Shown in pieces: positions 1-64,000 of a stretch of DNA of 64,000 nucleotides. The notes beneath the pieces were generated by a model that was not told the origin of the DNA, did no database searches, and saw nothing but the letters and a program-made list of their open reading frames with translations. The first letter of the stretch is position 1. Each line of letters begins with the position of its first letter. The position numbers were made by a program, and so were the translations under genes. Source of the stretch: Rhodocyclales bacterium (GTDB taxonomy: Bacteria; Pseudomonadota; Gammaproteobacteria; Burkholderiales; Rhodocyclaceae); assembly GCA_016214145.1 (NCBI GenBank), contig JACRPA010000002.1, forward strand, positions 310,001 to 374,000. The letters are read 5' to 3'.

Positions 1-861
1 AAAGACCTGCTCGATGTCGGTGAGGCCCTTCCACAGGCGGTCGCGCAGCATGCGGATGCGCTCGTTCTCGCTGGCCATCTCCTCGCGCGCCAGGCGGAAG
101 GCCTTGCCCATGCCGACGATCTGGTGCGTCGGCAGGGTGCCGGAGCGCATGCCGCGCTCGTGGCCGCCGCCGTGCATCTGCGCTTCCAGGCGGATGCGCG
201 GCTTGCGCCGCACGTAGAGGGCGCCGATGCCCTTCGGGCCGTAGGTCTTGTGCGCCGAGAAGGACATCAGGTCCACCTTCAGCTTGCCGAGGTCGATCGC
301 CACCTTGCCGGTCGCCTGCGCCGCGTCGACGTGGAAGACGACGCCCTTGGCGCGGCAGATCTCGCCCATCTGCTCGATGGGCTGGATGACGCCGATCTCG
401 TTGTTCACATACATCACCGAGGCGAGGATGGTATCCGGCCGAATGGCCGCCTTGAACTGCTCCAGGTCGACCAGGCCGTTCTCCAGCGGGTCGAGATAGG
501 TCACCTCGAAGCCCTGCCGCTCCAGCTCGCGCGTGGTGTCGAGCACCGCCTTGTGCTCGGTCTTCACCGTGATGAGGTGCTTGCCCTTGCCCTGGTAGAA
601 GAAGGCCGCGCCCTTGATGGCGAGGTTGTTCGATTCGGTCGCGCCGGAGGTCCACACGATCTCCTTCGGGTCGGCGTTGACCAGCGCGGCGACATTCTCG
701 CGCGCGTCCTCGACCGCCTTTTCCGCCTCCCAGCCGTAGGCATGCGAGCGCGAGGCGGGGTTGCCGAATTTTTCGACCAGATAGGGAATCATCTGCTCGG
801 CCACGCGCGGATCGACCGGGGTCGTCGCGGAGTAATCGAGGTAGATGGGAAATTTCAGCAT
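1..861 (-). CDS. iscS: Cysteine desulfurase IscS (3' part outside window)
   Basis: PLP-dependent cysteine desulfurase that takes sulfur from cysteine and passes it as a persulfide to the Fe-S scaffold and other acceptors. The ATG is at 859-861 and 287 codons are visible. The protein begins [20 protein letters not shown], the usual IscS N-terminus. [13 protein letters not shown], the PLP-lysine motif [12 protein letters not shown] and [12 protein letters not shown] follow in order. The C-terminal third, which carries the catalytic cysteine loop in this family, is cut off by the window edge, so completeness cannot be judged. It lies downstream of iscR and the second desulfurase on the same strand, separated by a REP-like repeat, and is probably under IscR control. 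Confidence 0.93.
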
Positions 862-885
862 TTTTCTCTCCAATCGTTTCATTCC

Positions 886-942
886 GTAGGTCGGGCTTCA
901 GCCCGACAGCAGCGGCCCAAGTCGGGCTGAAGCCCGACCTAC
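886..942. repeat. REP-like palindrome, family A
   Basis: Imperfect inverted repeat whose arms read GTAGGTCGGGCTTCAGCCCGAC and its complement, separated by a short spacer. Related copies lie at 25550-25606, 28395-28462 and 54909-54959, all between genes. It separates the two cysteine desulfurase genes and could form a strong hairpin in their transcript. Confidence 0.85.
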
Positions 943-956
943 ACAAACCTACATTC

Positions 957-2114
957 TCATGCCGCCACCGCGGCCAGCCCTTTCAGTTTTCTTGTCGTCT
1001 CGTCGAGCGCCTGCAAAAAGCGCGCGACATCCTCTTCCGTATTGCCGCGGCCGAGCGAGACGCGCAGCGCGCTCTTCGCCATGCCCGCCTCGACGCCCAT
1101 CGCCAGCAGCGTGTGCGAGGGCTCGGGCGAGACGCTCGAGCAGGCCGAACCGCTCGCCACCGCGTAGCCGGCGCGATCCAGCTGCGCCACCAGGGTCTCG
1201 CCGTCGATGCCCGCCACTGCAAAAAATGTCGTGTTCGGCAGGCGCGGCGCATTGCGGCTGAATATCTGCGTCTCCAGCAGCGCCAGGCCCTGCTCCAGCC
1301 GGCTGCGCAGGTCCGTCAGTCGTGCGGCATCGGCTTCCAGCCGCGCCGTCGCCAGCTCGCAGGCGGCGCCGAAACCGACGATGGCCGCCACGTTCTCCGT
1401 GCCGGAGCGCAGGTTGCGCTCCTGGCCGCCGCCGGAAATCAGCGGCTTCAGCTCCACCCGCTTGTCCAGCACCAGCGCCGCGGCGCCCTGCGGCCCGTAG
1501 ATCTTGTGCGCGGAAACCGTTAGCGCGTTCACGCCGGCGGCGTTCAGCGCGCGAAAGTCGATTTTCACCTTGCCCAGCGCCTGCACCGCGTCGGTGTGGA
1601 ACCAGGCGCGCGCCACCTTCGCCTGCGCCGCCAGGGCGGGGATGTCCTGCAGCACGCCGGTCTCGTTGTTGGCGAGCATCACCGACACCAGCTTCGCCGG
1701 CTTGGACAGCGCCGCGGAAAAGTCAGTCTCCGCAATACGGCCCTCGGCATCCACGGCGATCTCATGCACGTCCCAGCCTAGGCGCTTCAGGTCGGCCGCC
1801 GGCTCGCGTACGCAAGGGTGCTCGATGGCCGACACCGCAATGGTTCCAGGCTTCAGGCAGGCCGCCGCGCCCTTGATGAAAAGATTGTTGGCCTCCGAAC
1901 CGCCGCTGGTGAACACCACCTCGGTCGGATGCGCCCCCACCGCCGCCGCCACCTGCTGGCGCGCCGTGTCGATGGCGGCGCGCGCCGCGCGGCCGTACTC
2001 GTGGCGGCTCGATGCGTTGCCGTAGCGTTCCGTCAGGAACGGCAGCATCGCCTCCAGCACGCGCGCATCGAGCGGCGTGGTGGCGTTGTGGTCGAGGTAG
2101 GCCGGGGCGAACAT
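957..2114 (-). CDS. Second cysteine desulfurase (NifS/IscS-like, class V aminotransferase)
   Basis: A 385-residue PLP-dependent cysteine desulfurase, paralogous to the neighbouring iscS. It starts MFAPAYLDHNATTPLDARVL; the PLP lysine lies in VSAHKIYGPQG and the catalytic cysteine in SGSACSSVSPEPSH, so the active site looks intact. Its length fits group I (IscS/NifS) enzymes. It lies 15 bp downstream of iscR on the same strand, so it is probably cotranscribed and IscR-controlled. Two desulfurases in tandem behind iscR suggest divided labour or redundancy in sulfur supply; selenium delivery to the Sec pathway is possible but unsupported. A copy of the dispersed 22-bp motif lies in the gene at 1719-1740, encoding RIAETDFS. 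Confidence 0.9.
   Translation of the reverse strand: MFAPAYLDHNATTPLDARVLEAMLPFLTERYGNASSRHEYGRAARAAIDTARQQVAAAVGAHPTEVVFTSGGSEANNLFIKGAAACLKPGTIAVSAIEHPCVREPAADLKRLGWDVHEIAVDAEGRIAETDFSAALSKPAKLVSVMLANNETGVLQDIPALAAQAKVARAWFHTDAVQALGKVKIDFRALNAAGVNALTVSAHKIYGPQGAAALVLDKRVELKPLISGGGQERNLRSGTENVAAIVGFGAACELATARLEADAARLTDLRSRLEQGLALLETQIFSRNAPRLPNTTFFAVAGIDGETLVAQLDRAGYAVASGSACSSVSPEPSHTLLAMGVEAGMAKSALRVSLGRGNTEEDVARFLQALDETTRKLKGLAAVAA
1719..1740 (-). repeat. Dispersed 22-bp motif, copy 1
   Basis: On the minus strand CCGTA, seven bases, then exact GACTGACTTT. It lies inside the second cysteine desulfurase gene, read as ..IAETDF.. in that protein. Confidence 0.8.
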
Positions 2115-2129
2115 GGCTCGCGTGTAGTA

Positions 2130-2612
2130 TCAGGCGGACACCACCGCGTTGTCGCGCCGCGAGCCGCGCAGGCGGTCGTCGATCGCCACCGAGGCCGCGA
2201 TGGCCTTGGCCTTCGGCTGGTTCACCAGGTCGTACAGCGACACCGAGGCGAGATACTCGTGCATGCGCTTGTTGAGGTTGGTCCACAAGTCGTGGGTCAT
2301 GCAGCGGTGCTCGTCCTGGCAGTTCTCGCGGCCGCCGCAGTTGGTGGCGTCGAGCGGCTCATCCACCGCCGCGATGATGTCGGCGACGGTCACCTCGTTC
2401 ATGGCGCGCGCCAGGCGATAGCCGCCGCCGGGCCCGCGCACGCTCGCCACGATGCTGTGGCGGCGCAGCTTGCCGAACAGCTGCTCGAGGTAGGACAGGG
2501 AAATCTTCTGGCGCTCGCTGATGCCCGCCAGCGTCACCGGCCCGTTGGCCTGGCGCTGGGCCAGGTCGATCATTGCCGTCACTGCAAACCGGCCTTTAGT
2601 CGTCAGTCTCAT
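2130..2612 (-). CDS. iscR: Fe-S cluster regulator IscR (Rrf2 family)
   Basis: Rrf2-family transcription factor that senses Fe-S cluster status and represses the isc operon. 160 residues, starting MRLTTKGRFAVTAMIDLAQR, with a winged helix covering roughly residues 1-80 (SLSYLEQLFGKLRRHSIVASVRGPGGGYRLA). The three cluster cysteines appear in CGGRENCQDEHRCMTH, the IscR spacing. A GGAGAGGA ribosome-binding site precedes the ATG. It is the first gene of a minus-strand run with two cysteine desulfurases. The upstream DNA holds a near-consensus promoter overlapped by two IscR type 1-like sites, so it probably represses itself as in Escherichia coli. Confidence 0.95.
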   Translation of the reverse strand: MRLTTKGRFAVTAMIDLAQRQANGPVTLAGISERQKISLSYLEQLFGKLRRHSIVASVRGPGGGYRLARAMNEVTVADIIAAVDEPLDATNCGGRENCQDEHRCMTHDLWTNLNKRMHEYLASVSLYDLVNQPKAKAIAASVAIDDRLRGSRRDNAVVSA

Positions 2613-2648
2613 GGTTGGGTCCTCTCCAAAGTGGCGCTGGTGCGCCTA

Positions 2649-2673
2649 ATACCTGAATAATTTAGTCGACTAT
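2649..2673 (-). promoter_or_regulatory. Putative IscR type 1 site, promoter-proximal
   Basis: Read on the minus strand, this 25-bp box fits the E. coli IscR type 1 consensus (ATASYYGACT, then RWWWYAGTCRRSTAT) at all but about one position. It overlaps the -10 hexamer of the iscR promoter, so bound IscR should block RNA polymerase. Confidence 0.72.
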
Positions 2674-2697
2674 ACAAAGCCCGATTAGTTCAGTCAA
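2669..2697 (-). promoter_or_regulatory. iscR sigma70-type promoter
   Basis: On the minus strand TTGACT (2697-2692), a 17-bp spacer and TATAGT (2674-2669) make a close match to a housekeeping promoter, with the iscR ATG about 57 bp beyond the -10. The -35 lies inside one IscR-type box and the -10 abuts the other. Confidence 0.75.
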
Positions 2698-2701
2698 CTA
2701 T
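2677..2701 (-). promoter_or_regulatory. Putative IscR type 1 site, promoter-distal
   Basis: A second 25-bp box starting ATAGTTGACT on the minus strand. The left half matches the type 1 consensus well and the right half is weaker. It includes the -35 hexamer of the iscR promoter and the stop codon of cysE. Confidence 0.6.
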
Positions 2702-3442
2702 TTTGCTCAAGTACTGTGGATCGAATTTATCCGCCGTAGCCAGCTCGTCGGACAAATCCACGCCGGAACGCTCCAGAAGTTTTATCAGGCGTTCTATCCG
2801 TTTATCCGTATCGACCGCATGGTCAAGCAGGCCATGTATTGCCTTGGACAAGGGGTCGTCCTCGTTCAGCGTCACGGCATAGGCCGAGAAGCCCATCTGG
2901 CCGGCCTTGATCTCCCGGTCGATCTCCTTGCGATCCTCGATGATGCGCGCCGGGATGCCCACCGCCGTCGCCCCCGCCGGCACATCGCGCACCACCACGG
3001 CATTGGAGCCGATCCTCGCCTCCTCGCCCAGCGTGATGGGGCCGAGCACCTTGGCGCCGGCGCCGATGACCACGCCGCGCTCCAGCGTCGGATGACGTTT
3101 GCCCTTGCTCCAGGACGTGCCGCCCAGCGTAACGCCGTGATACAGCGTGCAATCGTCGCCGATCACCGCCGTCTCGCCGATCACCACGCCCATGCCGTGG
3201 TCGATGAAGAAGCGGCGGCCGATCGTTGCGCCGGGATGGATCTCGATGCCTGTCATCCACCGCGCGACGTTGGAACCGAGCCGTGCCAGCCATTTCAGGC
3301 CAAGACCCCACAACCAATGGTTGAATCGGTGATAGATCAGCGCGTGCAGGCCCGGATAGCAGGTCAGCACCTCCCAGGTCGTGCGGGCGGCGGGATCACG
3401 GTCAAAAACGCAGGCGATGTCTTCGCGCAGGCGGGCAAACAT
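2690..3442 (-). CDS. cysE: Serine O-acetyltransferase CysE
   Basis: Acetylates serine with acetyl-CoA to O-acetylserine, the carbon precursor of cysteine. 250 residues. The C-terminal half is a left-handed beta-helix of hexapeptide repeats ([53 protein letters not shown]); catalytic His/Asp candidates lie in [11 protein letters not shown]. The ATG at 3442 is chosen over a TTG one codon upstream; GGAG precedes it. Its 3' end overlaps the iscR promoter region, and its own promoter carries a weaker IscR-like half-site. Context links cysteine synthesis with sulfur mobilisation by the adjacent desulfurases. Confidence 0.94.
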
Positions 3443-3469
3443 CAATCAGCTCCATCAGAAAACGCTGAA

Positions 3470-3498
3470 ATGATAGAAAACCCCTCGGTTTTAGTCAA
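3470..3498 (-). promoter_or_regulatory. Candidate cysE promoter
   Basis: Minus strand TTGACT (3498-3493), 17-bp spacer, TATCAT (3475-3470), about 28 bp before the cysE ATG. The -35 sits at the end of trmJ. AGTTGACTAAAAC around it resembles the left half of an IscR type 1 box, so cysE may share regulation with iscR; this is inference. Confidence 0.5.
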
Positions 3499-4213
3499 CT
3501 TTATTGCCGGGTTTCATGAAGGTCTTCAGCATGCCGCGCAGCAGGCTGACCTCGTCCTTCTCCAGCCCGACGCGGTCGAACAGGCGGCGCAGGCGCGGCA
3601 TCAGGCGCTTGGGGTGGGCCGGATCGAGGAAGCCGCTCTGCGTGATCGCCGCTTCGAGATGCTCGTAGAAACGGCGGATTTCCTCGAAGCCGGCTGGTTC
3701 CATCTCCGGCGCCGGCGGCGCGCCCGGCGCGATCGCCGCCAGGCGCAGCTCGTAGCACATCACCTGAACCGCTGAGCCGAGGTTGAGCGAGGAATAGTCC
3801 GGGTTGGTCGGGATCATCACCGGCATGGGGCACAGCGCCAGCTCCTCGTTGGAGAGCCCCGCCGTCTCGTTGCCGAAGACCAGCGCCACCGGGCCGTGCG
3901 CGGCGGCGCTGACGATCTCCGGCGCGGCCTCGCGCGCCCACTTCGGCGGCGGCGCCATCTCCCGCTGGCGCGCCGTCATCGCCGCGGCGAGCACCGTGCC
4001 GGCCAGCGCCTGCTCCAGGGACTGGCAGACGACAGCGCCCTCCAGCACGTCGCGCGCATTCGAGGAACGGGCGCGCCCAACGCCGTCGGGATCGGCAACC
4101 GGGTTCACCAGGTACAACTGCGACAGCCCCATCGTCTTCATCGCGCGCGCGACAGCGCCGATGTTGCCGGGGTGGCTGGTATGGGAGAGGACGATGCGGA
4201 TTCGTTCGAGCAC
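3491..4213 (-). CDS. trmJ: tRNA (cytidine/uridine-2'-O-)-methyltransferase TrmJ
   Basis: SPOUT-class methyltransferase expected to 2'-O-methylate nucleotide 32 in the anticodon loop of several tRNAs. 240 residues with a GTG start at 4213. The N-terminus IRIVLSHTSHPGNIGAVARA and the knotted C-terminal motifs LVFGNETAGLSNEEL and MIPTNPDYSSLNLGSAVQVM are the SpoU/TrmH signature in the TrmJ arrangement, and the length fits. It lies upstream of cysE on the same strand and head to head with suhB; this order (suhB/trmJ/cysE/iscR) is common in betaproteobacteria. Confidence 0.9.
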   Translation of the reverse strand: MLERIRIVLSHTSHPGNIGAVARAMKTMGLSQLYLVNPVADPDGVGRARSSNARDVLEGAVVCQSLEQALAGTVLAAAMTARQREMAPPPKWAREAAPEIVSAAAHGPVALVFGNETAGLSNEELALCPMPVMIPTNPDYSSLNLGSAVQVMCYELRLAAIAPGAPPAPEMEPAGFEEIRRFYEHLEAAITQSGFLDPAHPKRLMPRLRRLFDRVGLEKDEVSLLRGMLKTFMKPGNKVD

Positions 4214-4267
4214 GGGATAAGAGTTCAGTTAAAATGCCGCCTTCTTCGCCGGGGCTGACAGGATGCC

Positions 4268-4354
4268 CTTCGATACGCGCTTCGCGCTACTCAGGGCGAA
4301 CGGCAAAATACCCACCGTTCGTGCTGAGTAGGCGGCCCCGCCGCCGTATCGAAG
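4268..4354. repeat. REP-like palindrome, family B
   Basis: A long imperfect palindrome running from CTTCGATACG to CGTATCGAAG, with inner GCTACTCAGGGCGAACGG and its near complement. It occupies most of the trmJ-suhB intergenic space. Related copies lie at 5198-5239 (half element) and 14941-15062. Confidence 0.8.
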
Positions 4355-4396
4355 CACCAGAGAACCCCGGCGCGCTCATTGAACAATCGGACGCCC

Positions 4397-5194
4397 ATGA
4401 ACCCGACACTCAGCATCGCCATCAAGGCCGCGCGCCGCGCCGGCGGCATCATCAACCGCGCCTCGCGCGACGTCGAACAGATCAAGGTCAGCGCCAAGCG
4501 CGACAAGGATTTCGTCACCGAGGTCGACAAGGCCGCCGAGGAGGCCATCATCGGCGTGCTGCACGAGGCGTATCCGAACCATGCGATTCTAGCAGAGGAG
4601 TCCGGCGCCTCCGGCGACTCGGACTACGTCTGGATCATCGACCCGCTCGACGGCACCACCAACTTCATCCACGGCTTCCCGCAGTACGCGGTGTCCATCG
4701 CCCAGGCGCACAAGGGCGTGCTGCAGCATGCCGTCGTCTACGACCCGACCAGGAACGAGCTGTTCACCGCCAGCAAGGGCGGCGGCGCCTACCTCAACGA
4801 GCGGCGCATCCGCGTCTCGAAGCGCGTCAAGCTCAACGAGGTGCTGGTCGGCACCGGCTTCCCCTTCCGCTACTTCGAGCATGTCGACGCCTACCTCGGC
4901 ATCTTCCGCGACATGATGCACAAGACCGCCGGCGTGCGCCGCCCCGGCGCGGCGGCGCTCGACCTCGCCTGGGTCGCCGCCGGCCGCATCGACGGCTTCT
5001 GGGAGCTCGGCCTCTCGCCCTGGGACATGGCGGCCGGCGCGCTGCTCATCACCGAAGCCGGCGGCCTCGTCGGCGACCTCCGCGGCGAACAGAACTTCCT
5101 CGAAACCGGCAACATCGTCGGCGGCAACCCGAAGGTCTTCGTGCAGCTGCTGCAGATCGTCGCGCCGCACCTCGACGCCAGGCTGAAGGCCTAG
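4397..5194 (+). CDS. suhB: Inositol-1-monophosphatase family protein SuhB
   Basis: Mg-dependent inositol monophosphatase family; in E. coli SuhB also joins rRNA transcription antitermination complexes. 265 residues from the ATG at 4397 ([20 protein letters not shown]), preferred over an upstream TTG because it matches the E. coli N-terminus. Metal and substrate motifs: [29 protein letters not shown], and [22 protein letters not shown] near the C-terminus. All catalytic acidic residues appear present. Its intergenic region against trmJ is filled by a REP-like palindrome. The enzyme family is clear; the antitermination role is carried over from E. coli. Confidence 0.93.
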
Positions 5195-5197
5195 CAG

Positions 5198-5289
5198 CCG
5201 TTCGCCCTGAGTAGCCCGCGCAGAGGGCGTATCGAAGGGCCGGGCAACCCCCACCCCGTCACTCCCGCGCAAGCGGGAGTCCAGGGTTC
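5198..5289. repeat. Two REP-like elements after suhB
   Basis: 5198-5239 is a half copy of family B (CCGTTCGCCCTGAGTAG ... GTATCGAAG). 5255-5289 carries ACTCCCGCGCAAGCGGGAGT, a short hairpin family also seen at 11385-11411 as a related form. They may end suhB transcription, but no U-tract follows. Confidence 0.65.
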
Positions 5290-5331
5290 AAATCATCGAA
5301 ACCCTGTTTGCGCAGAACATTTTGTGCATGA

Positions 5332-5361
5332 TTGAAAAATGATTATAGTTTGCTTATAATC
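5332..5361 (+). promoter_or_regulatory. Toxin-antitoxin promoter with embedded palindromic operator
   Basis: TTGAAA (5332-5337), 17-bp spacer and TATAAT (5355-5360), a near-perfect sigma70 promoter. GATTATA (5341-5347) and TATAATC (5355-5361) form an inverted repeat across the spacer and -10, the usual arrangement for autorepression by an antitoxin. The antitoxin ATG is at 5389. Confidence 0.75.
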
Positions 5362-5388
5362 AGTCATTCTCCTGAATCGAGGTACGCC

Positions 5389-5673
5389 ATGTCCACCCTG
5401 CTTGATCGCTCCAACCAGGCCCTTTCCGTCACCGACCTTGTCCGTTCGGCGAAGGAGGTCTTCGAGAGGCTCGAATCCGGCGAGCAGGACAAGTACGTCG
5501 TGATGCGCAACAACGCACCAGCCGCGGTGATGATGCCCGTCGCCGCATATGAAGCCCTGATCGACGAAATCGAAGACCTGCGCATCGAGGCCGTCGCGCG
5601 CGAGCGACTGCAGAGCTTCGACCGCAAGAAAGCCATTCCCCACGCTGAAATGATGAAACGCTTCGCCAAGTAA
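5389..5673 (+). CDS. Type II antitoxin, Phd/YefM or RelB-like
   Basis: A 94-residue antitoxin expected to neutralise the toxin encoded immediately downstream and repress the operon. The N-terminus MSTLLDRSNQALSVTDLVRS, the central EQDKYVVMRNNAPAAVMMPV and AYEALIDEIEDLRIEAVAR follow the Phd/YefM pattern: a DNA-binding N-terminal half, then an acidic helix that wraps the toxin. The ATG at 5389 is preferred because an upstream in-frame extension would run through the -10 region. Its stop overlaps the toxin start as TAATG, so the two genes should be translationally coupled. The strong promoter with an embedded inverted repeat supports autoregulation. Confidence 0.85.
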   Translation: MSTLLDRSNQALSVTDLVRSAKEVFERLESGEQDKYVVMRNNAPAAVMMPVAAYEALIDEIEDLRIEAVARERLQSFDRKKAIPHAEMMKRFAK

Positions 5674-5978
5674 TGGCCTGGAGCGTCATCTATCACCCCG
5701 AAGTCGCCGAAGACCTGACGCTGTTGGGTACTGTCGGCGCCCGCCGAGCCCTCTCGGTGATCGAGGAACGCATCCTTCACGGCGAGCCGGACAAGGCCGG
5801 CAAGCCGTTGCGTGGAATCCTCTCGGGCTGCCGCCGTATCAGGACGGGCAACATCCGGATCGTCTACCGCGTGGACGGCAAGCGCGTCGAGGTGCTTATC
5901 ATCGCGATCGGCGCGCGGCGTGATGACGAGGTCTATCAAGCCGCCGAATCCCGCACCCCTGCCAAATGGACCCGCTGA
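5673..5978 (+). CDS. RelE/ParE-family toxin
   Basis: 101 residues of the RelE/ParE fold: MAWSVIYHPEVAEDLTLLG at the N-terminus, then KPLRGILSGCRRIRTGNIRIVYRVDGKRVEVLIIAIGARRDD, the conserved strand-strand core (R..G..RIVY.....V.VL.I..R). RelE members cleave mRNA in the ribosome, ParE members poison gyrase; the sequence alone does not decide which. The ATG overlaps the antitoxin stop. The C-terminal tail after VYQAAESR is not typical of the fold and runs into the decayed region downstream. Confidence 0.85.
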   Translation: MAWSVIYHPEVAEDLTLLGTVGARRALSVIEERILHGEPDKAGKPLRGILSGCRRIRTGNIRIVYRVDGKRVEVLIIAIGARRDDEVYQAAESRTPAKWTR

Positions 5979-6238
5979 CCCACGGCCTGCTCGGCGCCGT
6001 CGCCGCCAAGTCCGTGCTCGGCCGGCGGCTCGGCCACGCCGGCTGGCTGGTCAGCGGCAAGGGCAAGCAGCTCGACGACCCTCTCATCCTCTACCTGCGG
6101 GACATCCGCGACCTGTCCGAAGTGCGCGCACTGCCCGAAGTGCGCCGCACCGTCCACCCCGGCATTGTCGGAGAGGACGGCAGCCTGTTTCCTGCGGGCA
6201 GCAAAACCGTCTGGCCGGTGGCCTGCGGGCGTCGGTAA
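5966..6238 (+). pseudogene. Decayed locus: YdjM-like metal-dependent hydrolase fragment fused to unknown sequence
   Basis: The frame opens MDPLTHGLLGAVAAKSVLGR, which matches the start of YdjM-type membrane-bound metal-dependent hydrolases, usually about 200-350 residues. Similarity stops after about 25 residues and the frame continues with LDDPLILYLRDIRDLSEVRA, which I do not recognise, ending at residue 90. The following bases (about 6276-6395) in another frame read LDELWQEITGRAEGYRPLPP and look like the tail of a different frame-shifted gene. Best read as a deletion-fused remnant rather than a working gene. It overlaps the toxin 3' end by a few codons. Confidence 0.5.
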
Positions 6239-6559
6239 TCGGTATTTCGCTGAGACCGCGAAAGAAAAATCCCCCTCGACGAACTCTGGCAGGAAATCAC
6301 CGGCCGCGCCGAAGGCTACCGCCCGCTGCCGCCGGCACGGCTCGAAGTCGCACACAGAGACATACTGCAACAGCCCCCCTCCCCGGAAGCCTCGTCCTGC
6401 CCGCCGTCCCACAGGGACTGACTTTTCCCGGCGGTATTTCTTCTTCAGGCGGCAACATTGCCGGCAGGTTCGTCTGAACAGACTAACCAGATGGTATATT
6501 CTAAAAAGTCTGTTTGATTGGCGGCGGTTTCTACGCCTTCTTCGTGTTATTGGTTGCAC
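6239..6559. other. Gene-poor stretch with a frame-shifted coding remnant
   Basis: No intact gene is visible. 6276-6395 retains a coding-like frame without a start. 6404-6425 carries a copy of the dispersed 22-bp motif. From about 6430 composition drops to AT-rich sequence leading to the next small gene, which may include its promoter (TATATTCT near 6494). Confidence 0.5.
6404..6425 (+). repeat. Dispersed 22-bp motif, copy 2
   Basis: CCGTC, seven bases, then exact GACTGACTTT on the plus strand, inside the decayed stretch. One of only two copies in this orientation. Confidence 0.7.
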
Positions 6560-6763
6560 ATGAACACTGCTAAAGACGGTTTCTCAGGCGTCCGTGCTGA
6601 ATACACATGGCTTATCAACCAATTTCCCGGTTATAAGCGAAAGGCACAAAGTCTCGTCGCACGTGGCGAGCGATTGTATGATTTACTCGAGATCGAGACG
6701 CCGGATGGACAAACACGTAAAGTTTACTTTGACGTTACTGAGTTCTTTGGAAAGCTCCAGTAA
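6560..6763 (+). CDS. Small conserved-looking protein of unknown function
   Basis: 67 residues, start ATG at 6560 (MNTAKDGFSGVRAEYTWLIN). I do not recognise the family. It is soluble, mixed charge, with a closing stretch ERLYDLLEIETPDGQTRKVY that looks like a small beta-rich domain. Its stop overlaps the next ATG (TAATG), so it is coupled to the following 99-residue protein. GC content is lower than in flanking core genes, in keeping with an accessory region. Confidence 0.55.
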   Translation: MNTAKDGFSGVRAEYTWLINQFPGYKRKAQSLVARGERLYDLLEIETPDGQTRKVYFDVTEFFGKLQ

Positions 6764-7062
6764 TGCCCACACGTTCAAACCTGCCAGTCCAGTCACACAT
6801 GAGCGCTTCCGACCGCTGGGAAGAATTCAAAGTGTTTTCGAGTCGTGGCCCTGCCGAGGCCTTGCTCGCCCAACTCGGGCTCAATCAAGTTCCCGCCAAG
6901 ATCGAGACCCGTGCTCTGGAAGGTTGCATCGAAATGCAATTTTGTGTCTTGGTTGGTTCTCACTTGGCCCACCGTGCCCGTTGGATAGTGGCCCAGTTAC
7001 CGCCTACCGAAGAGGAACTGGCCTTTCTCGCAACCGGAAAGCTTCCCGGCCAGGACCAATGA
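6763..7062 (+). CDS. Small protein, possible DUF2007-like fold
   Basis: 99 residues, coupled to the preceding gene. The core WEEFKVFSSRGPAEALLAQLG, then PAKIETRALEGCIEMQFCVL and a closing helix resembles the alpha/beta arrangement of DUF2007 putative signal-transducing proteins (helix, strand with xxAxxLxxxGIxA, strand, helix). That assignment is weak. No signal peptide or membrane segment. The pairing with the 67-residue protein suggests the two act together; function unknown. Confidence 0.5.
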   Translation: MPTRSNLPVQSHMSASDRWEEFKVFSSRGPAEALLAQLGLNQVPAKIETRALEGCIEMQFCVLVGSHLAHRARWIVAQLPPTEEELAFLATGKLPGQDQ

Positions 7063-7092
7063 CGCTCAAGTTCGTTCCATTCCCGCCCAACC

Positions 7093-7137
7093 CTGCGGGC
7101 CACCGGCGCTGCGCGATGAAGCAGCGCAGCGCCGGTG
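7093..7137. repeat. Strong hairpin in short intergenic space
   Basis: CACCGGCGCTGCGC, a loop, then GCGCAGCGCCGGTG gives a GC-rich stem between the 99-residue protein and the next lipoprotein gene. No T-run follows, so it may be a REP-like sequence or a weak terminator. Confidence 0.5.
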
Positions 7138-7177
7138 ATTTCAAACATTGGGCCTTCTCATCGAGGAATTCTCACTA

Positions 7178-7570
7178 GTGCGCACACTCCATTACCTGGC
7201 AATAATTCCTATCGCAACCGCATGCTCGGGCGTACCAAGCATTAAATCGGAACCGGATGTTGTTGCGTTTCCTGCACGAGTCGTGAAGGTTGAAGCCGTT
7301 GATCGCGAAAAATCCGGCCGTATGATTGCCACCATACCGTTCAAGCATGTTGACCTCCTGGTGCCAACTAATTTCGTAACAAGCAGATCTTACTCAACCC
7401 AGGTATTTACCTTGACCATCCCTAACCGCGAACCAGTCGAAATCGATTCGCCGGGATCGTTCGCTGTCGGCCAATGCGTAGTTCTCTACGTCAGATCGCG
7501 AAACGCTGACAATACGAGATTTTTCCCATCCTCCGGGGAAATGGAACCCTATGATCATTGCCCGGATTAA
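7178..7570 (+). CDS. Small lipoprotein of unknown function
   Basis: 130 residues with a GTG start at 7178, chosen because GAGGAA lies seven bases upstream and the reading then begins MRTLHYLAIIPIATACSG, a lipoprotein signal peptide with a plausible lipobox (IATAC). The mature part is beta-rich (VVAFPARVVKVEAVDREKSG; VFTLTIPNREPVEID) and resembles an OB-like or small beta-barrel domain. I do not recognise the family. It precedes two TPR lipoproteins on the same strand. Confidence 0.55.
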   Translation: MRTLHYLAIIPIATACSGVPSIKSEPDVVAFPARVVKVEAVDREKSGRMIATIPFKHVDLLVPTNFVTSRSYSTQVFTLTIPNREPVEIDSPGSFAVGQCVVLYVRSRNADNTRFFPSSGEMEPYDHCPD

Positions 7571-7624
7571 CCGGCTTGCCAGCCGGCAAACACTTTGATG
7601 TTCAACCTTCCAATCGGAGAAAAC

Positions 7625-8167
7625 ATGAGGCGGTTGGTATTGATCTCTTTCATCGGCGCGTTGCTTGGTGGATGCGCGAATCCGCTCAACCGCGTGACCA
7701 TGGATCGGTATGCGCAAACGTGCGCGGAAGCCGAACGCAATGGCCAATTGAGCGTTGCCGAAGAGGCATGCCGTCGCGCCCTGATCAATGTACGCATCGG
7801 GAATCTCGGTCCGGAGTTGGAGTCTCAGGAGATGTACAACCTGGCCAGAATCAAGAAGCAGCTCCGCAAGTACGAAGAGGCCGAGGAATACTACAGGGCT
7901 TCACTGCAGATTCAGGAATCGCTTCCGAATCCGGATCAGGCCAAAATCGGTCGACGCCTGGCTGACCTGGCTATCGTCGTTGGAGAGCAAGGCAGGTTCA
8001 AAGACGCATGGCCGCTACTTTCCAGACTCCTTCCAATCGCCGACAGCTATGCCGGCAACGAAAGAGCCGTGGTCAAGCTCATCTTGAGCAAGTACGCCGA
8101 CGAATACGACAAATTGCAAATGCCCGGCGAAGCTTCGCAGCTAAGACAGAAGGCAAACCAACTCTAG
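7625..8167 (+). CDS. TPR-containing lipoprotein
   Basis: 180 residues, ATG at 7625. N-terminus MRRLVLISFIGALLGGCANP is a lipoprotein signal peptide with lipobox LGGC. The rest is helical TPR-type repeats, for example SVAEEACRRALINVRIGNLG, RIKKQLRKYEEAEEYYRASL and LADLAIVVGEQGRFKDAWPL. Such proteins are usually periplasmic scaffolds, outer- or inner-membrane anchored. It is followed 13 bp later by a second TPR lipoprotein, so the two probably form an operon. No specific partner can be named. Confidence 0.7.
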   Translation: MRRLVLISFIGALLGGCANPLNRVTMDRYAQTCAEAERNGQLSVAEEACRRALINVRIGNLGPELESQEMYNLARIKKQLRKYEEAEEYYRASLQIQESLPNPDQAKIGRRLADLAIVVGEQGRFKDAWPLLSRLLPIADSYAGNERAVVKLILSKYADEYDKLQMPGEASQLRQKANQL

Positions 8168-8180
8168 TCAATTCACCGTC

Positions 8181-8900
8181 ATGAACAAGAAGCTTGTGTT
8201 TATTGCCCGTTGTAATTTTGGCCTCGCCGCTCTCCTCCTGTCAGGTTGCGTCATTGCATCCGGGGGCATGCGCATCGACAACATCCCGATGTATGGGCAA
8301 CCTGAAATCGAGCGGCCCGAGGAGCTCAAGCGCGCGGACGAGGATTTCGTCAAGCAGGCTTCGGAGGGCCTTGGAGGCCGCGAAAAGGCCAGCATCGCGT
8401 GGTGGCTGCAGGGCGACAAGTTCATGAGCGAGGGCAATCTCGACTACGCCATGCGACGGTATAACCAGTCGTGGCTGCTCAACCCGAACAGCTTTCGGGC
8501 CTATTGGGGCTTCGGACGTGTGCTGCTGGAGCGAGGTCAGCTGGATGAATCCCTCAATCATCTGGAAAAGGCATGCCAGCTTGTCGACGACGAATACCAG
8601 AAAGTCGCGCTGCTCGCCGACACCGCCACCGCCTACTCGGTCAAGGCCTATCGTACTGGCTCGGACAACATCAACGAGAGGTCCAAGTACTTCTCGCTGG
8701 CGAACCAGCGCTACGAAGAGAGCGCCAAACTCGACCCGGCTTATCCTAATTCGTGGCGAGGCTGGGCACGCTCCCTCTATTTCGAGGGGCGCTATGCAGA
8801 TGCCTGGGAGAAAGTCAGGAAGGCGCGTTCGCTTGGCGCCATGGCATTCCCCCCGCAATTCATCAGGGCGCTTGAGGAAAAGTTGCCCGAACCAAGGTAA
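8181..8900 (+). CDS. TPR-containing lipoprotein
   Basis: 239 residues. The signal peptide MNKKLVFIARCNFGLAALLL ends in lipobox LSGC. At least three TPR-like units are visible: MSEGNLDYAMRRYNQSWLLN, YWGFGRVLLERGQLDESLNH, and PAYPNSWRGWARSLYFEGRY near the end. The arrangement (N-terminal lipid anchor, then TPRs) matches the preceding gene, and both look like periplasmic adaptor proteins. Third lipoprotein in a row. No function can be assigned from sequence. A copy of the dispersed 22-bp motif starts eight bases after the stop. Confidence 0.7.
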   Translation: MNKKLVFIARCNFGLAALLLSGCVIASGGMRIDNIPMYGQPEIERPEELKRADEDFVKQASEGLGGREKASIAWWLQGDKFMSEGNLDYAMRRYNQSWLLNPNSFRAYWGFGRVLLERGQLDESLNHLEKACQLVDDEYQKVALLADTATAYSVKAYRTGSDNINERSKYFSLANQRYEESAKLDPAYPNSWRGWARSLYFEGRYADAWEKVRKARSLGAMAFPPQFIRALEEKLPEPR

Positions 8901-8907
8901 GCATTCG

Positions 8908-8929
8908 ATAGTCAGTCTGCGCGATACGG
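8908..8929 (-). repeat. Dispersed 22-bp motif, copy 3
   Basis: Minus strand CCGTA, seven bases, GACTGACTAT (one mismatch in the core). Intergenic, just downstream of the TPR lipoprotein. Confidence 0.75.
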
Positions 8930-8999
8930 CGATGCTGCCACTTAAAGGCAACGGTGTCGATATTTCTGCAAAACCCCTGATAGGCAACGGAGTTCCCTC

Positions 9000-9746
9000 A
9001 TGAACAGGATCATGATCGTCACCGGCGGCAGTCGCGGCATCGGCGCGGCGACGGCGCGGCTGGCGGCGGCCGAGGGCTACGCGGTGTGCATTTCCTACCT
9101 GCGCAACCAGCCGGCCGCGGAGGCGGTCGTGCGGGAGATCGCGCAGGCCGGCGGCAAGGCGATGGCCGTGGCTGCGGATGTCGCGGTCGAGGCCGATGTG
9201 CTGCGGCTGTTCGAACGGGTGGATGCGGCGCTGGGGCGCGTGACGGCGCTGGTCAACAACGCGGGCATCCTTGAGCGGCACATGCGCGTCAAGGAGATGG
9301 ATGCCGGCCGCCTGTCGCGCGTGCTGGCCGCGAACGTCATCGGCAGTTTCCTGTGCGCGCGCGAGGCGGTGCGGCGGATGTCGACCCGCCACGGCGGATC
9401 GGGCGGCGCGATCGTCAACCTCTCCTCGGCCGCGTCCCGCCTGGGCTCGCCGAACGAGTACGTCGATTACGCGGCGTCGAAGGGCGCCATCGACACTTTC
9501 ACCCTCGGCCTCGCCAAGGAGGTCGCCGCCGAAGGCATCCGCGTCAATGCCGTGCGGCCGGGCGTGATCTACACCGACATCCACGCCGACGGCGGCGAGC
9601 CGGGGCGGGTGGATCGCGTCAAGTCGGCCGTGCCCATGCTGCGCGGAGGGCAGCCCGAAGAAGTGGCAAAGGCCATCCTGTGGCTGCTCTCCGACGAGGC
9701 CTCGTATTCCACCGGCGCGATACTGGACGTATCCGGCGGGCGGTAG
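9000..9746 (+). CDS. SDR-family oxidoreductase
   Basis: 248-residue short-chain dehydrogenase/reductase. Rossmann motif TGGSRGIGAA at residues 8-17, NNAG at about 88, catalytic Ser in NLSSAASRLG and the Tyr-Lys pair in YVDYAASKGAIDTF. The C-terminal YSTGAILDVSGGR is typical of classical SDRs such as FabG-like and glucose dehydrogenase-like enzymes. The substrate is unknown. The Arg/Asn-containing YLRNQ after the second strand suggests NADP(H) rather than NAD(H). A VOC-family gene follows about 50 bp downstream. Confidence 0.88.
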   Translation: MNRIMIVTGGSRGIGAATARLAAAEGYAVCISYLRNQPAAEAVVREIAQAGGKAMAVAADVAVEADVLRLFERVDAALGRVTALVNNAGILERHMRVKEMDAGRLSRVLAANVIGSFLCAREAVRRMSTRHGGSGGAIVNLSSAASRLGSPNEYVDYAASKGAIDTFTLGLAKEVAAEGIRVNAVRPGVIYTDIHADGGEPGRVDRVKSAVPMLRGGQPEEVAKAILWLLSDEASYSTGAILDVSGGR

Positions 9747-9797
9747 CAACATGGCGGCTTGCGGCTGCCCCAGCCGCGCCTTCGAGGAGGAACGATC

Positions 9798-10166
9798 ATG
9801 GACAATCCGGTCGACTGGTTCGAGATCTACGTGCAGGACATGCCGCGCGCCAGGGCGTTCTACGAGTCGGTGTTCGGCGTGACGCTGACCCAGCTCGGCG
9901 GCCCGGACATGGAGATGTGGGCTTTCCCCATGGGGTCGGAGGAATACGGCGCGACCGGCGCGCTGGTGAAGATGACGGGCTTTCCCTCGGGCGGCAACAG
10001 CGTGCTGGTGTATTTCAAGTGCGCCGACTGCGCGGTCGAGGCGGCTAAGGCCGCCAAGTCCGGCGGCCGCATCCAGAAGGAAAAGATGTCCATCGGCCAG
10101 TACGGCTTCATCGTGCTGGTCGTCGACACGGAAGGCAACATGATCGGCCTGCACTCGATGCAGTAG
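9798..10166 (+). CDS. VOC-family (glyoxalase/bleomycin-resistance fold) protein
   Basis: 122 residues from the ATG at 9798, preceded by GAGGAGGAACG. MDNPVDWFEIYVQDMPRARA, FYESVFGVTL and the closing VDTEGNMIGLHS are hallmarks of vicinal-oxygen-chelate proteins of the YdcJ/glyoxalase-like group. The domain is a single betaalphabetabetabeta pair; a His near the N-terminus is absent, so metal binding at the classical glyoxalase I site is doubtful. It lies eight bases upstream of a TfoX-N gene, and the two likely form an operon with the hydrolase after it. Confidence 0.82.
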   Translation: MDNPVDWFEIYVQDMPRARAFYESVFGVTLTQLGGPDMEMWAFPMGSEEYGATGALVKMTGFPSGGNSVLVYFKCADCAVEAAKAAKSGGRIQKEKMSIGQYGFIVLVVDTEGNMIGLHSMQ

Positions 10167-10174
10167 GCGGCCCC

Positions 10175-10525
10175 ATGGCTTACGACGAAGGCCTGGCCGA
10201 GCGCCTGCGCGAACTCCTCCCCGAACACGCCGGCATCGCCGAGAAGAAGATGTTCGGCGGGCTGTGCCTGCTTTCGCGCGGCCACATGTTCGTCGGCATC
10301 GTCGGCGAGGCGCTGATGGCGCGCGTCGGGCCGGCGGCCTACGACAAGGCGCTGCGCCGGCCGCATGCGCGAGTGATGGACTTCACCGGCCGGCCGATGA
10401 AGGGCTACGTCTTCGTCGACCCACCCGGCTTCGAGGAGGACCGCGACCTGAAGCGATGGGTGGACGACAGCCTGGAATTCGTGGTGACGCTGCCGGAGAA
10501 GACGACGAAGAGGAAACGGTCATGA
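10175..10525 (+). CDS. TfoX N-terminal domain protein
   Basis: 116 residues matching the N-terminal domain of TfoX/Sxy: LRELLPEHAGIAEKKMFGGL, CLLSRGHMFVGIVGEALMAR, then FVDPPGFEEDRDLKRWVDDS. Full TfoX proteins (competence regulators) also have a C-terminal helical domain, which is missing here; stand-alone TfoX-N proteins are widespread and of unknown role. The stop overlaps the next start (ATGA). A link to natural competence is possible but not shown. Confidence 0.85.
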   Translation: MAYDEGLAERLRELLPEHAGIAEKKMFGGLCLLSRGHMFVGIVGEALMARVGPAAYDKALRRPHARVMDFTGRPMKGYVFVDPPGFEEDRDLKRWVDDSLEFVVTLPEKTTKRKRS

Positions 10526-11379
10526 TCCGCCGCGCCCACATCCTGACTTTGCTCGCCTGCCTGCTTCTGCCTGTCGCCGCCGGCGCGCAGCCGATGCGGC
10601 CCCAAGATGGCAAGCCGCAACTCGCACCGCCAGCGGCGAATGCGAGTGAACTGATTTCACGCGCGCGGATGCAGACGCCGCAGCGCGTGGCGGCGGCGGA
10701 GCGGCTCGGCGCGAAGCTGGTGAACACATCCGACAGCCGCAGCTTCGGCCTGATCTGGCAGCCGGCGGGAAAACCGCCGGCGGGCTGGATCGTCACCCTG
10801 CACGGCAGCGCGAGCTGGGCCTACGACGAGATCGTGCTGTGGCAGCCCTTCGCCGAGCGCAACAACCTCGGCATCGTCGCCCTGCAGTGGTGGTTCGGCG
10901 GCGGCCAGCGCATGGAGGATTACTACCAGCCGCGCGAGTTGCGGCGCGAACTGGAGCACCTGATGCGTCGCGCCGGCGCGACGCGGGAGACGGCGCTGCT
11001 GCACGGCTTCTCGCGCGGCTCGGCGAATCTCTATGCGCTGGTGGCCTTCGATGCGAACCTGTCGAATCCCCTCTTCCGCGCGGTGATCGCCAACGCCGGC
11101 GGCATGGCGGCGGATTTTCCCGCCAACCGCGACATCGACAGCGGACGCCTGGGTACTACGCCCTACGCCGGCACGCGCTGGTGGCTGTATTGCGGCGGCG
11201 GCGATCCCAACCCGGATCGAGACGGCTGTCCCGCCATGCGCCGCACACGCGACTGGCTGGCGCAGCGCGGCGCCGATGCCCGGATCACGGAGGATGCGGC
11301 CGGGAACCACGGCGGGTTCCACCGCAATCCCCGCAACGTGGAGCAGGCGCTCGACTGGTTCCTGAAGACGCCCCGCTAG
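10522..11379 (+). CDS. Exported alpha/beta hydrolase
   Basis: 285 residues, ATG at 10522 inside the TfoX-N stop. Signal peptide MIRRAHILTLLACLLLPVAA ends near AGAQP. The mature protein has an oxyanion-type LHGSASWAYDE, the nucleophile elbow LLHGFSRGSANLY (Ser in GFSRGS) and a late His in AAGNHGGFHRNP, consistent with an alpha/beta hydrolase fold. Cysteines in WWLYCGGGDPNPDRDGC could pair in the periplasm. Substrate unknown; it resembles poorly characterised PHB-depolymerase/esterase-like proteins. Translationally coupled to the preceding gene. Confidence 0.75.
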   Translation: MIRRAHILTLLACLLLPVAAGAQPMRPQDGKPQLAPPAANASELISRARMQTPQRVAAAERLGAKLVNTSDSRSFGLIWQPAGKPPAGWIVTLHGSASWAYDEIVLWQPFAERNNLGIVALQWWFGGGQRMEDYYQPRELRRELEHLMRRAGATRETALLHGFSRGSANLYALVAFDANLSNPLFRAVIANAGGMAADFPANRDIDSGRLGTTPYAGTRWWLYCGGGDPNPDRDGCPAMRRTRDWLAQRGADARITEDAAGNHGGFHRNPRNVEQALDWFLKTPR

Positions 11380-11384
11380 GGCCC

Positions 11385-11411
11385 TGGATTCCCGCCTTCG
11401 CGGGAATGACG
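11385..11411. repeat. Short REP-like hairpin
   Basis: ATTCCCGCCTTCGCGGGAAT, a common hairpin repeat in proteobacteria, lies between the convergent hydrolase and sodC genes and may help end transcription from both sides. A related form is at 5255-5289. Confidence 0.65.
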
Positions 11412-11415
11412 AGCG

Positions 11416-11928
11416 CTACCGCTTGACGATCACGCCGCAGGCCATGCGCGCGCCGGAGTTGCCGGTGGGCTGGGTCTTGAAGTCGTCGGGCGCGGCGTGG
11501 ACGATGACGCCACGGCCGAGAATCCCTGAAGCGCCTTCAAAAGTCAGTCCCTGCAATACGGCGACGAGCCTGGCGTTGCCATAGGCGTCGGCCTCCAGCA
11601 TCGGCATGTCGCCGGCGTGGTGCGGCCCCTGCTGCGGGTGGCCGTGCGGATGGCCGCCGGGGTTGAAGTGGCCGCCGGCGCTGGTGCCGTCGGGCGCGCT
11701 GCAGTCGCCCTTCTCGTGGATGTGGAAGCCGTGCGCGCCGGGGGTAAGGCCGGCGACGTGAGCCGTCACCTCGACGTCATGGCCCATCTGCCTGAAGACG
11801 ACGGTGCCGGTGGTGGTGTGGCCCTGGGTCGGGGCCAGCTTGGCCTCGGCGGACGGGCCATGGTGGTGGCCGGCGCAGGCGGACAGCAGGACGGCGGCGG
11901 AGGCGGCGGTGATCAGGGTCATTTTCAT
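11416..11928 (-). CDS. sodC: Cu/Zn superoxide dismutase, lipoprotein
   Basis: Converts superoxide to oxygen and hydrogen peroxide in the periplasm. 170 residues from the ATG at 11928; AGAGGAGAG lies upstream of it, while an in-frame upstream ATG lacks one. Signal peptide MKMTLITAASAAVLLSACAG has lipobox LSAC. The metal-site motif HGFHIHEKGDCSAPDGTSAG, HFNPGG and the His-rich HPHGHPQQGPHHAGDM are present, as is the C-terminal GNSGARMACGVI. The His-rich insert may collect copper or zinc. It contains a copy of the dispersed motif at 11540-11561, encoding AVLQGLTF. Confidence 0.93.
   Translation of the reverse strand: MKMTLITAASAAVLLSACAGHHHGPSAEAKLAPTQGHTTTGTVVFRQMGHDVEVTAHVAGLTPGAHGFHIHEKGDCSAPDGTSAGGHFNPGGHPHGHPQQGPHHAGDMPMLEADAYGNARLVAVLQGLTFEGASGILGRGVIVHAAPDDFKTQPTGNSGARMACGVIVKR
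11540..11561 (-). repeat. Dispersed 22-bp motif, copy 4
   Basis: Minus strand CCGTA, seven bases, exact GACTGACTTT, inside sodC and read as AVLQGLTF. Confidence 0.8.
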
Positions 11929-11960
11929 TTTGGTCTCTCCTCTGTTGGGGTTGGGTACGA

Positions 11961-12344
11961 CTAGAAAATCATGGTGCTCCATTCCGGGTCGAGGGTGCGC
12001 GCGACGAAGGCCGCGGCACCCGCCGCTCCTGAATACTCCGGGATGAGGGGCCGGTCAACCAGGCCGTGGGCGTGGAAGGCCATCTGGCAGACGAGGAACT
12101 TCACGCCGCGCCCGGAGGCGTCGCGCATGAAGTCGTGGATCGAGCGCTCGCGGCCAGGCGAGGAATACATGTCCTCCGCAACGCCCGGCTCGAGCAGCTT
12201 CACAGCGGTGCCGGCGAAATGGATCTCCACCTCGCAGTCCATCGCTACCGCCGTGACTGCGTACACGAAAGGCGCGGCGGCCAGCTCGGGGCGCTCGGGC
12301 GACAGCGACCAGACGAGGATAGCGAGTTTGCTGCGTGGATTCAA
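11961..12344 (-). CDS. DsrE-family protein
   Basis: 127 residues with an apparent TTG start overlapping the upstream stop (TTGA). KLAILVWSLSPERPELAAAP at the start and GVKFLVCQMAFHAHGLVDRP near the middle fit the DsrE/DsrF fold, with a conserved-position cysteine in VCQMAFHA that in relatives carries sulfur as a persulfide. It pairs with a lipoyl-domain protein directly upstream. Similar DsrE plus lipoate-binding-protein pairs occur in sulfur-transfer (sHdr-type) systems, but no Hdr genes are seen here, so the pathway is open. Confidence 0.78.
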   Translation of the reverse strand: MNPRSKLAILVWSLSPERPELAAAPFVYAVTAVAMDCEVEIHFAGTAVKLLEPGVAEDMYSSPGRERSIHDFMRDASGRGVKFLVCQMAFHAHGLVDRPLIPEYSGAAGAAAFVARTLDPEWSTMIF

Positions 12345-12775
12345 GATTCGATCACCGCTTCAGGTTCGATGGCACGGATGTGTTCGACGTAGGCCGCCGC
12401 ATCGACGAGGCGTGCGATATCGGCCTCCCAGTCGAGCGGCGCGCCGCGCGCCAACCAGCCCGCGCCGTAGGGATCGCGGTTGATGAGATCGGGCCGCTCC
12501 TCGGCGTCTTCATTCGGCGTGTCGAGGCGGAATGCCACAGGGGAATGCACGGCGAGCACGGTCTTGGCGGATTCGACGGTGCCGAGGCCGCGCCCCGCCG
12601 CCACCTCGGCGCCGGTCGGCTTGGGCGTGAAGGCGATCACCTCGCCGGCCAGGTGCAGGCCGAAACTGGTGGCGCCGATGACGACGTCTCCGCCCTCGCG
12701 CCGCACCCACATGTCGTAGCGGGTGTCGTAGAGGAGGTTGGCGGGCACGCTGCCTTTGAAGGTTTCAGTTGCCAT
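12341..12775 (-). CDS. GcvH-like lipoyl-domain protein
   Basis: 144 residues, ATG at 12775 (MATETFKGSVPANLLYDTRY). Fold and motifs follow glycine-cleavage H protein: LLYDTRYDMWVRREGGDVVI, IGATSFGLHLAGEVIAFTPK, the lipoyl-lysine site GTVESAKTVLAVHSPVAF, and NRDPYGAGWL. The ES-x-K lysine is intact. No gcvT, gcvP or other glycine cleavage gene is near. Partnered with a DsrE protein, it looks more like the sulfur-carrier lipoate-binding proteins (LbpA type) than a true GcvH; this is inference from context and the long C-terminal helix. Confidence 0.78.
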   Translation of the reverse strand: MATETFKGSVPANLLYDTRYDMWVRREGGDVVIGATSFGLHLAGEVIAFTPKPTGAEVAAGRGLGTVESAKTVLAVHSPVAFRLDTPNEDAEERPDLINRDPYGAGWLARGAPLDWEADIARLVDAAAYVEHIRAIEPEAVIES

Positions 12776-12799
12776 GGTTTTCTTTGCGACGGCCGCTGA

Positions 12800-12900
12800 A
12801 ATCCCCCCAACCACCCTTTTTCAAAGGGGGGCTTCCTTGCGTTCCCCCCTTTGTCCCACAGGGATTCCCTTCGGTCGCAAAAGGGGGGCCGGGGGGGATT
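12800..12900. repeat. C/G-run inverted repeat, family C
   Basis: Blocks of AATCCCCC, CTTTTTCAAAGGGGGG and TTCCCCCCTTTG fold back on each other between the lipoyl-protein gene and tRNA-Sec. The same family occurs at 19444-19551 upstream of fdoI. Role unknown; a REP-like element. Confidence 0.7.
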
Positions 12901-12905
12901 ATATT

Positions 12906-13001
12906 TGGCGGAAGAGAGTGGGAGTCGAACCCACCAGGGACCGCTTGGCCGCCCCTCCCGGATTTGAAGTCCGAGCGCCCCACCGGGGTGCGATCTCTTC
13001 C
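12906..13001 (-). tRNA. selC: tRNA-Sec (anticodon TCA)
   Basis: Selenocysteine tRNA that decodes UGA with SelB. The 8-bp acceptor stem GGAAGAGA pairs with TCTCTTCC, a bacterial tRNA-Sec hallmark. The anticodon loop reads CTTCAAA with anticodon TCA, the variable arm is long, GGTTCGACTCC forms the T arm, the discriminator is G and CCA is encoded. About 96 nt, as expected. It lies immediately upstream of selB on the same strand, so the two may be cotranscribed. Confidence 0.97.
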
Positions 13002-13006
13002 ATTGC

Positions 13007-14929
13007 TCATAAGACCCACTGCCTTTCGCTTTCACCGCCGCGCAGGGCGTGTTCGTCGCGCACGCGGCGAGTGTAACCGACGCGGTCGAAGAATTCGAGG
13101 ATGTGGATGGCGACCTTGCGTCCGCCGCCGATCTCGTCGCGCAGCTCGGCCGCGCGGGCGGTGCCGTCGCGGGCGGTGCCGTCGCGGGCGCACAGGCGGG
13201 CGACGCGTCCGGCGAGGTCGGCCACCGCCGCCGCCGCGAAGTAGTGGTCGTGCGCCACGGGATAGACCTGGCCGACGCGGGCGACGCGCTTCAACAGGCC
13301 GCGCACGGTCTCCTCGGCGATGCCGGTGGCCTTGGCGATGTCGCGCACTCGCGGCGGGCCGTAGGGCTCGGCCTCCAGCAGGGGCTTCAGCGTATTCCAG
13401 AGATCGGCATCAGTGGCGGCGAGCACGGCGCGGTGCTCGGGCAGGTGCAGCCAGCTGCCGCTCTGCGCCAGTTCATTCGATGCGAGGAGTTCGAAAGTCA
13501 GTCTGTCGAAGGCGGCGCGGGACAGCGTCGGCAGCGCCAGCCGCCGCAGGCGGTCGCGCTCGACGCCGATCATGTCGGGGGCGCGTTCGTGCTCGGCGCG
13601 CGCCGCATCGAGCAGCCGCTGGCGCAATACCTGCCAGTTGGCCGACGAGAAGCCGCTGCGGCCGCCCGCCTCCTCGATGACGACGAGGCCCATGTCGCGC
13701 CACAGCGCCTGCGCCTCGGCGGCGGCGATGTTGTGGTTGAGGGCATAGCGGTCGAGGTTGACGCCGGCGATCTGGCGCGCGAGGGCGTGCGCCAGTGCCG
13801 GCTGCGGATCGGCCTGGTCGAGCAGGCGCAGGTACTCCAGCCGCTCCGGGGCGCGCTTGTGGCGCGAGGGCGGAAAGATGTCCAGCACGCGACCGCCGCC
13901 GATCGTGCGCGTGGCGGACTGGTCGCGCAGGATGAAATGGTCGCCCCACAACGCCCCGACGGGTTTCTCCAGAATGATTTCCGCCAGCATGGCTTCGCCC
14001 GGTGCCGCGGCGTCGCCTTCGAGCAGGGCAGCGCGTCCGATAATGTCTGACGCACCGAGATGCACATGCACCGGCATCCAGTGCTTGATCGGCGCATCCG
14101 CCGAGGCGGGCACGCGCAGGCGAACATGGAAACGGTTGATCGGTGCATGCAGGGCCGGATCGACGACCCACATGCCGCGCGTAATGTCCTCCTTGCCGAA
14201 GTCGCCGGCGAGGTTGAGCGCGAGGCGCTCGCCTGCCCCGCCTTTCCGGGCATCGCGGTCCTGGGCGTGGATGCCGCGCACGCGGGCGGGGAAGCCCGGC
14301 GGCGTGACGATCACTGAATCACCGACGGTGACCTTGCCCGAGAAGGCGGTGCCCGTCACCACCAGGCCGACGCCCTGCAGGGTGAAGCAGCGGTCGATGG
14401 CGTGGCGGAAACCGCCCGCCGCGGCGCGCACCGCCTGCTGGCCGGCTTCGGCCAGCAGATGCGCATGGAGGGCCTCGATGCCCTCTCCTTTCGTTGCCGA
14501 CACCTCGAACAGCGGCACGCCTTCCAGCGCGGTGCCGGCCAGCAGCGCGGCGATCTCCGCCCGCGCCGCCGCGCGCCGCTCGCCGGCGACCGCATCGACC
14601 TTGGTCAGCGCCACGGCGCCGCGCCCGAGGCCGAGCAGGTCGACGATGGCAAGGTGCTCGCGTGTCTGCGGCATCGGCCCGTCGTCGGCGGCTACCACCA
14701 GCAGGACGAAATCGATGCCGGTGGCCCCGGCCAGCATGTTGTGCACCAGCCGCTCGTGGCCGGGCACGTCGACGAAGCCGAGGCGTCCCTCGTCGGCATA
14801 GGCGTAGCCGAGGTCGAGCGTGATGCCGCGCGCCTTCTCCTCCTTCAGGCGGTCGCAGTCCACGCCGGTCAATGCCTTGACCAGCGTAGTCTTGCCGTGG
14901 TCGATGTGTCCGGCGGTGCCGACGATCAT
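13007..14929 (-). CDS. selB: Selenocysteine-specific elongation factor SelB
   Basis: GTPase that delivers Sec-tRNA to the ribosome at UGA codons followed by a SECIS hairpin. 640 residues. G-domain motifs: [17 protein letters not shown], the switch region [19 protein letters not shown] and ALTKVDAV. Translation-factor beta barrels follow, then C-terminal winged-helix domains that bind SECIS RNA. A 15-bp tandem repeat near 13153-13190 gives [12 protein letters not shown] in the last winged helix, a small in-frame expansion. A dispersed-motif copy is at 13494-13515 (FDRLTF). A family B repeat separates it from the upstream GIY-YIG gene. Confidence 0.96.
13494..13515 (-). repeat. Dispersed 22-bp motif, copy 5
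   Basis: Minus strand CCGCC, seven bases, exact GACTGACTTT inside selB. The CCGTA half is degenerate here; the core is perfect. Confidence 0.65.
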
Positions 14930-14940
14930 TTTTACGGGCC

Positions 14941-15062
14941 CTTCGATACGCGCTTCGCGCTACTCAGGGCGAACGGGGAATTTCTGTTCATGATTTGCGG
15001 GCTACTCAGGTCGAACGGGTAATTACCGTTCGTGGTGAGTAGGCACGCAGCGCCGTATCGAA
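14941..15062. repeat. REP-like palindrome, family B (long copy)
   Basis: Starts CTTCGATACGCGCTTCGCGC and ends CGCCGTATCGAA, with a second internal copy of the GCTACTCAGG arm, so it looks like a compound of two elements. It fills the space between selB and the GIY-YIG gene. Confidence 0.75.
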
Positions 15063-15068
15063 CCACAC

Positions 15069-15371
15069 TCATACTCCAAAATCCCGCTTGGAAAAATCCT
15101 TCTTCCCAAGCCGCGACACTTCTTTCCAGTCGCCCCGCATCATGGCTTCCTTCTTTCTCCTGCTCCATCCCTTGATCTGCTGTTCAGCCGCCAAAGCCTC
15201 CTCGCGGGTCACAAATTCCTGAGACCAGACCAGTTCCACCGGAAGCCGCTTAGCCGTATACCCCTCGCATGTTCCTTGTCGGTGCTGGCCAATTCGATGT
15301 TCGAGATTGTCTGTATGGCCGGCGTAATAGGAACCATCAGCACACCTCAGCAGGTAGCACCAAAAGCTCAT
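15069..15371 (-). CDS. GIY-YIG superfamily nuclease-fold protein
   Basis: 100 residues from the ATG at 15371, which overlaps the selA stop (ATGA). [20 protein letters not shown] has the GIY-YIG strand pair (here CYLLR..YYAGHT), followed by the Arg of [20 protein letters not shown] and the Glu of [20 protein letters not shown]. This matches the small UPF0213/YhbQ-type proteins, some of which cut DNA. Coupling to selA is probably incidental. Confidence 0.85.
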
Positions 15372-16759
15372 TGCGTCAGCGAAGCGATCTGAGCCGTGAA
15401 AACCGCTTCGTCCACCCCTGTCAGGCAACGCAGGTCCAGCCGCAGCGCGTCGTCCGCGATGTGGCCGATGACGGGCTTGGGCAGGCGCCGCAGCGCCTCC
15501 TCCAGTTTGTGCAGCACGCCGGAGCGCTTGCCGCGCGGGCGCGCGACGAGGGCGAAGCTGGGCAGGCGGTCGACCGGCAGCGAGCCGGAGCCGATCTGCG
15601 AGAGCGTCGGTTGGACGGAGGCGTCGAGCGCCCAGCCGGCCAGCGCGGCCTGCCAGGCCGGCAGCAGGCGCTCGGCCTGGGCGCGGATTTCCGCATTGGG
15701 ACGGGTCAGCAGGCGCAGCGCTTCGAGCCGCTGCGGCAGGCGCTCAGGATCGCGGTAGAGCACCAGCGTGGCCTCCAGCGCGGCCAGCGTGAGCTTGCCG
15801 GCGCGCAGCGCGCGCTTGAGGGGATTTTTCTTGATCTTCGCGATGAGTTCGCGGCGGCCGACCAGCAGGCCGGCCTGCGGCCCGCCGAGCAGCTTGTCGC
15901 CGGAGAAGGTGACAAGGTCGGCGCCGGCCTCGATGGAGTCGCGCGGCGTCGGCTCGTGCGGCAGGCCCCACTGCTCCAGGTTCACCAGCGTGCCGCTGCC
16001 GAGGTCGACGACGAAGGGTACGCCGCGCGCATGCGCGAGCTGCGCCAGTTCGGCTTCCGGCACGGTGGCGATGAAGCCCTGCACGGCGTAGTTGCTGGTG
16101 TGCACCTTCATGACGAGGCCGGTCTTCGGGCCGACCGTCTCGTCGAAGTCGCGCAGGTGGGTGCGGTTGGTGGTGCCGACCTCGACCAGCTTCGCCCCCG
16201 CCCGCCGCATGATGTCCGGCACGCGGAAGGCGCCGCCGATCTCGACCAGCTCGCCGCGCGAGACGACGACTTCCTTTTTCTGCGCCAGGGTGTTGAGCAG
16301 CAGGAACACCGCTGCGGCGTTGTTGTTCACGACGGTGGCGGCCTCGGCGCCGGTCAGCTCGCGCAGCAGGCCCTCGACGAGGTCGTCGCGATCGCCGCGG
16401 CCGCCGGTCTCCAGGTCGTATTCGAGGGCGCAGGGCGAGCGCGCCGCGCGGGCGATGGCCTCGACGACGGACTCGGACAGCACGGCGCGGCCGAGATTGG
16501 TGTGCAGCACGGTGCCGGTGAGGTTGAACACCGGCCGCAGGCGCGGGCGCATGTGGCGCTCGACGCGCCGCTCGACCGCAGTTGTGATCGCGCCGGTCGC
16601 GGGCAGCGCGGCGCCGGACTTCACCGCCTCGCGCACGGCGGCGAGTTCGGCGCGCACGGCGTCGCTGACGACGCGATGGCCGTGCTCGGCAACGAGGGAT
16701 TGCAGGGCCGCCTCGGACAGCAGGCGGTCTACGGAAGGGAGGTTTTTGAGTTGGTTCAT
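15368..16759 (-). CDS. selA: L-seryl-tRNA(Sec) selenium transferase SelA
   Basis: PLP enzyme that converts Ser-tRNA(Sec) to Sec-tRNA(Sec) with selenophosphate. 463 residues, start ATG at 16759 ([20 protein letters not shown]). The N-terminal tRNA-binding helices are followed by [20 protein letters not shown], the PLP-lysine motif [20 protein letters not shown], and the C-terminal domain ending [20 protein letters not shown]. The family's usual length and motifs are complete. It lies upstream of selB in the Sec island. selD, needed to make selenophosphate, is not in this window. Confidence 0.96.
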
Positions 16760-16870
16760 GCTTTCACCCGGACCGGGCAGAAAGGGGAAGGTGGCACCAT
16801 TATAGGCAGGTCTTCGGCAAACGGGGCGTCTCGCGCATGCCGGGCTTGCGGTACGCCTTGAAACTCCTGT

Positions 16871-16884
16871 AATGTATCAACATT
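16871..16884. promoter_or_regulatory. Small palindrome upstream of VapB-like gene
   Basis: AATGT-ATCA-ACATT sits 26 bp before the antitoxin ATG, downstream of a possible TTGAAA box at 16858. It is a candidate autoregulatory operator for the toxin-antitoxin pair. Support is positional only. Confidence 0.35.
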
Positions 16885-16909
16885 GACGTATATCCTTGGG
16901 AGGGCTCGA

Positions 16910-17155
16910 ATGGACTTGCAAGTGGCGAAATGGGGCAACAGCCTGGCGCTGCGCCTGCCCGCGGAATACGCCCGGCGAACCGGCATCAAGGCCGGCGACC
17001 GCGTCGAGGCCAGCCTTACGCCCGACGGCGGCCTCACCATCCGGCCGGCGACCTGGAACCGCAAGATGTTCGCCAGGGAGCTCGAAACCTCGCGGGAAGC
17101 CATGAAAATGGGCCGATCGGTCATCGACGAATTGCGCCGTGGCGGTCGGTACTGA
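16910..17155 (+). CDS. AbrB/MazE-fold antitoxin (VapB-like)
   Basis: 81 residues from the ATG at 16910, preceded by GGGAGG. MDLQVAKWGNSLALRLPAEY with GIKAGDRVEASLTPDGGLTI is the SpoVT/AbrB swapped-hairpin DNA-binding domain, and the C-terminal helix FARELETSREAMKMGRSVID should bind the toxin. Its stop overlaps the PIN toxin start (TGATG), giving translational coupling. The upstream inverted repeat may be its operator. It lies between selA and fdhE, inside the Sec island, as a likely later insertion. Confidence 0.85.
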   Translation: MDLQVAKWGNSLALRLPAEYARRTGIKAGDRVEASLTPDGGLTIRPATWNRKMFARELETSREAMKMGRSVIDELRRGGRY

Positions 17156-17577
17156 TGGTGTATGTCGATACGAGCGTGCTGGTCGCGTTGCTTTTGAAGG
17201 AGCCGCGCAGCAACGACGTTGCGCGGTGGTACGCCGCCAGCCAGGACGATCTGGTTTCCGCGATGTGGTGCGTAACCGAGTTCGCCAGCGCGTTGTCCAT
17301 CAAGCGGCGCACGGGCCAGATCGATGAACCGGAAGCCCAGGCCGCATGGCAGCACTTTGAACGTCTCTGCGCCAACGACCTGCAACTGATCCCCGTCGAG
17401 CCCGTCACCTTCCACCGCGCCGCCGTATTGACGCTGGATGCCGGTTCCGGCCTGCGCGCCGGCGACGCCCTGCACCTGGCCGTTGCGCTCGATGCCAGGG
17501 CCAAGGGCATGGCGACGCTGGATGAGGTGCTGGCAAGGAATGCAAGACAGTTGAAATTGAAGCTGTCCATACGTTGA
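17155..17577 (+). CDS. PIN-domain toxin (VapC-like ribonuclease)
   Basis: 140 residues. MVYVDTSVLVALLLKEPRSN has the first catalytic Asp; the conserved Glu is in CVTEFASAL, and later acidic residues are in LRAGDALHLAVALDARAKGM and the closing ATLDEVLARNA, where the usual fourth acidic position is E rather than D. The PIN fold therefore looks catalytically intact. VapC toxins usually cut initiator tRNA or rRNA. The ATG overlaps the antitoxin stop, and the pair is autonomous from its neighbours. Confidence 0.87.
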   Translation: MVYVDTSVLVALLLKEPRSNDVARWYAASQDDLVSAMWCVTEFASALSIKRRTGQIDEPEAQAAWQHFERLCANDLQLIPVEPVTFHRAAVLTLDAGSGLRAGDALHLAVALDARAKGMATLDEVLARNARQLKLKLSIR

Positions 17578-17614
17578 ATCCCACAGGCCCAAGCTGCGAA
17601 ATGCAGGAATCGAA

Positions 17615-17636
17615 AAAGCCAGTCTCCTTGGCATGG
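17615..17636 (-). repeat. Dispersed 22-bp motif, degenerate copy 6
   Basis: Minus strand CCATG, seven bases, GACTGGCTTT: two differences from consensus but the exact spacing is kept. It overlaps the start of the following membrane-protein gene. Confidence 0.45.
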
Positions 17637-18493
17637 CGCACACGATGACGATAAACCCGAATCGCATCCCACTACGGAATACCGCCTCGCGTACGACGGA
17701 TGTCGACATGAAAGATGCCGAGGCTCAGGTCAAGAAGGCTTTCGACAAGGCCAATTCAGAAATTGAGTCCGTATTCCAGGAAAGCATGGCCCTTGAGAGC
17801 CAAGGGGAACTTGACGCTGCCGCCAAGGCGCGTATCGAGGCGCATTTGCATGAGATATCAACCGGGCTTGATAAGGAGCTGGATAAACAAATCGCCGAGG
17901 TAAAAGCCAGCTATGCAGCACCAAATCGCCGGGTTCTGCCAAAGCGATTTCGGGTACCTGCCATTGCGATGCTTTTTTTCGTGCTGATTGGCTCGATTCT
18001 TGAGTTCACAGTTGGAGACGCTTTCATCTTCGCGGGAGCCAATGACTATCGGCGCGCCATACCATGGTTGCTTTCAGTCGTAGTGCCGCTCATCGCTGTT
18101 GGCCTATTCCTGCTCGAGAAAGCCAACCACGGCATGAGGGCACAATTCCCCACTTGGGTAATCCGCTGGCTGGTCATGTTTCCGCTCACGATTGCGATGT
18201 GCTCAGCAGCGCTCGTTGTTTCCCCTCTTGGATGGGCTTCGGTTCTCGGATGGGTTGCTGGCACACCGACAGAGCACTTGGAGGCCATCGTAATCTCGGT
18301 TGACTCCCCCTCCCGCTATTCCAGGTCGGGAGAATGCGATCAGTACGCCAATCTGGAATTTCGCGCAATCACCGCGAGGGTATGCATTGAAGGCCTCATG
18401 GTGGGAGCGACGCCCCAGAAGGGCGACAAGGTAGCGTTGAGCGGCCGGTTCTCTTCGCTCGGTCTGTTCATCGAAAGCATCCGCGGGAAATAG
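17633..18493 (+). CDS. Membrane protein of unknown function
   Basis: 286 residues from 17633; ATGs at 17645 and 17708 are alternatives. An N-terminal charged coiled-coil stretch (AQVKKAFDKANSEIESVFQE; IEAHLHEISTGLDKELDKQI) is followed by about four membrane segments: VPAIAMLFFVLIGSILEFTV, AIPWLLSVVVPLIAVGLFLL, WVIRWLVMFPLTIAMCSAAL and the next hydrophobic stretch. The C-terminal part (EAIVISVDSPSRYSRSGECD; DKVALSGRFSSLGLFIESIR) looks beta-rich and soluble. I do not recognise it. GC is lower than the neighbouring fdh genes, which suggests it came in with the adjacent toxin-antitoxin pair. Confidence 0.6.
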   Translation: MAHTMTINPNRIPLRNTASRTTDVDMKDAEAQVKKAFDKANSEIESVFQESMALESQGELDAAAKARIEAHLHEISTGLDKELDKQIAEVKASYAAPNRRVLPKRFRVPAIAMLFFVLIGSILEFTVGDAFIFAGANDYRRAIPWLLSVVVPLIAVGLFLLEKANHGMRAQFPTWVIRWLVMFPLTIAMCSAALVVSPLGWASVLGWVAGTPTEHLEAIVISVDSPSRYSRSGECDQYANLEFRAITARVCIEGLMVGATPQKGDKVALSGRFSSLGLFIESIRGK

Positions 18494-18502
18494 ACATCTC
18501 TC

Positions 18503-19420
18503 TTACGCGCCGCCCGGCACCAGCAGGAGGTTGGGGCCGCTGCGCGAGAAGCCGGATTCGTCGACCAGGATGTCGAGGGCCAGGGTGGCGAGGTCGTCGG
18601 CGACGGGATCGGCGCTGGCGTCCTTGTCGCGGCGGACGAGCTTCAGGTAGGACTTGCAGACGTCGCAGGTCTCCGCCTGCACCAGGCCCTTGTCACCCTC
18701 GATGTGCTGGTAGGCGACGGCGCTCTCGCCCGCGTCGCAGGCGGTGCAACTGGCGCGCGTCAGGTGCCATTCCGTGTTGCACAGCGAGCAGTGCAGGAAG
18801 CGCAGGCCGGGCAACTCGGGGCTGGCGCCGATGACGCTGGCCGAGGGCAGCGCACCGCAGCAGGGGCAGACGCCGGGGACGTCGAGCGGCTGCGGCGTAG
18901 CGTGGCCGAGCTGCGTCGCCAGCCGCGTCCAGTAGACCTGCAGGGCGGCAGCGACGAAAGGCAGCTTGTCGGCGTGCACGCCGTAGAGTTCGGTGCGCAG
19001 AACGCGGTCGGCCAGGGCCTCCAGCGCTGCGTCGTCGAGTTGCCCGATCGCCTTGAGTGTGACGGCGGCCGCTTCGCTTGCCGCGGGAGCAACCTCTTCG
19101 AGGATGGCGCGCAACGCCTTGCGCCAGGCCGAATCGCGCCGCCACGACTGCGCCGGCACGACCGGCATGCCGTGCTGGCGGGACTGACTTTGCGCCGCGT
19201 CGTCCGGCACGGGCACGGCGGGCATGGCGTCGAGGGCGCGCTGCTGGGCCTGCGCGAGGCGGCCCATGAAGCGCAGGTAGTCGCCGAGGGGATGGCCTTC
19301 GGCCAGTTGTGTGAAGCGGCGCGCGCGATGGGCGAAGACGTCCTTCGCGTCGGCCGCCAGGACGCGCGGCGGCTCGCCGCTGGCCTGGGGAATCTGTCCG
19401 GGTTCGAGGAGTGTGGTCAT
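18503..19420 (-). CDS. fdhE: Formate dehydrogenase accessory protein FdhE
   Basis: Needed for maturation of respiratory formate dehydrogenases in E. coli, where it binds the catalytic subunit. 305 residues from the ATG at 19420 (MTTLLEPGQIPQASGEPPRV); a longer upstream frame would run through a repeat. Rubredoxin-like cysteine pairs are intact: VCPCCGALP, HCSLCNTEW, SCTACDAG and ETCDVCKSYLK. It lies downstream of fdoI in the order fdoG-fdoH-fdoI-fdhE as in E. coli, separated by a C-run repeat. A dispersed-motif copy in the reverse orientation lies at 19170-19191 (QSQSRQHGMP). Confidence 0.94.
   Translation of the reverse strand: MTTLLEPGQIPQASGEPPRVLAADAKDVFAHRARRFTQLAEGHPLGDYLRFMGRLAQAQQRALDAMPAVPVPDDAAQSQSRQHGMPVVPAQSWRRDSAWRKALRAILEEVAPAASEAAAVTLKAIGQLDDAALEALADRVLRTELYGVHADKLPFVAAALQVYWTRLATQLGHATPQPLDVPGVCPCCGALPSASVIGASPELPGLRFLHCSLCNTEWHLTRASCTACDAGESAVAYQHIEGDKGLVQAETCDVCKSYLKLVRRDKDASADPVADDLATLALDILVDESGFSRSGPNLLLVPGGA
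19170..19191 (+). repeat. Dispersed 22-bp motif, copy 7
   Basis: CCGTG, seven bases, exact GACTGACTTT on the plus strand, inside fdhE but antisense to it, so it is read in a third frame (..QSQSRQHG..). Confidence 0.75.
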
Positions 19421-19443
19421 TTTCAAGTGTTCGAAGAAGCAAG

Positions 19444-19551
19444 TCCCCCCCTTTGGCAAAGGGGGGGCCAGGGGGGATTTCACCGCGCTCCGGGATGCCA
19501 CCGCAGCAAAATCCCCCTCATTCCCCCTTTTCCAAAGGGGGAGGTCAAGCC
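19444..19551. repeat. C/G-run inverted repeat, family C
   Basis: CCCCCCCTTTGGCAAAGGGG, then a mirror block ending CCCCCTTTTCCAAAGGGGGA. It lies between fdoI and fdhE and would fold in the mRNA, possibly lowering fdhE expression relative to fdoGHI. Same family as 12800-12900. Confidence 0.7.
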
Positions 19552-19552
19552 G

Positions 19553-20173
19553 CTACTTGCCGGTCACTTCGCGGTACCAGGCGCGGTGATGCTGCCTGGC
19601 CCAGGCGCGGGTGACCGTGCCGTACCACATGGCGCGGATGGTGCCCCTCACCCAAATGGCGGCATAGGCGTGGATGAGGATCAGCGCAATCATCGCCACC
19701 GCCGCCACCGCGTGCACCACGGCGCCGAAGCGCACCAGGCCGATCGGCGGCGCGAACTGCGCCCGCCAGATCAGCACGCCCGAGACGAGGAGCAGCACCA
19801 TGCAGACCACCGACGCCCAGAACATCGCCTTCTGGCCGCCGTTGTACTTGCCCTGCTCGGGCATGTTGTGGTCGTCGCCGTCCACCATCTCGCCGATGCG
19901 GGAGAGCCACTCCTTGTCGGTCTTCGTCATGACGTTGAGCATCCTGAAGCGGAGGAACATCAGCACGAAGAAGAACGCCATGAACACCCCGATGTAAGGG
20001 TGAAGGATGCGCGCCCAGGTGCCGCCGCCGAAGAGCATGGACAGCGGAAAGAACGCCGGATGGAAGAAGGCCAGTCCCGAGAGGGCGAGGAGGATGAAGC
20101 TGATCCCCACCACCCAGTGGTTGGCCCGCTCCTGCGGGGTGTAGCGCTGCAGGTCTTTCGGATCGCGGATCAT
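19553..20173 (-). CDS. fdoI: Formate dehydrogenase gamma subunit, cytochrome b556
   Basis: Membrane anchor that passes electrons from the beta subunit's Fe-S clusters through two hemes b to quinone. 206 residues; ATG at 20173 overlaps the fdoH stop (ATGA). It begins [20 protein letters not shown] and has four membrane segments ([77 protein letters not shown]). Histidines that ligand heme lie at ANHWVV, HPYIG, HAVAA and ILIHAYA. Confidence 0.94.
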
Positions 20174-21069
20174 TGGCTTTCCTCCTTCTCGGCTTCCCGT
20201 TCGGACTCCTTCGACACTTCGTTCGGGCCCTTCATGACGTAGTGGAACAGGCTGCCCAGCGCCACCGCGCCGATCGCCAGCGAGGCGAGCGGCTTGGCGA
20301 AGCCCTTCCACAGCGACACCAGCGGACTGATGCCCGGGTTCGTCGGCAGGCCGTTGTACAGCTCCGGCCTGTCGGCATGGTGCAGCACGTACATGACGTG
20401 CGTGCCGCCCACCCCGGCGGGATCGTACAGCCCCGCCTTGGCGTAGCCGCGCTCCTTCAGGTCGCCTATCCGCTTCTCGGCGTAGTCCTTCATGTCGGAC
20501 TTGGAGCCGAACTGGATGGCGCCCGTCGGACAGGCCTTGGCGCAGGCCGGGGCCTGGCCCACCGCGACCCGGTCGGAGCACAGCGAGCACTTGTAGGCCT
20601 TGTTGTCCTCCTTGGAGATGCGCGGGATGTTGAAGGGACAGCCGGTGATGCAGTAGCCGCAGCCGATGCAGTTCTCCTCGTGGAAATCGACGATGCCGTT
20701 GGCGTACTGGACGATGGCGCCCGGCGCCGGGCAGGCCTTGAGGCAGCCCGGGTCGGCGCAGTGCATGCAGCCGTCCTTGCGGATCAGCCACTCCAGCCGG
20801 CCGCCACTTACGTCACTGAGCTCCACCTCGGCGAAGCGCATCACGGTCCACGACTTTGCCGTCAGGTCGGCGGGGTTGTCGTACACCCCGGAATTGCTGC
20901 CGACCTCGTCGCGGATGTCATTCCACTCCATGCAGGCCGCCTGGCAGGCCTTGCAGCCGATGCAGGTGGATACGTCGATCAGCTTTGCCACTTCCAACGT
21001 CTGCCGCACCGAAGGCGCGGAAGTGGTGGTCGCCGAGCGCTGCTTGATGTCTAGCGATTGCAGTGCCAT
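20170..21069 (-). CDS. fdoH: Formate dehydrogenase beta subunit (four [4Fe-4S] clusters)
   Basis: Periplasmic-side electron-transfer subunit between the Mo/Se catalytic subunit and the cytochrome. 299 residues. Four ferredoxin-type clusters: [14 protein letters not shown] (residues about 37-50), [31 protein letters not shown] and [20 protein letters not shown]. One C-terminal membrane helix, [20 protein letters not shown], anchors it as in E. coli FdnH/FdoH. It lies 10 bp after fdoG and overlaps fdoI. Confidence 0.95.
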
Positions 21070-21079
21070 GGTTCCTCCC

Positions 21080-24000
21080 TCACGCTTTCTCGATGTTGAC
21101 GAGGAACGCCTTGTATTCCGGCGTCTGCGAATTGGCGTCGCCCACGAACGGCGTCAGGGTGTTGGTGATGTAGCCTGGCTTGGTCAACCCCTTGAAGCCG
21201 AAGTGCAGCGGTATGCCGATGGTGTGCACCTTTTTCCCGTCGACATCGAGCGTGCGGATGCGCTTGGTCACCACCGCGACGGCCTTGATGAAGCCGCGGT
21301 TGCTGCGCACCTTCACCTTGTCGCCGCTGGCGATGCCCTTCTCCTTGGCCAGCGCTTCGCCGATCTCGACGAAATGCTCCGGCTGCAGCACGGCGTTGAT
21401 GTGCGCATGCTTGGTCCAGAAGTGGAAGTGCTCGACCAGGCGGTAGGTCGTGCATACGTAGGGGAAGTCCTTGGCCTTGCCGAACGTCTCCATGTCGCCC
21501 TTGAAGACCCGCGCGGCCGGGTTGCTGGTGGCCTTCGGGTTCTTCGGGTGGAACGGGTTGTTGTCCAGCGGCGTCTCGAACGGCTCGTAGTGTTCCGGGA
21601 ACGGGCCGTCGGCCATCGCCGGCGCGAACAGCCGCGCCACGCCTTCCGGGTTCATGATGAAGGGCATGACGTTCTGGTCGGGCGCCGCGTCGGGGCGCAT
21701 GTCCGGAATGTCGTTGCCGCCCCAGGCGGTGCCGGTCCAGCGCAGCACCGGCCGCTTCGGGTCCCACGGCTTGCCGGCGAGGTCGGCCGAGGCGCGGTTG
21801 TAGAGGATGCGCCGATTGGCCGGCCAGGCGAAGCCCCAGGCGAGCGTCTGGCCCAATCCGGTCGGATCGGAAGCGTCGCGCCGCGCCGTCAGGTTGCCCG
21901 CCTGAGACCAGCAGCCGCCGTAGATCCAGTTGCCGCAGGAAGTGGAACCGTCGTCGCGCAGCATGGCGAAGCCGGGGATCTGCTCGCCCGCCTTGACCAG
22001 CACCTTGGTCGGGTCCTTCGGATCGAGCACGTCGCCCAGCGCCTTGCCGGAGATCTCCATGAGGAGTTCCGAGGGCGAGGGCTTGGCCGGGATGCGGTAG
22101 GGCCAGGCCAGGTTGAGGATGGCGTCGGGGAACTTGCCGCCGTCCTTGGCGTACATCTCCTTCAGCTTGAGGTAGAGCGCCGCCATGATCTCGATGTCGC
22201 CCTTCGACTCGCCCGGACCGTCGGCCGCCTTCCAGTGCCACTGGACGACCCGGCCCGAGTTGGTGAAGGAGCCATCCTCCTCGGCGAACAGGTTCGCCGG
22301 CAGGCGGAACACCTCGGTCTGGATCTTCGCCGGGTCGACCTCGTTGTACTCGCCGTAGTTCTTCCAGAACTCCGACGTGTCGGTCGCCAGCGGATCGATG
22401 ATGACCAGGTACTTGAGCTTGGCCAGCGCATCGCCCACCTTCTTCTTGTTGGCCACCGAGGCGAGCGGGTTGAAGCCCTGGCAGACGAAGCCGCTCATCT
22501 TGCCCTGGTGCATGCGCTCGAAGAGGGCCAGCGTGTCGTAGGCGCCGTCCTTCTTCGGCAGCCAGTCGTAGCAGAAGTCGTTGTCCTTGGTGGCGGCATT
22601 GCCGTAGAAGGCCTTCATCAGGCTGGTGTTCCACTTCGGGAAGTTCTGCGGGAAGTTCATCTGGCCGGGACGCAGGGCCTTCGGCGTGCGCGCCGCCAAA
22701 TAATCGGCACGCGTCTTGTCGGCATCCGTCGGCGCCGACTGGTAGCCGGGCAGCACCTCTGAATACAGGCACATGTCGGTGATGCCCTGCACGTTGGCAT
22801 GTCCGCGCAACGCGTTGATGCCGCCGCCCGCCATGCCCATGTTGCCGAGCAGGCACTGGATGATGGCCATCGTGCGGATGTTCTGCGAGCCGACCGTGTG
22901 CTCCGTCCAGCCGAGGGCGTAGAGGATGGTCATGGTCTTGTTCGGCGCCGCCGTCTCCGCGATCATGCCGCAGATCTTGAGGAAGTCCTCCTTCGGCGTT
23001 CCGGTGACCCGGCTCACCAGCTCGGGCGTGTAGCGCGAATAGTGCTTCTTCATCAGCTGGAAGACGCAGTTCGGGCTCTGCAGGGTTTCGTCGACCATGG
23101 CGAAGCCGTCCTTGTCCTTCTGGTACTGCCAGGTGTCCTTGCCGTAGCTGCGCTTCTCGGCGTTGTAGCCGGTGAAGATGCCGTCCTCGAAGCCGAATCC
23201 CTCGCTGATCAGGAAGGGCGCGTTGGTGTACGCCTTCACGTAATCGTGATGGATCTTGTCGTTGGAGAGCAGGTAGTGGATGACGCCGCCGAGGAAGGCG
23301 ATGTCGGCGCCGGCGCGGATCGGGGCATAGAAATCCGCCACGGAGGCCGAGCGCGTGAAGCGCGGATCGACCACGATCAGCTTCGCCTTGCGGTCCTTCT
23401 TGGCCTCGATCACCCACTTGAAGCCGCAAGGATGGGCTTCGGCGGCATTGCCGCCCATGATGATTGCGAGGTCGGTATTCTTGATGTCAACCCAGTGGTT
23501 GGTCATCGCTCCACGTCCGAACGTCGGGGCCAGACTGGTCACCGTCGGGGCGTGTCAGATGCGTGCCTGGGTATCGAACGCTACCGCGCCTAATGAACGA
23601 AGGATCTTGTGGGAGAGGTAGCCGGGCTCGTTGGCCGCGGCGGAGCTCGCCAGGAAGCCGAAGGTGTTCCAGCGGTTGACCGTGGTGCCCTCGGCGTTCT
23701 TCTCGATGAAGTTCGCGTCGCGGTCCGCCTTCATGTGCCTGGCGATGCGCGTGACGGCCTCGTCCCAGGAAATGCGCTTCCACTCGTTGGAGCCGGCCTC
23801 GCGGACTTCCGGATGCTTCAGCCGGTTCGGGCTGTGCACCATGTCGAGGAGTCCCGCGCCCTTCGGGCACAGCGTGCCGCGATTGACGGGGTTGTCCGGA
23901 TCGCCCTCGATGTGGATGATCTCGGCCTTGGCATTCTTCGACTTGTCGCCGATCGAATAGGCCAGGACGCCGCAGCTCACCGAGCAGTACGGACACATGT

Positions 24001-24142
24001 TCCGCGTTTCGGTGGCGCGGGCGAGCTTGAATTCTCTGACTTCCGCCAGGGCAGCTGTGGGGGAGTAGCCCAGCATGGCGATGCTGGATCCCCCCAGGCC
24101 GGCGGAGCAGATCTTGAAGAACTGCCGCCTGGTGACTTGCAC
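21080..24142 (-). CDS. fdoG: Formate dehydrogenase alpha subunit, selenocysteine-containing (UGA read through)
   Basis: Oxidises formate to CO2 at a molybdopterin-guanine-dinucleotide site, in the periplasm. The GTG at 24142, with GAGGAGGG upstream, gives [20 protein letters not shown], a twin-arginine signal. [20 protein letters not shown] holds the [4Fe-4S] cysteines. At codon 196 an in-frame TGA (23557-23555) follows DTQARI and precedes [21 protein letters not shown]. coli FdnG/FdoG have Sec at residue 196 in the same context, so this is selenocysteine, not a nonsense mutation. The frame then runs intact to 21080, about 1,020 residues. E. coli has two such enzymes, FdnG and FdoG; the nearby fdhE order favours FdoG, but fdnG is a fair alternative name. 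FdoG-type enzymes feed quinone in aerobic and nitrate respiration. Confidence 0.96.
23515..23557 (-). promoter_or_regulatory. Bacterial SECIS-like hairpin after the UGA
   Basis: The UGA is followed by CACGCCCCGACGGUGACCAG and then UCUGGCCCC. ACC-AGUCU-GG places an AGUCU loop on a short stem with a bulged A, very like the AGGUCU loop of the E. coli fdhF and fdnG SECIS elements that SelB binds. Structure was judged by eye; the distance from UGA to loop (about 20 nt) is right. Confidence 0.6.
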
Positions 24143-24200
24143 GTCGTTCCCTCCTCTTGTGGTGGCCTCGCGGGCCGGTTTGGTGAATCGGGACTTCAAT

Positions 24201-24216
24201 TGCAATAACCATGCCG
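24201..24216 (-). promoter_or_regulatory. Sigma54-type -24/-12 promoter for fdoG
   Basis: On the minus strand GGCATGGTTATTGCA has the invariant GG and GC with exactly ten bases between, as in the TGGCAC-N5-TTGCA consensus. Transcription would start near 24190, leaving a leader of about 48 nt before the fdoG GTG. A tandem 16-bp repeat lies about 95-120 bp upstream, where an enhancer-binding activator would bind. Confidence 0.6.
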
Positions 24217-24276
24217 ATGGATCGGCTTATTGTATTTCAATGGCTTAGGCGTGAATTGAGGCATGCCCATTGTATT

Positions 24277-24315
24277 GCTGGGTCATTTTGTCGCATGCCG
24301 CTGGGACACTTTGTC
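24277..24315. promoter_or_regulatory. Tandem 16-bp repeats upstream of fdoG
   Basis: GCTGGGTCATTTTGTC (24277-24292) and GCTGGGACACTTTGTC (24300-24315) agree at 14 of 16 bases and are offset by 23 bp, close to two helical turns; each is preceded by GCATGCC. A partial third TTTTGTCGCAAAA is at 24393-24405. They are candidate binding sites for the activator of the sigma54 promoter, or for a regulator of the divergent moaA. Confidence 0.5.
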
Positions 24316-24344
24316 TTCTTTATAGCCCGTGGCGGATCGGATAG

Positions 24345-24366
24345 AAAGTCAGTCTCCCCGATACGG
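24345..24366 (-). repeat. Dispersed 22-bp motif, copy 8
   Basis: Minus strand CCGTA, seven bases, exact GACTGACTTT, in the divergent fdoG/moaA intergenic region. It lies beyond the tandem repeats, on the moaA side. Confidence 0.8.
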
Positions 24367-24466
24367 CGCGCATGCCCCTGAATTTGAGATGGTTTTGTCG
24401 CAAAACGGCACGCTTGCATTCGTTTGCGATTTATCGGAAAGTTGGACATCAGAACTTGAGTCAGCC

Positions 24467-25546
24467 ATGCGCAACGAATCCCTGAATCCCGAATCGGTTC
24501 CGTCCGGCCTCGAGCATTTCGTGCCGCCGACGACGCCGGCCACCTCCACCCATGCTCCCGGCACGCTGGTGGACAAGTACGGCCGCCACATCACCTACAT
24601 CCGCCTGTCGATCACCGACCGCTGCGACTTCCGCTGCTTCTACTGCATGGCCGAGGAAATGGAATTCCTCGCGCGCGACCAGGTGCTGAGCCTGGAGGAA
24701 TGCCTGCGCGTGATCCGCAGCTTCGTCGGCATGGGCGTGACCAAGGTGCGCATCACCGGCGGCGAGCCGCTGGTGCGGCGCAACGCCCTCTGGCTGCTGC
24801 GCGAAGCCGGCCGGCTGGAAGGGCTCAAGGAACTGGTGGTCACCACCAACGGCTCGCAGCTCGACCGCTACGCCGCCGAAATGCGCGAGGCCGGTGTGAA
24901 GCGCGTGAACATCAGCCTCGACACACTGCGCGCCGACCGCTTCAAGGCCATCACCCGCGTCGGCGAACTCTCCAAGGTGCTGCGTGGCATCGACGCGGCC
25001 ATCGCCGCCGGCTTCGAAGGCATCAAGCTCAACACGGTGATGATGCGCGGCGTGAACGACGACGAATTCGTCGACCTGGTGCGCTTCGCCGTCGGCAAGG
25101 GCATCGACCTCTCCTTCATCGAGGAGATGCCGCTGGGGTCGATCGACCGATCGCGCGCCGATACCTATTTCAGCTCGGACGAGGCCCTCGGCCTGCTGCG
25201 CCCGCATTTCGAGCTGGTCGGCTCGGACGAGAGCACCGGCGGACCGGCGCGCTACTGGCGCATCCCCGGCACGCGGAGCAAGATCGGCTTCATCTCGCCC
25301 CACTCGCACAATTTCTGCGACAGCTGCAACCGCGTGCGCATCACCTGCAAGGGCGAGCTCTATCCCTGCCTCGGCCATAACGACGCCCTGCCCCTCATGC
25401 CGGTACTGCGCAGCCATCCCGACGACGATGCCCCGTTGCGCCAGGCCATCATCGACTCGATGGGCATCAAGCCGCTGGGGCACGACTTCAACGAGCAGAT
25501 GCAGGATCCCAAGGTCGTCCGCTTCATGTCGATGACCGGCGGCTAA
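24467..25546 (+). CDS. moaA: GTP 3',8-cyclase MoaA
   Basis: Radical-SAM enzyme for the first step of molybdenum-cofactor synthesis. 359 residues from the ATG at 24467; longer upstream frames run over regulatory repeats and are less likely, though the ribosome-binding site is weak. The SAM cluster motif CDFRCFYC is in ITDRCDFRCFYCMAEEMEFL. The substrate cluster cysteines are in CDSCNRVRITCKGELYPCLG, and the protein ends SMTGG, the C-terminal double glycine needed for activity. It is divergent from fdoG and heads a plus-strand run with fdhD, mobA and moeA. Confidence 0.94.
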   Translation: MRNESLNPESVPSGLEHFVPPTTPATSTHAPGTLVDKYGRHITYIRLSITDRCDFRCFYCMAEEMEFLARDQVLSLEECLRVIRSFVGMGVTKVRITGGEPLVRRNALWLLREAGRLEGLKELVVTTNGSQLDRYAAEMREAGVKRVNISLDTLRADRFKAITRVGELSKVLRGIDAAIAAGFEGIKLNTVMMRGVNDDEFVDLVRFAVGKGIDLSFIEEMPLGSIDRSRADTYFSSDEALGLLRPHFELVGSDESTGGPARYWRIPGTRSKIGFISPHSHNFCDSCNRVRITCKGELYPCLGHNDALPLMPVLRSHPDDDAPLRQAIIDSMGIKPLGHDFNEQMQDPKVVRFMSMTGG

Positions 25547-25549
25547 TTT

Positions 25550-25606
25550 GTAGGTCGGCCTTCAGGCCGACTGCAGCGGCCGAAGTCGGCCTGAAGGCCG
25601 ACCTAC
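25550..25606. repeat. REP-like palindrome, family A
   Basis: GTAGGTCGGCCTTCAGGCCG arms around a 13-base spacer, between moaA and fdhD. Near-identical to the copy at 28395-28462. Confidence 0.85.
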
Positions 25607-25616
25607 CACGTAAAAC

Positions 25617-26480
25617 ATGCCCTACCGCCCCCAACTCACCCACGCCGCCCGTCCGGCCACCATCACCATCTCCGCCACCAACGAGCGCGGCGAAGCCGTG
25701 CCGACGCAGATCGCCGGCGAGCATCCCCTGACCCTCTACCTAGACAAGCGCGAGATCGTCACGCTGATGACCCTGGGCGGCGCGCCGGAGGCGCTGGCCA
25801 TCGGCTATCTGCGCAACCAGCGCCTGGTATCGCGCCTGGAGGATATCGCCACCGTGCAGGTGGACTGGGAGACGGATTCGGTGGCCGTCACCACGACCCG
25901 CTCCGCCGACGATCTCGAAGAACGCATGGGCAGGCGCACCGTCACCACCGGCTGCGGCCAGGGCACGATGTTCGGCGACTTGATGGAGGAAATCGAAAAA
26001 ATCTCGCTGCCGGCGCAGGCCCGCCTCGACGAGGCCACCCTCCATGGGCTGCTCGACGCGGTGCGCCACCACGAGTCGATCTACAAGCAGGCCGGCGCGG
26101 TGCACGGCTGCGCCCTAGCCCGCGGCACGGATATCCTCATGTTCGTCGAGGACATCGGCCGCCACAACGCGGTGGACGCCATCGCCGGACTGATGTGGCT
26201 GGACGGCCTGACGGGAGAGGACAAGATCTTCTACACCACCGGCCGCCTCACCTCGGAAATGGTCATCAAGACGGCGCAGATGGGCATCCCCTTCCTCGTC
26301 TCGCGCTCCGGCCTGACGCAGATGGGCTACGCTCTGGCGCGCCGCACCAGCATGACCATGATCGGGCGCGCCCAGGGCAAGCATTACCTCCTCTTCACCG
26401 GCGCGGAGCGCTTTGTGAAGAACAACGAAACCGCTTTCAACACAGAGAGCACAGAGACACAGAGAGAACCTTTATCATGA
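25617..26480 (+). CDS. fdhD: Formate dehydrogenase sulfur carrier FdhD
   Basis: Passes sulfur from a cysteine desulfurase to the bis-MGD cofactor so that formate dehydrogenase becomes active. 287 residues, start ATG 25617. REIVTLMTLGGAPEALAIGY and DIGRHNAVDAIAG are characteristic. The active-site loop reads RTVTTGCGQGTM with a single cysteine (Cys113); E. coli has a CxxC pair, so the second cysteine is missing. The last dozen residues (NTESTETQREPLS) are encoded by an ACAGAG repeat rather than by conserved sequence. Confidence 0.93.
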   Translation: MPYRPQLTHAARPATITISATNERGEAVPTQIAGEHPLTLYLDKREIVTLMTLGGAPEALAIGYLRNQRLVSRLEDIATVQVDWETDSVAVTTTRSADDLEERMGRRTVTTGCGQGTMFGDLMEEIEKISLPAQARLDEATLHGLLDAVRHHESIYKQAGAVHGCALARGTDILMFVEDIGRHNAVDAIAGLMWLDGLTGEDKIFYTTGRLTSEMVIKTAQMGIPFLVSRSGLTQMGYALARRTSMTMIGRAQGKHYLLFTGAERFVKNNETAFNTESTETQREPLS

Positions 26481-26533
26481 GAAGCTCCTGTTTTTCTCTG
26501 TGTCCTCTGTTCCTCCGTGTCCTCTGTGTTGAA
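26436..26533. repeat. ACACAGAG-type inverted repeat at fdhD 3' end
   Basis: Arms TTCAACACAGAG and CTCTGTGTTGAA flank related ACAGAG/CTCTGT blocks. It overlaps the final fdhD codons and ends just before mobA. This repeat type is known from many proteobacteria. Confidence 0.8.
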
Positions 26534-26548
26534 TGAGGTTGTTTTCTC

Positions 26549-27127
26549 ATGCCTGATGAACACATTACCGGCCTGATCCTCGCCGGCGGCCTCGGCCGGC
26601 GCATGGGCGGACGCGACAAGGGCCTGCAGCCCTTCCGCGGCAAGCCGATGGCGGCATGGGCCATCGCGCGCCTGGCGCCGCAGGTGGATGCCCTGCTCAT
26701 CAACGCCAACCAGAACCTGGAGGCCTATGCCGCCTTCGGCTACCCGGTGGTGCCCGACCGCATCGCCGGCTTCGCCGGCCCGCTGGCCGGGCTGCACACG
26801 GGGCTGCTCTCCTGCGAGACGCCGCTGCTGGTCACGGCGCCCTGCGATTCGCCCTTCCTGCCGGAGAACCTGGTCAGGAAACTGCGCGACGCGCTGGAGG
26901 CGGCCAGTGCCGATCTCGCCGTGGCAAAAACCGGCGAGCAGCCGCATCCGGTATTCTCCCTGGTGCGCCGCGAGGTGCTGGACGGCCTGACGGCCTTCCT
27001 CGAAGGCGGCGGCCGCAAGGTGGACGCCTGGTACGCGGCCCTCAAGGTGGCCGAGGTGCCCTTCCCAGACGAACGCGCCTTCGCCAACATCAATACGCTT
27101 GAAGAACTGAACGAACTCGATTCATGA
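26549..27127 (+). CDS. mobA: Molybdenum cofactor guanylyltransferase MobA
   Basis: Joins GMP to molybdopterin to make MGD, the cofactor form used by formate dehydrogenase. 192 residues from the ATG at 26549. ITGLILAGGLGRRMGGRDKG is the nucleotide-binding signature; VVPDRIAGFAGPLAGLHTGL and TAPCDSPFLPENLVRKLRDA follow in the usual order. Its stop overlaps the moeA ATG (ATGA). The position between fdhD and moeA fits a formate dehydrogenase maturation role. Confidence 0.94.
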   Translation: MPDEHITGLILAGGLGRRMGGRDKGLQPFRGKPMAAWAIARLAPQVDALLINANQNLEAYAAFGYPVVPDRIAGFAGPLAGLHTGLLSCETPLLVTAPCDSPFLPENLVRKLRDALEAASADLAVAKTGEQPHPVFSLVRREVLDGLTAFLEGGGRKVDAWYAALKVAEVPFPDERAFANINTLEELNELDS

Positions 27128-28398
27128 GCACCCTGATGAACAAGATTTCCTGCGCGGACGACTACGATCCGGAATCCCTCAGCGTCCAGCGCGCCCGCGA
27201 GATCATCCTCGACTTCGTCGAGCCGGTGGCGGGCCACGAGCGCCTCTTCGTGCGCAACGCGCTGGGCCGTGTTCTGGCCGAGGACGTCGTCTCTACGGCC
27301 AACGTGCCGGGCCACGACAATTCGGCCATGGACGGCTACGCCGTGCGCTTCGCCGACCTCGCCGCGGAGAGCGAGACCACGCTGTCGCTCGCCGGCAGCG
27401 CCTTCGCCGGGCGCGCCTTCGAGGGCCGCCTCGGCCCCGGCGAGTGCGTGCGCATCATGACCGGCGGCGTGATCCCCGAGGGCGCCGACACGGTGGTCAT
27501 CCAGGAAGTGGTCAGGGCCGATGGCGAGCGCATCGCCATCCCGCCGAAGCAGCGGCAGGGCCAGAACCTGCGCCGCGCCGGCGAGGATCTGCGCGCCGGC
27601 GAGCCGGCGGTCCGCGCCGGCAAGCTGCTGCGTCCGGCGGAACTCGGCCTGATCGCCTCGCTTGGCGTTGCCGAGGTAAACGTCAGGCGGCGGCTGCGCG
27701 TCGCCTTCTTCTCCACCGGCGACGAGCTGTGCTCGGTCGGCACGCCGCTCAAGGAGGGCGAGGTGTATGACAGCAACCGCTACACCCTCTACGGCATGCT
27801 GGCGCGGCTGGGCTGCGAGGTGATCGACCTCGGCGTGGTGCGCGACGAGCCGGCCGCGCTGGAGGCGGCTTTCCACCAGGCGGCCGCCCAGGCCGACGCC
27901 ATCCTCACCAGCGGCGGCGTCTCGGTCGGCGAGGCCGACTTCATCCGCGGACTGATGGAAAAACTGGGCGAAGTGGCCTTCTGGAAGATCGCCATGCGGC
28001 CGGGCCGGCCGATGGCTTTCGGCCGCATCACCAGCGGCGAGAGAAGCGCTTTCCTCTTCGGCCTGCCCGGCAACCCGGTGGCCGTGATGGTGACCTTCTA
28101 CCAGTTCGTGCGCGAGGCGCTGCTGAAGATGATGGGCGTCTCGCCGCTCGATCCGCTGCCGCGCTTCCGCGTGCCCTGCGTGTCGGCCCTGAAGAAGCGG
28201 CCCGGCCGCAGCGAGTTCCAGCGCGGCGTGCTGTTCCTCGATGATGGCGCATGGAAGGTGCGCGCCACCGGGTCGCAGGGCTCGGGCATCCTGCGCTCGA
28301 TGTCCGAGGCGAACTGCTTCATCGCCGTCGAACCCGAGCGCGGCAACGTCGAGCCGGGGGAAATGGTCGACGTGCAGCCCTTCGATGGACTGGTGTAG
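27124..28398 (+). CDS. moeA: Molybdopterin molybdenumtransferase MoeA
   Basis: Inserts molybdate into adenylated molybdopterin. 424 residues. The N-terminal DIILDFVEPV-like region is followed by PGHDNSAMDGYAVRFADLAA, GGVIPEGADTVVIQEVV, and the MogA-like domain III: YDSNRYTLYGMLARLG, DAILTSGGVSVGEADFIRGL, RPGRPMAFGRI and LFGLPGNPVAVMVTFYQFVR. The C-terminal domain IV closes with EVSFG-like beta sheet sequence. Its stop lies at the edge of a family A repeat. Translationally coupled to mobA. Confidence 0.94.
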   Translation: MSTLMNKISCADDYDPESLSVQRAREIILDFVEPVAGHERLFVRNALGRVLAEDVVSTANVPGHDNSAMDGYAVRFADLAAESETTLSLAGSAFAGRAFEGRLGPGECVRIMTGGVIPEGADTVVIQEVVRADGERIAIPPKQRQGQNLRRAGEDLRAGEPAVRAGKLLRPAELGLIASLGVAEVNVRRRLRVAFFSTGDELCSVGTPLKEGEVYDSNRYTLYGMLARLGCEVIDLGVVRDEPAALEAAFHQAAAQADAILTSGGVSVGEADFIRGLMEKLGEVAFWKIAMRPGRPMAFGRITSGERSAFLFGLPGNPVAVMVTFYQFVREALLKMMGVSPLDPLPRFRVPCVSALKKRPGRSEFQRGVLFLDDGAWKVRATGSQGSGILRSMSEANCFIAVEPERGNVEPGEMVDVQPFDGLV

Positions 28399-28462
28399 GT
28401 CGGCCTTCAGGCCGACAGCAAAGATCGATCAGGCGCCGTTGTCGGCCTGAAGGCCGACCTAC
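28395..28462. repeat. REP-like palindrome, family A
   Basis: Arms GTAGGTCGGCCTTCAGGCCG and complement with a 24-base spacer, between the convergent moeA and GGDEF-EAL genes; both stop codons touch it. Confidence 0.85.
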
Positions 28463-30318
28463 GAAAAATAGAACGGCCGGCCGACGGCGTGGCCCTGGGC
28501 GTAGTCGACACCCATCTCGCGCAGGCGGTTGAGCGCGCCTTCCGTCTCGACGAATTCGGCGATGGTCTTCATGCCGAGCGAGTGGGCGATGTTGTTGATG
28601 GCGGAAACCACCTCGAGATTCATCGGTTCGGCGAACATGTCGCGCACGAAGGCGCCGTCGATCTTGACGTAATCCACCGGCAGGTGCTTGAGGTAGGCGA
28701 AGGAACACATGCCGGCGCCGAAATCGTCCAGCGCGAAGCGCAGCCCCAGCCCCTTCAGCTCGCGAATCAGGTCGGCCGCCTTGGTCAGGTTGGCCACCGC
28801 CAGCGTCTCGGTGATCTCGAAGCAGATGACCTCGGCCGGCACCCGGTGCAGGGCGATCTGCTCGCGCACGAATTGCGGGAAGCGGCTGTCGTTGATGCTT
28901 TCGGCGGACAGGTTGATGTCGAACACCGGCAGGCTGTCCGGCGCGGCCTCGCACTCGCGGCGGATCGCCGGCAGCGCATTCGCAATCACCCAGCGGTCGA
29001 TGGCCTGCATCATGTTGTGCCGCTCGGCGGAGGGGATGAAGACCATCGGCGGCACGAGCTTGCCGTCGCGGTCGATCATGCGCAGCAGCAGCTCGAAATG
29101 CCGCGACTTCGAAGTCGCCTCGTCGAGGCCGGCGATGCGCTGGCGAAAGAGGCGGAAACCGTTGCGCTCGATGGCGTCGTGGATGGTCTCGACGATGTTC
29201 ATGTCGGCGCGCGGCTGGTGGCTGGCGGCCTTGGCGTGATAGACGCGGATCTGGTCGCGGCCGGCTTCCTTTGCCGCATAGCAGGCGGCGTCGGCCTGTT
29301 CCATCGCCTCCTCCGCGCTGACAGTCTGGTCGGACAGCACCACCAGGCCGATGCTGGCGCCGACGTGGAAGACCTTCTCGCGCCAGACGAAGCGGAAGTT
29401 GGAGACGTCCATGCGGATGGCGTTGGCGATGCGCAGCGCCTGCTCCACCGGGCAGGCGCGCAGCAGCACGGCGAATTCGTCGCCGCCCATGCGCGCCAGC
29501 ACGTCGGTGGTGCGCACGCGGGCGCGCAGCACTGCGGCGATCTGGCGCAGGAACTCGTCGCCGGCGGCGTGGCCGCCGCTGTCGTTGATCAGCTTGAAGC
29601 GGTCGAGGTCCATGAAAAGCAGCGTGTGCTGCTTGTCGGGCTCGCCGCCGACTTCGATGGCCTTGCGCAGCTGATCCTCGAAACCGCGGCGATTGACCAG
29701 GGTGGTCAGGGCGTCGTGGTTGGCCTGCCAGAACAGTTCGAGGGAAATGCCGTGCGGGACGGAGACGTCCTCCATGGCGAGGAAGCTCACCTGGCGGCGG
29801 CCGCTGTCCTCGCAGGCGCAGCTGATGTCGAGCACATGTTCGTTGTCGGCGCTGTCCCGCAATACTGCGCGCACTGCAGGGGACGATTCGCCGCAGGTAG
29901 CCTGCAACTGATCGAGCAGCACCGGCGAGCCGTCCGCAGCGCTGTGCAGGGGAAAGGCCTTGCCGAAATCGAGGCCGGTCAGTTCCGCCTGCTCGATGCC
30001 CGCCAGCCTGGCTGCCGCCGCGTTGGCGAAGAAGATGTGGCTGCGATCGTCCAGGCCGACCACGGCGATATCCACGCAGCGGAAGGCGGTGTCGATCAGG
30101 CTGAGCTGGTCGCGCAGCCGGCTGGAGGAAATCGAATTCCACGCCAGCCAGCCGCCAAGGGCGCTCGCCCCGCCCAGCCCGGCGAACCAGAATACGGTGA
30201 CCGGCTGGTTGCCATCGGCGGGACCGAGCGCCAGGGCCGCGCCGCAGGAGAACAGCACGGCCAGCGCGGCGAGGACGCGCCAGACAATGTTCAAGGTGTG
30301 CCGATGCACTGCGCTCAT
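28459..30318 (-). CDS. GGDEF-EAL protein (cyclic-di-GMP turnover)
   Basis: 619 residues with an ATG overlapping the rmuC stop (ATGA). Two N-terminal membrane segments (VWRVLAALAVLFSCGAALAL; VTVFWFAGLGGASALGGWLA), then a PAS-like part (AVVGLDDRSHIFFANAAAAR), a diguanylate cyclase domain with an intact active site (RMGGDEFAVLL; TLLFMDLDRFKLINDSGGHA) and an EAL phosphodiesterase domain. In the latter FELLLRMID replaces the EAL triplet, but downstream metal-site motifs INLSAESIND, EITET, DDFGAG, VKIDG and EFVET look intact. It may make or break cyclic-di-GMP. Trigger unknown. Confidence 0.9.
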   Translation of the reverse strand: MSAVHRHTLNIVWRVLAALAVLFSCGAALALGPADGNQPVTVFWFAGLGGASALGGWLAWNSISSSRLRDQLSLIDTAFRCVDIAVVGLDDRSHIFFANAAAARLAGIEQAELTGLDFGKAFPLHSAADGSPVLLDQLQATCGESSPAVRAVLRDSADNEHVLDISCACEDSGRRQVSFLAMEDVSVPHGISLELFWQANHDALTTLVNRRGFEDQLRKAIEVGGEPDKQHTLLFMDLDRFKLINDSGGHAAGDEFLRQIAAVLRARVRTTDVLARMGGDEFAVLLRACPVEQALRIANAIRMDVSNFRFVWREKVFHVGASIGLVVLSDQTVSAEEAMEQADAACYAAKEAGRDQIRVYHAKAASHQPRADMNIVETIHDAIERNGFRLFRQRIAGLDEATSKSRHFELLLRMIDRDGKLVPPMVFIPSAERHNMMQAIDRWVIANALPAIRRECEAAPDSLPVFDINLSAESINDSRFPQFVREQIALHRVPAEVICFEITETLAVANLTKAADLIRELKGLGLRFALDDFGAGMCSFAYLKHLPVDYVKIDGAFVRDMFAEPMNLEVVSAINNIAHSLGMKTIAEFVETEGALNRLREMGVDYAQGHAVGRPFYFS

Positions 30319-31628
30319 TCCTCGCCCGCCTTGCGCAGGGGCACGGCGGCGATCGCCGGCGGCGCCTCGATGCCGTCCAGCTCGACGCCCTCGATGCGGG
30401 CGAACTGGCCGCTGATCTTGCGGCTGCTGACCTGCACGTCCTGCACGTCCTTCTGTGCCTGGTCGATGTGCGTGGCGAGGCGCTGCATGCGTTCGTCGAA
30501 GCGGGCGAAGTCCTTCGACAGCTTGCCCAGCGCGTCCTTGATGATGTGGATCTGGTGGCGCGTCTCGACGTCCTTCAGCACGGCGCGCGCCGTGTTGAGG
30601 ACGGCCATCAGCGTCGTCGGCGAGACGATCCAGACGCGCTTCTGCATGGCGTAGCCGACCGTCTCCGGGTGGTAGGCGTGGATCTCGGCGAACACCGCCT
30701 CGGCCGGCACGAACATCACGGCGCCGTCGGAGGTCTCGTTGGGCAGGATGTACTTCGTGGCGATGGCGTCGATGTGCTTTTTCAGGTCGGCGCGAAAGTC
30801 AGTCTGCGCGGCACGGCGCTCGAACTCCGAGGCCTCCGGCGCGAACATGCGATGGTAGTTCTCCAGCGGGAACTTGGAGTCCACCGCCACCAGGCCGGTC
30901 GGCTCGGGCAGCTTCAGCACGCAGTCGGCGCGCGTGCCGTTGGAGAGGGTGTACTGGAACTCGAAGCTGCCCGGCGGCAGGGTGTTGCGCACCAGTGCTT
31001 CCAGCTGCACCTCGCCGAAGGCGCCGCGCGCCTTCTTGTCGCCGAGCAGTTCCTGCAGGCTGACGACGTTGGTGGTGAGGCCGTCGATCTTCTTCTGCGC
31101 CTCGTCGATGGTGGCCAGCCGCGCCATGACGCTGGCGAAGGTTTCGTTGGTCTTCTTGAAGCCCTCGTCGAGGCGCTCGCTGACGCGTCCGCTGATCTGC
31201 TCCAGGCGCTCGTTGATGCTGCGGGTGAGGCTTTCCATGCTGGCGGAGAGCTGGGCGGTGGCCTGGCCGAGGCCGGATTGCAGCAGCTCGCGGTCGGCGC
31301 GCGCCTGCTCCGCCAGCTTCAGCATGATCTGTTCGATGACTTCGGCGCGCAACTGGTCCTGCTTGGCCTGGAAGGAGGCATTCAGTTCCGCCAGCGTCTT
31401 CTGCAGGCGCTCGCCGGATTCGGCGCTTTGCGAGAGAAGACGATCACCCTGGCTGTTCAGGCCCGCATGCAGGTCGGCCAGCATGGCGCGATGCTTCTCG
31501 GCCAGAGCCGATTCGATGCCGGATGGGAGTTCCTTCGTCGCCGCGTGAAGCGCGGCGATTCGCCAGAGGATGAAGAAAACTGCTGCAACCGCAACAAAAA
31601 GCGCGATCGCCGTCCAAAGATCGGGCAT
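30315..31628 (-). CDS. rmuC: DNA recombination protein RmuC
   Basis: Putative nuclease-fold protein that limits recombination at inverted repeats. 437 residues from the ATG at 31628, chosen because GAGGGGG lies just upstream. MPDLWTAIALFVAVAAVFFI is a single N-terminal membrane helix, then long coiled coils (MLKLAEQARADRELLQSGLG; ESLTRSINERLEQISGRVSE), then the RmuC domain: EVQLEALVRNTLPPGSFEFQ, AVDSKFPLENYHRMF, FVPAEAVFAEIHAYHPETVG and VWIVSPTTLMAVLNTARAVL. Contains a dispersed-motif copy at 30795-30816 (AAQTDF). Confidence 0.92.
   Translation of the reverse strand: MPDLWTAIALFVAVAAVFFILWRIAALHAATKELPSGIESALAEKHRAMLADLHAGLNSQGDRLLSQSAESGERLQKTLAELNASFQAKQDQLRAEVIEQIMLKLAEQARADRELLQSGLGQATAQLSASMESLTRSINERLEQISGRVSERLDEGFKKTNETFASVMARLATIDEAQKKIDGLTTNVVSLQELLGDKKARGAFGEVQLEALVRNTLPPGSFEFQYTLSNGTRADCVLKLPEPTGLVAVDSKFPLENYHRMFAPEASEFERRAAQTDFRADLKKHIDAIATKYILPNETSDGAVMFVPAEAVFAEIHAYHPETVGYAMQKRVWIVSPTTLMAVLNTARAVLKDVETRHQIHIIKDALGKLSKDFARFDERMQRLATHIDQAQKDVQDVQVSSRKISGQFARIEGVELDGIEAPPAIAAVPLRKAGEE
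30795..30816 (-). repeat. Dispersed 22-bp motif, copy 9
   Basis: Minus strand CCGTG, seven bases, exact GACTGACTTT inside rmuC, read as AAQTDF in the same codon phase as the cysteine-desulfurase copy. Confidence 0.75.
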
Positions 31629-31742
31629 GACCCCCTCATATTCCCCGTGGAGCCCTGGCATGCAAAATCGATGCCATCACAGGGATTTGCGTTCTATTTA
31701 TGAGGTCGAGTATAGCAGCGGGATTTTGGCTTGCCTATCCCT

Positions 31743-31762
31743 TTCGTGATATTGATCACGAA
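31743..31762. promoter_or_regulatory. CRP/FNR-like palindrome upstream of rmuC
   Basis: TTCGTGATATTGATCACGAA is a perfect 8-bp-arm palindrome with the CGTGA-N6-TCACG form of CRP-type sites. It lies about 115 bp before the rmuC ATG and just after the permease stop, so it could serve as an operator or as a terminator stem. The binding protein is unproven. Confidence 0.4.
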
Positions 31763-31766
31763 CTGC

Positions 31767-34259
31767 TTACGCCAAGGCCCGCAGGCTCTGCAGGGCCGGG
31801 GCGCGCAGGCTGCGCGCGGTGCCGGCCAGCCCGGCCAGCGTGATGCCGAGCACGCCCCCCAGCACCCCCGCCGGCAGCACCAGCCAGGCCGGTTCATAGG
31901 GGATCTGGAAGACGAAGCGGCCGAGCAGCCAGCTGATGATGGCCGAGCCGACGCCGGCCACGACACCCGAGATCGCGCCGAGTACAGCGAACTCCGCCGC
32001 CAGCGCGGCGCGCAGCTGGCGGTTGCGCGCGCCGAGGGTGCGCAGCACGGCGATCTCGTACTCGCGCTCGTCGTGGGTGGATTCCAGCGCGGCATACAGC
32101 ACCGCCAGCCCGGCGACGAGGGAGAAGGCGAAGACGAACTGCACCGCCCGCGCCAACTGGTCCATCACCGACTGAAACTGACGCAGTATGGAGGCGACGT
32201 CGATCACCGTCAGGTTGGGATGCGCCGCCACCAGTTCGCCGACGAAGCCGACGCGGTCGGGCGGCAGGTGGAAACTGGTGATGTAGCTGGTCGGGAACGG
32301 TTCCAGCACGCCGGGCGGCGTGACGACGAAAAAGTTGACCCGCATCGAGTCCCAGTCGAGCTTGCGCAATGAAGTGATCCTCGCCTCCAGCCGGCGGCCG
32401 GCGATCTCGTAGACCAGGACATCATTCAGCTTCAGCTTCAGCGTGTCGGCCAGCCCCTGCTCCACCGAAAACTGCGGCGTACCCGCATCCTGCTCGGCGA
32501 ACCAGCGGCCCGCCGTGAGCGAGTTGCCCTCGGGCAGATCGGCCACCCAGGAAAGATTGAACTCGCGCTCGACCAGACGCTGGGCGCGTTCTTCCTCGTA
32601 GTCCGCTGCGACGACCGGCCGGCCGTTCACCGCCACCAGGCGCCCGCGCACCATCGGCAACAGCGCCGGCTTCTCCAGCCCCTTCCCGGCAAAAAATGCA
32701 AGCACCGGCTCGCGCTGTTCCGGCTGGATATTGATGACGAAGCGGTTGGGCGCATCCGGCGGCACGCTGCGCTTCCAGGAGGCCAGCAGGTCGTCGCGCG
32801 CCAGGGTGAGCAGCAAGAGCGCCGTCATGCCCAGGCCGAGGGCCACAGCCTGGATCACGCTGGTGCCGAGGCGGCGATGCAGCGAGGCGATGCCGTAGCG
32901 CCAGCTGGCGCCGGCGGCGCCGCGCAGCCGGCCGATGGCGGCCAGCGCCAGCCGCGCCACGACGGCGTAGAAGGCCACGGCCACGGAAAACAGGCCGAGC
33001 ACCCACAGGCCGAGCTTGAGATCGGCCGCCATCCACAGCATGAGGGCCGCCAGCACCGCCGCGCCGAAGGCATAGCCGGTCCACGCCAGCGGCTCGCTGT
33101 CGGCCCATTCGCGCCGCAGCACGCGCACGGTGGGGACGTTGCGCAGGCGCATCAGCTGCGGCAGGGCGAAGCCGGCCAGCAGCGCCAGGCCGACGGCAAA
33201 ACCGTAGGCCAGCGGCAAGGGCGAAGGCGCCGGCAGCGTGGCCGTCAGCAGGTTCGACAGCAGCCGCTCCAGCGCGTACTGGGCGCCGAAGCCGATCAGG
33301 CAGCCGAGCGCCGAAGCGATGGCGCCGAAGAGCAGAAATTCGCCGAGATAGATGCGCAGCAGCTGGCTCTCGCGCGCGCCGAGGCAGCGCATCACGGCGC
33401 AGCCGTCGAGATGCCGCTGCATGAAGCGGCGCGATGCAAGGCCGACGGCGACGGCCGCCAGCACCGCCGCCAGCAGCGCCGCCAGGCGCAGGAACTTCTC
33501 GGCGCGGTCGAGGGCATTGCGCACCTCGGGCCGCGCGTTGTCCAGGCTTTCGATGCGCTCGCCGCGGCCGAGGCGCTTCTCCGCCCATTTCTGGTAGATG
33601 GCGACGGCCTTCGCCTCCCCGGCCAGATGCAGGCGCCAGGTCACCCGGCTGCCGACCTGGATGAGCTGGGTGGCCGGCAGGTCGTCGATGTGCATCATCA
33701 GGCGCGGCGCGATGTTGAAGAAATTCACGCCGCGGTCCGGCTCCAAAGTCAGCACCGCCGATACGGCGAGGCGGGCGCTGCCGAGCCGCACAACGTCGCC
33801 GACCTTCGCCTCCAGCGCGGCGGTCAATCGCTCGTCCAGCCACACCGTGCCGCGCGCCGGCGTTTCCCGCGTTTCGCTGTCGGGCTGGTTGAGCGCGGGG
33901 GCGGTGCGCAGCGCGCCGCGCAAGGGATAGCCCGGCTGCACCGCCTTGAGGTCGGCGAGGTGGCTGGCGCCATTGGCCGCCGTCATGCTCGGGAAACTCA
34001 CGCTGCCGATGGCGCGCAGGCCGAGCCGTCCGGCTTCGTCACGGTAGGCGGCATCCCAGGGATGGTCGGCCAGCAGCAGCAGGTCGCCGCCGAGCAGTTG
34101 ATGCGCTTCGCGCGCCAGGGCGCGCGAGAGGCGGTCGGAGAAGAAGCTCACGCTCGACAGGCTGGCCACGGCGATGAGCAGCGCCAGGCCGAGCAGGCGC
34201 AATTCGCCGGCGCGGAAGTCGCGCTTGAGCATCTGCCAGGAGAGATGCCAATTGGACAC
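31767..34259 (-). CDS. FtsX-type ABC transporter permease (YbbP-like)
   Basis: 830 residues with a GTG start at 34259 (MSNWHLSWQMLKRDFRAGEL). Two FtsX-like domains, ten or so membrane segments, and a large periplasmic part between LLGLALLIAVASLSSVSFFS and the FLRLAALLAAVLAAVAVGLA segment. It ends in a second FtsX block (FAFSLVAGLAVLYAALESTH, SGVVAGVGSAIISWLLGRFV). This matches the YbbP family, usually paired with the YbbA ATPase and TesA; no ATPase gene lies beside it here. Likely role is lipid or lipoprotein export, unproven. Motif copy at 33745-33766. Confidence 0.88.
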   Translation of the reverse strand: MSNWHLSWQMLKRDFRAGELRLLGLALLIAVASLSSVSFFSDRLSRALAREAHQLLGGDLLLLADHPWDAAYRDEAGRLGLRAIGSVSFPSMTAANGASHLADLKAVQPGYPLRGALRTAPALNQPDSETRETPARGTVWLDERLTAALEAKVGDVVRLGSARLAVSAVLTLEPDRGVNFFNIAPRLMMHIDDLPATQLIQVGSRVTWRLHLAGEAKAVAIYQKWAEKRLGRGERIESLDNARPEVRNALDRAEKFLRLAALLAAVLAAVAVGLASRRFMQRHLDGCAVMRCLGARESQLLRIYLGEFLLFGAIASALGCLIGFGAQYALERLLSNLLTATLPAPSPLPLAYGFAVGLALLAGFALPQLMRLRNVPTVRVLRREWADSEPLAWTGYAFGAAVLAALMLWMAADLKLGLWVLGLFSVAVAFYAVVARLALAAIGRLRGAAGASWRYGIASLHRRLGTSVIQAVALGLGMTALLLLTLARDDLLASWKRSVPPDAPNRFVINIQPEQREPVLAFFAGKGLEKPALLPMVRGRLVAVNGRPVVAADYEEERAQRLVEREFNLSWVADLPEGNSLTAGRWFAEQDAGTPQFSVEQGLADTLKLKLNDVLVYEIAGRRLEARITSLRKLDWDSMRVNFFVVTPPGVLEPFPTSYITSFHLPPDRVGFVGELVAAHPNLTVIDVASILRQFQSVMDQLARAVQFVFAFSLVAGLAVLYAALESTHDEREYEIAVLRTLGARNRQLRAALAAEFAVLGAISGVVAGVGSAIISWLLGRFVFQIPYEPAWLVLPAGVLGGVLGITLAGLAGTARSLRAPALQSLRALA
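33745..33766 (-). repeat. Dispersed 22-bp motif, copy 10
   Basis: Minus strand CCGTA, seven bases, TGCTGACTTT (two core changes), inside the permease gene, read as AVSAVLTL. Confidence 0.65.
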
Positions 34260-34269
34260 TGAACTGCCT

Positions 34270-34372
34270 TTCCCCCGCCCCCTTCCCGAGGAAGGGGGCG
34301 ACGATTGTTCGCCGCTACGCGGCTACATGTGTTTGATTTCGCCGTCCTTGGGGCGGCCCGGCGGGCGGCTCA
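34270..34372. repeat. REP-like element, family D
   Basis: CCCTTCCCGAGGAAGGGG hairpin followed by TTGGGGCGGCCCGGCGGGC, filling the gap between the permease and radA. The same two blocks recur together at 48921-49025, and the hairpin alone near 56731-56762 inside ligA. Confidence 0.7.
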
Positions 34373-35731
34373 CTGCAAATCCCGCATCTTGTCCACCGCC
34401 TGCTCCACCCGTTCCAGGGCAATCACCTCGATGCCCTTGATCGGTTGCTTCGGCGCATTGGCCTTCGGGATCAGGGCATGCGTGAAACCGAGCTTGGCGG
34501 CTTCCTTGAGGCGCTCCTGGCCGCGCGGCGCGGGACGGATCTCCCCGGCCAGGCCGACCTCGCCGAAGGCGATCAGCTTCTTCGGCAGCGGCCGGTTGCG
34601 CAGGCTGGAGACGATGGCCAGCATCACGGCGAGATCCGCCGCCGGCTCATTGATCTTGACGCCGCCGACGGCGTTGACGAAGACGTCCTGGTCGAAGCAG
34701 GCGATGCCGGCATGGCGGTGCAGCACGGCCAGCAGCATGGCGAGGCGGTTCTGCTCCAGGCCGACGGAGAGGCGGCGCGGGCTGGGCGAATGCGCCTCAT
34801 CCACCAGCGCCTGGATTTCCACCAGCAGCGGCCGCGTGCCTTCCTGCGTCACCAGCACGCAGGCGCCGGCCACCTGCTGCTCGTGCTGCGAGAGGAACAG
34901 CGCGGAGGGGTTGGAGACGCCGCGCAGGCCCTTGTCGGTCATGGCGAAGACGCCGAGTTCATTCACCGCGCCGAAGCGGTTCTTGCAGGCGCGGATGAGG
35001 CGGAAGCTGGAGTTGGGATCGCCCTCGAAGTAGAGCACGGTATCGACGATGTGCTCCAGCACGCGCGGCCCGGCCAGCGCGCCCTCCTTCGTCACGTGGC
35101 CGACGAAGACGATGCAGGTGCCGGCCTGCTTGGCGTAGCGCGTCAGTTGCGCGGCGCACTCGCGCACCTGGGCCACCGAACCGGGCGCCGACTGCAGCGC
35201 ATCGGAATACAGCGTCTGGATCGAATCCATCACCGCAATGCGCGGCTTGTGCTCCATCAGCGCGGCGAGGATTTTCTCAAGGTGGATCTCGGTGAGCAGT
35301 TGTATGCGGCCGGCGTCGAGCTGCAGCCGCTGCGCGCGCAGCGCCACCTGCTCGCCGGATTCCTCGCCGGTGACATACAGCGCCGAATGCCGGCCCGCCA
35401 GCTGGGCCAGCGCCTGCAGCAGGAGGGTCGACTTTCCGATGCCGGGGTCGCCGCCGATCAGCACCACGCCGCCGGCCACCAGGCCGCCGCCGAGCACGCG
35501 GTCGAACTCCTCGATGCCGGTGGCGATGCGGGACTCCTCGCGCGGGCGGATCTCGGCCAGGCGCTGCAACCTGCCCGTGCCGGCGATGGCGGAGAAGCGG
35601 TTGGTCGCCGCCGTCTCGGCCAGAGACTCCACCAGGGTGTTCCAGGCGCTGCAGTGCGGGCATTGTCCCTGCCACTTCGGCGAGCTGCCGCCGCATTCGG
35701 TGCAGGTGTAGATCGTTTTACTTTTTTTCAT
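34370..35731 (-). CDS. radA: DNA repair protein RadA
   Basis: RecA-like branch-migration protein that helps recombination repair. 453 residues. N-terminal zinc finger YTCTECGGSSPKWQGQCPHC, Walker A VLIGGDPGIGKSTLLLQALA, Walker B IAVMDSIQTLYSDAL, the family-specific KNRFG in ACKNRFGAVNELGVF, and a C-terminal Lon-like domain (GIACFDQDVFVNAVGGVKIN; EVGLAGEIRPAPRGQERLKE). All motifs intact. Its start overlaps the 3' end of the upstream membrane-protein gene by 14 bp, so they are likely one transcript with alr. Confidence 0.95.
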   Translation of the reverse strand: MKKSKTIYTCTECGGSSPKWQGQCPHCSAWNTLVESLAETAATNRFSAIAGTGRLQRLAEIRPREESRIATGIEEFDRVLGGGLVAGGVVLIGGDPGIGKSTLLLQALAQLAGRHSALYVTGEESGEQVALRAQRLQLDAGRIQLLTEIHLEKILAALMEHKPRIAVMDSIQTLYSDALQSAPGSVAQVRECAAQLTRYAKQAGTCIVFVGHVTKEGALAGPRVLEHIVDTVLYFEGDPNSSFRLIRACKNRFGAVNELGVFAMTDKGLRGVSNPSALFLSQHEQQVAGACVLVTQEGTRPLLVEIQALVDEAHSPSPRRLSVGLEQNRLAMLLAVLHRHAGIACFDQDVFVNAVGGVKINEPAADLAVMLAIVSSLRNRPLPKKLIAFGEVGLAGEIRPAPRGQERLKEAAKLGFTHALIPKANAPKQPIKGIEVIALERVEQAVDKMRDLQ

Positions 35732-36569
35732 CGGCCTGCCTAGCTTGCTCCATCAACTGGCTCACTGTATGCGCCTGGGGATAGGCAGCGTGCGCCCAGA
35801 CGGCAAAACCCATGACGACGAAGAGTATCAAGGCAAAGGGCGCCCACGTGGCGCGAAACACCCCTTCCACCCAGCTTGCATCCTCCGCACGGCGCGAGGC
35901 GCGCACCAGCCCCCCCGCCAGCAGGACCTCGAAAACCGCCTCGGCCAATATCGAAGGCGCATTGAACACGATATAGGCAGCCGAACCGAATATGGCCGCC
36001 AGAACCACGGCGATGAGGATCAGCGCCAGGACAAGCGCACAACCGCCCTCGTCGCCGCCTCCCAGGTCGCCAACAGCCCCTCCGGCCTTGGATACCGCGT
36101 CGCCCAGACCCGATGCGACGTTCCCAGCCGTATCGGCCAGCGCGTTTCCTGCCTCGCCGAAGTCCCCGCTTGCCCCGGCACCTGAAAACTCGCCGCCGCC
36201 GCCCATCGGGGGCAATTCGCAGCTTCCCGAAGGTCCGGCCCCGCCTCCCGATCCACCGCCGGAGAAATCCGGCAGATCGACATCCAGATTCGATTTGCGC
36301 GGCCAGTCATACCCGGCGTAAAGCAACCAGCACTTGATCCCGGCGAGAAAGGCGAGATAGCTTGCAACCATCGCCCATAGGTAGCGCAGCCACATCGTTT
36401 CAAGTCCCGCAACGAGAAGCAGCTTGTTGGCGATGATGGCAGTGCCCAGACTGCCTGCCACAATCAACGACATATGGAAACGCACCACGAAGCGCCTCAA
36501 TAAATCGTTACGAATGCCCTCTCTGGTCAGGGGCTGCAGCCAGCGAGACTTTCCGCTTGCCTCAGGCAT
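35718..36569 (-). CDS. Membrane protein with glycine-rich loop, unknown function
   Basis: 283 residues, ATG overlapping the alr stop by eight bases and its own end overlapping the radA start. Two N-terminal membrane segments (FHMSLIVAGSLGTAIIANKL; LRYLWAMVASYLAFLAGIKC) are followed by a Gly/Ser-rich loop (DFSGGGSGGGAGPSGS; GGGGEFSGAGASGDFGEAGN) and more membrane segments (ALVLALILIAVVLAAIFGSA; WAPFALILFVVMGFAVWAHA). I do not recognise a named family, though the loop is reminiscent of TPM/YgcG-type tails. Tight packing between alr and radA suggests cotranscription only. Confidence 0.75.
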   Translation of the reverse strand: MPEASGKSRWLQPLTREGIRNDLLRRFVVRFHMSLIVAGSLGTAIIANKLLLVAGLETMWLRYLWAMVASYLAFLAGIKCWLLYAGYDWPRKSNLDVDLPDFSGGGSGGGAGPSGSCELPPMGGGGEFSGAGASGDFGEAGNALADTAGNVASGLGDAVSKAGGAVGDLGGGDEGGCALVLALILIAVVLAAIFGSAAYIVFNAPSILAEAVFEVLLAGGLVRASRRAEDASWVEGVFRATWAPFALILFVVMGFAVWAHAAYPQAHTVSQLMEQARQADEKK

Positions 36570-37641
36570 TCACTTCCGTGACAGGTACGCGCGCCGTCAG
36601 CGCGCAGAGCAGCTCGTAGCTGACGGTCCCCGCGGCGGTGGCGACGTCGTCCACCGGCAGACCCTCGCCCCACAGCACGACCGGTGAGCCGATGCCGGCC
36701 TCAGTGAGGCCTTCGAGGTCAACCATGATCATGTCCATCGAGACGCGCCCGACGGTGCGCGTGCGGCGGCCCTCGACGAGGATCGGCGTGCCGCTCGGCG
36801 CATGGCGCGGATAGCCGTCGGCATAGCCGCAGGCGACGATGCCGATGCGCATCGGCCGTTCCGCTGTGAAGATGCCGCCGTAGCCGACGCGCTCGCCCGC
36901 TTTGAGTTCCTGCACCGCGATGATCTGGCTGGAGAGCGTCATCACCGGACGCAGGCCGAGCGCTTCGGCGCTCTCGTCCTGCGGGAAGGGCGAGGCGCCG
37001 TAGAGCATGATGCCGGGCCGCGCCCAGCCGCGGCGCGCCTCGGGGAAGCGCAGCAATGCCGCCGAGTTGGCCAGGCTGACCGGGTGGTCGCAGCCTTGCG
37101 CGAACTCATCGAAACGCACCAACTGCCAGGCGATGCCGCGCGCCAGATCGGCATCGGCGAAGTGCGTCATGAGCGTGACGGCGGCGACGCTGGGCGCGGT
37201 CTCCAGCGCCGTGAGGACGGGATGGAACTCCTCGGCGGAGAGCCCAAGCCGGTTCATGCCGGTGTTGAGCTTGAGGTACACCGGCAGCCGCGCCGGCAGG
37301 ACGGTGCTCGCCAGCATGTCGACCTGATCGAGTGTGTGCACGACCGGCGTCAGGCTGTACTCGGTGAAGAGCGGCAATTCGTCGGCCTCGAAAAAACCCT
37401 CGAGCAGGAGGATGGGCTGGCGGAAACCGGCCTCGCGCAGGGCGACGGCGTCGTCGAGATCGAGCAACGCATAGCCGTCGGCGATATCGTCGAGCGCCTC
37501 CGCCGCGCGCATCAGGCCGTGGCCATAGGCATTGGCCTTGAGGACGGCCCAGAGGCGCGCGGCGCCTGCGCATTGCCGGGCAACGGCGCAGTTTCCGCGC
37601 AGGGCGGACAGGTCGATGGTGGCGCGAATCGGGCGGGTCAA
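36562..37641 (-). CDS. alr: Alanine racemase Alr
   Basis: PLP enzyme making D-alanine for peptidoglycan. 359 residues with an apparent TTG start at 37641 (MTRPIRATIDLSALRGNCAV). The PLP lysine is in AVLKANAYGHGLMRAAEALD and the catalytic tyrosine in AGERVGYGGIFTAERPMRIG. MNRLGLSAEEFHPVLTALE and SMDMIMVDLEG are in the expected order. An 8-bp overlap links it to the downstream membrane protein. The neighbouring lplT on the opposite strand is a frequent partner in betaproteobacteria. Confidence 0.94.
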   Translation of the reverse strand: MTRPIRATIDLSALRGNCAVARQCAGAARLWAVLKANAYGHGLMRAAEALDDIADGYALLDLDDAVALREAGFRQPILLLEGFFEADELPLFTEYSLTPVVHTLDQVDMLASTVLPARLPVYLKLNTGMNRLGLSAEEFHPVLTALETAPSVAAVTLMTHFADADLARGIAWQLVRFDEFAQGCDHPVSLANSAALLRFPEARRGWARPGIMLYGASPFPQDESAEALGLRPVMTLSSQIIAVQELKAGERVGYGGIFTAERPMRIGIVACGYADGYPRHAPSGTPILVEGRRTRTVGRVSMDMIMVDLEGLTEAGIGSPVVLWGEGLPVDDVATAAGTVSYELLCALTARVPVTEVNA

Positions 37642-37642
37642 G

Positions 37643-37670
37643 TAGGGAACCTCAAATTAGAGGTTCCCTA
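37643..37670. repeat. 28-bp palindrome matching MITE tips
   Basis: TAGGGAACCTC, six bases, GAGGTTCCCTA: perfect 11-bp arms. The arm equals the outer tip of the 274-bp element at 63254-63527. It covers the LysR stop codon and ends two bases before alr, so it may also act as a transcript hairpin. Confidence 0.65.
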
Positions 37671-38579
37671 GCCTTGCTTCACCGCGAACTGCTTGAGCTT
37701 GGCGTTGGCGAACTCGACGAAGGTGTTGACCAGGCGCGAGCGGAACTTCTCCTTCGGATAGACCATCGACAGCGTGCGATTGAGGCGCGGCTTGAGCGGG
37801 ATGGCGAGAAGATCGCCGAGGCGCTTCTCCTTGGCCACCGAGGCGCGTGACACAATGGCGAAGCCGATGCCGGTCTCGACCACGCCCTTGATCGCTTCCG
37901 GGCTGCCCAGCTCGATGACGATATTGAGGCTCTCCGGCGGCACGCCGGCGGCGCGGAAATAGTTGTCGGTGACTTCGCGCGTGCCGGAGCCCGGCTCGCG
38001 GCTGATGAAGGGATGCGTCGCCAGCAGTTGCGGCGTCAGATCCTTGTTCTTGGCCAGCGGCGAACCCGGCGCGCAGATGGCGAGCAATTCATCCTCGCAG
38101 CAGTCCTCGCACTGCAGGTTGCTCTGATGCGACGGGGACTCGATGAGGCCGATGTCCAGGGTATGCTCGGCGACGCGCGTTTCGATGGATTCCGAGTTGG
38201 CGACGATCAGGCGCGGCCTGACGTTGGGATACTGCGACTTGAACTCGCCGAGGATGCGCGGCAGCATGAACTCGGCGATGGTGGTGCTGGCGCCGACCAG
38301 CAGCGGGCCGCCGATCTGGCCGGTCATTTCCGCCAGGCGCACGTCCAGTTCCGAGGACAGGCCGAGGATGCGTTCGGCGTATTCGAGCACCGTTTCGCCG
38401 GCCGGCGTAAGCGAAATCTTTCCGTGTCCGCGATCGAACAGCCGGGTATTGAAATGCTCTTCCAGCTGCTTGATCTGGAAGGTCACCGCCGGCTGCGTCA
38501 TGAACAGCACCTCCGCCGCCTTGGTGAAGGACAGTTGCTTGGCAACAGCGTGAAAAACCTGCAATCTCCGATCGGCCAT
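37668..38579 (-). CDS. LysR-family transcriptional regulator
   Basis: 303 residues. N-terminal winged helix MADRRLQVFHAVAKQLSFTK and AAEVLFMTQPAVTFQIKQLE with DNA-recognition helix, then a periplasmic-binding-protein-type effector domain (VGASTTIAEFMLPRILGEFK; EPGSGTREVTDNYFRAAGVP). It resembles the CysL/YeiE/CbbR branch, whose members sense sulfur or redox metabolites, but the ligand cannot be read from sequence. It is divergent from lplT with a 230-bp gap containing CTTATAAG and other AT-rich blocks, and precedes alr on the same strand. Confidence 0.88.
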   Translation of the reverse strand: MADRRLQVFHAVAKQLSFTKAAEVLFMTQPAVTFQIKQLEEHFNTRLFDRGHGKISLTPAGETVLEYAERILGLSSELDVRLAEMTGQIGGPLLVGASTTIAEFMLPRILGEFKSQYPNVRPRLIVANSESIETRVAEHTLDIGLIESPSHQSNLQCEDCCEDELLAICAPGSPLAKNKDLTPQLLATHPFISREPGSGTREVTDNYFRAAGVPPESLNIVIELGSPEAIKGVVETGIGFAIVSRASVAKEKRLGDLLAIPLKPRLNRTLSMVYPKEKFRSRLVNTFVEFANAKLKQFAVKQG

Positions 38580-38809
38580 AATCGGCTCCCCTAGGGTTTT
38601 CTTATAAGCTTCTATTCAAGCACAAATTGGCTTCATAAGGTAGCCTGATTCCCGGGTTGGAATGACGCTTTCCGAATAAATGCATTACGGAACAGCGACG
38701 GCTGGCGACGCGTTCTGACGCGCTTTCCGGCTTCATGGTATAAAGCCGCCACATTATTCCTATAAAAAACGATGCCGGCCGCTCCCACCGCTCCGCCGCA
38801 TATCGCTGA
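38580..38809. promoter_or_regulatory. Divergent intergenic region, LysR gene / lplT
   Basis: AT-richer than its flanks. CTTATAAGCTTCTATTCAAG near 38603 lies just upstream of the LysR gene and could hold its autoregulatory site; TATAAA at about 38740 and CCTATAAAAAACG near 38759 are candidate -10 elements for lplT. No stronger motif was recognised. Confidence 0.4.
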
Positions 38810-40132
38810 ATGAATCTCGGCTTCTACATCATCATGGCGGCGCAGTTCTTTTCTGCGCTGGCTGACAACGCCCTCCTCATCGCCGCCATATCCATGCTGC
38901 GGGACATCCATTCCCCCGCCCAGTACGAGCCCCTGCTGAAGCTGTTTTTCACCGTCTCCTACGTCGCCCTGGCGGCCTTCGTCGGCGCCTTCGCCGACTC
39001 GATGGCCAAGGGCCGCGTGATGCTCATCAGCAACACCATCAAGATCGCCGGCTGCTTCATGCTGCTGGTGGCGACCGTGCCGATGCTCGACATGCTCGGC
39101 ATCCCGATCTACTACTACGTGCTGCTTTCCTACGGCATCGTCGGTCTCGGCGCGGCGGCCTACTCCCCGGCCAAGTACGGCATCCTCACCGAGTACCTGC
39201 CGCACGACAAGCTGGTCATCGCCAACGGCTGGATCGAGGGCCTGACAGTGACCGCCATCATCCTCGGCACGGTGCTGGGCGGCGTGCTGATCAATCCGAC
39301 GGTCAGCGGAACGCTCCTTGCCTTCGATGTGCCGGGCATCGAAACCCCGATCGACACGCCGGCGGAAGTCGCCATACTGGTCATTTCCGCGCTCTATCTC
39401 ATTGCGGCGCTCTTCAACCTTTATATCCCGGACACCGGCGTCGATCACAAGCCGCTGCACAGGAATCCGGTATACCTGATGCACGAGTTCTGGCATTGCG
39501 TGAGGCTGCTCTGGCGCGACAAGCTGGGCCAGATATCCCTCGCTGTGACCACGCTGTTCTGGGGCGCCGGCGCCACCCTGCAGTTCATCGTGCTGAAATG
39601 GGCCGACCGGGCGCTCGGCCTGCCGCTCGACAAGGCCACCGTGCTGCAGGGCGTGGTAGCCCTGGGCATCGCCATCGGGGCGGTGATTGCGGCGAAGATC
39701 GTCTCGCTCGACAAGTCGGTGCGGGTGCTGCCGGTGGGCATCACGATGGGCATCGTCGTGATGGGCATGGTCTTCGTCACCGACCTGCCGGTGGCGCTGG
39801 TCATGATGGTGGCGGTCGGCGCGATGGCCGGCTTCTTCGTCGTGCCGATGAACGCCCTGCTGCAGCACCGCGGCCACATCCTGATGGGCGCGGGGCATTC
39901 CATCGCCGTGCAGAACTTCAACGAGAACACCAGCATCCTCGCCATGCTCGGGCTGTACGCCCTGCTGGTGTACCTCGACCTGTCGATCTATGCGGTGATC
40001 ATCCTGTTCGGCGTCTTCGTCAGCATGGCCATGCTGCTGGTCGGCTTATGGCACCGCCGCAACATGCGCGAGCACGGCGAGGAACTGCAACAGATCCTCG
40101 CCGCAGCGAAGAATATCAACGCAGGACACTAG
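38810..40132 (+). CDS. lplT: Lysophospholipid transporter LplT (MFS)
   Basis: Inner-membrane major-facilitator protein that flips lysophosphatidylethanolamine inward for reacylation. 440 residues beginning MNLGFYIIMAAQFFSALADN, the LplT start. About 12 membrane segments can be traced, for example LLKLFFTVSYVALAAFVGAF, VMLISNTIKIAGCFMLLVAT, LISALYLIAALFNLYIPDTG and LDLSIYAVIILFGVFVSMAM; SPAKYGILTEYLPHDKLVIA is a conserved loop. The acyltransferase partner (Aas) is not adjacent, which is common in betaproteobacteria. Confidence 0.93.
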   Translation: MNLGFYIIMAAQFFSALADNALLIAAISMLRDIHSPAQYEPLLKLFFTVSYVALAAFVGAFADSMAKGRVMLISNTIKIAGCFMLLVATVPMLDMLGIPIYYYVLLSYGIVGLGAAAYSPAKYGILTEYLPHDKLVIANGWIEGLTVTAIILGTVLGGVLINPTVSGTLLAFDVPGIETPIDTPAEVAILVISALYLIAALFNLYIPDTGVDHKPLHRNPVYLMHEFWHCVRLLWRDKLGQISLAVTTLFWGAGATLQFIVLKWADRALGLPLDKATVLQGVVALGIAIGAVIAAKIVSLDKSVRVLPVGITMGIVVMGMVFVTDLPVALVMMVAVGAMAGFFVVPMNALLQHRGHILMGAGHSIAVQNFNENTSILAMLGLYALLVYLDLSIYAVIILFGVFVSMAMLLVGLWHRRNMREHGEELQQILAAAKNINAGH

Positions 40133-40139
40133 GGCCTGT

Positions 40140-40637
40140 TCATAGAATCACCGGCCGGTTCGGCAGCTCGTTCAGGTTTGCCTCGCGCGGCGGAAAATGC
40201 CGCGCCAGCCGGACGCTGATTTCCTCGATGGCATCCAGCGTCCCCTGCTCGAACGCTCCCTTGCGGTAGCACTGCTCGATGCGACGGCAGATGGCGTCCC
40301 ACTCGACCTGCGGCACGAGGGCGTTGATGCCGCGGTCGGCGAGAATCTCCACCTTGCGGTCGATCAGCTGGACATAGATCAGCACGCCGCTGTTGTGCTC
40401 GGTGTCCCAGACGCGCAGCCGCGAGAACACCTCGACGGATCGCTGTCTCGCCGTCTGGCCGCGCCACAACGCCGCCAGCGGCAGGCCGGCTTCCACGGCG
40501 AAGCGCAACTCGGCATCGTGACGTTTCTCGGAAGCGGCGATGGCGCGTTCGATGGAAGTCAGCACGCGCGCCGGGAATGCCAGGCCGATGCTCCAGTGCG
40601 GCAGGAACAGATGCCGGAAGATGCGTTTTATGCCCAT
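40140..40637 (-). CDS. TPM-domain protein, soluble
   Basis: 165 residues with an ATG at 40637 that overlaps the upstream stop (TGATG). IERAIAASEKRHDAELRFAV, LRVWDTEHNSGVLIYVQLID and KVEILADRGINALVPQVEWD match the TPM domain (YgcG-type fold) of unknown biochemical role, some of which act as metal-dependent phosphatases of the thylakoid or envelope. No clear signal peptide. It forms an operon with a larger TPM membrane protein and LemA, a recurring trio in proteobacteria. Confidence 0.83.
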   Translation of the reverse strand: MGIKRIFRHLFLPHWSIGLAFPARVLTSIERAIAASEKRHDAELRFAVEAGLPLAALWRGQTARQRSVEVFSRLRVWDTEHNSGVLIYVQLIDRKVEILADRGINALVPQVEWDAICRRIEQCYRKGAFEQGTLDAIEEISVRLARHFPPREANLNELPNRPVIL

Positions 40638-41518
40638 CACCAGTCTCCCGAAGCGCCACCGCCGCCGAAATCCCCGCCGCCACCCGAGAAGCCGCCGTCC
40701 GACGAACCGCCGCTCCAGCCGCCCCCTCCTCCTCCGTTCCAGCCGCCCGAGGACCAGCCGCCGCGTCCGCTCGATGCGAATGCCAGAACGAAGATGAACA
40801 CCAGGATCGCGCCGACCAGCGCCGCCAGCGCCGAACCGGTCACCAGCCAGGCCAGGCCGCCGACCACCCCCGAAGTGACCGTCGAGCCGCCCAGCCGCCC
40901 CAGCAGGCGGCCCATCACGGATCCAAGCATCGTCGCAATCACCAGGCTGACGATGAGCAGTGTTTCAGTATCCATGGCAGCGCCGCCGGAGCGCGTCGGC
41001 GAAGCGCTTTTCGGCGACGGCAGGTCCTCGCCGCCGATGACGGCCTGCAGCTTCGCCACACCGGCCTTGAGTCCGCCGTGAAAATCGCCTTCCTTGAAGC
41101 GCGGGCCGATGACTTCGGCGACGATGCGCTTGGCCACGGCATCCGGCACCGCGCCTTCCAGCCCGCGGCCGACCTCGATGCGCAGTTTGCGGTCGTTCTT
41201 CGCGACAAGAACGAGGATGCCGTCGTCGATGCCCTTGCGGCCGATCTTCCAGGCTTCGGCGACGCGGATGCTGTAAGCCTCGATCGCCTCCGGTGTGGTG
41301 GTGGGCACCAGCAGGATGGCGATCTGGCTGCCGCGGCTGCGCTCGAACTGCGCCAGGTCGGTTTCCAGCGCCGCCGCCTGCTCGCGGCTCAATGTGCCGG
41401 TGAGGTCGGTGACGCGCGCCTTGAGCGGCGGAACGGCAACGAGGTCGTCCGCCGCCAGGCCAGTGGCGCTCAGCAATAACAGGCCGAGCGCCGCGATCAG
41501 CCGGACGGCGGAGCGCAT
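40637..41518 (-). CDS. TPM-domain membrane protein (YgcG family)
   Basis: 293 residues. Signal peptide MRSAVRLIAALGLLLLSATG ends near GLAADD. The TPM domain spans about residues 30-165 (RVTDLTGTLSREQAAALETD; IDDGILVLVAKNDRKLRIEV; GLEGAVPDAVAKRIVAEVIG). A linker leads to two membrane segments (TLLIVSLVIATMLGSVMGRL; ALAALVGAILVFIFVLAFAS) and a Gly/Ser/Trp-rich tail (WSSGGWNGGGGGGWSGGSSD). This is the usual YgcG plan. Translationally coupled to the smaller TPM protein downstream and eight bases from LemA upstream. Confidence 0.88.
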   Translation of the reverse strand: MRSAVRLIAALGLLLLSATGLAADDLVAVPPLKARVTDLTGTLSREQAAALETDLAQFERSRGSQIAILLVPTTTPEAIEAYSIRVAEAWKIGRKGIDDGILVLVAKNDRKLRIEVGRGLEGAVPDAVAKRIVAEVIGPRFKEGDFHGGLKAGVAKLQAVIGGEDLPSPKSASPTRSGGAAMDTETLLIVSLVIATMLGSVMGRLLGRLGGSTVTSGVVGGLAWLVTGSALAALVGAILVFIFVLAFASSGRGGWSSGGWNGGGGGGWSGGSSDGGFSGGGGDFGGGGASGDW

Positions 41519-41525
41519 GAAGGAA

Positions 41526-42179
41526 TCAATACCCCTGCTTGAGCGGATCCGGCGCCTGCTTGGGCGCTTCAGCAGGCGCCGGCTTGGCGCCGCTGTCGAA
41601 CTTGATCGCCGGCGGCGCCGAGATCGCTTTCTCGTCCTCGACGGTGAAATTGGCCTTGGTCTTGTAGCCGAACAGCATGGCCGTCAGGTTGTTCGGGAAG
41701 ACGCGCACGGTGACGTTGTATTCCTGCACCGCCTTGATGTAGCGGTTGCGCGCCACGGCGATGCGGTTCTCGGTGCCCTCGACCTGCGCCTGCAGGTCGC
41801 GGAAGTTGGCGTCGGCCTTGAGGTTGGGGTATTTCTCGACCACCACCAGCAGCCGCGACAGCGCCCCGGAAAGCTGGTCTTGCGCGGCCTGGAACTTGGC
41901 GAAGGCCTGCGGATCATTGACCAGCTCCGGCGTGGCCTTGATGCCGGCCACCTGTGCGCGCGCTTCGGTGACCCGCGTCAGCACCTCCTTCTCGTGGGCG
42001 GCATAGCCCTGCACGACCTGCACCAGGTTGGGGATCAGGTCGGCGCGGCGCTTGTACTGGTTGAGGACTTCCGACCAGGCGGCATTGATCTGCTCGTCGG
42101 TCGTCTGGATCTGGTTGTAGCCGCAGCCGGACAGCAGGCTGGCAAGCAAGGCCAGCAGGGCAAAAAGCTTGAGGCGCAT
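41526..42179 (-). CDS. LemA-family lipoprotein
   Basis: 217 residues, ATG 42179. MRLKLFALLALLASLLSGCG is a lipoprotein signal with lipobox LSGC. The mature part is a long alpha-helical bundle (SEVLNQYKRRADLIPNLVQV; EKEVLTRVTEARAQVAGIKA; VFPNNLTAMLFGYKTKANFT) typical of LemA, whose molecular role is unclear. It starts a minus-strand run LemA - TPM membrane protein - TPM soluble protein, conserved across many bacteria and probably an envelope complex. Confidence 0.92.
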   Translation of the reverse strand: MRLKLFALLALLASLLSGCGYNQIQTTDEQINAAWSEVLNQYKRRADLIPNLVQVVQGYAAHEKEVLTRVTEARAQVAGIKATPELVNDPQAFAKFQAAQDQLSGALSRLLVVVEKYPNLKADANFRDLQAQVEGTENRIAVARNRYIKAVQEYNVTVRVFPNNLTAMLFGYKTKANFTVEDEKAISAPPAIKFDSGAKPAPAEAPKQAPDPLKQGY

Positions 42180-42255
42180 CGCGTTCTCCTTTTTTAGTCG
42201 GGTTGATGCGGAAAGCTATTTTAGGGCGAATACGTGATTTACAAGCCTGGGGCGC

Positions 42256-42978
42256 TCATGCCCCGGCGAGCTTGTTCATCGTCGCTCGTGCGAAACAGAG
42301 ATCCTCCCAGGCTTTGGCCTTGTCCGGCAGGGTGCGCAGCAGGTAGGCCGGATGGTAGGTGACGATGAGCGGAATGCCGCGATAGTCGAACAGCCGGCCG
42401 CGCGAGGCGCCGACCTTGACCTCGGCATCGAGCAGCGTTTCCGCCGCCGGCTTTCCCAGCGCGACGATGAGCTTCGGCCGGATCAGCTCGATCTGCCGCT
42501 GCAGGTAGGGAAAGCAGGCCGCCGTCTCTGCCGCCTCGGGCGTGCGGTTGCCCGGCGGGCGGCACTTCACCGCATTGCCGATGTAGACCTTGCGGCCGCG
42601 CTGCAGGTCGATGGCCGCCAGCATGGCGTCGAGCAGCTTGCCGGCCTGACCGACGAAGGGTTCGCCCCTCTCGTCCTCCTCGGCGCCCGGGCCCTCGCCG
42701 ACGAAGAGCCAGTCGGCCTCGACATCGCCCACGCCGAGCACCGCCTGCTTGCGCTGCTCGCACAGGCGGCAGTCGCGGCAATCCGCCACCGCCGCCTGGA
42801 GTTCGTCCCAGCCCATGGCGGCAATGCGCTGCACCCTTGCATCTCCGGCAGATTCTGCAACGGCCGCCGCCGGTGCGTGCGCTTCGCCATGAATTCCCGC
42901 GGCGGCGACCGGCCTGTCGCGCAGCCGCCACAGCGGCGCCAGGCCCATCTCGCGCAGGATGCCCTCGCGTCGAGTCAC
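42256..42978 (-). CDS. Uracil-DNA glycosylase, family 4 (Fe-S)
   Basis: Removes uracil from DNA; family 4 enzymes hold a [4Fe-4S] cluster. 240 residues with a GTG start overlapping the rimI stop (GTGA). The cluster cysteines lie in CRDCRLCEQRKQAVLGVGDV and in VKCRPPGNRTPE and CFPYLQRQIE; the catalytic motifs are FVGEGPGAEEDERGEPFVGQ and VTYHPAYLL. The N-terminal 40 residues (MTRREGILREMGLAPLWRLR) are an extension also seen in betaproteobacterial relatives. Operon with rimI and tsaB. Confidence 0.92.
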   Translation of the reverse strand: MTRREGILREMGLAPLWRLRDRPVAAAGIHGEAHAPAAAVAESAGDARVQRIAAMGWDELQAAVADCRDCRLCEQRKQAVLGVGDVEADWLFVGEGPGAEEDERGEPFVGQAGKLLDAMLAAIDLQRGRKVYIGNAVKCRPPGNRTPEAAETAACFPYLQRQIELIRPKLIVALGKPAAETLLDAEVKVGASRGRLFDYRGIPLIVTYHPAYLLRTLPDKAKAWEDLCFARATMNKLAGA

Positions 42979-43436
42979 AGGTCCACCGCCATCACCACCG
43001 CATCCTCGCGCCCTTCGATGGCCGGATAGTAAGCTCGCCGCCGGCCGATCTTCCCGAATCCGAACCGATCATAGAGCCCTTGCCCCGACAGGTTGGAGGG
43101 GCGCACCTCGAGGAACATGCGCCTCGCCCCATGGGCGCGCGCCGTGCTGAACAGGTGATGCATGATGAGCGTGCCGTAGCCGCGTCGCTGCCAGTCCGGC
43201 GCGACGGTGACGTTGAGCAGGTGCGCCTCGTCCAGCACCAGCATGATGACGGCGTAGCCGACCAGCGCCCCATCGACGCGACAGCACCAGGCGCTGTATC
43301 CGGCCACCAGTGAATCGACGAAATTGGCGCGCGACCAGGGAAAGGGGTAGGCGCCCTGCTCCACGGCCAGCACGGCATCGACATCCTCCGGCCGCATCGG
43401 CACGAATTCCGGCACGCTCTTCAGCACGGCGCTCAT
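42975..43436 (-). CDS. rimI: Ribosomal-protein S18 alanine N-acetyltransferase RimI
   Basis: GNAT acetyltransferase that in E. coli acetylates ribosomal protein S18. 153 residues. VPMRPEDVDAVLAVEQGAYP at the start, the acetyl-CoA loop VAPDWQRRGYGTLIMHHLFS (Q-x-R-x-G), and EVRPSNLSGQGLYDRFGFGK near the end fit RimI. Its ATG overlaps the tsaB stop, and its stop overlaps the glycosylase start; tsaB-rimI is a widespread pairing with the tRNA t6A pathway. Confidence 0.92.
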   Translation of the reverse strand: MSAVLKSVPEFVPMRPEDVDAVLAVEQGAYPFPWSRANFVDSLVAGYSAWCCRVDGALVGYAVIMLVLDEAHLLNVTVAPDWQRRGYGTLIMHHLFSTARAHGARRMFLEVRPSNLSGQGLYDRFGFGKIGRRRAYYPAIEGREDAVVMAVDL

Positions 43437-44125
43437 GCCTTTCCTCCCGCGGCCAGGCGCTCGCGGGTGGTCATCGCCACCTTGTCACGGACATAGAGCG
43501 GCGCCGCCAGTGCGGCATCGATGCCCTCGCCCCGAGCGAAGCGCTGCGCCGCCAGACGCAGCAGCAGCGCAGCGCGCGGGCGCGCCGAGGCGTCGATGCG
43601 GCCGATCGCCGGGCCCAGTCGCGCGGCGAGCGCATCGGCATAGGCAGCGAAGCCGCTGCCGCAGCCCAGCCAACCCTCGCCGGGCGGCACGGGGACAGCG
43701 TCCGGCGCGACCACGGCCGGCGCGATGACCGTCTCCACGCTTCCCCCACAGACCCGGTAGGCGGCGCAGTACGCCTCGTTCATGCGCGCATCGGTGCAGA
43801 CATACACCGGGCCGTCGCCGGCGCCCAGCGCCAGCGCCTCGAGGCTGCCGATGCCGAGGACGGGCAGGCCGGCGCCGACGGCCAACCCCTGCGCCACGCT
43901 GCAAGCCAGACGCAGGCCGGTGAATGCGCCGGGCCCGGCGCCGAAGGCGATGCCGTCCAGGCCGGCCAGCGCCACCCCCTCCGCGTCCAACAGAGCCTGC
44001 ACCAGCGGGAGGGCGATTTCGGAGTGCGCGACGCCGGGCGCGCCTTCCCGTTCGACGATACGGCCGTCGATGAGCAGCGCGGCAGTGAACAGATCGGTGG
44101 AGGATTCGAGGGCGAGGAGTTTCAC
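43433..44125 (-). CDS. tsaB: tRNA threonylcarbamoyladenosine protein TsaB
   Basis: Member of the complex (with TsaC, TsaD, TsaE) that makes t6A at position 37 of ANN-decoding tRNAs; an inactive ASKHA-fold paralog of TsaD. 230 residues with a GTG start at 44125. MKLLALESSTDLFTAALLID, GIAFGAGPGAFTGLRLACSV and AQGLAVGAGLPVLGIGSLEA are typical. The degenerate C-terminal half is normal for this family. First gene of the tsaB-rimI-glycosylase operon on the minus strand. Confidence 0.93.
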   Translation of the reverse strand: MKLLALESSTDLFTAALLIDGRIVEREGAPGVAHSEIALPLVQALLDAEGVALAGLDGIAFGAGPGAFTGLRLACSVAQGLAVGAGLPVLGIGSLEALALGAGDGPVYVCTDARMNEAYCAAYRVCGGSVETVIAPAVVAPDAVPVPPGEGWLGCGSGFAAYADALAARLGPAIGRIDASARPRAALLLRLAAQRFARGEGIDAALAAPLYVRDKVAMTTRERLAAGGKA

Positions 44126-44167
44126 GAACGGGATTCTACCCGACGTATCCAGACCTCATGGGCGACT

Positions 44168-44380
44168 TTACCGGATGCGCTTCGCTGCGTACTCGTCTTC
44201 GATGTTGTCCCTGAAGTAGCTCCACATCGAACCCGAAGTGCTCAGGCGTCGCCAGGTTTCCTGGGGCACGCCGGCATACTCCACCAGCCGACGGTCGTCG
44301 AGCTCGACGCGCAGCAGGCGCGCGCCGGCATCGTAGCCGATGGCCCGCAGCTTGCCGGCATTGACCTGTTTCATTTCCAT
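44168..44380 (-). CDS. KTSC-domain protein
   Basis: 70 residues. IGYDAGARLLRVELDDRRLV, EYAGVPQETWRRLSTSGSMW and SYFRDNIEDEY match the small KTSC domain (named for a KTSC motif present in some members; here the related position reads RRLSTSG). KTSC proteins are found alone or joined to lysyl-tRNA-synthetase-like or other domains; function unknown. It is monocistronic and divergent in context from nothing obvious, sitting 42 bp from tsaB. Confidence 0.8.
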   Translation of the reverse strand: MEMKQVNAGKLRAIGYDAGARLLRVELDDRRLVEYAGVPQETWRRLSTSGSMWSYFRDNIEDEYAAKRIR

Positions 44381-44410
44381 TGCGGCCTCCCCGATTTACC
44401 GGGGAGGATT

Positions 44411-44791
44411 CTACCGCGGCCCCGAGCCTGGCGGCGGTCCCTGCCGCTCACCCCGCTGCGCATTCCGCTCCCGGATCTCCGATCGCTCCTTGTCCCGAAT
44501 ATCCTTCATCTGCTTCCGTTCCTGCGCATGGCAAACCGCCATGGATTCCACGTCCGATGCCGCGCGAATGCACGATTGCGTCGATTGAAGGATTTTGATC
44601 TTGGCATCGATGTGATCGAGCACGCGCTCCTTCATTTTCTGCTGCATTTCCTTGCGTTGCGCATCGTCCATGGGCGGACGGCCGCCTTCCTGGACGGCGC
44701 CCGGCCTCGGCGACTCGGCTGCCAGGGCGGGGAGTGACATGGCAAAGGCTGCGGCCAGCGCCGCAACGGCCAGGCGTAAGCTGGATTTCAT
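44411..44791 (-). CDS. Small exported protein, unknown
   Basis: 126 residues from the ATG at 44791 (GAGGAA upstream). Signal peptide MKSSLRLAVAALAAAFAMSL, cleavage near PALAAE. The mature part is charged and helical, with two cysteines in IRAASDVESMAVCHAQE and QSTQSC that could pair in the periplasm, and a Pro/Gly-rich end. It lacks any recognised domain. It lies 8 bp after the next small exported gene, and a third follows; the trio is divergent from an OmpR/EnvZ-type pair. Confidence 0.65.
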   Translation of the reverse strand: MKSSLRLAVAALAAAFAMSLPALAAESPRPGAVQEGGRPPMDDAQRKEMQQKMKERVLDHIDAKIKILQSTQSCIRAASDVESMAVCHAQERKQMKDIRDKERSEIRERNAQRGERQGPPPGSGPR

Positions 44792-44799
44792 GGGGTTCC

Positions 44800-45078
44800 T
44801 CAAAAATGTCTCGGGCGGTCGCGATAGACGTCGCGGCCATGCTCGCGGATGTCCCTGCGCAGCTGCTGGCGCTCCTCCGGCGTAAGGCGGCCTTGCCGGC
44901 CCTCCTCACCCGCCATGCGATCCTGCTGGCGGCGCTGGAGTTCCTCGTCCCGCCGGAATTCGCGCTGCTGCTGCCGCTCAAAACGTCGCGGATGATCGCG
45001 GCCTGCCGGTTGTGCGTAAGCCGGCAGGCTCGACATAACCGCCACGAAAACGCCTGCAAGTAGCGCAAGGTAATTCAC
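44800..45078 (-). CDS. Small arginine-rich exported protein, unknown
   Basis: 92 residues with a GTG start. Signal peptide MNYLALLAGVFVAVMSSLPA, cleavage near AYAQP. Mature sequence is extremely Arg/Gln/Glu-rich (RFERQQQREFRRDEELQRRQ; LTPEERQQLRRDIREHGRDV), probably one or two long helices. I do not recognise the family; small exported proteins of this type recur in betaproteobacteria. Spaced 8 bp from the gene downstream, and probably one transcript with it. Confidence 0.62.
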   Translation of the reverse strand: MNYLALLAGVFVAVMSSLPAYAQPAGRDHPRRFERQQQREFRRDEELQRRQQDRMAGEEGRQGRLTPEERQQLRRDIREHGRDVYRDRPRHF

Positions 45079-45119
45079 GCAATCATCCTACCATCGCACG
45101 GGATCGTTTCGCGACCGTT

Positions 45120-45449
45120 TCAGAAACGCCGCTCAGCATCATGCCTTTCCTGATAAATGCGCCGGCTGGCCATGTTCTGGTCATGCTGCAGATCGGCCCG
45201 TTCGGCACGGGTCAACACCCCGTCGGACTTGTAGCGGCGCTCCTCCTGACGAATATGGCGCTGCTCTCGCTCCAGGCGGCGCGCTTCGTCGCGGGTCAGA
45301 TCGCCCGAGCGCACTCCCTGGCCGATGCGCGCCTGCTGGTGGTGCTGGCGGGCGTTGACGCCCGGGTCATGGGGACTCGCCTGGGCCGGCGCAGACAGCC
45401 AGAGGGTCGCCAGTCCGGCCATTAGCATGCTGACAAACAAGGGTTTCAT
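45120..45449 (-). CDS. Small arginine-rich exported protein, unknown
   Basis: 109 residues. Signal peptide MKPLFVSMLMAGLATLWLSA, cleavage near PAQASP. The mature protein is helical and charged: RSGDLTRDEARRLEREQRHI, RQEERRYKSDGVLTRAERAD and NMASRRIYQERHDAERRF. It shares the LTRDEARRLE/LTRAERADL repeat pattern twice, suggesting an internal duplication. First of three small exported genes, 211 bp from the divergent ompR-type gene, whose product may control them. Confidence 0.65.
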   Translation of the reverse strand: MKPLFVSMLMAGLATLWLSAPAQASPHDPGVNARQHHQQARIGQGVRSGDLTRDEARRLEREQRHIRQEERRYKSDGVLTRAERADLQHDQNMASRRIYQERHDAERRF

Positions 45450-45659
45450 TTCATTCTCCTTTACGATGGTGGCTGTTCCGGTTCTCGACGCCCGTTCCTT
45501 CAGGCGTTGGAGGCATCGTAGGCGGCGTTTGTAAGCGGCCTGTGATGGAATCGGGGCAGTTTGTAATACTTTGTTTCAGACCGCTCTCCTGCAACACGCG
45601 CTTACCATGACGGCCGGTCCGACTGGAAAGCCGGGGGCGCTAACGGTAGGATTCGCTCC

Positions 45660-46385
45660 ATGTCAGAAAGCAAACAGAAAGTTCTCGTCGTCGACGACGA
45701 CCAGCGACTGCGCGAGCTGCTCAACCGCTACCTCGCCGAGCAGGGCTTCGCGGTGAAGGCCGTTGACGGCGCCGCGGCCATGGACAAGGCGCTGGCGCGG
45801 GAAGGCTACGACCTGATCGTGCTCGACCTGATGATGCCCGGCGAGGATGGCCTGTCGGCCTGCCGCCGCCTGCGCGGAGGCAAGGACGACACACCCATCA
45901 TCATGCTCACCGCCAAGGGCGACGACGTCGACCGCATCGTCGGCCTGGAGATGGGCGCCGACGACTACCTGCCCAAGCCATTCAATCCGCGCGAACTGGT
46001 GGCGCGCATCCATGCCGTGCTGCGCCGCCGCGCCGCGCCGCTGCCGGCCGGGGCGCCCGCCGCGGAGGAGGGCGAGGTCAGCTTCGGCTCGGTCCATGTC
46101 AACCTCGCCACCCGCAACCTGACGCGCAAGGGCGAGGAGCACGCCCTCACCACCGGCGAGTTCGCCGTTCTCAGGGTGCTGCTGCTGCACCCGCGCCAGC
46201 CGCTCTCGCGCGACAAGCTGATGGAACTGGCGCGCGGCCGCGAATACGAGGTCTTCGATCGCGCCATCGACGTGCAGGTCTCGCGCCTGCGCAAGCTGGT
46301 CGAGGACGACCCGGCCAAGCCGCGCTACATCCAGACCGTCTGGGGCTTCGGCTATGTGTTCGTACCTGACGGCAAGCGGCAATGA
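45660..46385 (+). CDS. ompR: OmpR-family response regulator
   Basis: 241 residues. Receiver domain with KVLVVDDDQRLRELLNRYLA, phospho-Asp in DLIVLDLMMPGEDGLSACRR and switch Lys in GADDYLPKPFNPRELVARIH; C-terminal winged helix with ALTTGEFAVLRVLLLHPRQP and AIDVQVSRLRKLVEDDPAKP, ending IQTVWGFGYVFVPDGKR. This is the OmpR branch. Its stop overlaps the sensor gene (ATGA). The targets are unknown; the divergent trio of small exported proteins is the obvious local candidate. Confidence 0.92.
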   Translation: MSESKQKVLVVDDDQRLRELLNRYLAEQGFAVKAVDGAAAMDKALAREGYDLIVLDLMMPGEDGLSACRRLRGGKDDTPIIMLTAKGDDVDRIVGLEMGADDYLPKPFNPRELVARIHAVLRRRAAPLPAGAPAAEEGEVSFGSVHVNLATRNLTRKGEEHALTTGEFAVLRVLLLHPRQPLSRDKLMELARGREYEVFDRAIDVQVSRLRKLVEDDPAKPRYIQTVWGFGYVFVPDGKRQ

Positions 46386-47695
46386 AGCTGCTGCCGCAAA
46401 GCCTGCTCTGGCGCACGTTTCTCCTCATCGCCGCCCTGATCGTCGTGGCGGTGCTCGCCTGGACGGCGATCTTCACCCGCGCGGAGCGCGAACCGCGCGC
46501 CCGCCAGCTTGCCCAGATGGTGATCAGCGTCGTCAATCTCACCCGCAGCGCCCTCGTCACCGCCCAGCCCGACAAGCGTCGCGAATTGCTGCTCGAACTG
46601 TCCGACCGCGAAGGCATTCGCGTCTACCCCGTCGAGGATGACGACAAGGTAGCGCCGCTGCCGGAACGCTCCGCCCTGCTCCAGATGGTCGCTGCCGAGG
46701 TACGCCGCCAGCTCGGCGCCGACACGCGCATGTCCCTCGAGCGCGACGGCGAAGCGGGTTTCTGGATCAGCTTCCGCATCGAGGGCGACGACGAATATTG
46801 GGTGATGCTGCCGCGCGAGCGCGTCGACCGGGGGTTCCCCCTGCAATGGCTGGGCTGGGGCGCGGTCGTCCTTCTGCTTGCGCTGGCCGGCGCCTACCTC
46901 ATCATGTTCCGCGTCACGCGGCCGCTCAAGGCGCTGGCCGGCGCCGCACTCGATATCGGCCGCGGCCGCCGGCGCGCCCCGCTGGCGGAAACCGGCCCGG
47001 GCGAGATCCGCAGCGTGACGCATGCCTTCAACCAGATGTCGAGCGACCTGGCCCGCCTCGACGAGGACCGCGCCCTCATCCTCGCCGGCATCTCGCACGA
47101 TCTGCGCACGCCGCTCACCCGGCTGCGCCTGGCCGCCGAGATGAGCGCCGATGTAAGCGCGCGTGAAGGCATCAGCGCAGACATCGACGAGATGGACAAG
47201 ATCATCGGCCAGTTTCTCGACTTCGCCCGCGACACCGAAGGCGAGCCGCCGGAGCTGACCGACCTCAACGCCGTGATCGCCCATATCGCCGAGCCCCTGC
47301 AGCGGCGCGGCGCCCATATCGAGCTGCAGCTGAACGAACTGCCGCCGCTCATGTTGCGCCCCCTCGCCCTGCTTCGCCTCGCCGCCAACCTGATCAACAA
47401 CGCCCTGCGTCACGGCGGCGAGGCCGCCCCCGTCGAAGTGGTGACGCGGCGCGAGGGAAACGAAGTCGTGCTGGACGTGCTGGACCGCGGCCCGGGCATC
47501 CCGCAGGAGGAAGCCGAGCGCCTGAAGCTACCCTTCACGCGTCTCGATGCGGCACGCACCGGCGCTTCCGGCGCCGGCCTCGGCCTCGCCATCGTCGACC
47601 GCGTGGCGCGCGGCCACAGCGGACGCCTGGAGCTGCTCGCGCGCGAAGGCGGCGGACTGGTCGCACGCGTCACCCTGCCGGCCCGATCCGCCTGA
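46382..47695 (+). CDS. envZ: EnvZ-type sensor histidine kinase
   Basis: 437 residues. Two membrane segments, TFLLIAALIVVAVLAWTAIF near the start and WLGWGAVVLLLALAGAYLIM, enclose a periplasmic sensor part. HAMP region VTRPLKALAGAALDIGRGRR, then the phosphorylated His in LILAGISHDLRTPLTRLRLA, N box LRLAANLINNALRHGGEAAP and G box VLDRGPGIPQEEAERLKLPF with GASGAGLGLAIVDRVARGHS. All catalytic motifs intact. Paired with the OmpR-type regulator by a 4-bp overlap. EnvZ-like is meant structurally; the stimulus may differ from osmolarity. Confidence 0.9.
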   Translation: MKLLPQSLLWRTFLLIAALIVVAVLAWTAIFTRAEREPRARQLAQMVISVVNLTRSALVTAQPDKRRELLLELSDREGIRVYPVEDDDKVAPLPERSALLQMVAAEVRRQLGADTRMSLERDGEAGFWISFRIEGDDEYWVMLPRERVDRGFPLQWLGWGAVVLLLALAGAYLIMFRVTRPLKALAGAALDIGRGRRRAPLAETGPGEIRSVTHAFNQMSSDLARLDEDRALILAGISHDLRTPLTRLRLAAEMSADVSAREGISADIDEMDKIIGQFLDFARDTEGEPPELTDLNAVIAHIAEPLQRRGAHIELQLNELPPLMLRPLALLRLAANLINNALRHGGEAAPVEVVTRREGNEVVLDVLDRGPGIPQEEAERLKLPFTRLDAARTGASGAGLGLAIVDRVARGHSGRLELLAREGGGLVARVTLPARSA

Positions 47696-47702
47696 ACCAG
47701 CG

Positions 47703-47810
47703 ATGACACCCTACGAACTGGTCGGCGGCGAACCCGCCCTGCGCGCGAAGCTCCACGAGGCCCTGGCCGGCCTCGCCGACCACATGCGGAATGCGCCCGG
47801 TCAGACCTGA
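47703..47810 (+). pseudogene. Truncated-haemoglobin remnant with internal deletion
   Basis: A 35-codon frame reading MTPYELVGGEPALRAKLHEA followed by LAGLADHMRNAPGQT. The first ten or so residues match the start of group II truncated haemoglobins (PYELLGGEAALR), while ALRAKLHEALAGLADHMRN matches the extreme C-terminus of the same family (..ALRAQL..ALAQLADHMRN). Everything between, including the heme-binding helices, is gone: an in-frame deletion between two ALR-coding stretches is the simple explanation. It cannot bind heme. It lies between envZ and the convergent permease, overlapping its 3' end by ten bases. Confidence 0.65.
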
Positions 47811-48913
47811 AGGTCGGCCGCCGCCTGCTGTCCCTTGAGTCGCCGCGCGTGGGCATGGCGCGCCTGCAGTCGCGGATCGGTGACGATCATGCCGACCGTC
47901 TCGCCCACCACCATGGCGATGCCCAGCAGCGGCAGCACCAGCATCAGGCCGGCCACCCCCGCCACCGCGCCGCCGACGAAGATCATCAGCACGGTGAGCA
48001 GCGGATGCATGCGCAGGCTGCGACCGATGGTCAGCGGCATGAAGACGAAATCGTCGAGCAGCCTTGCCAGGATGAAGACGACGATGGCGCCGTAGGCCAT
48101 CCCCGGATCGAGCGGAAAGTCCGTCGCCGCCACCAGCACCACCAGCAGGCAGCCGAGGATGGAACCGACATAGGGCACCCAGGCCAGCACCGCGCAGACC
48201 AGGCCGAGCATCAGGGGCCCCGACAGGCCGATCACCCAGAGGCCGATGGCCAGCGCGATGGTGTCGAGGATGGTCAGGCTGATCAGTCCCTGGAAATAGG
48301 CGCGCGCCGTCTTGTCCATTTCGTGCATCAGGTAGAGCGTGCGCTCGAAGAAGGCATTGGGCACGGCGTTGGCGATGAACTTCGTGAAGCGGCGCCCGTC
48401 GCGCAGGAAGAAGAAGGCAAGGAAGGGCGCCAGCAGCAGCGCCGGCAGCCAGGCGGCCAGCGTGACGACAAAGTCGGCCAGATAGCGCTGGGCGAAGGTC
48501 TCGGTGAAGTTGGCGATCTGCTCGCTGACGTTGCGGCTCAGGCTGGCCCGTTCGAGGAAGGCGAACTGCACTTCCAGTCCCGCCATGGTCTTCTGCAGCA
48601 GCAGGCTGCCGCCCTCGACGTAGCGTGCCAGGGACACCTGCCAACTGACGGCATGGGAGCTGATCCAGGGAAACAGCAGGGCGGCGCAGATCAGCAGCAG
48701 CACGATGAAGCCGCCGCCGGTGATGGCGGCAGCCGTCTTGCGGTGGAAGCCGTGCAGCACCAGCCGGTGCGTCGCCGGCTGCAGAAAGTAGTAGATGATC
48801 AGGGCCAGCAGGAAGGGCACCACCAGCCAGAGCATCTTCTTGAAGAGGAAGAGCAGCAGGCAGGTCGAGGCGATGATGCCGATCCAGACGACCGGACCTG
48901 ACTTGCGGTTCAT
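47801..48913 (-). CDS. AI-2E family (PerM-type) transporter
   Basis: 370 residues from the ATG at 48913 (MNRKSGPVVWIGIIASTCLL), preferred over an upstream frame that runs through a repeat. Seven to eight membrane segments including WLVVPFLLALIIYYFLQPAT, GGFIVLLLICAALLFPWISS, FVVTLAAWLPALLLAPFLAF, LDTIALAIGLWVIGLSGPLM and LLTVLMIFVGGAVAGVAGLM; AYGAIVVFILARLLDDFVFM is the family core. Members are called autoinducer-2 exporters or Na/H antiporters, but substrates vary. Its end overlaps the globin remnant. Confidence 0.88.
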   Translation of the reverse strand: MNRKSGPVVWIGIIASTCLLLFLFKKMLWLVVPFLLALIIYYFLQPATHRLVLHGFHRKTAAAITGGGFIVLLLICAALLFPWISSHAVSWQVSLARYVEGGSLLLQKTMAGLEVQFAFLERASLSRNVSEQIANFTETFAQRYLADFVVTLAAWLPALLLAPFLAFFFLRDGRRFTKFIANAVPNAFFERTLYLMHEMDKTARAYFQGLISLTILDTIALAIGLWVIGLSGPLMLGLVCAVLAWVPYVGSILGCLLVVLVAATDFPLDPGMAYGAIVVFILARLLDDFVFMPLTIGRSLRMHPLLTVLMIFVGGAVAGVAGLMLVLPLLGIAMVVGETVGMIVTDPRLQARHAHARRLKGQQAAADLQV

Positions 48914-48920
48914 TGCATTA

Positions 48921-49025
48921 CCATCCCCCCGCCCCCCCTCCCGAGGAAGGGGGTGATGGCCGTTCGCAGGCTGCGCCCGCTCCATGCTGTTGGCTGCGCC
49001 CCCTTGGGGCGGCCCGGCGGGGACG
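48921..49025. repeat. REP-like element, family D
   Basis: CCCCTCCCGAGGAAGGGGG hairpin and CTTGGGGCGGCCCGGCGGGG, the same two blocks as 34270-34372. It separates the permease from the cNMP-binding gene; the permease ATG lies just beyond it. Confidence 0.7.
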
Positions 49026-49026
49026 C

Positions 49027-49500
49027 TCATTCCGACTGGCTCCCCGGCGCATTGACGGTCTCGCGCAGGCGCTGGCCGATGTGGCGCGCCAGTTGCAGGG
49101 ATATCTTCGAGGCGATCACGGCGTGGGTTTCCAGCAGGCCGAGGAAGTCGGCGCGGAACAGCACCGCCAGGGTGCAGTTCTCCGCGGCGCGGGCCTGCGC
49201 CGCGCGCGGCGAATTGTCGAGCAGCGCCAGCTCGCCGAAGAGGCGGCCCGGGCCAAGCTCGGCGATCTTGCCGCCCGCCGACTGGCCCTGGCGGCAGATC
49301 AGCACCTTGCCGGCCTCGATGATGTAGAGCGCCTGGCCCTCCTCGCCCTGGTCGAAGATCACCTCGTCCTGCAGGAAGCTGCGCTCGTGGAGGAGTCCGC
49401 CTACCGTCTTCAGCTCACGCGGGCTCAGGGTTGAAAACAGGGAAAGCGCCCGCAACTGCTTCAGGCGGGGCGAATCGTCGTCTTTGCTGAAAAGAAACAT
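49027..49500 (-). CDS. Cyclic-nucleotide-binding domain protein, no HTH
   Basis: 157 residues. A single cNMP-binding beta roll: FSTLSPRELKTVGGLLHERS, DQGEEGQALYIIEAGKVLIC, the phosphate-binding cassette FGELALLDNSPRAAQARA (cAMP-pocket Arg present) and a C-terminal helix. The DNA-binding helix-turn-helix of Crp/Fnr is absent, so it should act by protein contact or as a ligand sensor. It sits between the AI-2E permease (downstream, same strand) and the divergent attachment gene. Ligand unproven. Confidence 0.83.
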   Translation of the reverse strand: MFLFSKDDDSPRLKQLRALSLFSTLSPRELKTVGGLLHERSFLQDEVIFDQGEEGQALYIIEAGKVLICRQGQSAGGKIAELGPGRLFGELALLDNSPRAAQARAAENCTLAVLFRADFLGLLETHAVIASKISLQLARHIGQRLRETVNAPGSQSE

Positions 49501-49632
49501 GACTGCCTCTACCCTCTCTATGCACTTGCGGGCCCCTTCGGGCAGATCGCTTTAAGCGGCTACTTGTGACAAACTGAAACCAGTCTTTCTAGCCATTCGT
49601 AATAAGTCTAGCATCTTCAAGGGAGTACCCAC

Positions 49633-50073
49633 ATGTCCACTACCTGGATCCTCGTCGCCAACGCCAGCCAAGCCAAGCTCTACGCCAACACCGGCCCCAA
49701 GAAGGGGCTCAAGCTCGTCAAGGATCTGAAGCATCCGGAAAGCCGCGAGAAAGCCTCCGACCTGGTCAGCGACCGGCCCGGTCAGATGCACAGCCCGGGC
49801 AACGGCCACCGCGCCAGCCAGCCGAAGACCGATCCCAAGACCAACGAGGCGCGCCATTTCGCCCAGGAGCTGGCGCGCGAACTGAACCACGGCCGCAGCC
49901 GCGGCCAGGTCGAGCGTCTCATCCTCGTCGCCCCGCCCGCCTTCATGGGGCTGCTCAACGAGAAGCTCGACGGCCCCACCGCCAACCTCGTCTCCGACCG
50001 CTTCGAAAAGGACTACACCCGGTCCACCGACAGGGAACTTGCCGGCCACCTCGAGTCCTGCATCTATCTCTGA
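49633..50073 (+). CDS. Host-attachment-type protein
   Basis: 146 residues; ATG 49633 with GGGAG upstream. TTWILVANASQAKLYANTGP and RFAQELARELNHG-like (HFAQELARELNHGRSRGQVE), then LILVAPPAFMGLLNEKLDGP and VSDRFEKDYTRSTDRELAGH, match the host-attachment (AtsE-like) family described in Agrobacterium; the fold is related to peptide-release-factor eRF1 domains. Role in this organism is unknown. It is divergent from the cNMP-binding gene and convergent with def. Confidence 0.85.
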   Translation: MSTTWILVANASQAKLYANTGPKKGLKLVKDLKHPESREKASDLVSDRPGQMHSPGNGHRASQPKTDPKTNEARHFAQELARELNHGRSRGQVERLILVAPPAFMGLLNEKLDGPTANLVSDRFEKDYTRSTDRELAGHLESCIYL

Positions 50074-50604
50074 TCAATCCTCGGGGATGTCGGCGTCCGG
50101 GAAGAGGACGTCGGTGTAGCCGAACTTGGTGAAGTCGCGCATGCGCATCGGGTAGAGGATGCCGTCGAGGTGGTCGCACTCGTGCTGCACGACGCGGGCG
50201 TGGAAGCCGGTCGCCTCGCGCTCGATCAACCCGCCCTCGGCGTCGAAACCGCGATAGCCCAGCCGCGTCCAGCGCGGCACCACGCCGCGCAGGCCCGGCA
50301 CCGACAGGCAACCCTCCCAGCCTTCCTCCAGCTCGTCGGTCAGCGGCGTCAGTACGGGATTGATCAGGATGGTGAACGGCACCGGCTCAGCCTGCGGATA
50401 GCGCGGGTTCGACTCGAAGCCGAAAATCACCAGGCGCAGGCCGACGCCGATCTGCGGCGCCGCCAGCCCCGCCCCGTTGGCGTCCTGCATGGTGTCCTGC
50501 ATGTCCCCGACGAGCGCGCGCAGCTCCGGGCTGCCGAAGGCCTCCACCGGCCGCGCCTTGTCCAGCAGCCGGGGGTCGCCCATGCGCAGTATTTCGCGGA
50601 TCAT
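50074..50604 (-). CDS. def: Peptide deformylase Def
   Basis: Removes the formyl group from nascent proteins. 176 residues. Motif 1 [13 protein letters not shown], motif 2 [20 protein letters not shown] and motif 3 [20 protein letters not shown] (the HExxH metal site HECDH) are all intact, giving a type 1 enzyme. Start ATG at 50604 overlaps the mtnP-type stop (ATGA). A second deformylase may exist elsewhere with fmt; here it follows a purine-salvage gene rather than fmt. Confidence 0.94.
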
Positions 50605-51344
50605 CGCGGCCCGATGCAGATCATCTCGATGATGCGGCGCACCCGTTCCATCGATTCGCGCAGGATGTCCTCCAATGCGGCGAACTGGATGCCCAGCTTG
50701 CTGTCGCCGCGACCGGCGGCATGGTTGGACACCACGGTGATGGCGGCATAGGGCAGCTCCAGCTCGCGGGCCAGTGAGGCCTCCGGCATGCCCGTCATGC
50801 CGACGATGTCGGCGCCGTCGCGCTCGAGGCGGTTGATCTCCGCCGCGGTCTCCAGACGCGGCCCCTGCGTCGCTGCATAGACGCTGCCGTCGGTGACCGC
50901 CTGGCCGGCATCGCGCGCCGCCTCCAGCAGCACATGGCGCAATTCAGGATCGTAGGGCTGGGTGAAGTCGATATGCACCACGGGCGCGTCGCCGCCCTCG
51001 TGGAAGGTGGCCTTGCGGCCCCAGGTGTAGTCGATGATCTGGTGCGGGATGACGATGGCGCCGGGCGCCAGATCGGCGCGGATGCCGCCCACCGAGGCGA
51101 TCGACACGATGCAGGTGGCCCCCGCCTCCTTCAGCGCCCACAGGTTGGCGCAGTAATTCACCTCGTGCGGCGGGATGGTATGGCCGTAGCCGTGGCGGGC
51201 GATGAACACCGCCGGCTGGCCGCAAAGGCGGCCGAAGGTGAGCGGGCCGGACGGCTCGCCGTAGGGGGTGCGCATCACTTCGCGCCGTTCAACGGCCAAA
51301 TTCGCCAGCTGGGTCAGGCCGCTGCCGCCGATGATTGCAAGCAT
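50601..51344 (-). CDS. S-methyl-5'-thioinosine phosphorylase (MTAP/PNP family)
   Basis: 247 residues. [80 protein letters not shown] and [20 protein letters not shown] follow Pseudomonas aeruginosa PA3004, the described methylthioinosine phosphorylase, closely. That enzyme splits methylthioinosine to hypoxanthine and methylthioribose-1-phosphate. A hypoxanthine phosphoribosyltransferase lies nearby beyond typA, which fits hypoxanthine salvage. MTA phosphorylase is the alternative; the HIDF residues favour MTIP. Confidence 0.87.
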
Positions 51345-51457
51345 CTGATTTTAAGCAACTTGTGAATAGTCCATGGTGTCGGCGATTCTAACATGGGGCT
51401 TAGTCTTTAAGCGCTAAGGTGTTATACTGTCGGACTTTTTTTATGCCGCACCGCACA

Positions 51458-53278
<1,821 letters not shown>

Positions 53279-53288
53279 TCGCCTTTCC

Positions 53289-53328
53289 GTACCGCCGCAC
53301 CCCACTGCGGGCGCATTCGCGGCGGTAC
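53289..53328. terminator. Hairpin between convergent typA and hpt
   Basis: GTACCGCCGC and GCGGCGGTAC form a 10-bp GC-rich stem with a 20-base loop, 11 bp after the typA stop and 18 bp before the hpt stop. No U-tract is seen on either strand, so a factor-independent terminator role is only possible. Confidence 0.4.
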
Positions 53329-53345
53329 GCCGCTCCCGCAAGGAA

Positions 53346-53894
53346 CTACATGCCCTTCACCGCATACACCGCCGGCAGGTTGCGCCAGGCGCCCTTGACG
53401 TCCATGCCGAAACCGAAGACATAGCGGTTCGGCAGATGCACGCCGACGAAATCCGCCGCAACCGGTTTCGCGCGACCGAGGTCCTTGTCGGCGAAGACGG
53501 CGATGCGGCAGTCCCTGGCGCCCTGCTCGAGCAGGCGCCGCTTCACCGCAGCCAGCGTGATGCCCTCGTCGAGGATGTCGTCCACCACCAGCACCGTGCG
53601 GCCGGCGATGCTGGCGCGCGGCGCGACGATCCAGGAGAGCTCGCAGCCGGTGGTGGTGTCGCCGTAGCGGGTGACGTGCAGGTAGTCGAATTCCAGCGGG
53701 AAGGCCAGCAGCGGCAGCAACCGGCCGGTGAAGATCACCGCGCCGCCCATCACCGAGAGCACGAGCGGATGCGCGTCCCGCAACGCCGCACCGATTTCGC
53801 CTGCGACGCGGCGCACCGCCGCCTCGGACTCCTGTGCCGAGACGACGAGATCGGCCTCGTCGAAAATCCTCTGCGCCTCGTCGGCCGAGAGCAT
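53346..53894 (-). CDS. hpt: Hypoxanthine phosphoribosyltransferase
   Basis: Converts hypoxanthine (and often guanine) plus PRPP to nucleotide. 182 residues; ATG at 53894 overlaps the galU stop by one base. SVMGGAVIFTGRLLPLLAFP, the PRPP-binding motif VLVVDDILDEGITLAAVKRR and the catalytic hood LEFDYLHVTRYGDTTTGCEL are present. It is the last gene of a galU-hpt pair and converges with typA. It may recycle hypoxanthine released by the methylthioinosine phosphorylase at 50601-51344. Confidence 0.92.
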   Translation of the reverse strand: MLSADEAQRIFDEADLVVSAQESEAAVRRVAGEIGAALRDAHPLVLSVMGGAVIFTGRLLPLLAFPLEFDYLHVTRYGDTTTGCELSWIVAPRASIAGRTVLVVDDILDEGITLAAVKRRLLEQGARDCRIAVFADKDLGRAKPVAADFVGVHLPNRYVFGFGMDVKGAWRNLPAVYAVKGM

Positions 53895-54772
53895 CAGGGA
53901 CGGCCCCCGACATTCAGGCTGGCGAGGAATTCCGTAAACGCCTTGCCGACCTCGGGGTGCTTGCGGCCATAGGCGAGGATCGCCTTCAGGTAGCCGAGCT
54001 TGGAGCCGCAGTCGTAGCGGATGCCGTGGAAGGGGCAGGCCAGCACGGTCTCCTCGGCCAGCAGCGCGGCGATGGCGTCGGTGAGCTGGATCTCGCCGCC
54101 GGCGCCGGCGCGCACGTTGCGCAGGTGATGGAAGATGCGCGGCGTGAGGACGTAGCGGCCGACCACCGCCAGATTCGAGGGCGCCTGCTCCGGCGCCGGC
54201 TTCTCGACGATGGCGGTAACGCGCTGCAGGCCGCCGTCGGCGTCGATGCTGACGATGCCGTACTGTCGCGTATCCGCCTGCGGCACGAGCTGCACGCCGA
54301 GCAGCGAGCATTGCTGCTGCGCGAAGGCATCCACCATCTGCCTGAGCACGGGCGGCTCGCCGTCGATCAGGTCGTCGGCCAGCAGCACGGCGAAGGGCTC
54401 GTCGCCCACCACCGGCGCGGCGCACAGCACGGCATGGCCCAGGCCGAGCGGCTCGGCCTGGCGGATGTAGATGCAATTGATGTGCTCGGGCACGGTCTCC
54501 TGCACCAGGCGCAGCAGCTCGTGCTTGCCCTTGGCCTCCAGCTCCACCTCCATCTCGTAGGCCTTGTCGAAGTGGTCCTCGATGGCGCGCTTGTTGCGGC
54601 CGGTGATGAACACCATGTCGGTGATGCCGGCGGCCACCGCCTCCTCCACCGCGAACTGGATGAGCGGCTTGTCGACGATCGGCATCATCTCCTTCGGGCT
54701 GGCCTTGGTGGCGGGCAGGAAACGGCTGCCCATGCCGGCGACGGGAAAAACAGCCTTCGTTATGCGTTTCAT
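53894..54772 (-). CDS. galU: UTP-glucose-1-phosphate uridylyltransferase GalU
   Basis: Makes UDP-glucose for envelope polysaccharides and trehalose. 292 residues from the ATG at 54772. [20 protein letters not shown] is the nucleotide-binding start, [27 protein letters not shown] and [20 protein letters not shown] follow in order. Overlaps hpt. Upstream, a second copy of its first nine codons (MKKITKAVF at 54895-54869) survives, separated by about 100 bp containing a repeat; the downstream copy is preferred because it continues into the full domain. Confidence 0.94.
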
Positions 54773-54868
54773 TTCCGTTCTCCAGGTTCAAGGCTGTTTT
54801 CGGCGCAGGCCAACCTGAGCGCAGCGAAGGTCAAGTCCTTCGCCCTTGGCGAAGGGCGGCAGTAGCCA

Positions 54869-54895
54869 AATACGGCCTTGGTGATTTTCTTCATT
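54869..54895 (-). pseudogene. Duplicate of the galU first nine codons
   Basis: Minus strand ATGAAGAAAATCACCAAGGC, encoding MKKITKAVF, nearly the same nine residues as the real galU start (MKRITKAVF) but with different codons. It then runs into repeat-like sequence and stops being galU. Likely the old start left behind by an insertion, or a tandem-duplication scar. Confidence 0.6.
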
Positions 54896-54908
54896 CTTGC
54901 TTTCTCCT

Positions 54909-58218
<3,310 letters not shown>

Positions 58219-58230
58219 GTCCAGTCCCGG

Positions 58231-61200
58231 TCAGGCAGGCACGGCCTCGTCGCTCATGCGCAGCGCCTCCTCGATGTCCACCTCGACGACACGCGAGACG
58301 CCCTGCTCCTGCATGGTGACGCCGACCAGTTGGCGCGCCATCTCCATGGTGATCTTGTTGTGCGTGATGAAGAGGAACTGCGTCTGCGCCGACATGCGCT
58401 TGACCATGTCGCAGAAGCGCTCGGTGTTGCTGTCGTCGAGCGGCGCGTCCACCTCGTCGAGCATGCAGAACGGCGCCGGGTTGAGCTGGAACAGCGCGAA
58501 CACCAGGGCGATGGCGGTGAGCGCCTTCTCGCCGCCGGAGAGCAGGTGGATGGTGCTGTTCTTCTTGCCGGGCGGCTGCGCCATGACCTGGATGCCGGAG
58601 TCGAGGATCTCCTCGCCGGTGAGGATCAGCCTCGCCTCGCCGCCGCCGAAGAGCTGCGGGAAGAGGATGCCGAACTGGCGGTTCACGTTGTTGTAGGTGT
58701 CCTGCAACTGCTCGCGCGTTTCGCGGTCGATGCGGCGGATGGCGTCTTCCAGCGTGCCGATGGCCTGGTTGAGGTCCTCCGACTGGCTGTCGAGGAAGCC
58801 CTTGCGCTCGCGCGAGGTGTTGAGCTCGTCCAGGGCAGCCAGGTTCACCGGGCCGAGCCCCTCTATTTCGGCGGAAAGACGCGCGATGTCGCCGGCCAGC
58901 TGCGGCTCCTTCACCTCCCGCGTCAGCTCCGGCGCCAGTTCCTCCTCGTTGGCGCTGGCCTCGGCCAGGCGGGCGGCGCACTGCTCCTCGTTGATCTGCG
59001 CGGCCTGCTCCTTCAGGCGCAGGTCGTTGATCCTGTCGCGCAGGGGATTCAGGCCCTGCTCGGTCTTCAGGCGCGCTTCCTCCAGTTGGCGCAGCTCGGC
59101 GGCGGCGCCTTCCAGCGCGTCGCGATGCGTCGCCAGCGCGCCTTCGCGGCCCTGGCGCGCCGCCAGCGCCTGCTGCAATTGCTGCTCGATCGCGCCCTCG
59201 CTGATGGATTCGCCCTCCTGTCGGCGCGCGGCCATTTCCGCGGTGATGCGCCCGACCTGCTCGCGCGCCACTTCGCGCGAACGGCCGATCTCCTCCAGTT
59301 TGCCCGTGCATTCGCGTTCGGCGAAGCGCGACTCCTGCAGTTCGCGCGCAAGGGCCTGCTCGACGGTGCGCTGCTCGCGCAGCGCGCCGTCGCGCCGGCG
59401 GCTCTCCTCGATCGCCGCCTCCAGCTTGCCGCGCAGTTCCTGCACTATGGAAGTCAGTCGCGCCACCTCACCGTCGGCGATCTGCCGGCGGCTGCGCTCG
59501 GTTTCCTCGCCGGCGGCGATTTCCGTCAGGTCGGCGTTGATCTGCGCGACACGGGCCTCGCAGCGCTGCACCGCCTCGCCCAGCTTGACCGCCTCGACCT
59601 GCGACGCGTGCGCCGACTGCTGCAGTTCCTGCGCCTCGCGCTGGGCGTCGGCCAGGTGGCTGCGATGGTCGGCCAGGCCGGACTCGGCCGCGACCAGCGT
59701 CGCCGCAGCGATGCGGGCCTCGTCCTCCAGCCCGACGCACTCGGCGTCCAGTTGCCCGATCTCGCGCTGGCGCTCGATGACGCCATGGGTGCGCGCCTCC
59801 GGCACATAGAGAACAAAGCTGTGGCGCGAGACGACGTGGCCGGCCTGACTCACCCACAGGCGGCCGCCGGGCAGGCTGGCGCGGCGCGCGGCCAGGCCGC
59901 CGAGATCGTTCACCACGTAGACGCCGGCGAGCCATTCGGTGAGGGCGGCTTCCCAGCGCGGGTCCGCGCAGCGCACCTTGTCGCGCAGCGGCACGTCGGC
60001 GTCGAGACCGGCAGTCTCGCCCGCCGTCGCCACGTCGCCGGCGAACACCAGCGCCAGCGTCGCCGGCGGCGGATCGGCCAGCACGCGCTCGGCGGTCGGC
60101 TGGTCGACGCCGGCCAGCGCGCCCAGGCGCTCACGCAGCACCGCTTCCAGCGCGGTCTCCCAGCCGGGTTCCACCTTCAGGCTGGACCAGATCGGCTCGG
60201 CGGCATCGAGGCCGTGGCGCTTCAGCCAGTCGCCCAGCTTGCCTTCCTGCTGGATGCGGCTCTGCAATTGTTTGAGGGCGTCGCGGCGGGCGCGCGCTTC
60301 GGTCAGGCGCTTCTGTGCGCTGGCCTGGGCTTCGGCGGCCTCGCGGCGCTGCGCCTCGTGCTCGGGCAGGCGCTGCTGCAGTTCGGTCACGCGGCTGCGC
60401 CGCGCGTCCACCTGCGTGGCGAGTTCGGCCACATGCGACTGCAGGGCGGCCAGCGCGGCGGTGTCGGGCTGCGCAAGCTGGCCGCGATCGGCCTCCAGGC
60501 GGCCGCGGCGCTGCGCCAGCGATTCGAGCGTCTTGTCGGCGTGGCTCTTGTGCGCCTCCTCGACGCGCAGACCCTGCTCGGCCTGGGCCAGTTCGCGGCG
60601 CAGGGCGTGGGCAGCTTCCTCGGCGGCCTTGAGGGCGCTTTCCGCCTCGGGCAGGCGGGCGGCGGCTTCGGCATGGCGCGCCGTGGCGCCCTGCACGCGC
60701 TGCGCGGCGTTTTCCAGCAACTCCTTCCAGCGCGCCTCGTCGCGGTCCAGCGTCTCGGCCTGGCCGCGCCAGTGGCCGTCCTCGCCTTCCAGCTGGGCCA
60801 GGCGCGACTCGATCTTCTGGCGCAGATCGCGCAAGTGGTTGAGCTCGGACTCCAGCCGCGCCACCTCGGCGTTGGCGGCGAACATCTCGGTTTGGGCGGC
60901 ATGCAGGGCGTCGCTGGCGCTGTAGTGGGCGCTGCGCGCCGTCTCGACGCGGGCTTCCAGGTCGCGCAGGCTGGCGGTTTCGGCTTCCAGCTTGATGCCC
61001 GCCTGCTCGACGTTGCGCGCCAGCTTCTCGCGCTGGTCGCGCGCCTCGTTGCGCTTGTAGAGCCAGAGCAGGTTCTGCCGGCGCGTCAGCTGGACGTGCA
61101 GTTCGTTGTACTGCCTGGCCACCTCGGCCTGGCCTTCCAGCTTCTCGATCTGGTGGCCCAGCTCGTTGCGGATGTCCTCGACGCGGGCGATGTTCTCGCG

Positions 61201-61761
61201 GGCGTCGGCGAGGCGGTTCTCCGTCTCGCGGCGGCGCTCCTTGTACTTGGTCACCCCGGCCGCCTCTTCGAGGAAGAAACGCAGTTCCTCCGGCTTGGCC
61301 TCGATGATGCGGGAGATCATGCCCTGCTCGATGATGGCGTAGGCGCGCGGCCCCAGGCCGGTGCCCATGAAGAGGTCGATCACGTCGCGCCGGCGGACGT
61401 GCAGGTTGTTGATGTAGTAGGAAGACTCGCCGTCGCGGTCGAGCACGCGCTTGACGGCGATCTCGGCGTATTGCGACCACTGGCCGGTGGCGCGGCCCTG
61501 GGCGTTGTCGAAATGCAATTCGACGCTGGCGCGGCCGACGGGCTTGCGCTGGCCGGAGCCGTTGAAGATGACGTCCTGCATGGATTCGCCGCGCAGGGCG
61601 GTGGCCTTGGATTCGCCCAAGACCCAGCGCACGGCGTCGATCACGTTGGATTTGCCGCAGCCGTTGGGACCGACCACGCAGACGAGCTGGCCCGACGTCA
61701 GGATGGAGGTCGGGTCGACAAAGGTCTTGAACCCGGCAAGTTTCAGCTTGGTTAAACGCAC
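58231..61761 (-). CDS. smc: Chromosome segregation ATPase SMC
   Basis: Condensin-type ATPase that organises and helps separate chromosomes. 1,176 residues with a GTG start at 61761. Walker A GQLVCVVGPNGCGKSNVIDA near the start, two long coiled coils around a hinge (residues about 500-650) and C-terminal signature LSGGEKALTAIALVFALFQL with Walker B MLDEVDAPLDDSN. Length is normal for bacterial SMC. A weak dispersed-motif copy lies at 59450-59471 (VARLTS). It is divergent from queF. Confidence 0.95.
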   Translation of the reverse strand: MRLTKLKLAGFKTFVDPTSILTSGQLVCVVGPNGCGKSNVIDAVRWVLGESKATALRGESMQDVIFNGSGQRKPVGRASVELHFDNAQGRATGQWSQYAEIAVKRVLDRDGESSYYINNLHVRRRDVIDLFMGTGLGPRAYAIIEQGMISRIIEAKPEELRFFLEEAAGVTKYKERRRETENRLADARENIARVEDIRNELGHQIEKLEGQAEVARQYNELHVQLTRRQNLLWLYKRNEARDQREKLARNVEQAGIKLEAETASLRDLEARVETARSAHYSASDALHAAQTEMFAANAEVARLESELNHLRDLRQKIESRLAQLEGEDGHWRGQAETLDRDEARWKELLENAAQRVQGATARHAEAAARLPEAESALKAAEEAAHALRRELAQAEQGLRVEEAHKSHADKTLESLAQRRGRLEADRGQLAQPDTAALAALQSHVAELATQVDARRSRVTELQQRLPEHEAQRREAAEAQASAQKRLTEARARRDALKQLQSRIQQEGKLGDWLKRHGLDAAEPIWSSLKVEPGWETALEAVLRERLGALAGVDQPTAERVLADPPPATLALVFAGDVATAGETAGLDADVPLRDKVRCADPRWEAALTEWLAGVYVVNDLGGLAARRASLPGGRLWVSQAGHVVSRHSFVLYVPEARTHGVIERQREIGQLDAECVGLEDEARIAAATLVAAESGLADHRSHLADAQREAQELQQSAHASQVEAVKLGEAVQRCEARVAQINADLTEIAAGEETERSRRQIADGEVARLTSIVQELRGKLEAAIEESRRRDGALREQRTVEQALARELQESRFAERECTGKLEEIGRSREVAREQVGRITAEMAARRQEGESISEGAIEQQLQQALAARQGREGALATHRDALEGAAAELRQLEEARLKTEQGLNPLRDRINDLRLKEQAAQINEEQCAARLAEASANEEELAPELTREVKEPQLAGDIARLSAEIEGLGPVNLAALDELNTSRERKGFLDSQSEDLNQAIGTLEDAIRRIDRETREQLQDTYNNVNRQFGILFPQLFGGGEARLILTGEEILDSGIQVMAQPPGKKNSTIHLLSGGEKALTAIALVFALFQLNPAPFCMLDEVDAPLDDSNTERFCDMVKRMSAQTQFLFITHNKITMEMARQLVGVTMQEQGVSRVVEVDIEEALRMSDEAVPA
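59450..59471 (-). repeat. Dispersed 22-bp motif, weak copy 12
   Basis: Minus strand GACTGACTTC with GTGGCGC in the seven-base spacer and no CCGTA half. Inside smc. Included for completeness. Confidence 0.4.
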
Positions 61762-61872
61762 GTCTTCAGAAGGCTCTGTTTTTTATGAAGAACGGCGCGA
61801 ATTGAAAGCCGCGCCGCTGGGGTCTGGGTGCTTATAATACCATCTTCGCCACTCTCTCCGAACCCGAACGGC

Positions 61873-62292
61873 ATGCCTGCAAAACCTTCCAAAACCCTCG
61901 ACACCTTTCCCAACCCGGAAGCCTCGCGGGACTACCTGATTCACATGGAAATTCCCGAGTTCACCTGCCTCTGCCCGAAGACCGGGCAGCCGGATTTCGC
62001 CACCCTGATTCTGGACTACATCCCCGACCGGACCTGCGTCGAACTGAAGAGCCTGAAGCTGTATGCCTGGTCCTACCGCAACGAGGGCGCCTTCCACGAG
62101 GCGGTCACCAACCGCATCCTCGACGACCTGGCCAAGGCGACCCGGCCGCGCTTCATGCGCCTGACGGCGAAGTTCTACGTGCGCGGAGGAATTTTCACCA
62201 CGGTGGTGGCGGAGCACCGCAAGAAGGGCTGGAAGCCGCAGCCGAAAATCGACCTCGACGCCTTTCCGGCGCAACCGAATACGCGGTTCTAG
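61873..62292 (+). CDS. queF: NADPH-dependent 7-cyano-7-deazaguanine reductase QueF
   Basis: Reduces preQ0 to preQ1 in queuosine synthesis. 139 residues, the short (type I) form; ATG at 61873 chosen over an upstream in-frame start. [20 protein letters not shown] holds the catalytic cysteine, and [20 protein letters not shown] is the QueF motif (E-(S/L)-K-S-x-K-(L/Y)-Y). The closing [20 protein letters not shown] is typical. It is divergent from smc and convergent with the Crp/Fnr gene; other que genes are not in the window. Confidence 0.93.
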
Positions 62293-62301
62293 CGTTGCAA
62301 C

Positions 62302-63138
62302 TCAGTCGGGCAGGAGTTCTCGCACCTTGTCCAGGCGGGAAAAGTGACATCCGGCCGAGTCGATCGTCAGCCAGCCTTCCCGCTTCCAGCCGCTCATGAT
62401 GCGCGCGACGGTCTCCAGGCGGACGCCGATGATCTCGCTGAGCTGCTCCAGCGTCAGGGTGATCGGCAAGCGCGCCCTGTTGCCCTTCTTGTCCACGCCG
62501 TAACGGTCGATCAACATCGTCATCAGCACCGCCAGGCGCTGCGGCACGTTGCCGGCGCTGACGATCTCGATCTTCTGGATGAACGCCTCGGTGAAGCGGC
62601 CGATCTCGACGCGCAACGGCCCGGCCAGGCGCGGATATTTCTCGGCGAACTTCAGAATGGCTTCCGCCTCGACGAAGATCGCCGACATGCCGTCGTTCAT
62701 GGCCACCGCGTCGGTCGGATACTTCATGCCGGCCCAGATGGCGAAGATGCCCATCGAATCGCCCGGGCCGTAGAGGCCGTAGGTGCGGCTGACGCCCTCC
62801 CGGTTGCGGCGCGCCGCCTTGACGAAGCCCTGCTCGATGAACATGACGCGGCGGTCCGCCTCGTTGTGGCGCCAGATGTATTCGCCGGCGCGAAAGGCCT
62901 GCACGCTGGCGGCGGCGGCGAGCTCGGAAATGACGCGCGCCGGGAGCTTGGCGAAGAGGTCGAAGCGCCGCATCCTTTTCGTCAGCTCCTCCTTGCCGGG
63001 CTGGCCGGACGGAAGCGGGGCATGCCGCTTGATGCGACGAAAGACGCGACGCGGCAGGTCGACGGCAAAATCCTTGCCGCTGCCGGCCTCCTGGCTCTTA
63101 CGCTGGCTACTCAACACGGCTCCTCCCGCCCGGACCAT
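62302..63138 (-). CDS. Crp/Fnr-family transcriptional regulator
   Basis: 278 residues; ATG 63138 with GGAGG six bases upstream. A basic N-terminal extension (about 50 residues), a cNMP-binding-type beta roll (FAKLPARVISELAAAASVQA; GEYIWRHNEADRRVMFIEQG; GLYGPGDSMGIFAIWAGMKY) and a C-terminal helix-turn-helix (TLTLEQLSEIIGVRLETVAR; IMSGWKREGWLTIDSAGCHF). Only one cysteine is present, so there is no FNR-type Fe-S cluster. Ligand and targets are unknown; the sensor half departs from CRP at the cAMP pocket. Convergent with queF. Confidence 0.88.
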   Translation of the reverse strand: MVRAGGAVLSSQRKSQEAGSGKDFAVDLPRRVFRRIKRHAPLPSGQPGKEELTKRMRRFDLFAKLPARVISELAAAASVQAFRAGEYIWRHNEADRRVMFIEQGFVKAARRNREGVSRTYGLYGPGDSMGIFAIWAGMKYPTDAVAMNDGMSAIFVEAEAILKFAEKYPRLAGPLRVEIGRFTEAFIQKIEIVSAGNVPQRLAVLMTMLIDRYGVDKKGNRARLPITLTLEQLSEIIGVRLETVARIMSGWKREGWLTIDSAGCHFSRLDKVRELLPD

Positions 63139-63253
63139 GGATACCTCCGGAATCTTTTAGGTGTTATTAATTCATTGTTGACAAACGTCAACTTGCCTAA
63201 GCTTATCACCATCCGCGAACCGGCAAGGCAACCAATCGCGCTTCTTCGGCAAT
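63139..63253. other. Leader region of the Crp/Fnr gene
   Basis: AT-rich sequence (TTAGGTGTTATTAATTCATT) directly upstream of the Crp/Fnr start, and TTGACAAACGTCAA, a palindromic box (63178-63191) that could be a -35 or an autoregulatory site. No gene is visible. Confidence 0.45.
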
Positions 63254-63527
63254 GGAACCTCTGAATAAGTCCTTCGTGAGCCGCGTTTGCACGAGAAGCG
63301 CCCAGATGCTAGGCGCGCGACGAAGGTCGTAGTCATTCTACGAAGCCGAGGAGCGCAACGACGCAGATGGGCGCTTATCGTGCAAACCCTTCGGGGCGCG
63401 GGCTTTCCGGGCGGTCTGCGGCGTTGCGGCGGCTTGCCGTAGAATCACTACTGCCTTCGCCGCCGCGTCTAGCAGCCCATCCCGGAAAGCCCGCGCCGCG
63501 GCCACGAAGGACTTATTCAGAGGTTCC
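63254..63527. mobile_element. 274-bp MITE-like element upstream of mutS
   Basis: Terminal inverted repeats GGAACCTCTGAATAAGTCCT (left) and AGGACTTATTCAGAGGTTCC (right), extending to about 25 bp with TCGTG/CACGA. No open frame of note inside; an inner pair GCGCGGGCTTTCCGGG / CCCGGAAAGCCCGCGCC and GTAGTCATTCTACG add further fold-back. The tip sequence recurs as a 28-bp palindrome at 37643-37670. It ends 15 bp before the mutS ATG, so it must supply or disturb the mutS promoter. Confidence 0.75.
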
Positions 63528-63541
63528 CTAAGCCCGCGACG

Positions 63542-64000
63542 ATGAACACCCCCACCGACCTACAACACACCCCCATGATGCAGCAGTACCTGCGCCTCAA
63601 GGCGCAGTACCCGGAGCTGCTGCTGTTCTATCGCATGGGGGATTTCTACGAGCTGTTCTTCGACGATGCCGAGAAGGCCGCCCGCCTGCTCGGCATCACC
63701 CTGACCACGCGCGGCCAGTCGGCCGGCCGGCCGATACGCATGGCCGGCGTTCCCTACCACGCCGTCGAGCAGTACCTGGCGCGGCTGGTCAAGCTGGGCG
63801 AATCGGTGGTGATCTGCGAGCAGGTCGGCGACCCGGCCACCTCCAAAGGCCCGGTCGAGCGCGCCGTGGCGCGCATCGTCACGCCCGGCACCCTGACCGA
63901 CTCGGCGCTGCTCGACGACAAGTCCGACAGCCTGCTGCTGGCCCTGGCGCCGGAGAAGAACCTCGTCGGTCTCGCCTGGCTGAACCTCGCCAACGGCGAT
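63542..64000 (+). CDS. mutS: DNA mismatch repair protein MutS (5' part)
   Basis: Recognises mismatched bases and starts repair with MutL. 153 codons are visible from the ATG at 63542 ([20 protein letters not shown]). The mismatch-reading motif is in [20 protein letters not shown] (the F-x-E of MutS), followed by [20 protein letters not shown] and [20 protein letters not shown] from the N-terminal domain. The frame is open at the window edge; the ATPase domain lies beyond. Its promoter region is occupied by a MITE-like element. Confidence 0.96.

Follow-up and report, generated by a model that had tools for sequence, protein, structure and literature searches.

Sequence-specific uptake of DNA is known from only two bacterial families, the Neisseriaceae and the Pasteurellaceae, according to excerpts of a recent account (PMC12616744, 2025). 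The DUS of the Neisseriaceae, which is read by the minor pilin ComP, is described there as an uninterrupted word no longer than about 13 nt (PMC12616744). All DUS dialects share CTG as their essential inner core, and two Neisseriaceae genomes have 3269 and 2245 copies, as given in parts of an earlier study (PMC3630211). The USS of the Pasteurellaceae is discontinuous, extends up to 32 nt and occurs in hundreds of copies in the account cited first (PMC12616744), and a reading-frame orientation bias is reported for it in sections of another paper (PMC2346458).

The dispersed motif described here resembles the DUS in its hundreds of copies, its strict consensus, its occurrence in and between genes, and its conservation above that of the flanks. 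The CTG inner core is near invariant here too, and the motif blocks hold GCCGT and CTGA of the Neisseria 10-mer in the same order (9/10 letters), 10 bp apart, for which the chance is about 0.001. It differs from the DUS in belonging to another family, in consisting of two blocks over 25 bp instead of a contiguous 10–13 nt word of the GCCGTCTGAA type, in its lower density, and in the near absence of the inverted pairs that are frequent among DUS and act as terminators. It is similar to the USS in being long, discontinuous and present in hundreds of copies and in its reading-frame orientation bias, whereas the USS has a core of AAGTGCGGT or ACAAGCGGT together with downstream AT-rich tracts; by inspection, no such core exists here, and no tract is conserved beyond +10. 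Sequence comparison makes it likely that a genus that includes Candidatus Desulfobacillus denitrificans uses the motif as a DNA uptake sequence for self-recognition.

Copies and anatomy of the motif

The window, that is, the whole 64-kb stretch of DNA analyzed, has GACTGACTTT as its top-scoring over-represented 10-mer, with eight occurrences against 0.03 expected under an order-2 Markov model. This agrees with the sequence-only reading, which had placed eight exact cores, all found at the same positions and on the same strands, and had judged the core to be expected well under once by chance. With one mismatch allowed, the core has 12 matches in the window, while 100 shuffles gave a mean of 1.5 and a largest value of 5; one such match, at 48116, has no left half of the motif. 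Eleven window copies have at most two of the 16 fixed bases wrong. Exact copies lie at 6402–6425 (plus strand) and 24345–24368 (minus strand), both outside called genes, the best alignment of the latter to the comparison genome G002 being gapped at the site. Further exact copies, all on the minus strand, occur at 11540–11563, 30795–30818 and 55164–55187 within minus-strand genes that the sequence-only reading, rather than a family search, named sodC-like (11416–11982), rmuC-like (30315–31484) and ligA-like (54956–57082). One fixed base is off in the minus-strand copy at 1719–1742 (GGCCGT), within a minus-strand gene at 957–2114 called cysteine-desulfurase-like by reading and not by family search. 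Single mismatches are also found at 13494–13517 (minus; CGCCGC), within the minus-strand selB-like gene 13007–14929, and at 19168–19191 (plus; TGCCGT), antisense within the minus-strand fdhE-like gene 18503–19420, both gene names again coming from that reading and not from a family search.

Four looser copies had also been proposed, of which three fit the genome-wide population: 8908–8931 (minus; one mismatch, core GACTGACTAT) and 17615–17638 (minus; two mismatches), both outside called genes, and 33745–33768 (minus; two mismatches) within the minus-strand gene 31767–34259, termed permease-like by the same reading with no family search. The fourth, at 59450–59473 (minus) in an smc-like gene, has 4/16 mismatches and is at background level, as words with four mismatches number 45 against 35 simulated in a 464-kb sample of the window's own genome (hereafter the own sample); it is probably a chance occurrence. 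Eight of the 12 copies are inside genes called by our own open reading frame caller, and 6402, 8908, 17615 and 24345 are outside.

Alignments of own-genome and G002 sites gave the consensus CGCCGT-(V)YYgcggr-GACTGACTTTt, of about 25 bp, ending in TTTT at its 3' side. Its fixed part, CGCCGT-N8-GACTGACTTT, comprises 16 fixed bases in two blocks. In both samples the motif covers positions -14 to +10, the spacer between its blocks being semi-conserved, and information outside the 25 bp is near background, the flanks being unconserved. CGCCGT with at most one mismatch stands exactly eight bases upstream of an exact core at 82/86 own and 100/102 G002 sites. The left half had earlier been given as CCGTA seven bases before the core; a left block at a fixed distance is borne out, but the block is CGCCGT; the final A of CCGTA already belongs to the variable spacer, where the base right after CGCCGT is A, C or G at frequencies of 0.38, 0.28 and 0.33 in the own sample and A reaches only 0.10 in G002. 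The CTG columns are almost never mismatched (0/44 mismatches in the own sample and 2/116 in G002, at sites with at most two mismatches). The preferred spacer letters GCGG are also those of the USS inner core, which is probably a coincidence.

Genome-wide placement and distribution among genomes

The genome-wide count that the sequence-only reading had called for gave hundreds of copies: 370 exact cores against nine for the reversed word, and, when up to two mismatches are allowed, 567 full motifs against four for the control. The mismatch spectrum is bimodal, with 74, 20 and 12 sites of the own sample deviating at zero, one and two of the 16 fixed bases, and 88, 44 and 20 such sites in 800 kb of G002, while Markov simulations gave 0/0/0 for both. 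The density is about one motif per 6 kb, and the copies are spread evenly over forty 20-kb stretches of G002 (mean 2.55, variance 2.05). Copies neither crowd together nor leave a wide gap near the terminus or origin in 40 evenly spaced G002 stretches, and no replication-strand bias was seen in the G002 sample, with 54 copies on the leading and 48 on the lagging strand by hand tally (p 0.62).

Intergenic copies are in excess (33/86 own, 37/102 in G002), and within genes both orientations occur, with 33 sense and 20 antisense copies of 86 in the own sample and 42 and 23 of 102 in G002, certain reading frames being preferred. Among intergenic copies with two neighbors, 19/31 own and 30/36 G002 copies are closer to a 3' than to a 5' gene end, and those near 3' ends face either way (8:11 and 15:15). 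Inverted pairs are nearly absent: at distances up to 120 bp, the own sample has one and 60 G002 stretches have none. A small test on 13 stretches showed no enrichment in shared DNA, an expected correlate of uptake rather than its defining function: DNA that aligns to G002 has 2.0 copies per 10 kb and unaligned DNA 2.34, the latter taking in diverged orthologs and one stretch without a fetched counterpart. The full motif was found in 24 of 2.9 million viral contigs, once in 23 and twice in one, as a raw count without a chance expectation.

The carrier genus, to which the betaproteobacterium Candidatus D. denitrificans belongs, is a group of wastewater bacteria. More than 100 cores are present in 12 of 15 congeners, and the other three have 44, 19 and 4; counts in different genomes of the genus include 416, 370, 125, 44, 19 and 4. 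G009, a member of this genus, almost lacks the motif, as do the sister genera that were sampled, and a k-mer scan of 385 kb of G009 for another uptake-like dialect gave REP-like and GC-rich words only. In the rpoB tree, G012 stands apart from the other nine sampled genomes of the genus (91/94, the fork not being starred), and the rpoB and ComEC trees together leave the placement of G012 and G009 unsettled. Of the genera represented by 398 further genomes of the order, a single one is conspicuous, with 24 against 5. G283, of the same family, has 10 full motifs with at most two mismatches against 4, and G054 has 18 cores and 16 such motifs against 7. Nine of the G054 copies among those listed share one 24-mer, and the five copies read there sit in a longer repeat that is nearly identical over the core and 70 bases upstream.

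Conservation in place and rival explanations

In two sets of ungapped orthologous sites, the core is intact in 27/33 and 27/31 cases, whereas flank blocks are identical in 539/1625 and 522/1597 (0.33). Identity at these sites is 0.96 for the core, 0.975 and 0.955 for CGCCGT, 0.79 and 0.80 for the spacer, and 0.867 for the flank. The motif-poor G009 has intact cores at 0/6 and 0/10 ungapped sites. Where the core has been lost, orthologs mostly still align position by position and show scattered substitutions, and a clean 25-bp gap is in no printed alignment row, gapped rows amounting to 1/34, 2/33, 1/7 and 8/18. Alignments that do not cover the site (18/52 and 14/47 hits) were excluded from these counts; some stop no more than a few bases from the left edge of the site, and 5/18 and 3/14 have a second collinear piece across it. 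Because many ortholog alignments miss the site in this way, insertion is excluded only at covered sites; these speak clearly, and the odds on insertion were therefore left as they were.

Spread by copying of a repeat that is mobile or derived from an insertion (REP, MITE or IS end) would account for many copies scattered over both strands; this genome does contain REP-like repeats, and insertion is possible where intergenic alignments break at the left edge. Such an origin is nevertheless extremely improbable, as information falls to near background outside the 25 bp while the inner spacer varies, core-less orthologs align base for base with no clean insertion where the site is covered, and a reading-frame preference and tolerance within genes are seen; the true repeat of G054, nearly identical far upstream of the core, presents a contrast. 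A site for a chromosome-organizing or DNA-processing protein (KOPS-, Chi-, MatS-, Noc- or SlmA-like) would also have many dispersed copies, hundreds of constrained copies within genes would fit it, and a two-block 25-bp site could suit a dimeric protein. KOPS and Chi are likewise short over-represented words in coding DNA, but they are much shorter and skewed to the leading strand, in contrast to the 54:48 split here. The even coverage of terminus and origin in G002 and the near absence from G009 and the sampled sister genera also argue against such a site, chromosome-organizing systems being usually old, and this alternative is considered unlikely, if the least so of the four.

About one third of the copies fall between genes, often directly behind a 3' gene end, and TTTT closes the motif, as might be expected of a transcription-factor site, terminator or RNA signal; most copies are intragenic, though, both sense and antisense, copies near 3' ends face both ways and hairpin-capable inverted pairs are nearly absent, so there is very little probability in this reading. 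Hardly any probability is given to a nuclease, methylation or recombination-hotspot site kept by biased gene conversion with no uptake role. Two blocks with an 8-base spacer recall Type I restriction targets, and drive by gene conversion would yield the same mutation spectrum; 16 fixed bases, however, are far more than a Type I target has, and sites would not be favored to build up under restriction.

A putative uptake system and its machinery

The likeness to DNA uptake sequences put forward in the sequence-only reading is supported at the level of sequence, since it fits the distribution of the motif, its near-confinement to a single genus and its conservation at orthologous positions. That reading had named a background-level genome-wide count and freely varying spacing as grounds for abandoning it, and neither was found, because copies number in the hundreds genome-wide and spacing is fixed. 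In the proposed mechanism, a minor pilin that belongs to a type IV pilus and binds DNA would capture extracellular DNA carrying the motif, and after pilus retraction one strand would enter via ComEC. Homologous recombination would then install alleles with good motifs more often than alleles without, and the resulting drive would accumulate and maintain hundreds of copies at tolerant places, such as certain reading frames and positions just after genes. Receptor, uptake bias and drive are all parts that we infer. Against an uptake role stand the missing enrichment in shared DNA in the small test, the scarcity of inverted pairs, a density below that of the two Neisseriaceae genomes, and a receptor search that found no pilin whose presence tracks the motif.

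Among components of the machinery, comEC was found in 15/16 genomes of the genus, GspH/FimT-type pilins in 12/16 and N-methyl type IV pilins in all three genomes searched; in pilin extraction, 2/29 loci gave no protein. Pilins of the PF16732 (ComP_DUS) family score above cut-off in G000 and G002, and they occur in 22/26 genomes, the motif-less G009 and other genera among them, so that PF16732 is family-wide and no receptor tracking motif presence was found in this search. G000 and G002 have a pilin operon that we take to be MSHA-like, and an NCBIfam scan of it returned no MSHA family. Its largest pilin is present in 10/16 genomes and absent from the poor carriers G009, G012 and G013, but it is also absent from the good carriers G010, G014 and G015; it is thus no strict correlate of the motif, and it was rejected as a receptor candidate by presence correlation. 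A PDB sequence search listed general pilins and none named ComP, and true ComP homologues seem confined to the Neisseriaceae in the portions available of one study (PMC8897410).

Desulfobacillus species are denitrifiers of anammox reactors, as described in excerpts of PMC8402940, and the paper on D. denitrificans contains no occurrence of pilus, competence, transformation or uptake. If the uptake reading is true, natural transformation takes place in these bacteria or did so until recently, and the motif might offer a route for getting DNA into them. More tentatively, and with the balance rather against it, the motif may be a "split DUS" of a third lineage with sequence-specific uptake, in which GCCGT and CTGA as in Neisseria have moved 10 bp apart, about one helical turn, and are read on the same helix face by a related or convergent pilin. 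A split DUS, if true, would link the Neisseriaceae tag to another betaproteobacterial lineage and make gain and loss of uptake specificity traceable inside one genus. Because a single genus spans 416 to 4 cores, it allows the gain and decay of the motif and changes of receptor to be compared directly. If confirmed, the motif would mark a new bacterial lineage with self-DNA recognition, a third case beside the two known families, and its longer two-block tag would permit the origins of uptake specificity to be compared.

Copy number and anatomy of the motif

The eight exact copies of the core 10-mer, GACTGACTTT, that the sequence-only reading had counted in the window are all present, and this word is the top-scoring over-represented 10-mer there, where allowing one mismatch gives 12 core words and shuffled sequence gives 1.5 on average. 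Across the entire genome (G000; 12 contigs, 3.42 Mb in total), exact cores number 370, 183 forward and 187 reverse, compared with nine for the reversed word. A profile was built from the exact cores in 464 kb of G000 (86) and 800 kb (102) of G002, a congener with a complete genome (Candidatus Desulfobacillus denitrificans, AP021857.1). The two have in common a 25-bp profile, -14 to +10, outside which information drops to near background; it opens with CGCCGT, followed by one variable base, seldom T, two positions that are usually pyrimidines, a stretch where GCGG or something close to it is preferred, and one further variable position; GACTGACTTT comes next, and after it T is favoured. The left half had been read as CCGTA: its CCGT lies within CGCCGT, while its A is the variable base of the spacer, the CCGTA variant occurring at 132 of 370 cores in G000 and 41 of 416 in G002. 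The claimed fixed spacing holds, as CGCCGT (at most one mismatch) lies exactly eight bases before the core at 82/86 sites in G000 and 100/102 in G002. The first spacer base is A in a fraction of 0.38 of cores in G000 versus 0.10 in G002, possibly a dialect difference.

The genome-wide abundance that the same reading had proposed to count was borne out for CGCCGT-N8-GACTGACTTT at up to two mismatches (567 versus 4 for the control), approximately one per 6 kb in G000. Eleven such motifs lie in the window; the copy assigned to position 59450 has four mismatches and drops out of this set. Over the 16 fixed bases, the sampled sites with 0, 1, and 2 mismatches number 74, 20, and 12 in G000 and 88, 44, and 20 in G002, a bimodal distribution, compared with none in any class in an order-3 Markov simulation and 0, 1, and 3 in the motif-less congener G009. 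Column tolerance was counted on sites with at most two mismatches (106 in G000; 211, from 60 stretches, in G002). The six columns CTGACT account for only 2/44 and 5/116 mismatches, where equal columns would give 16.5 and 43.5, which marks CTGACT as the stretch of the core that tolerates change least.

The window also contains other repeats. A REP-like palindrome of the GGATTCCCGCCTTCGCGGGAATGACG type (11385-11412) has many matches in congeners including G009, some of them in close inverted pairs; a second dispersed repeat of the AAATCCCCCC...GGGGGG type (12783-12853) has matches in several congeners. A repeat around GTAGGTCGGGCTT has about 40 copies in the 464-kb sample (L032-L051 and the window) and is not among the highest-ranking words in the sample from G002.

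Distribution among genomes

The genus Candidatus Desulfobacillus is placed by NCBI in Betaproteobacteria incertae sedis. Exact cores exceed 100 in 12 of the 15 congeners, and the remaining three have 44 (G013), 19 (G012), and 4 (G009); counts range from 0 to 18 in the other 44 genomes from the family and order. In an order-wide draw of 399 genomes (up to two mismatches), with G000 as the sole representative of its genus, G118, from another family, stands out with 24 full motifs versus 5 for the control. It is followed by G054 (16 versus 7), where five copies read belong to a longer repeat; G283, of the same family as G000, has 10 versus 4, with 8/10 on one strand. In G118 (L365-L384), 9 of the 14 sites read at up to one mismatch match Desulfobacillus DNA, three at 85 to 91% identity, and six fall in one 20-kb stretch (L375) with 69% G+C versus 63% for the sample. 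This suggests a transfer of tagged DNA from a Desulfobacillus-like donor or the same system starting.

A longer-pattern scan of named genomes returned at least 74 stretches; among the matches listed, titles assign 64 to Rhodocyclaceae, Betaproteobacteria, Sulfuritalea, or D. denitrificans, the other 10 having scattered origins. An earlier report of the motif was not found in the open-licence literature on uptake sequences in Rhodocyclaceae, Rhodocyclales, and Betaproteobacteria. Papers containing GACTGACTTT are, among the matches listed, all unrelated by title, and a word search of the D. denitrificans paper gave zero mentions of pilus, competence, transformation, or uptake.

Maintenance and placement of sites

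Sites of G000 compared with G002 (82 queries) gave 52 matches, of which 18 do not cover the site and 34 are usable, one of them gapped; the reverse comparison (137 queries) gave 47 matches, 14 not covering the site and 33 usable, two gapped. Cores are intact at 27/33 and 27/31 ungapped sites, compared with 539/1625 and 522/1597 identical 10-base flank blocks. Base identity is 0.96 in the core, 0.975 and 0.955 in the left block, 0.79 and 0.80 in the spacer, and 0.867 in the flanks; thus, both blocks are conserved, and the spacer between them diverges more quickly than the flanking sequence. Where alignments stop short of the site, a second collinear piece exists in 8/32, and some end a few bases from the left edge, where insertion may have occurred. 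Against G009 (11 and 28 matches, 4 and 10 not covering the site), intact ungapped cores number 0/6 and 0/10, core identity is 0.62 and 0.65 with flanks at 0.83 and 0.82, and gaps lie inside the site in 1/7 and 8/18. No clean 25-bp gap appears in the printed alignment rows, so the motif changes by substitution in place at covered sites. The aligned G009 sites showed no relics, and a scan of 385 kb of that genome gave no substitute motif.

Gene placement was taken from our own ORF caller (coding fraction 0.854 in G000, 0.900 in G002). The 86 sites of G000 comprise 33 sense, 20 antisense, and 33 intergenic, and the 102 of G002 comprise 42, 23, and 37, an intergenic excess with p of about 5e-8 and 1e-12, respectively. 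Among intergenic sites with two neighbours, 19/31 (G000) and 30/36 (G002) are closer to the 3' end of a gene than to a 5' end, and in 13/31 and 26/36 no more than 30 bases separate the motif midpoint from a 3' end; these intergenic sites occur in both orientations. The favoured frame reads (G/R)LT(F/L) at 24/33 and 33/42 sense sites and KVS at 12/20 and 19/23 antisense sites, and the core's TGA is the called gene's stop codon (GAC TGA) at five sites per sample. A reading-frame orientation bias is described for known uptake sequences (PMC2346458). When cumulative GC skew is used to place the origin and terminus, G002 sites show no replication-strand bias (54 leading versus 48 lagging, p 0.62); across 40 evenly spaced 20-kb stretches, the mean count is 2.55 and the variance 2.05.

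Uptake machinery and the likeness to DNA uptake sequences

The DNA import channel gene comEC is found in 15/16 genomes of the genus, the exception being G012 (81% complete), and GspH/FimT-type pilins in 12/16. N-methyl pilins number 12 in G000, 11 in G002, and 6 in G009. A pilin operon, which we take to be MSHA-like, lies at G000:C9:489668-491925 and G002:C1:475969-477785; its largest pilin is present in 10/16 genomes, missing from three motif-poor ones and also from three good carriers. Members of the Pfam family ComP_DUS, named after the receptor of the Neisseriaceae DNA uptake sequence (DUS), score 37.1 bits in G000 and 44.8 bits in G002 (cut-off 27.3). They are only candidate receptors because the family is also present in motif-less genomes and, according to PMC8897410, ComP homologues seem confined to Neisseriaceae.

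The Neisseria 10-mer DUS is GCCGTCTGAA, with CTG as its essential core (PMC3630211). Both motifs have GCCGT and CTGA in the same order; unlike in the contiguous Neisseria DUS, 10 bases separate them here. A split match of at least nine letters has p of about 0.001 in a random block-pair simulation, before allowing for other comparable known sequences, and the likeness may reflect homology, convergence, or chance. The Desulfobacillus motif is also a poor fit to a simple copy of known uptake systems, as inverted pairs are almost absent, density is lower, and no enrichment in shared DNA was seen.

A nearly genus-specific, strand-neutral, gene-tolerated motif, whose copies run into the hundreds, are conserved base by base, and show a sharp mutational halo, is the profile that molecular drive via biased uptake would be expected to leave: preferential uptake of motif-bearing DNA would drive and maintain the hundreds of copies. 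Since a DUS is contiguous, the motif is not classed as one; judged from its sequence pattern, it would work like a DUS in Desulfobacillus without being one by form.
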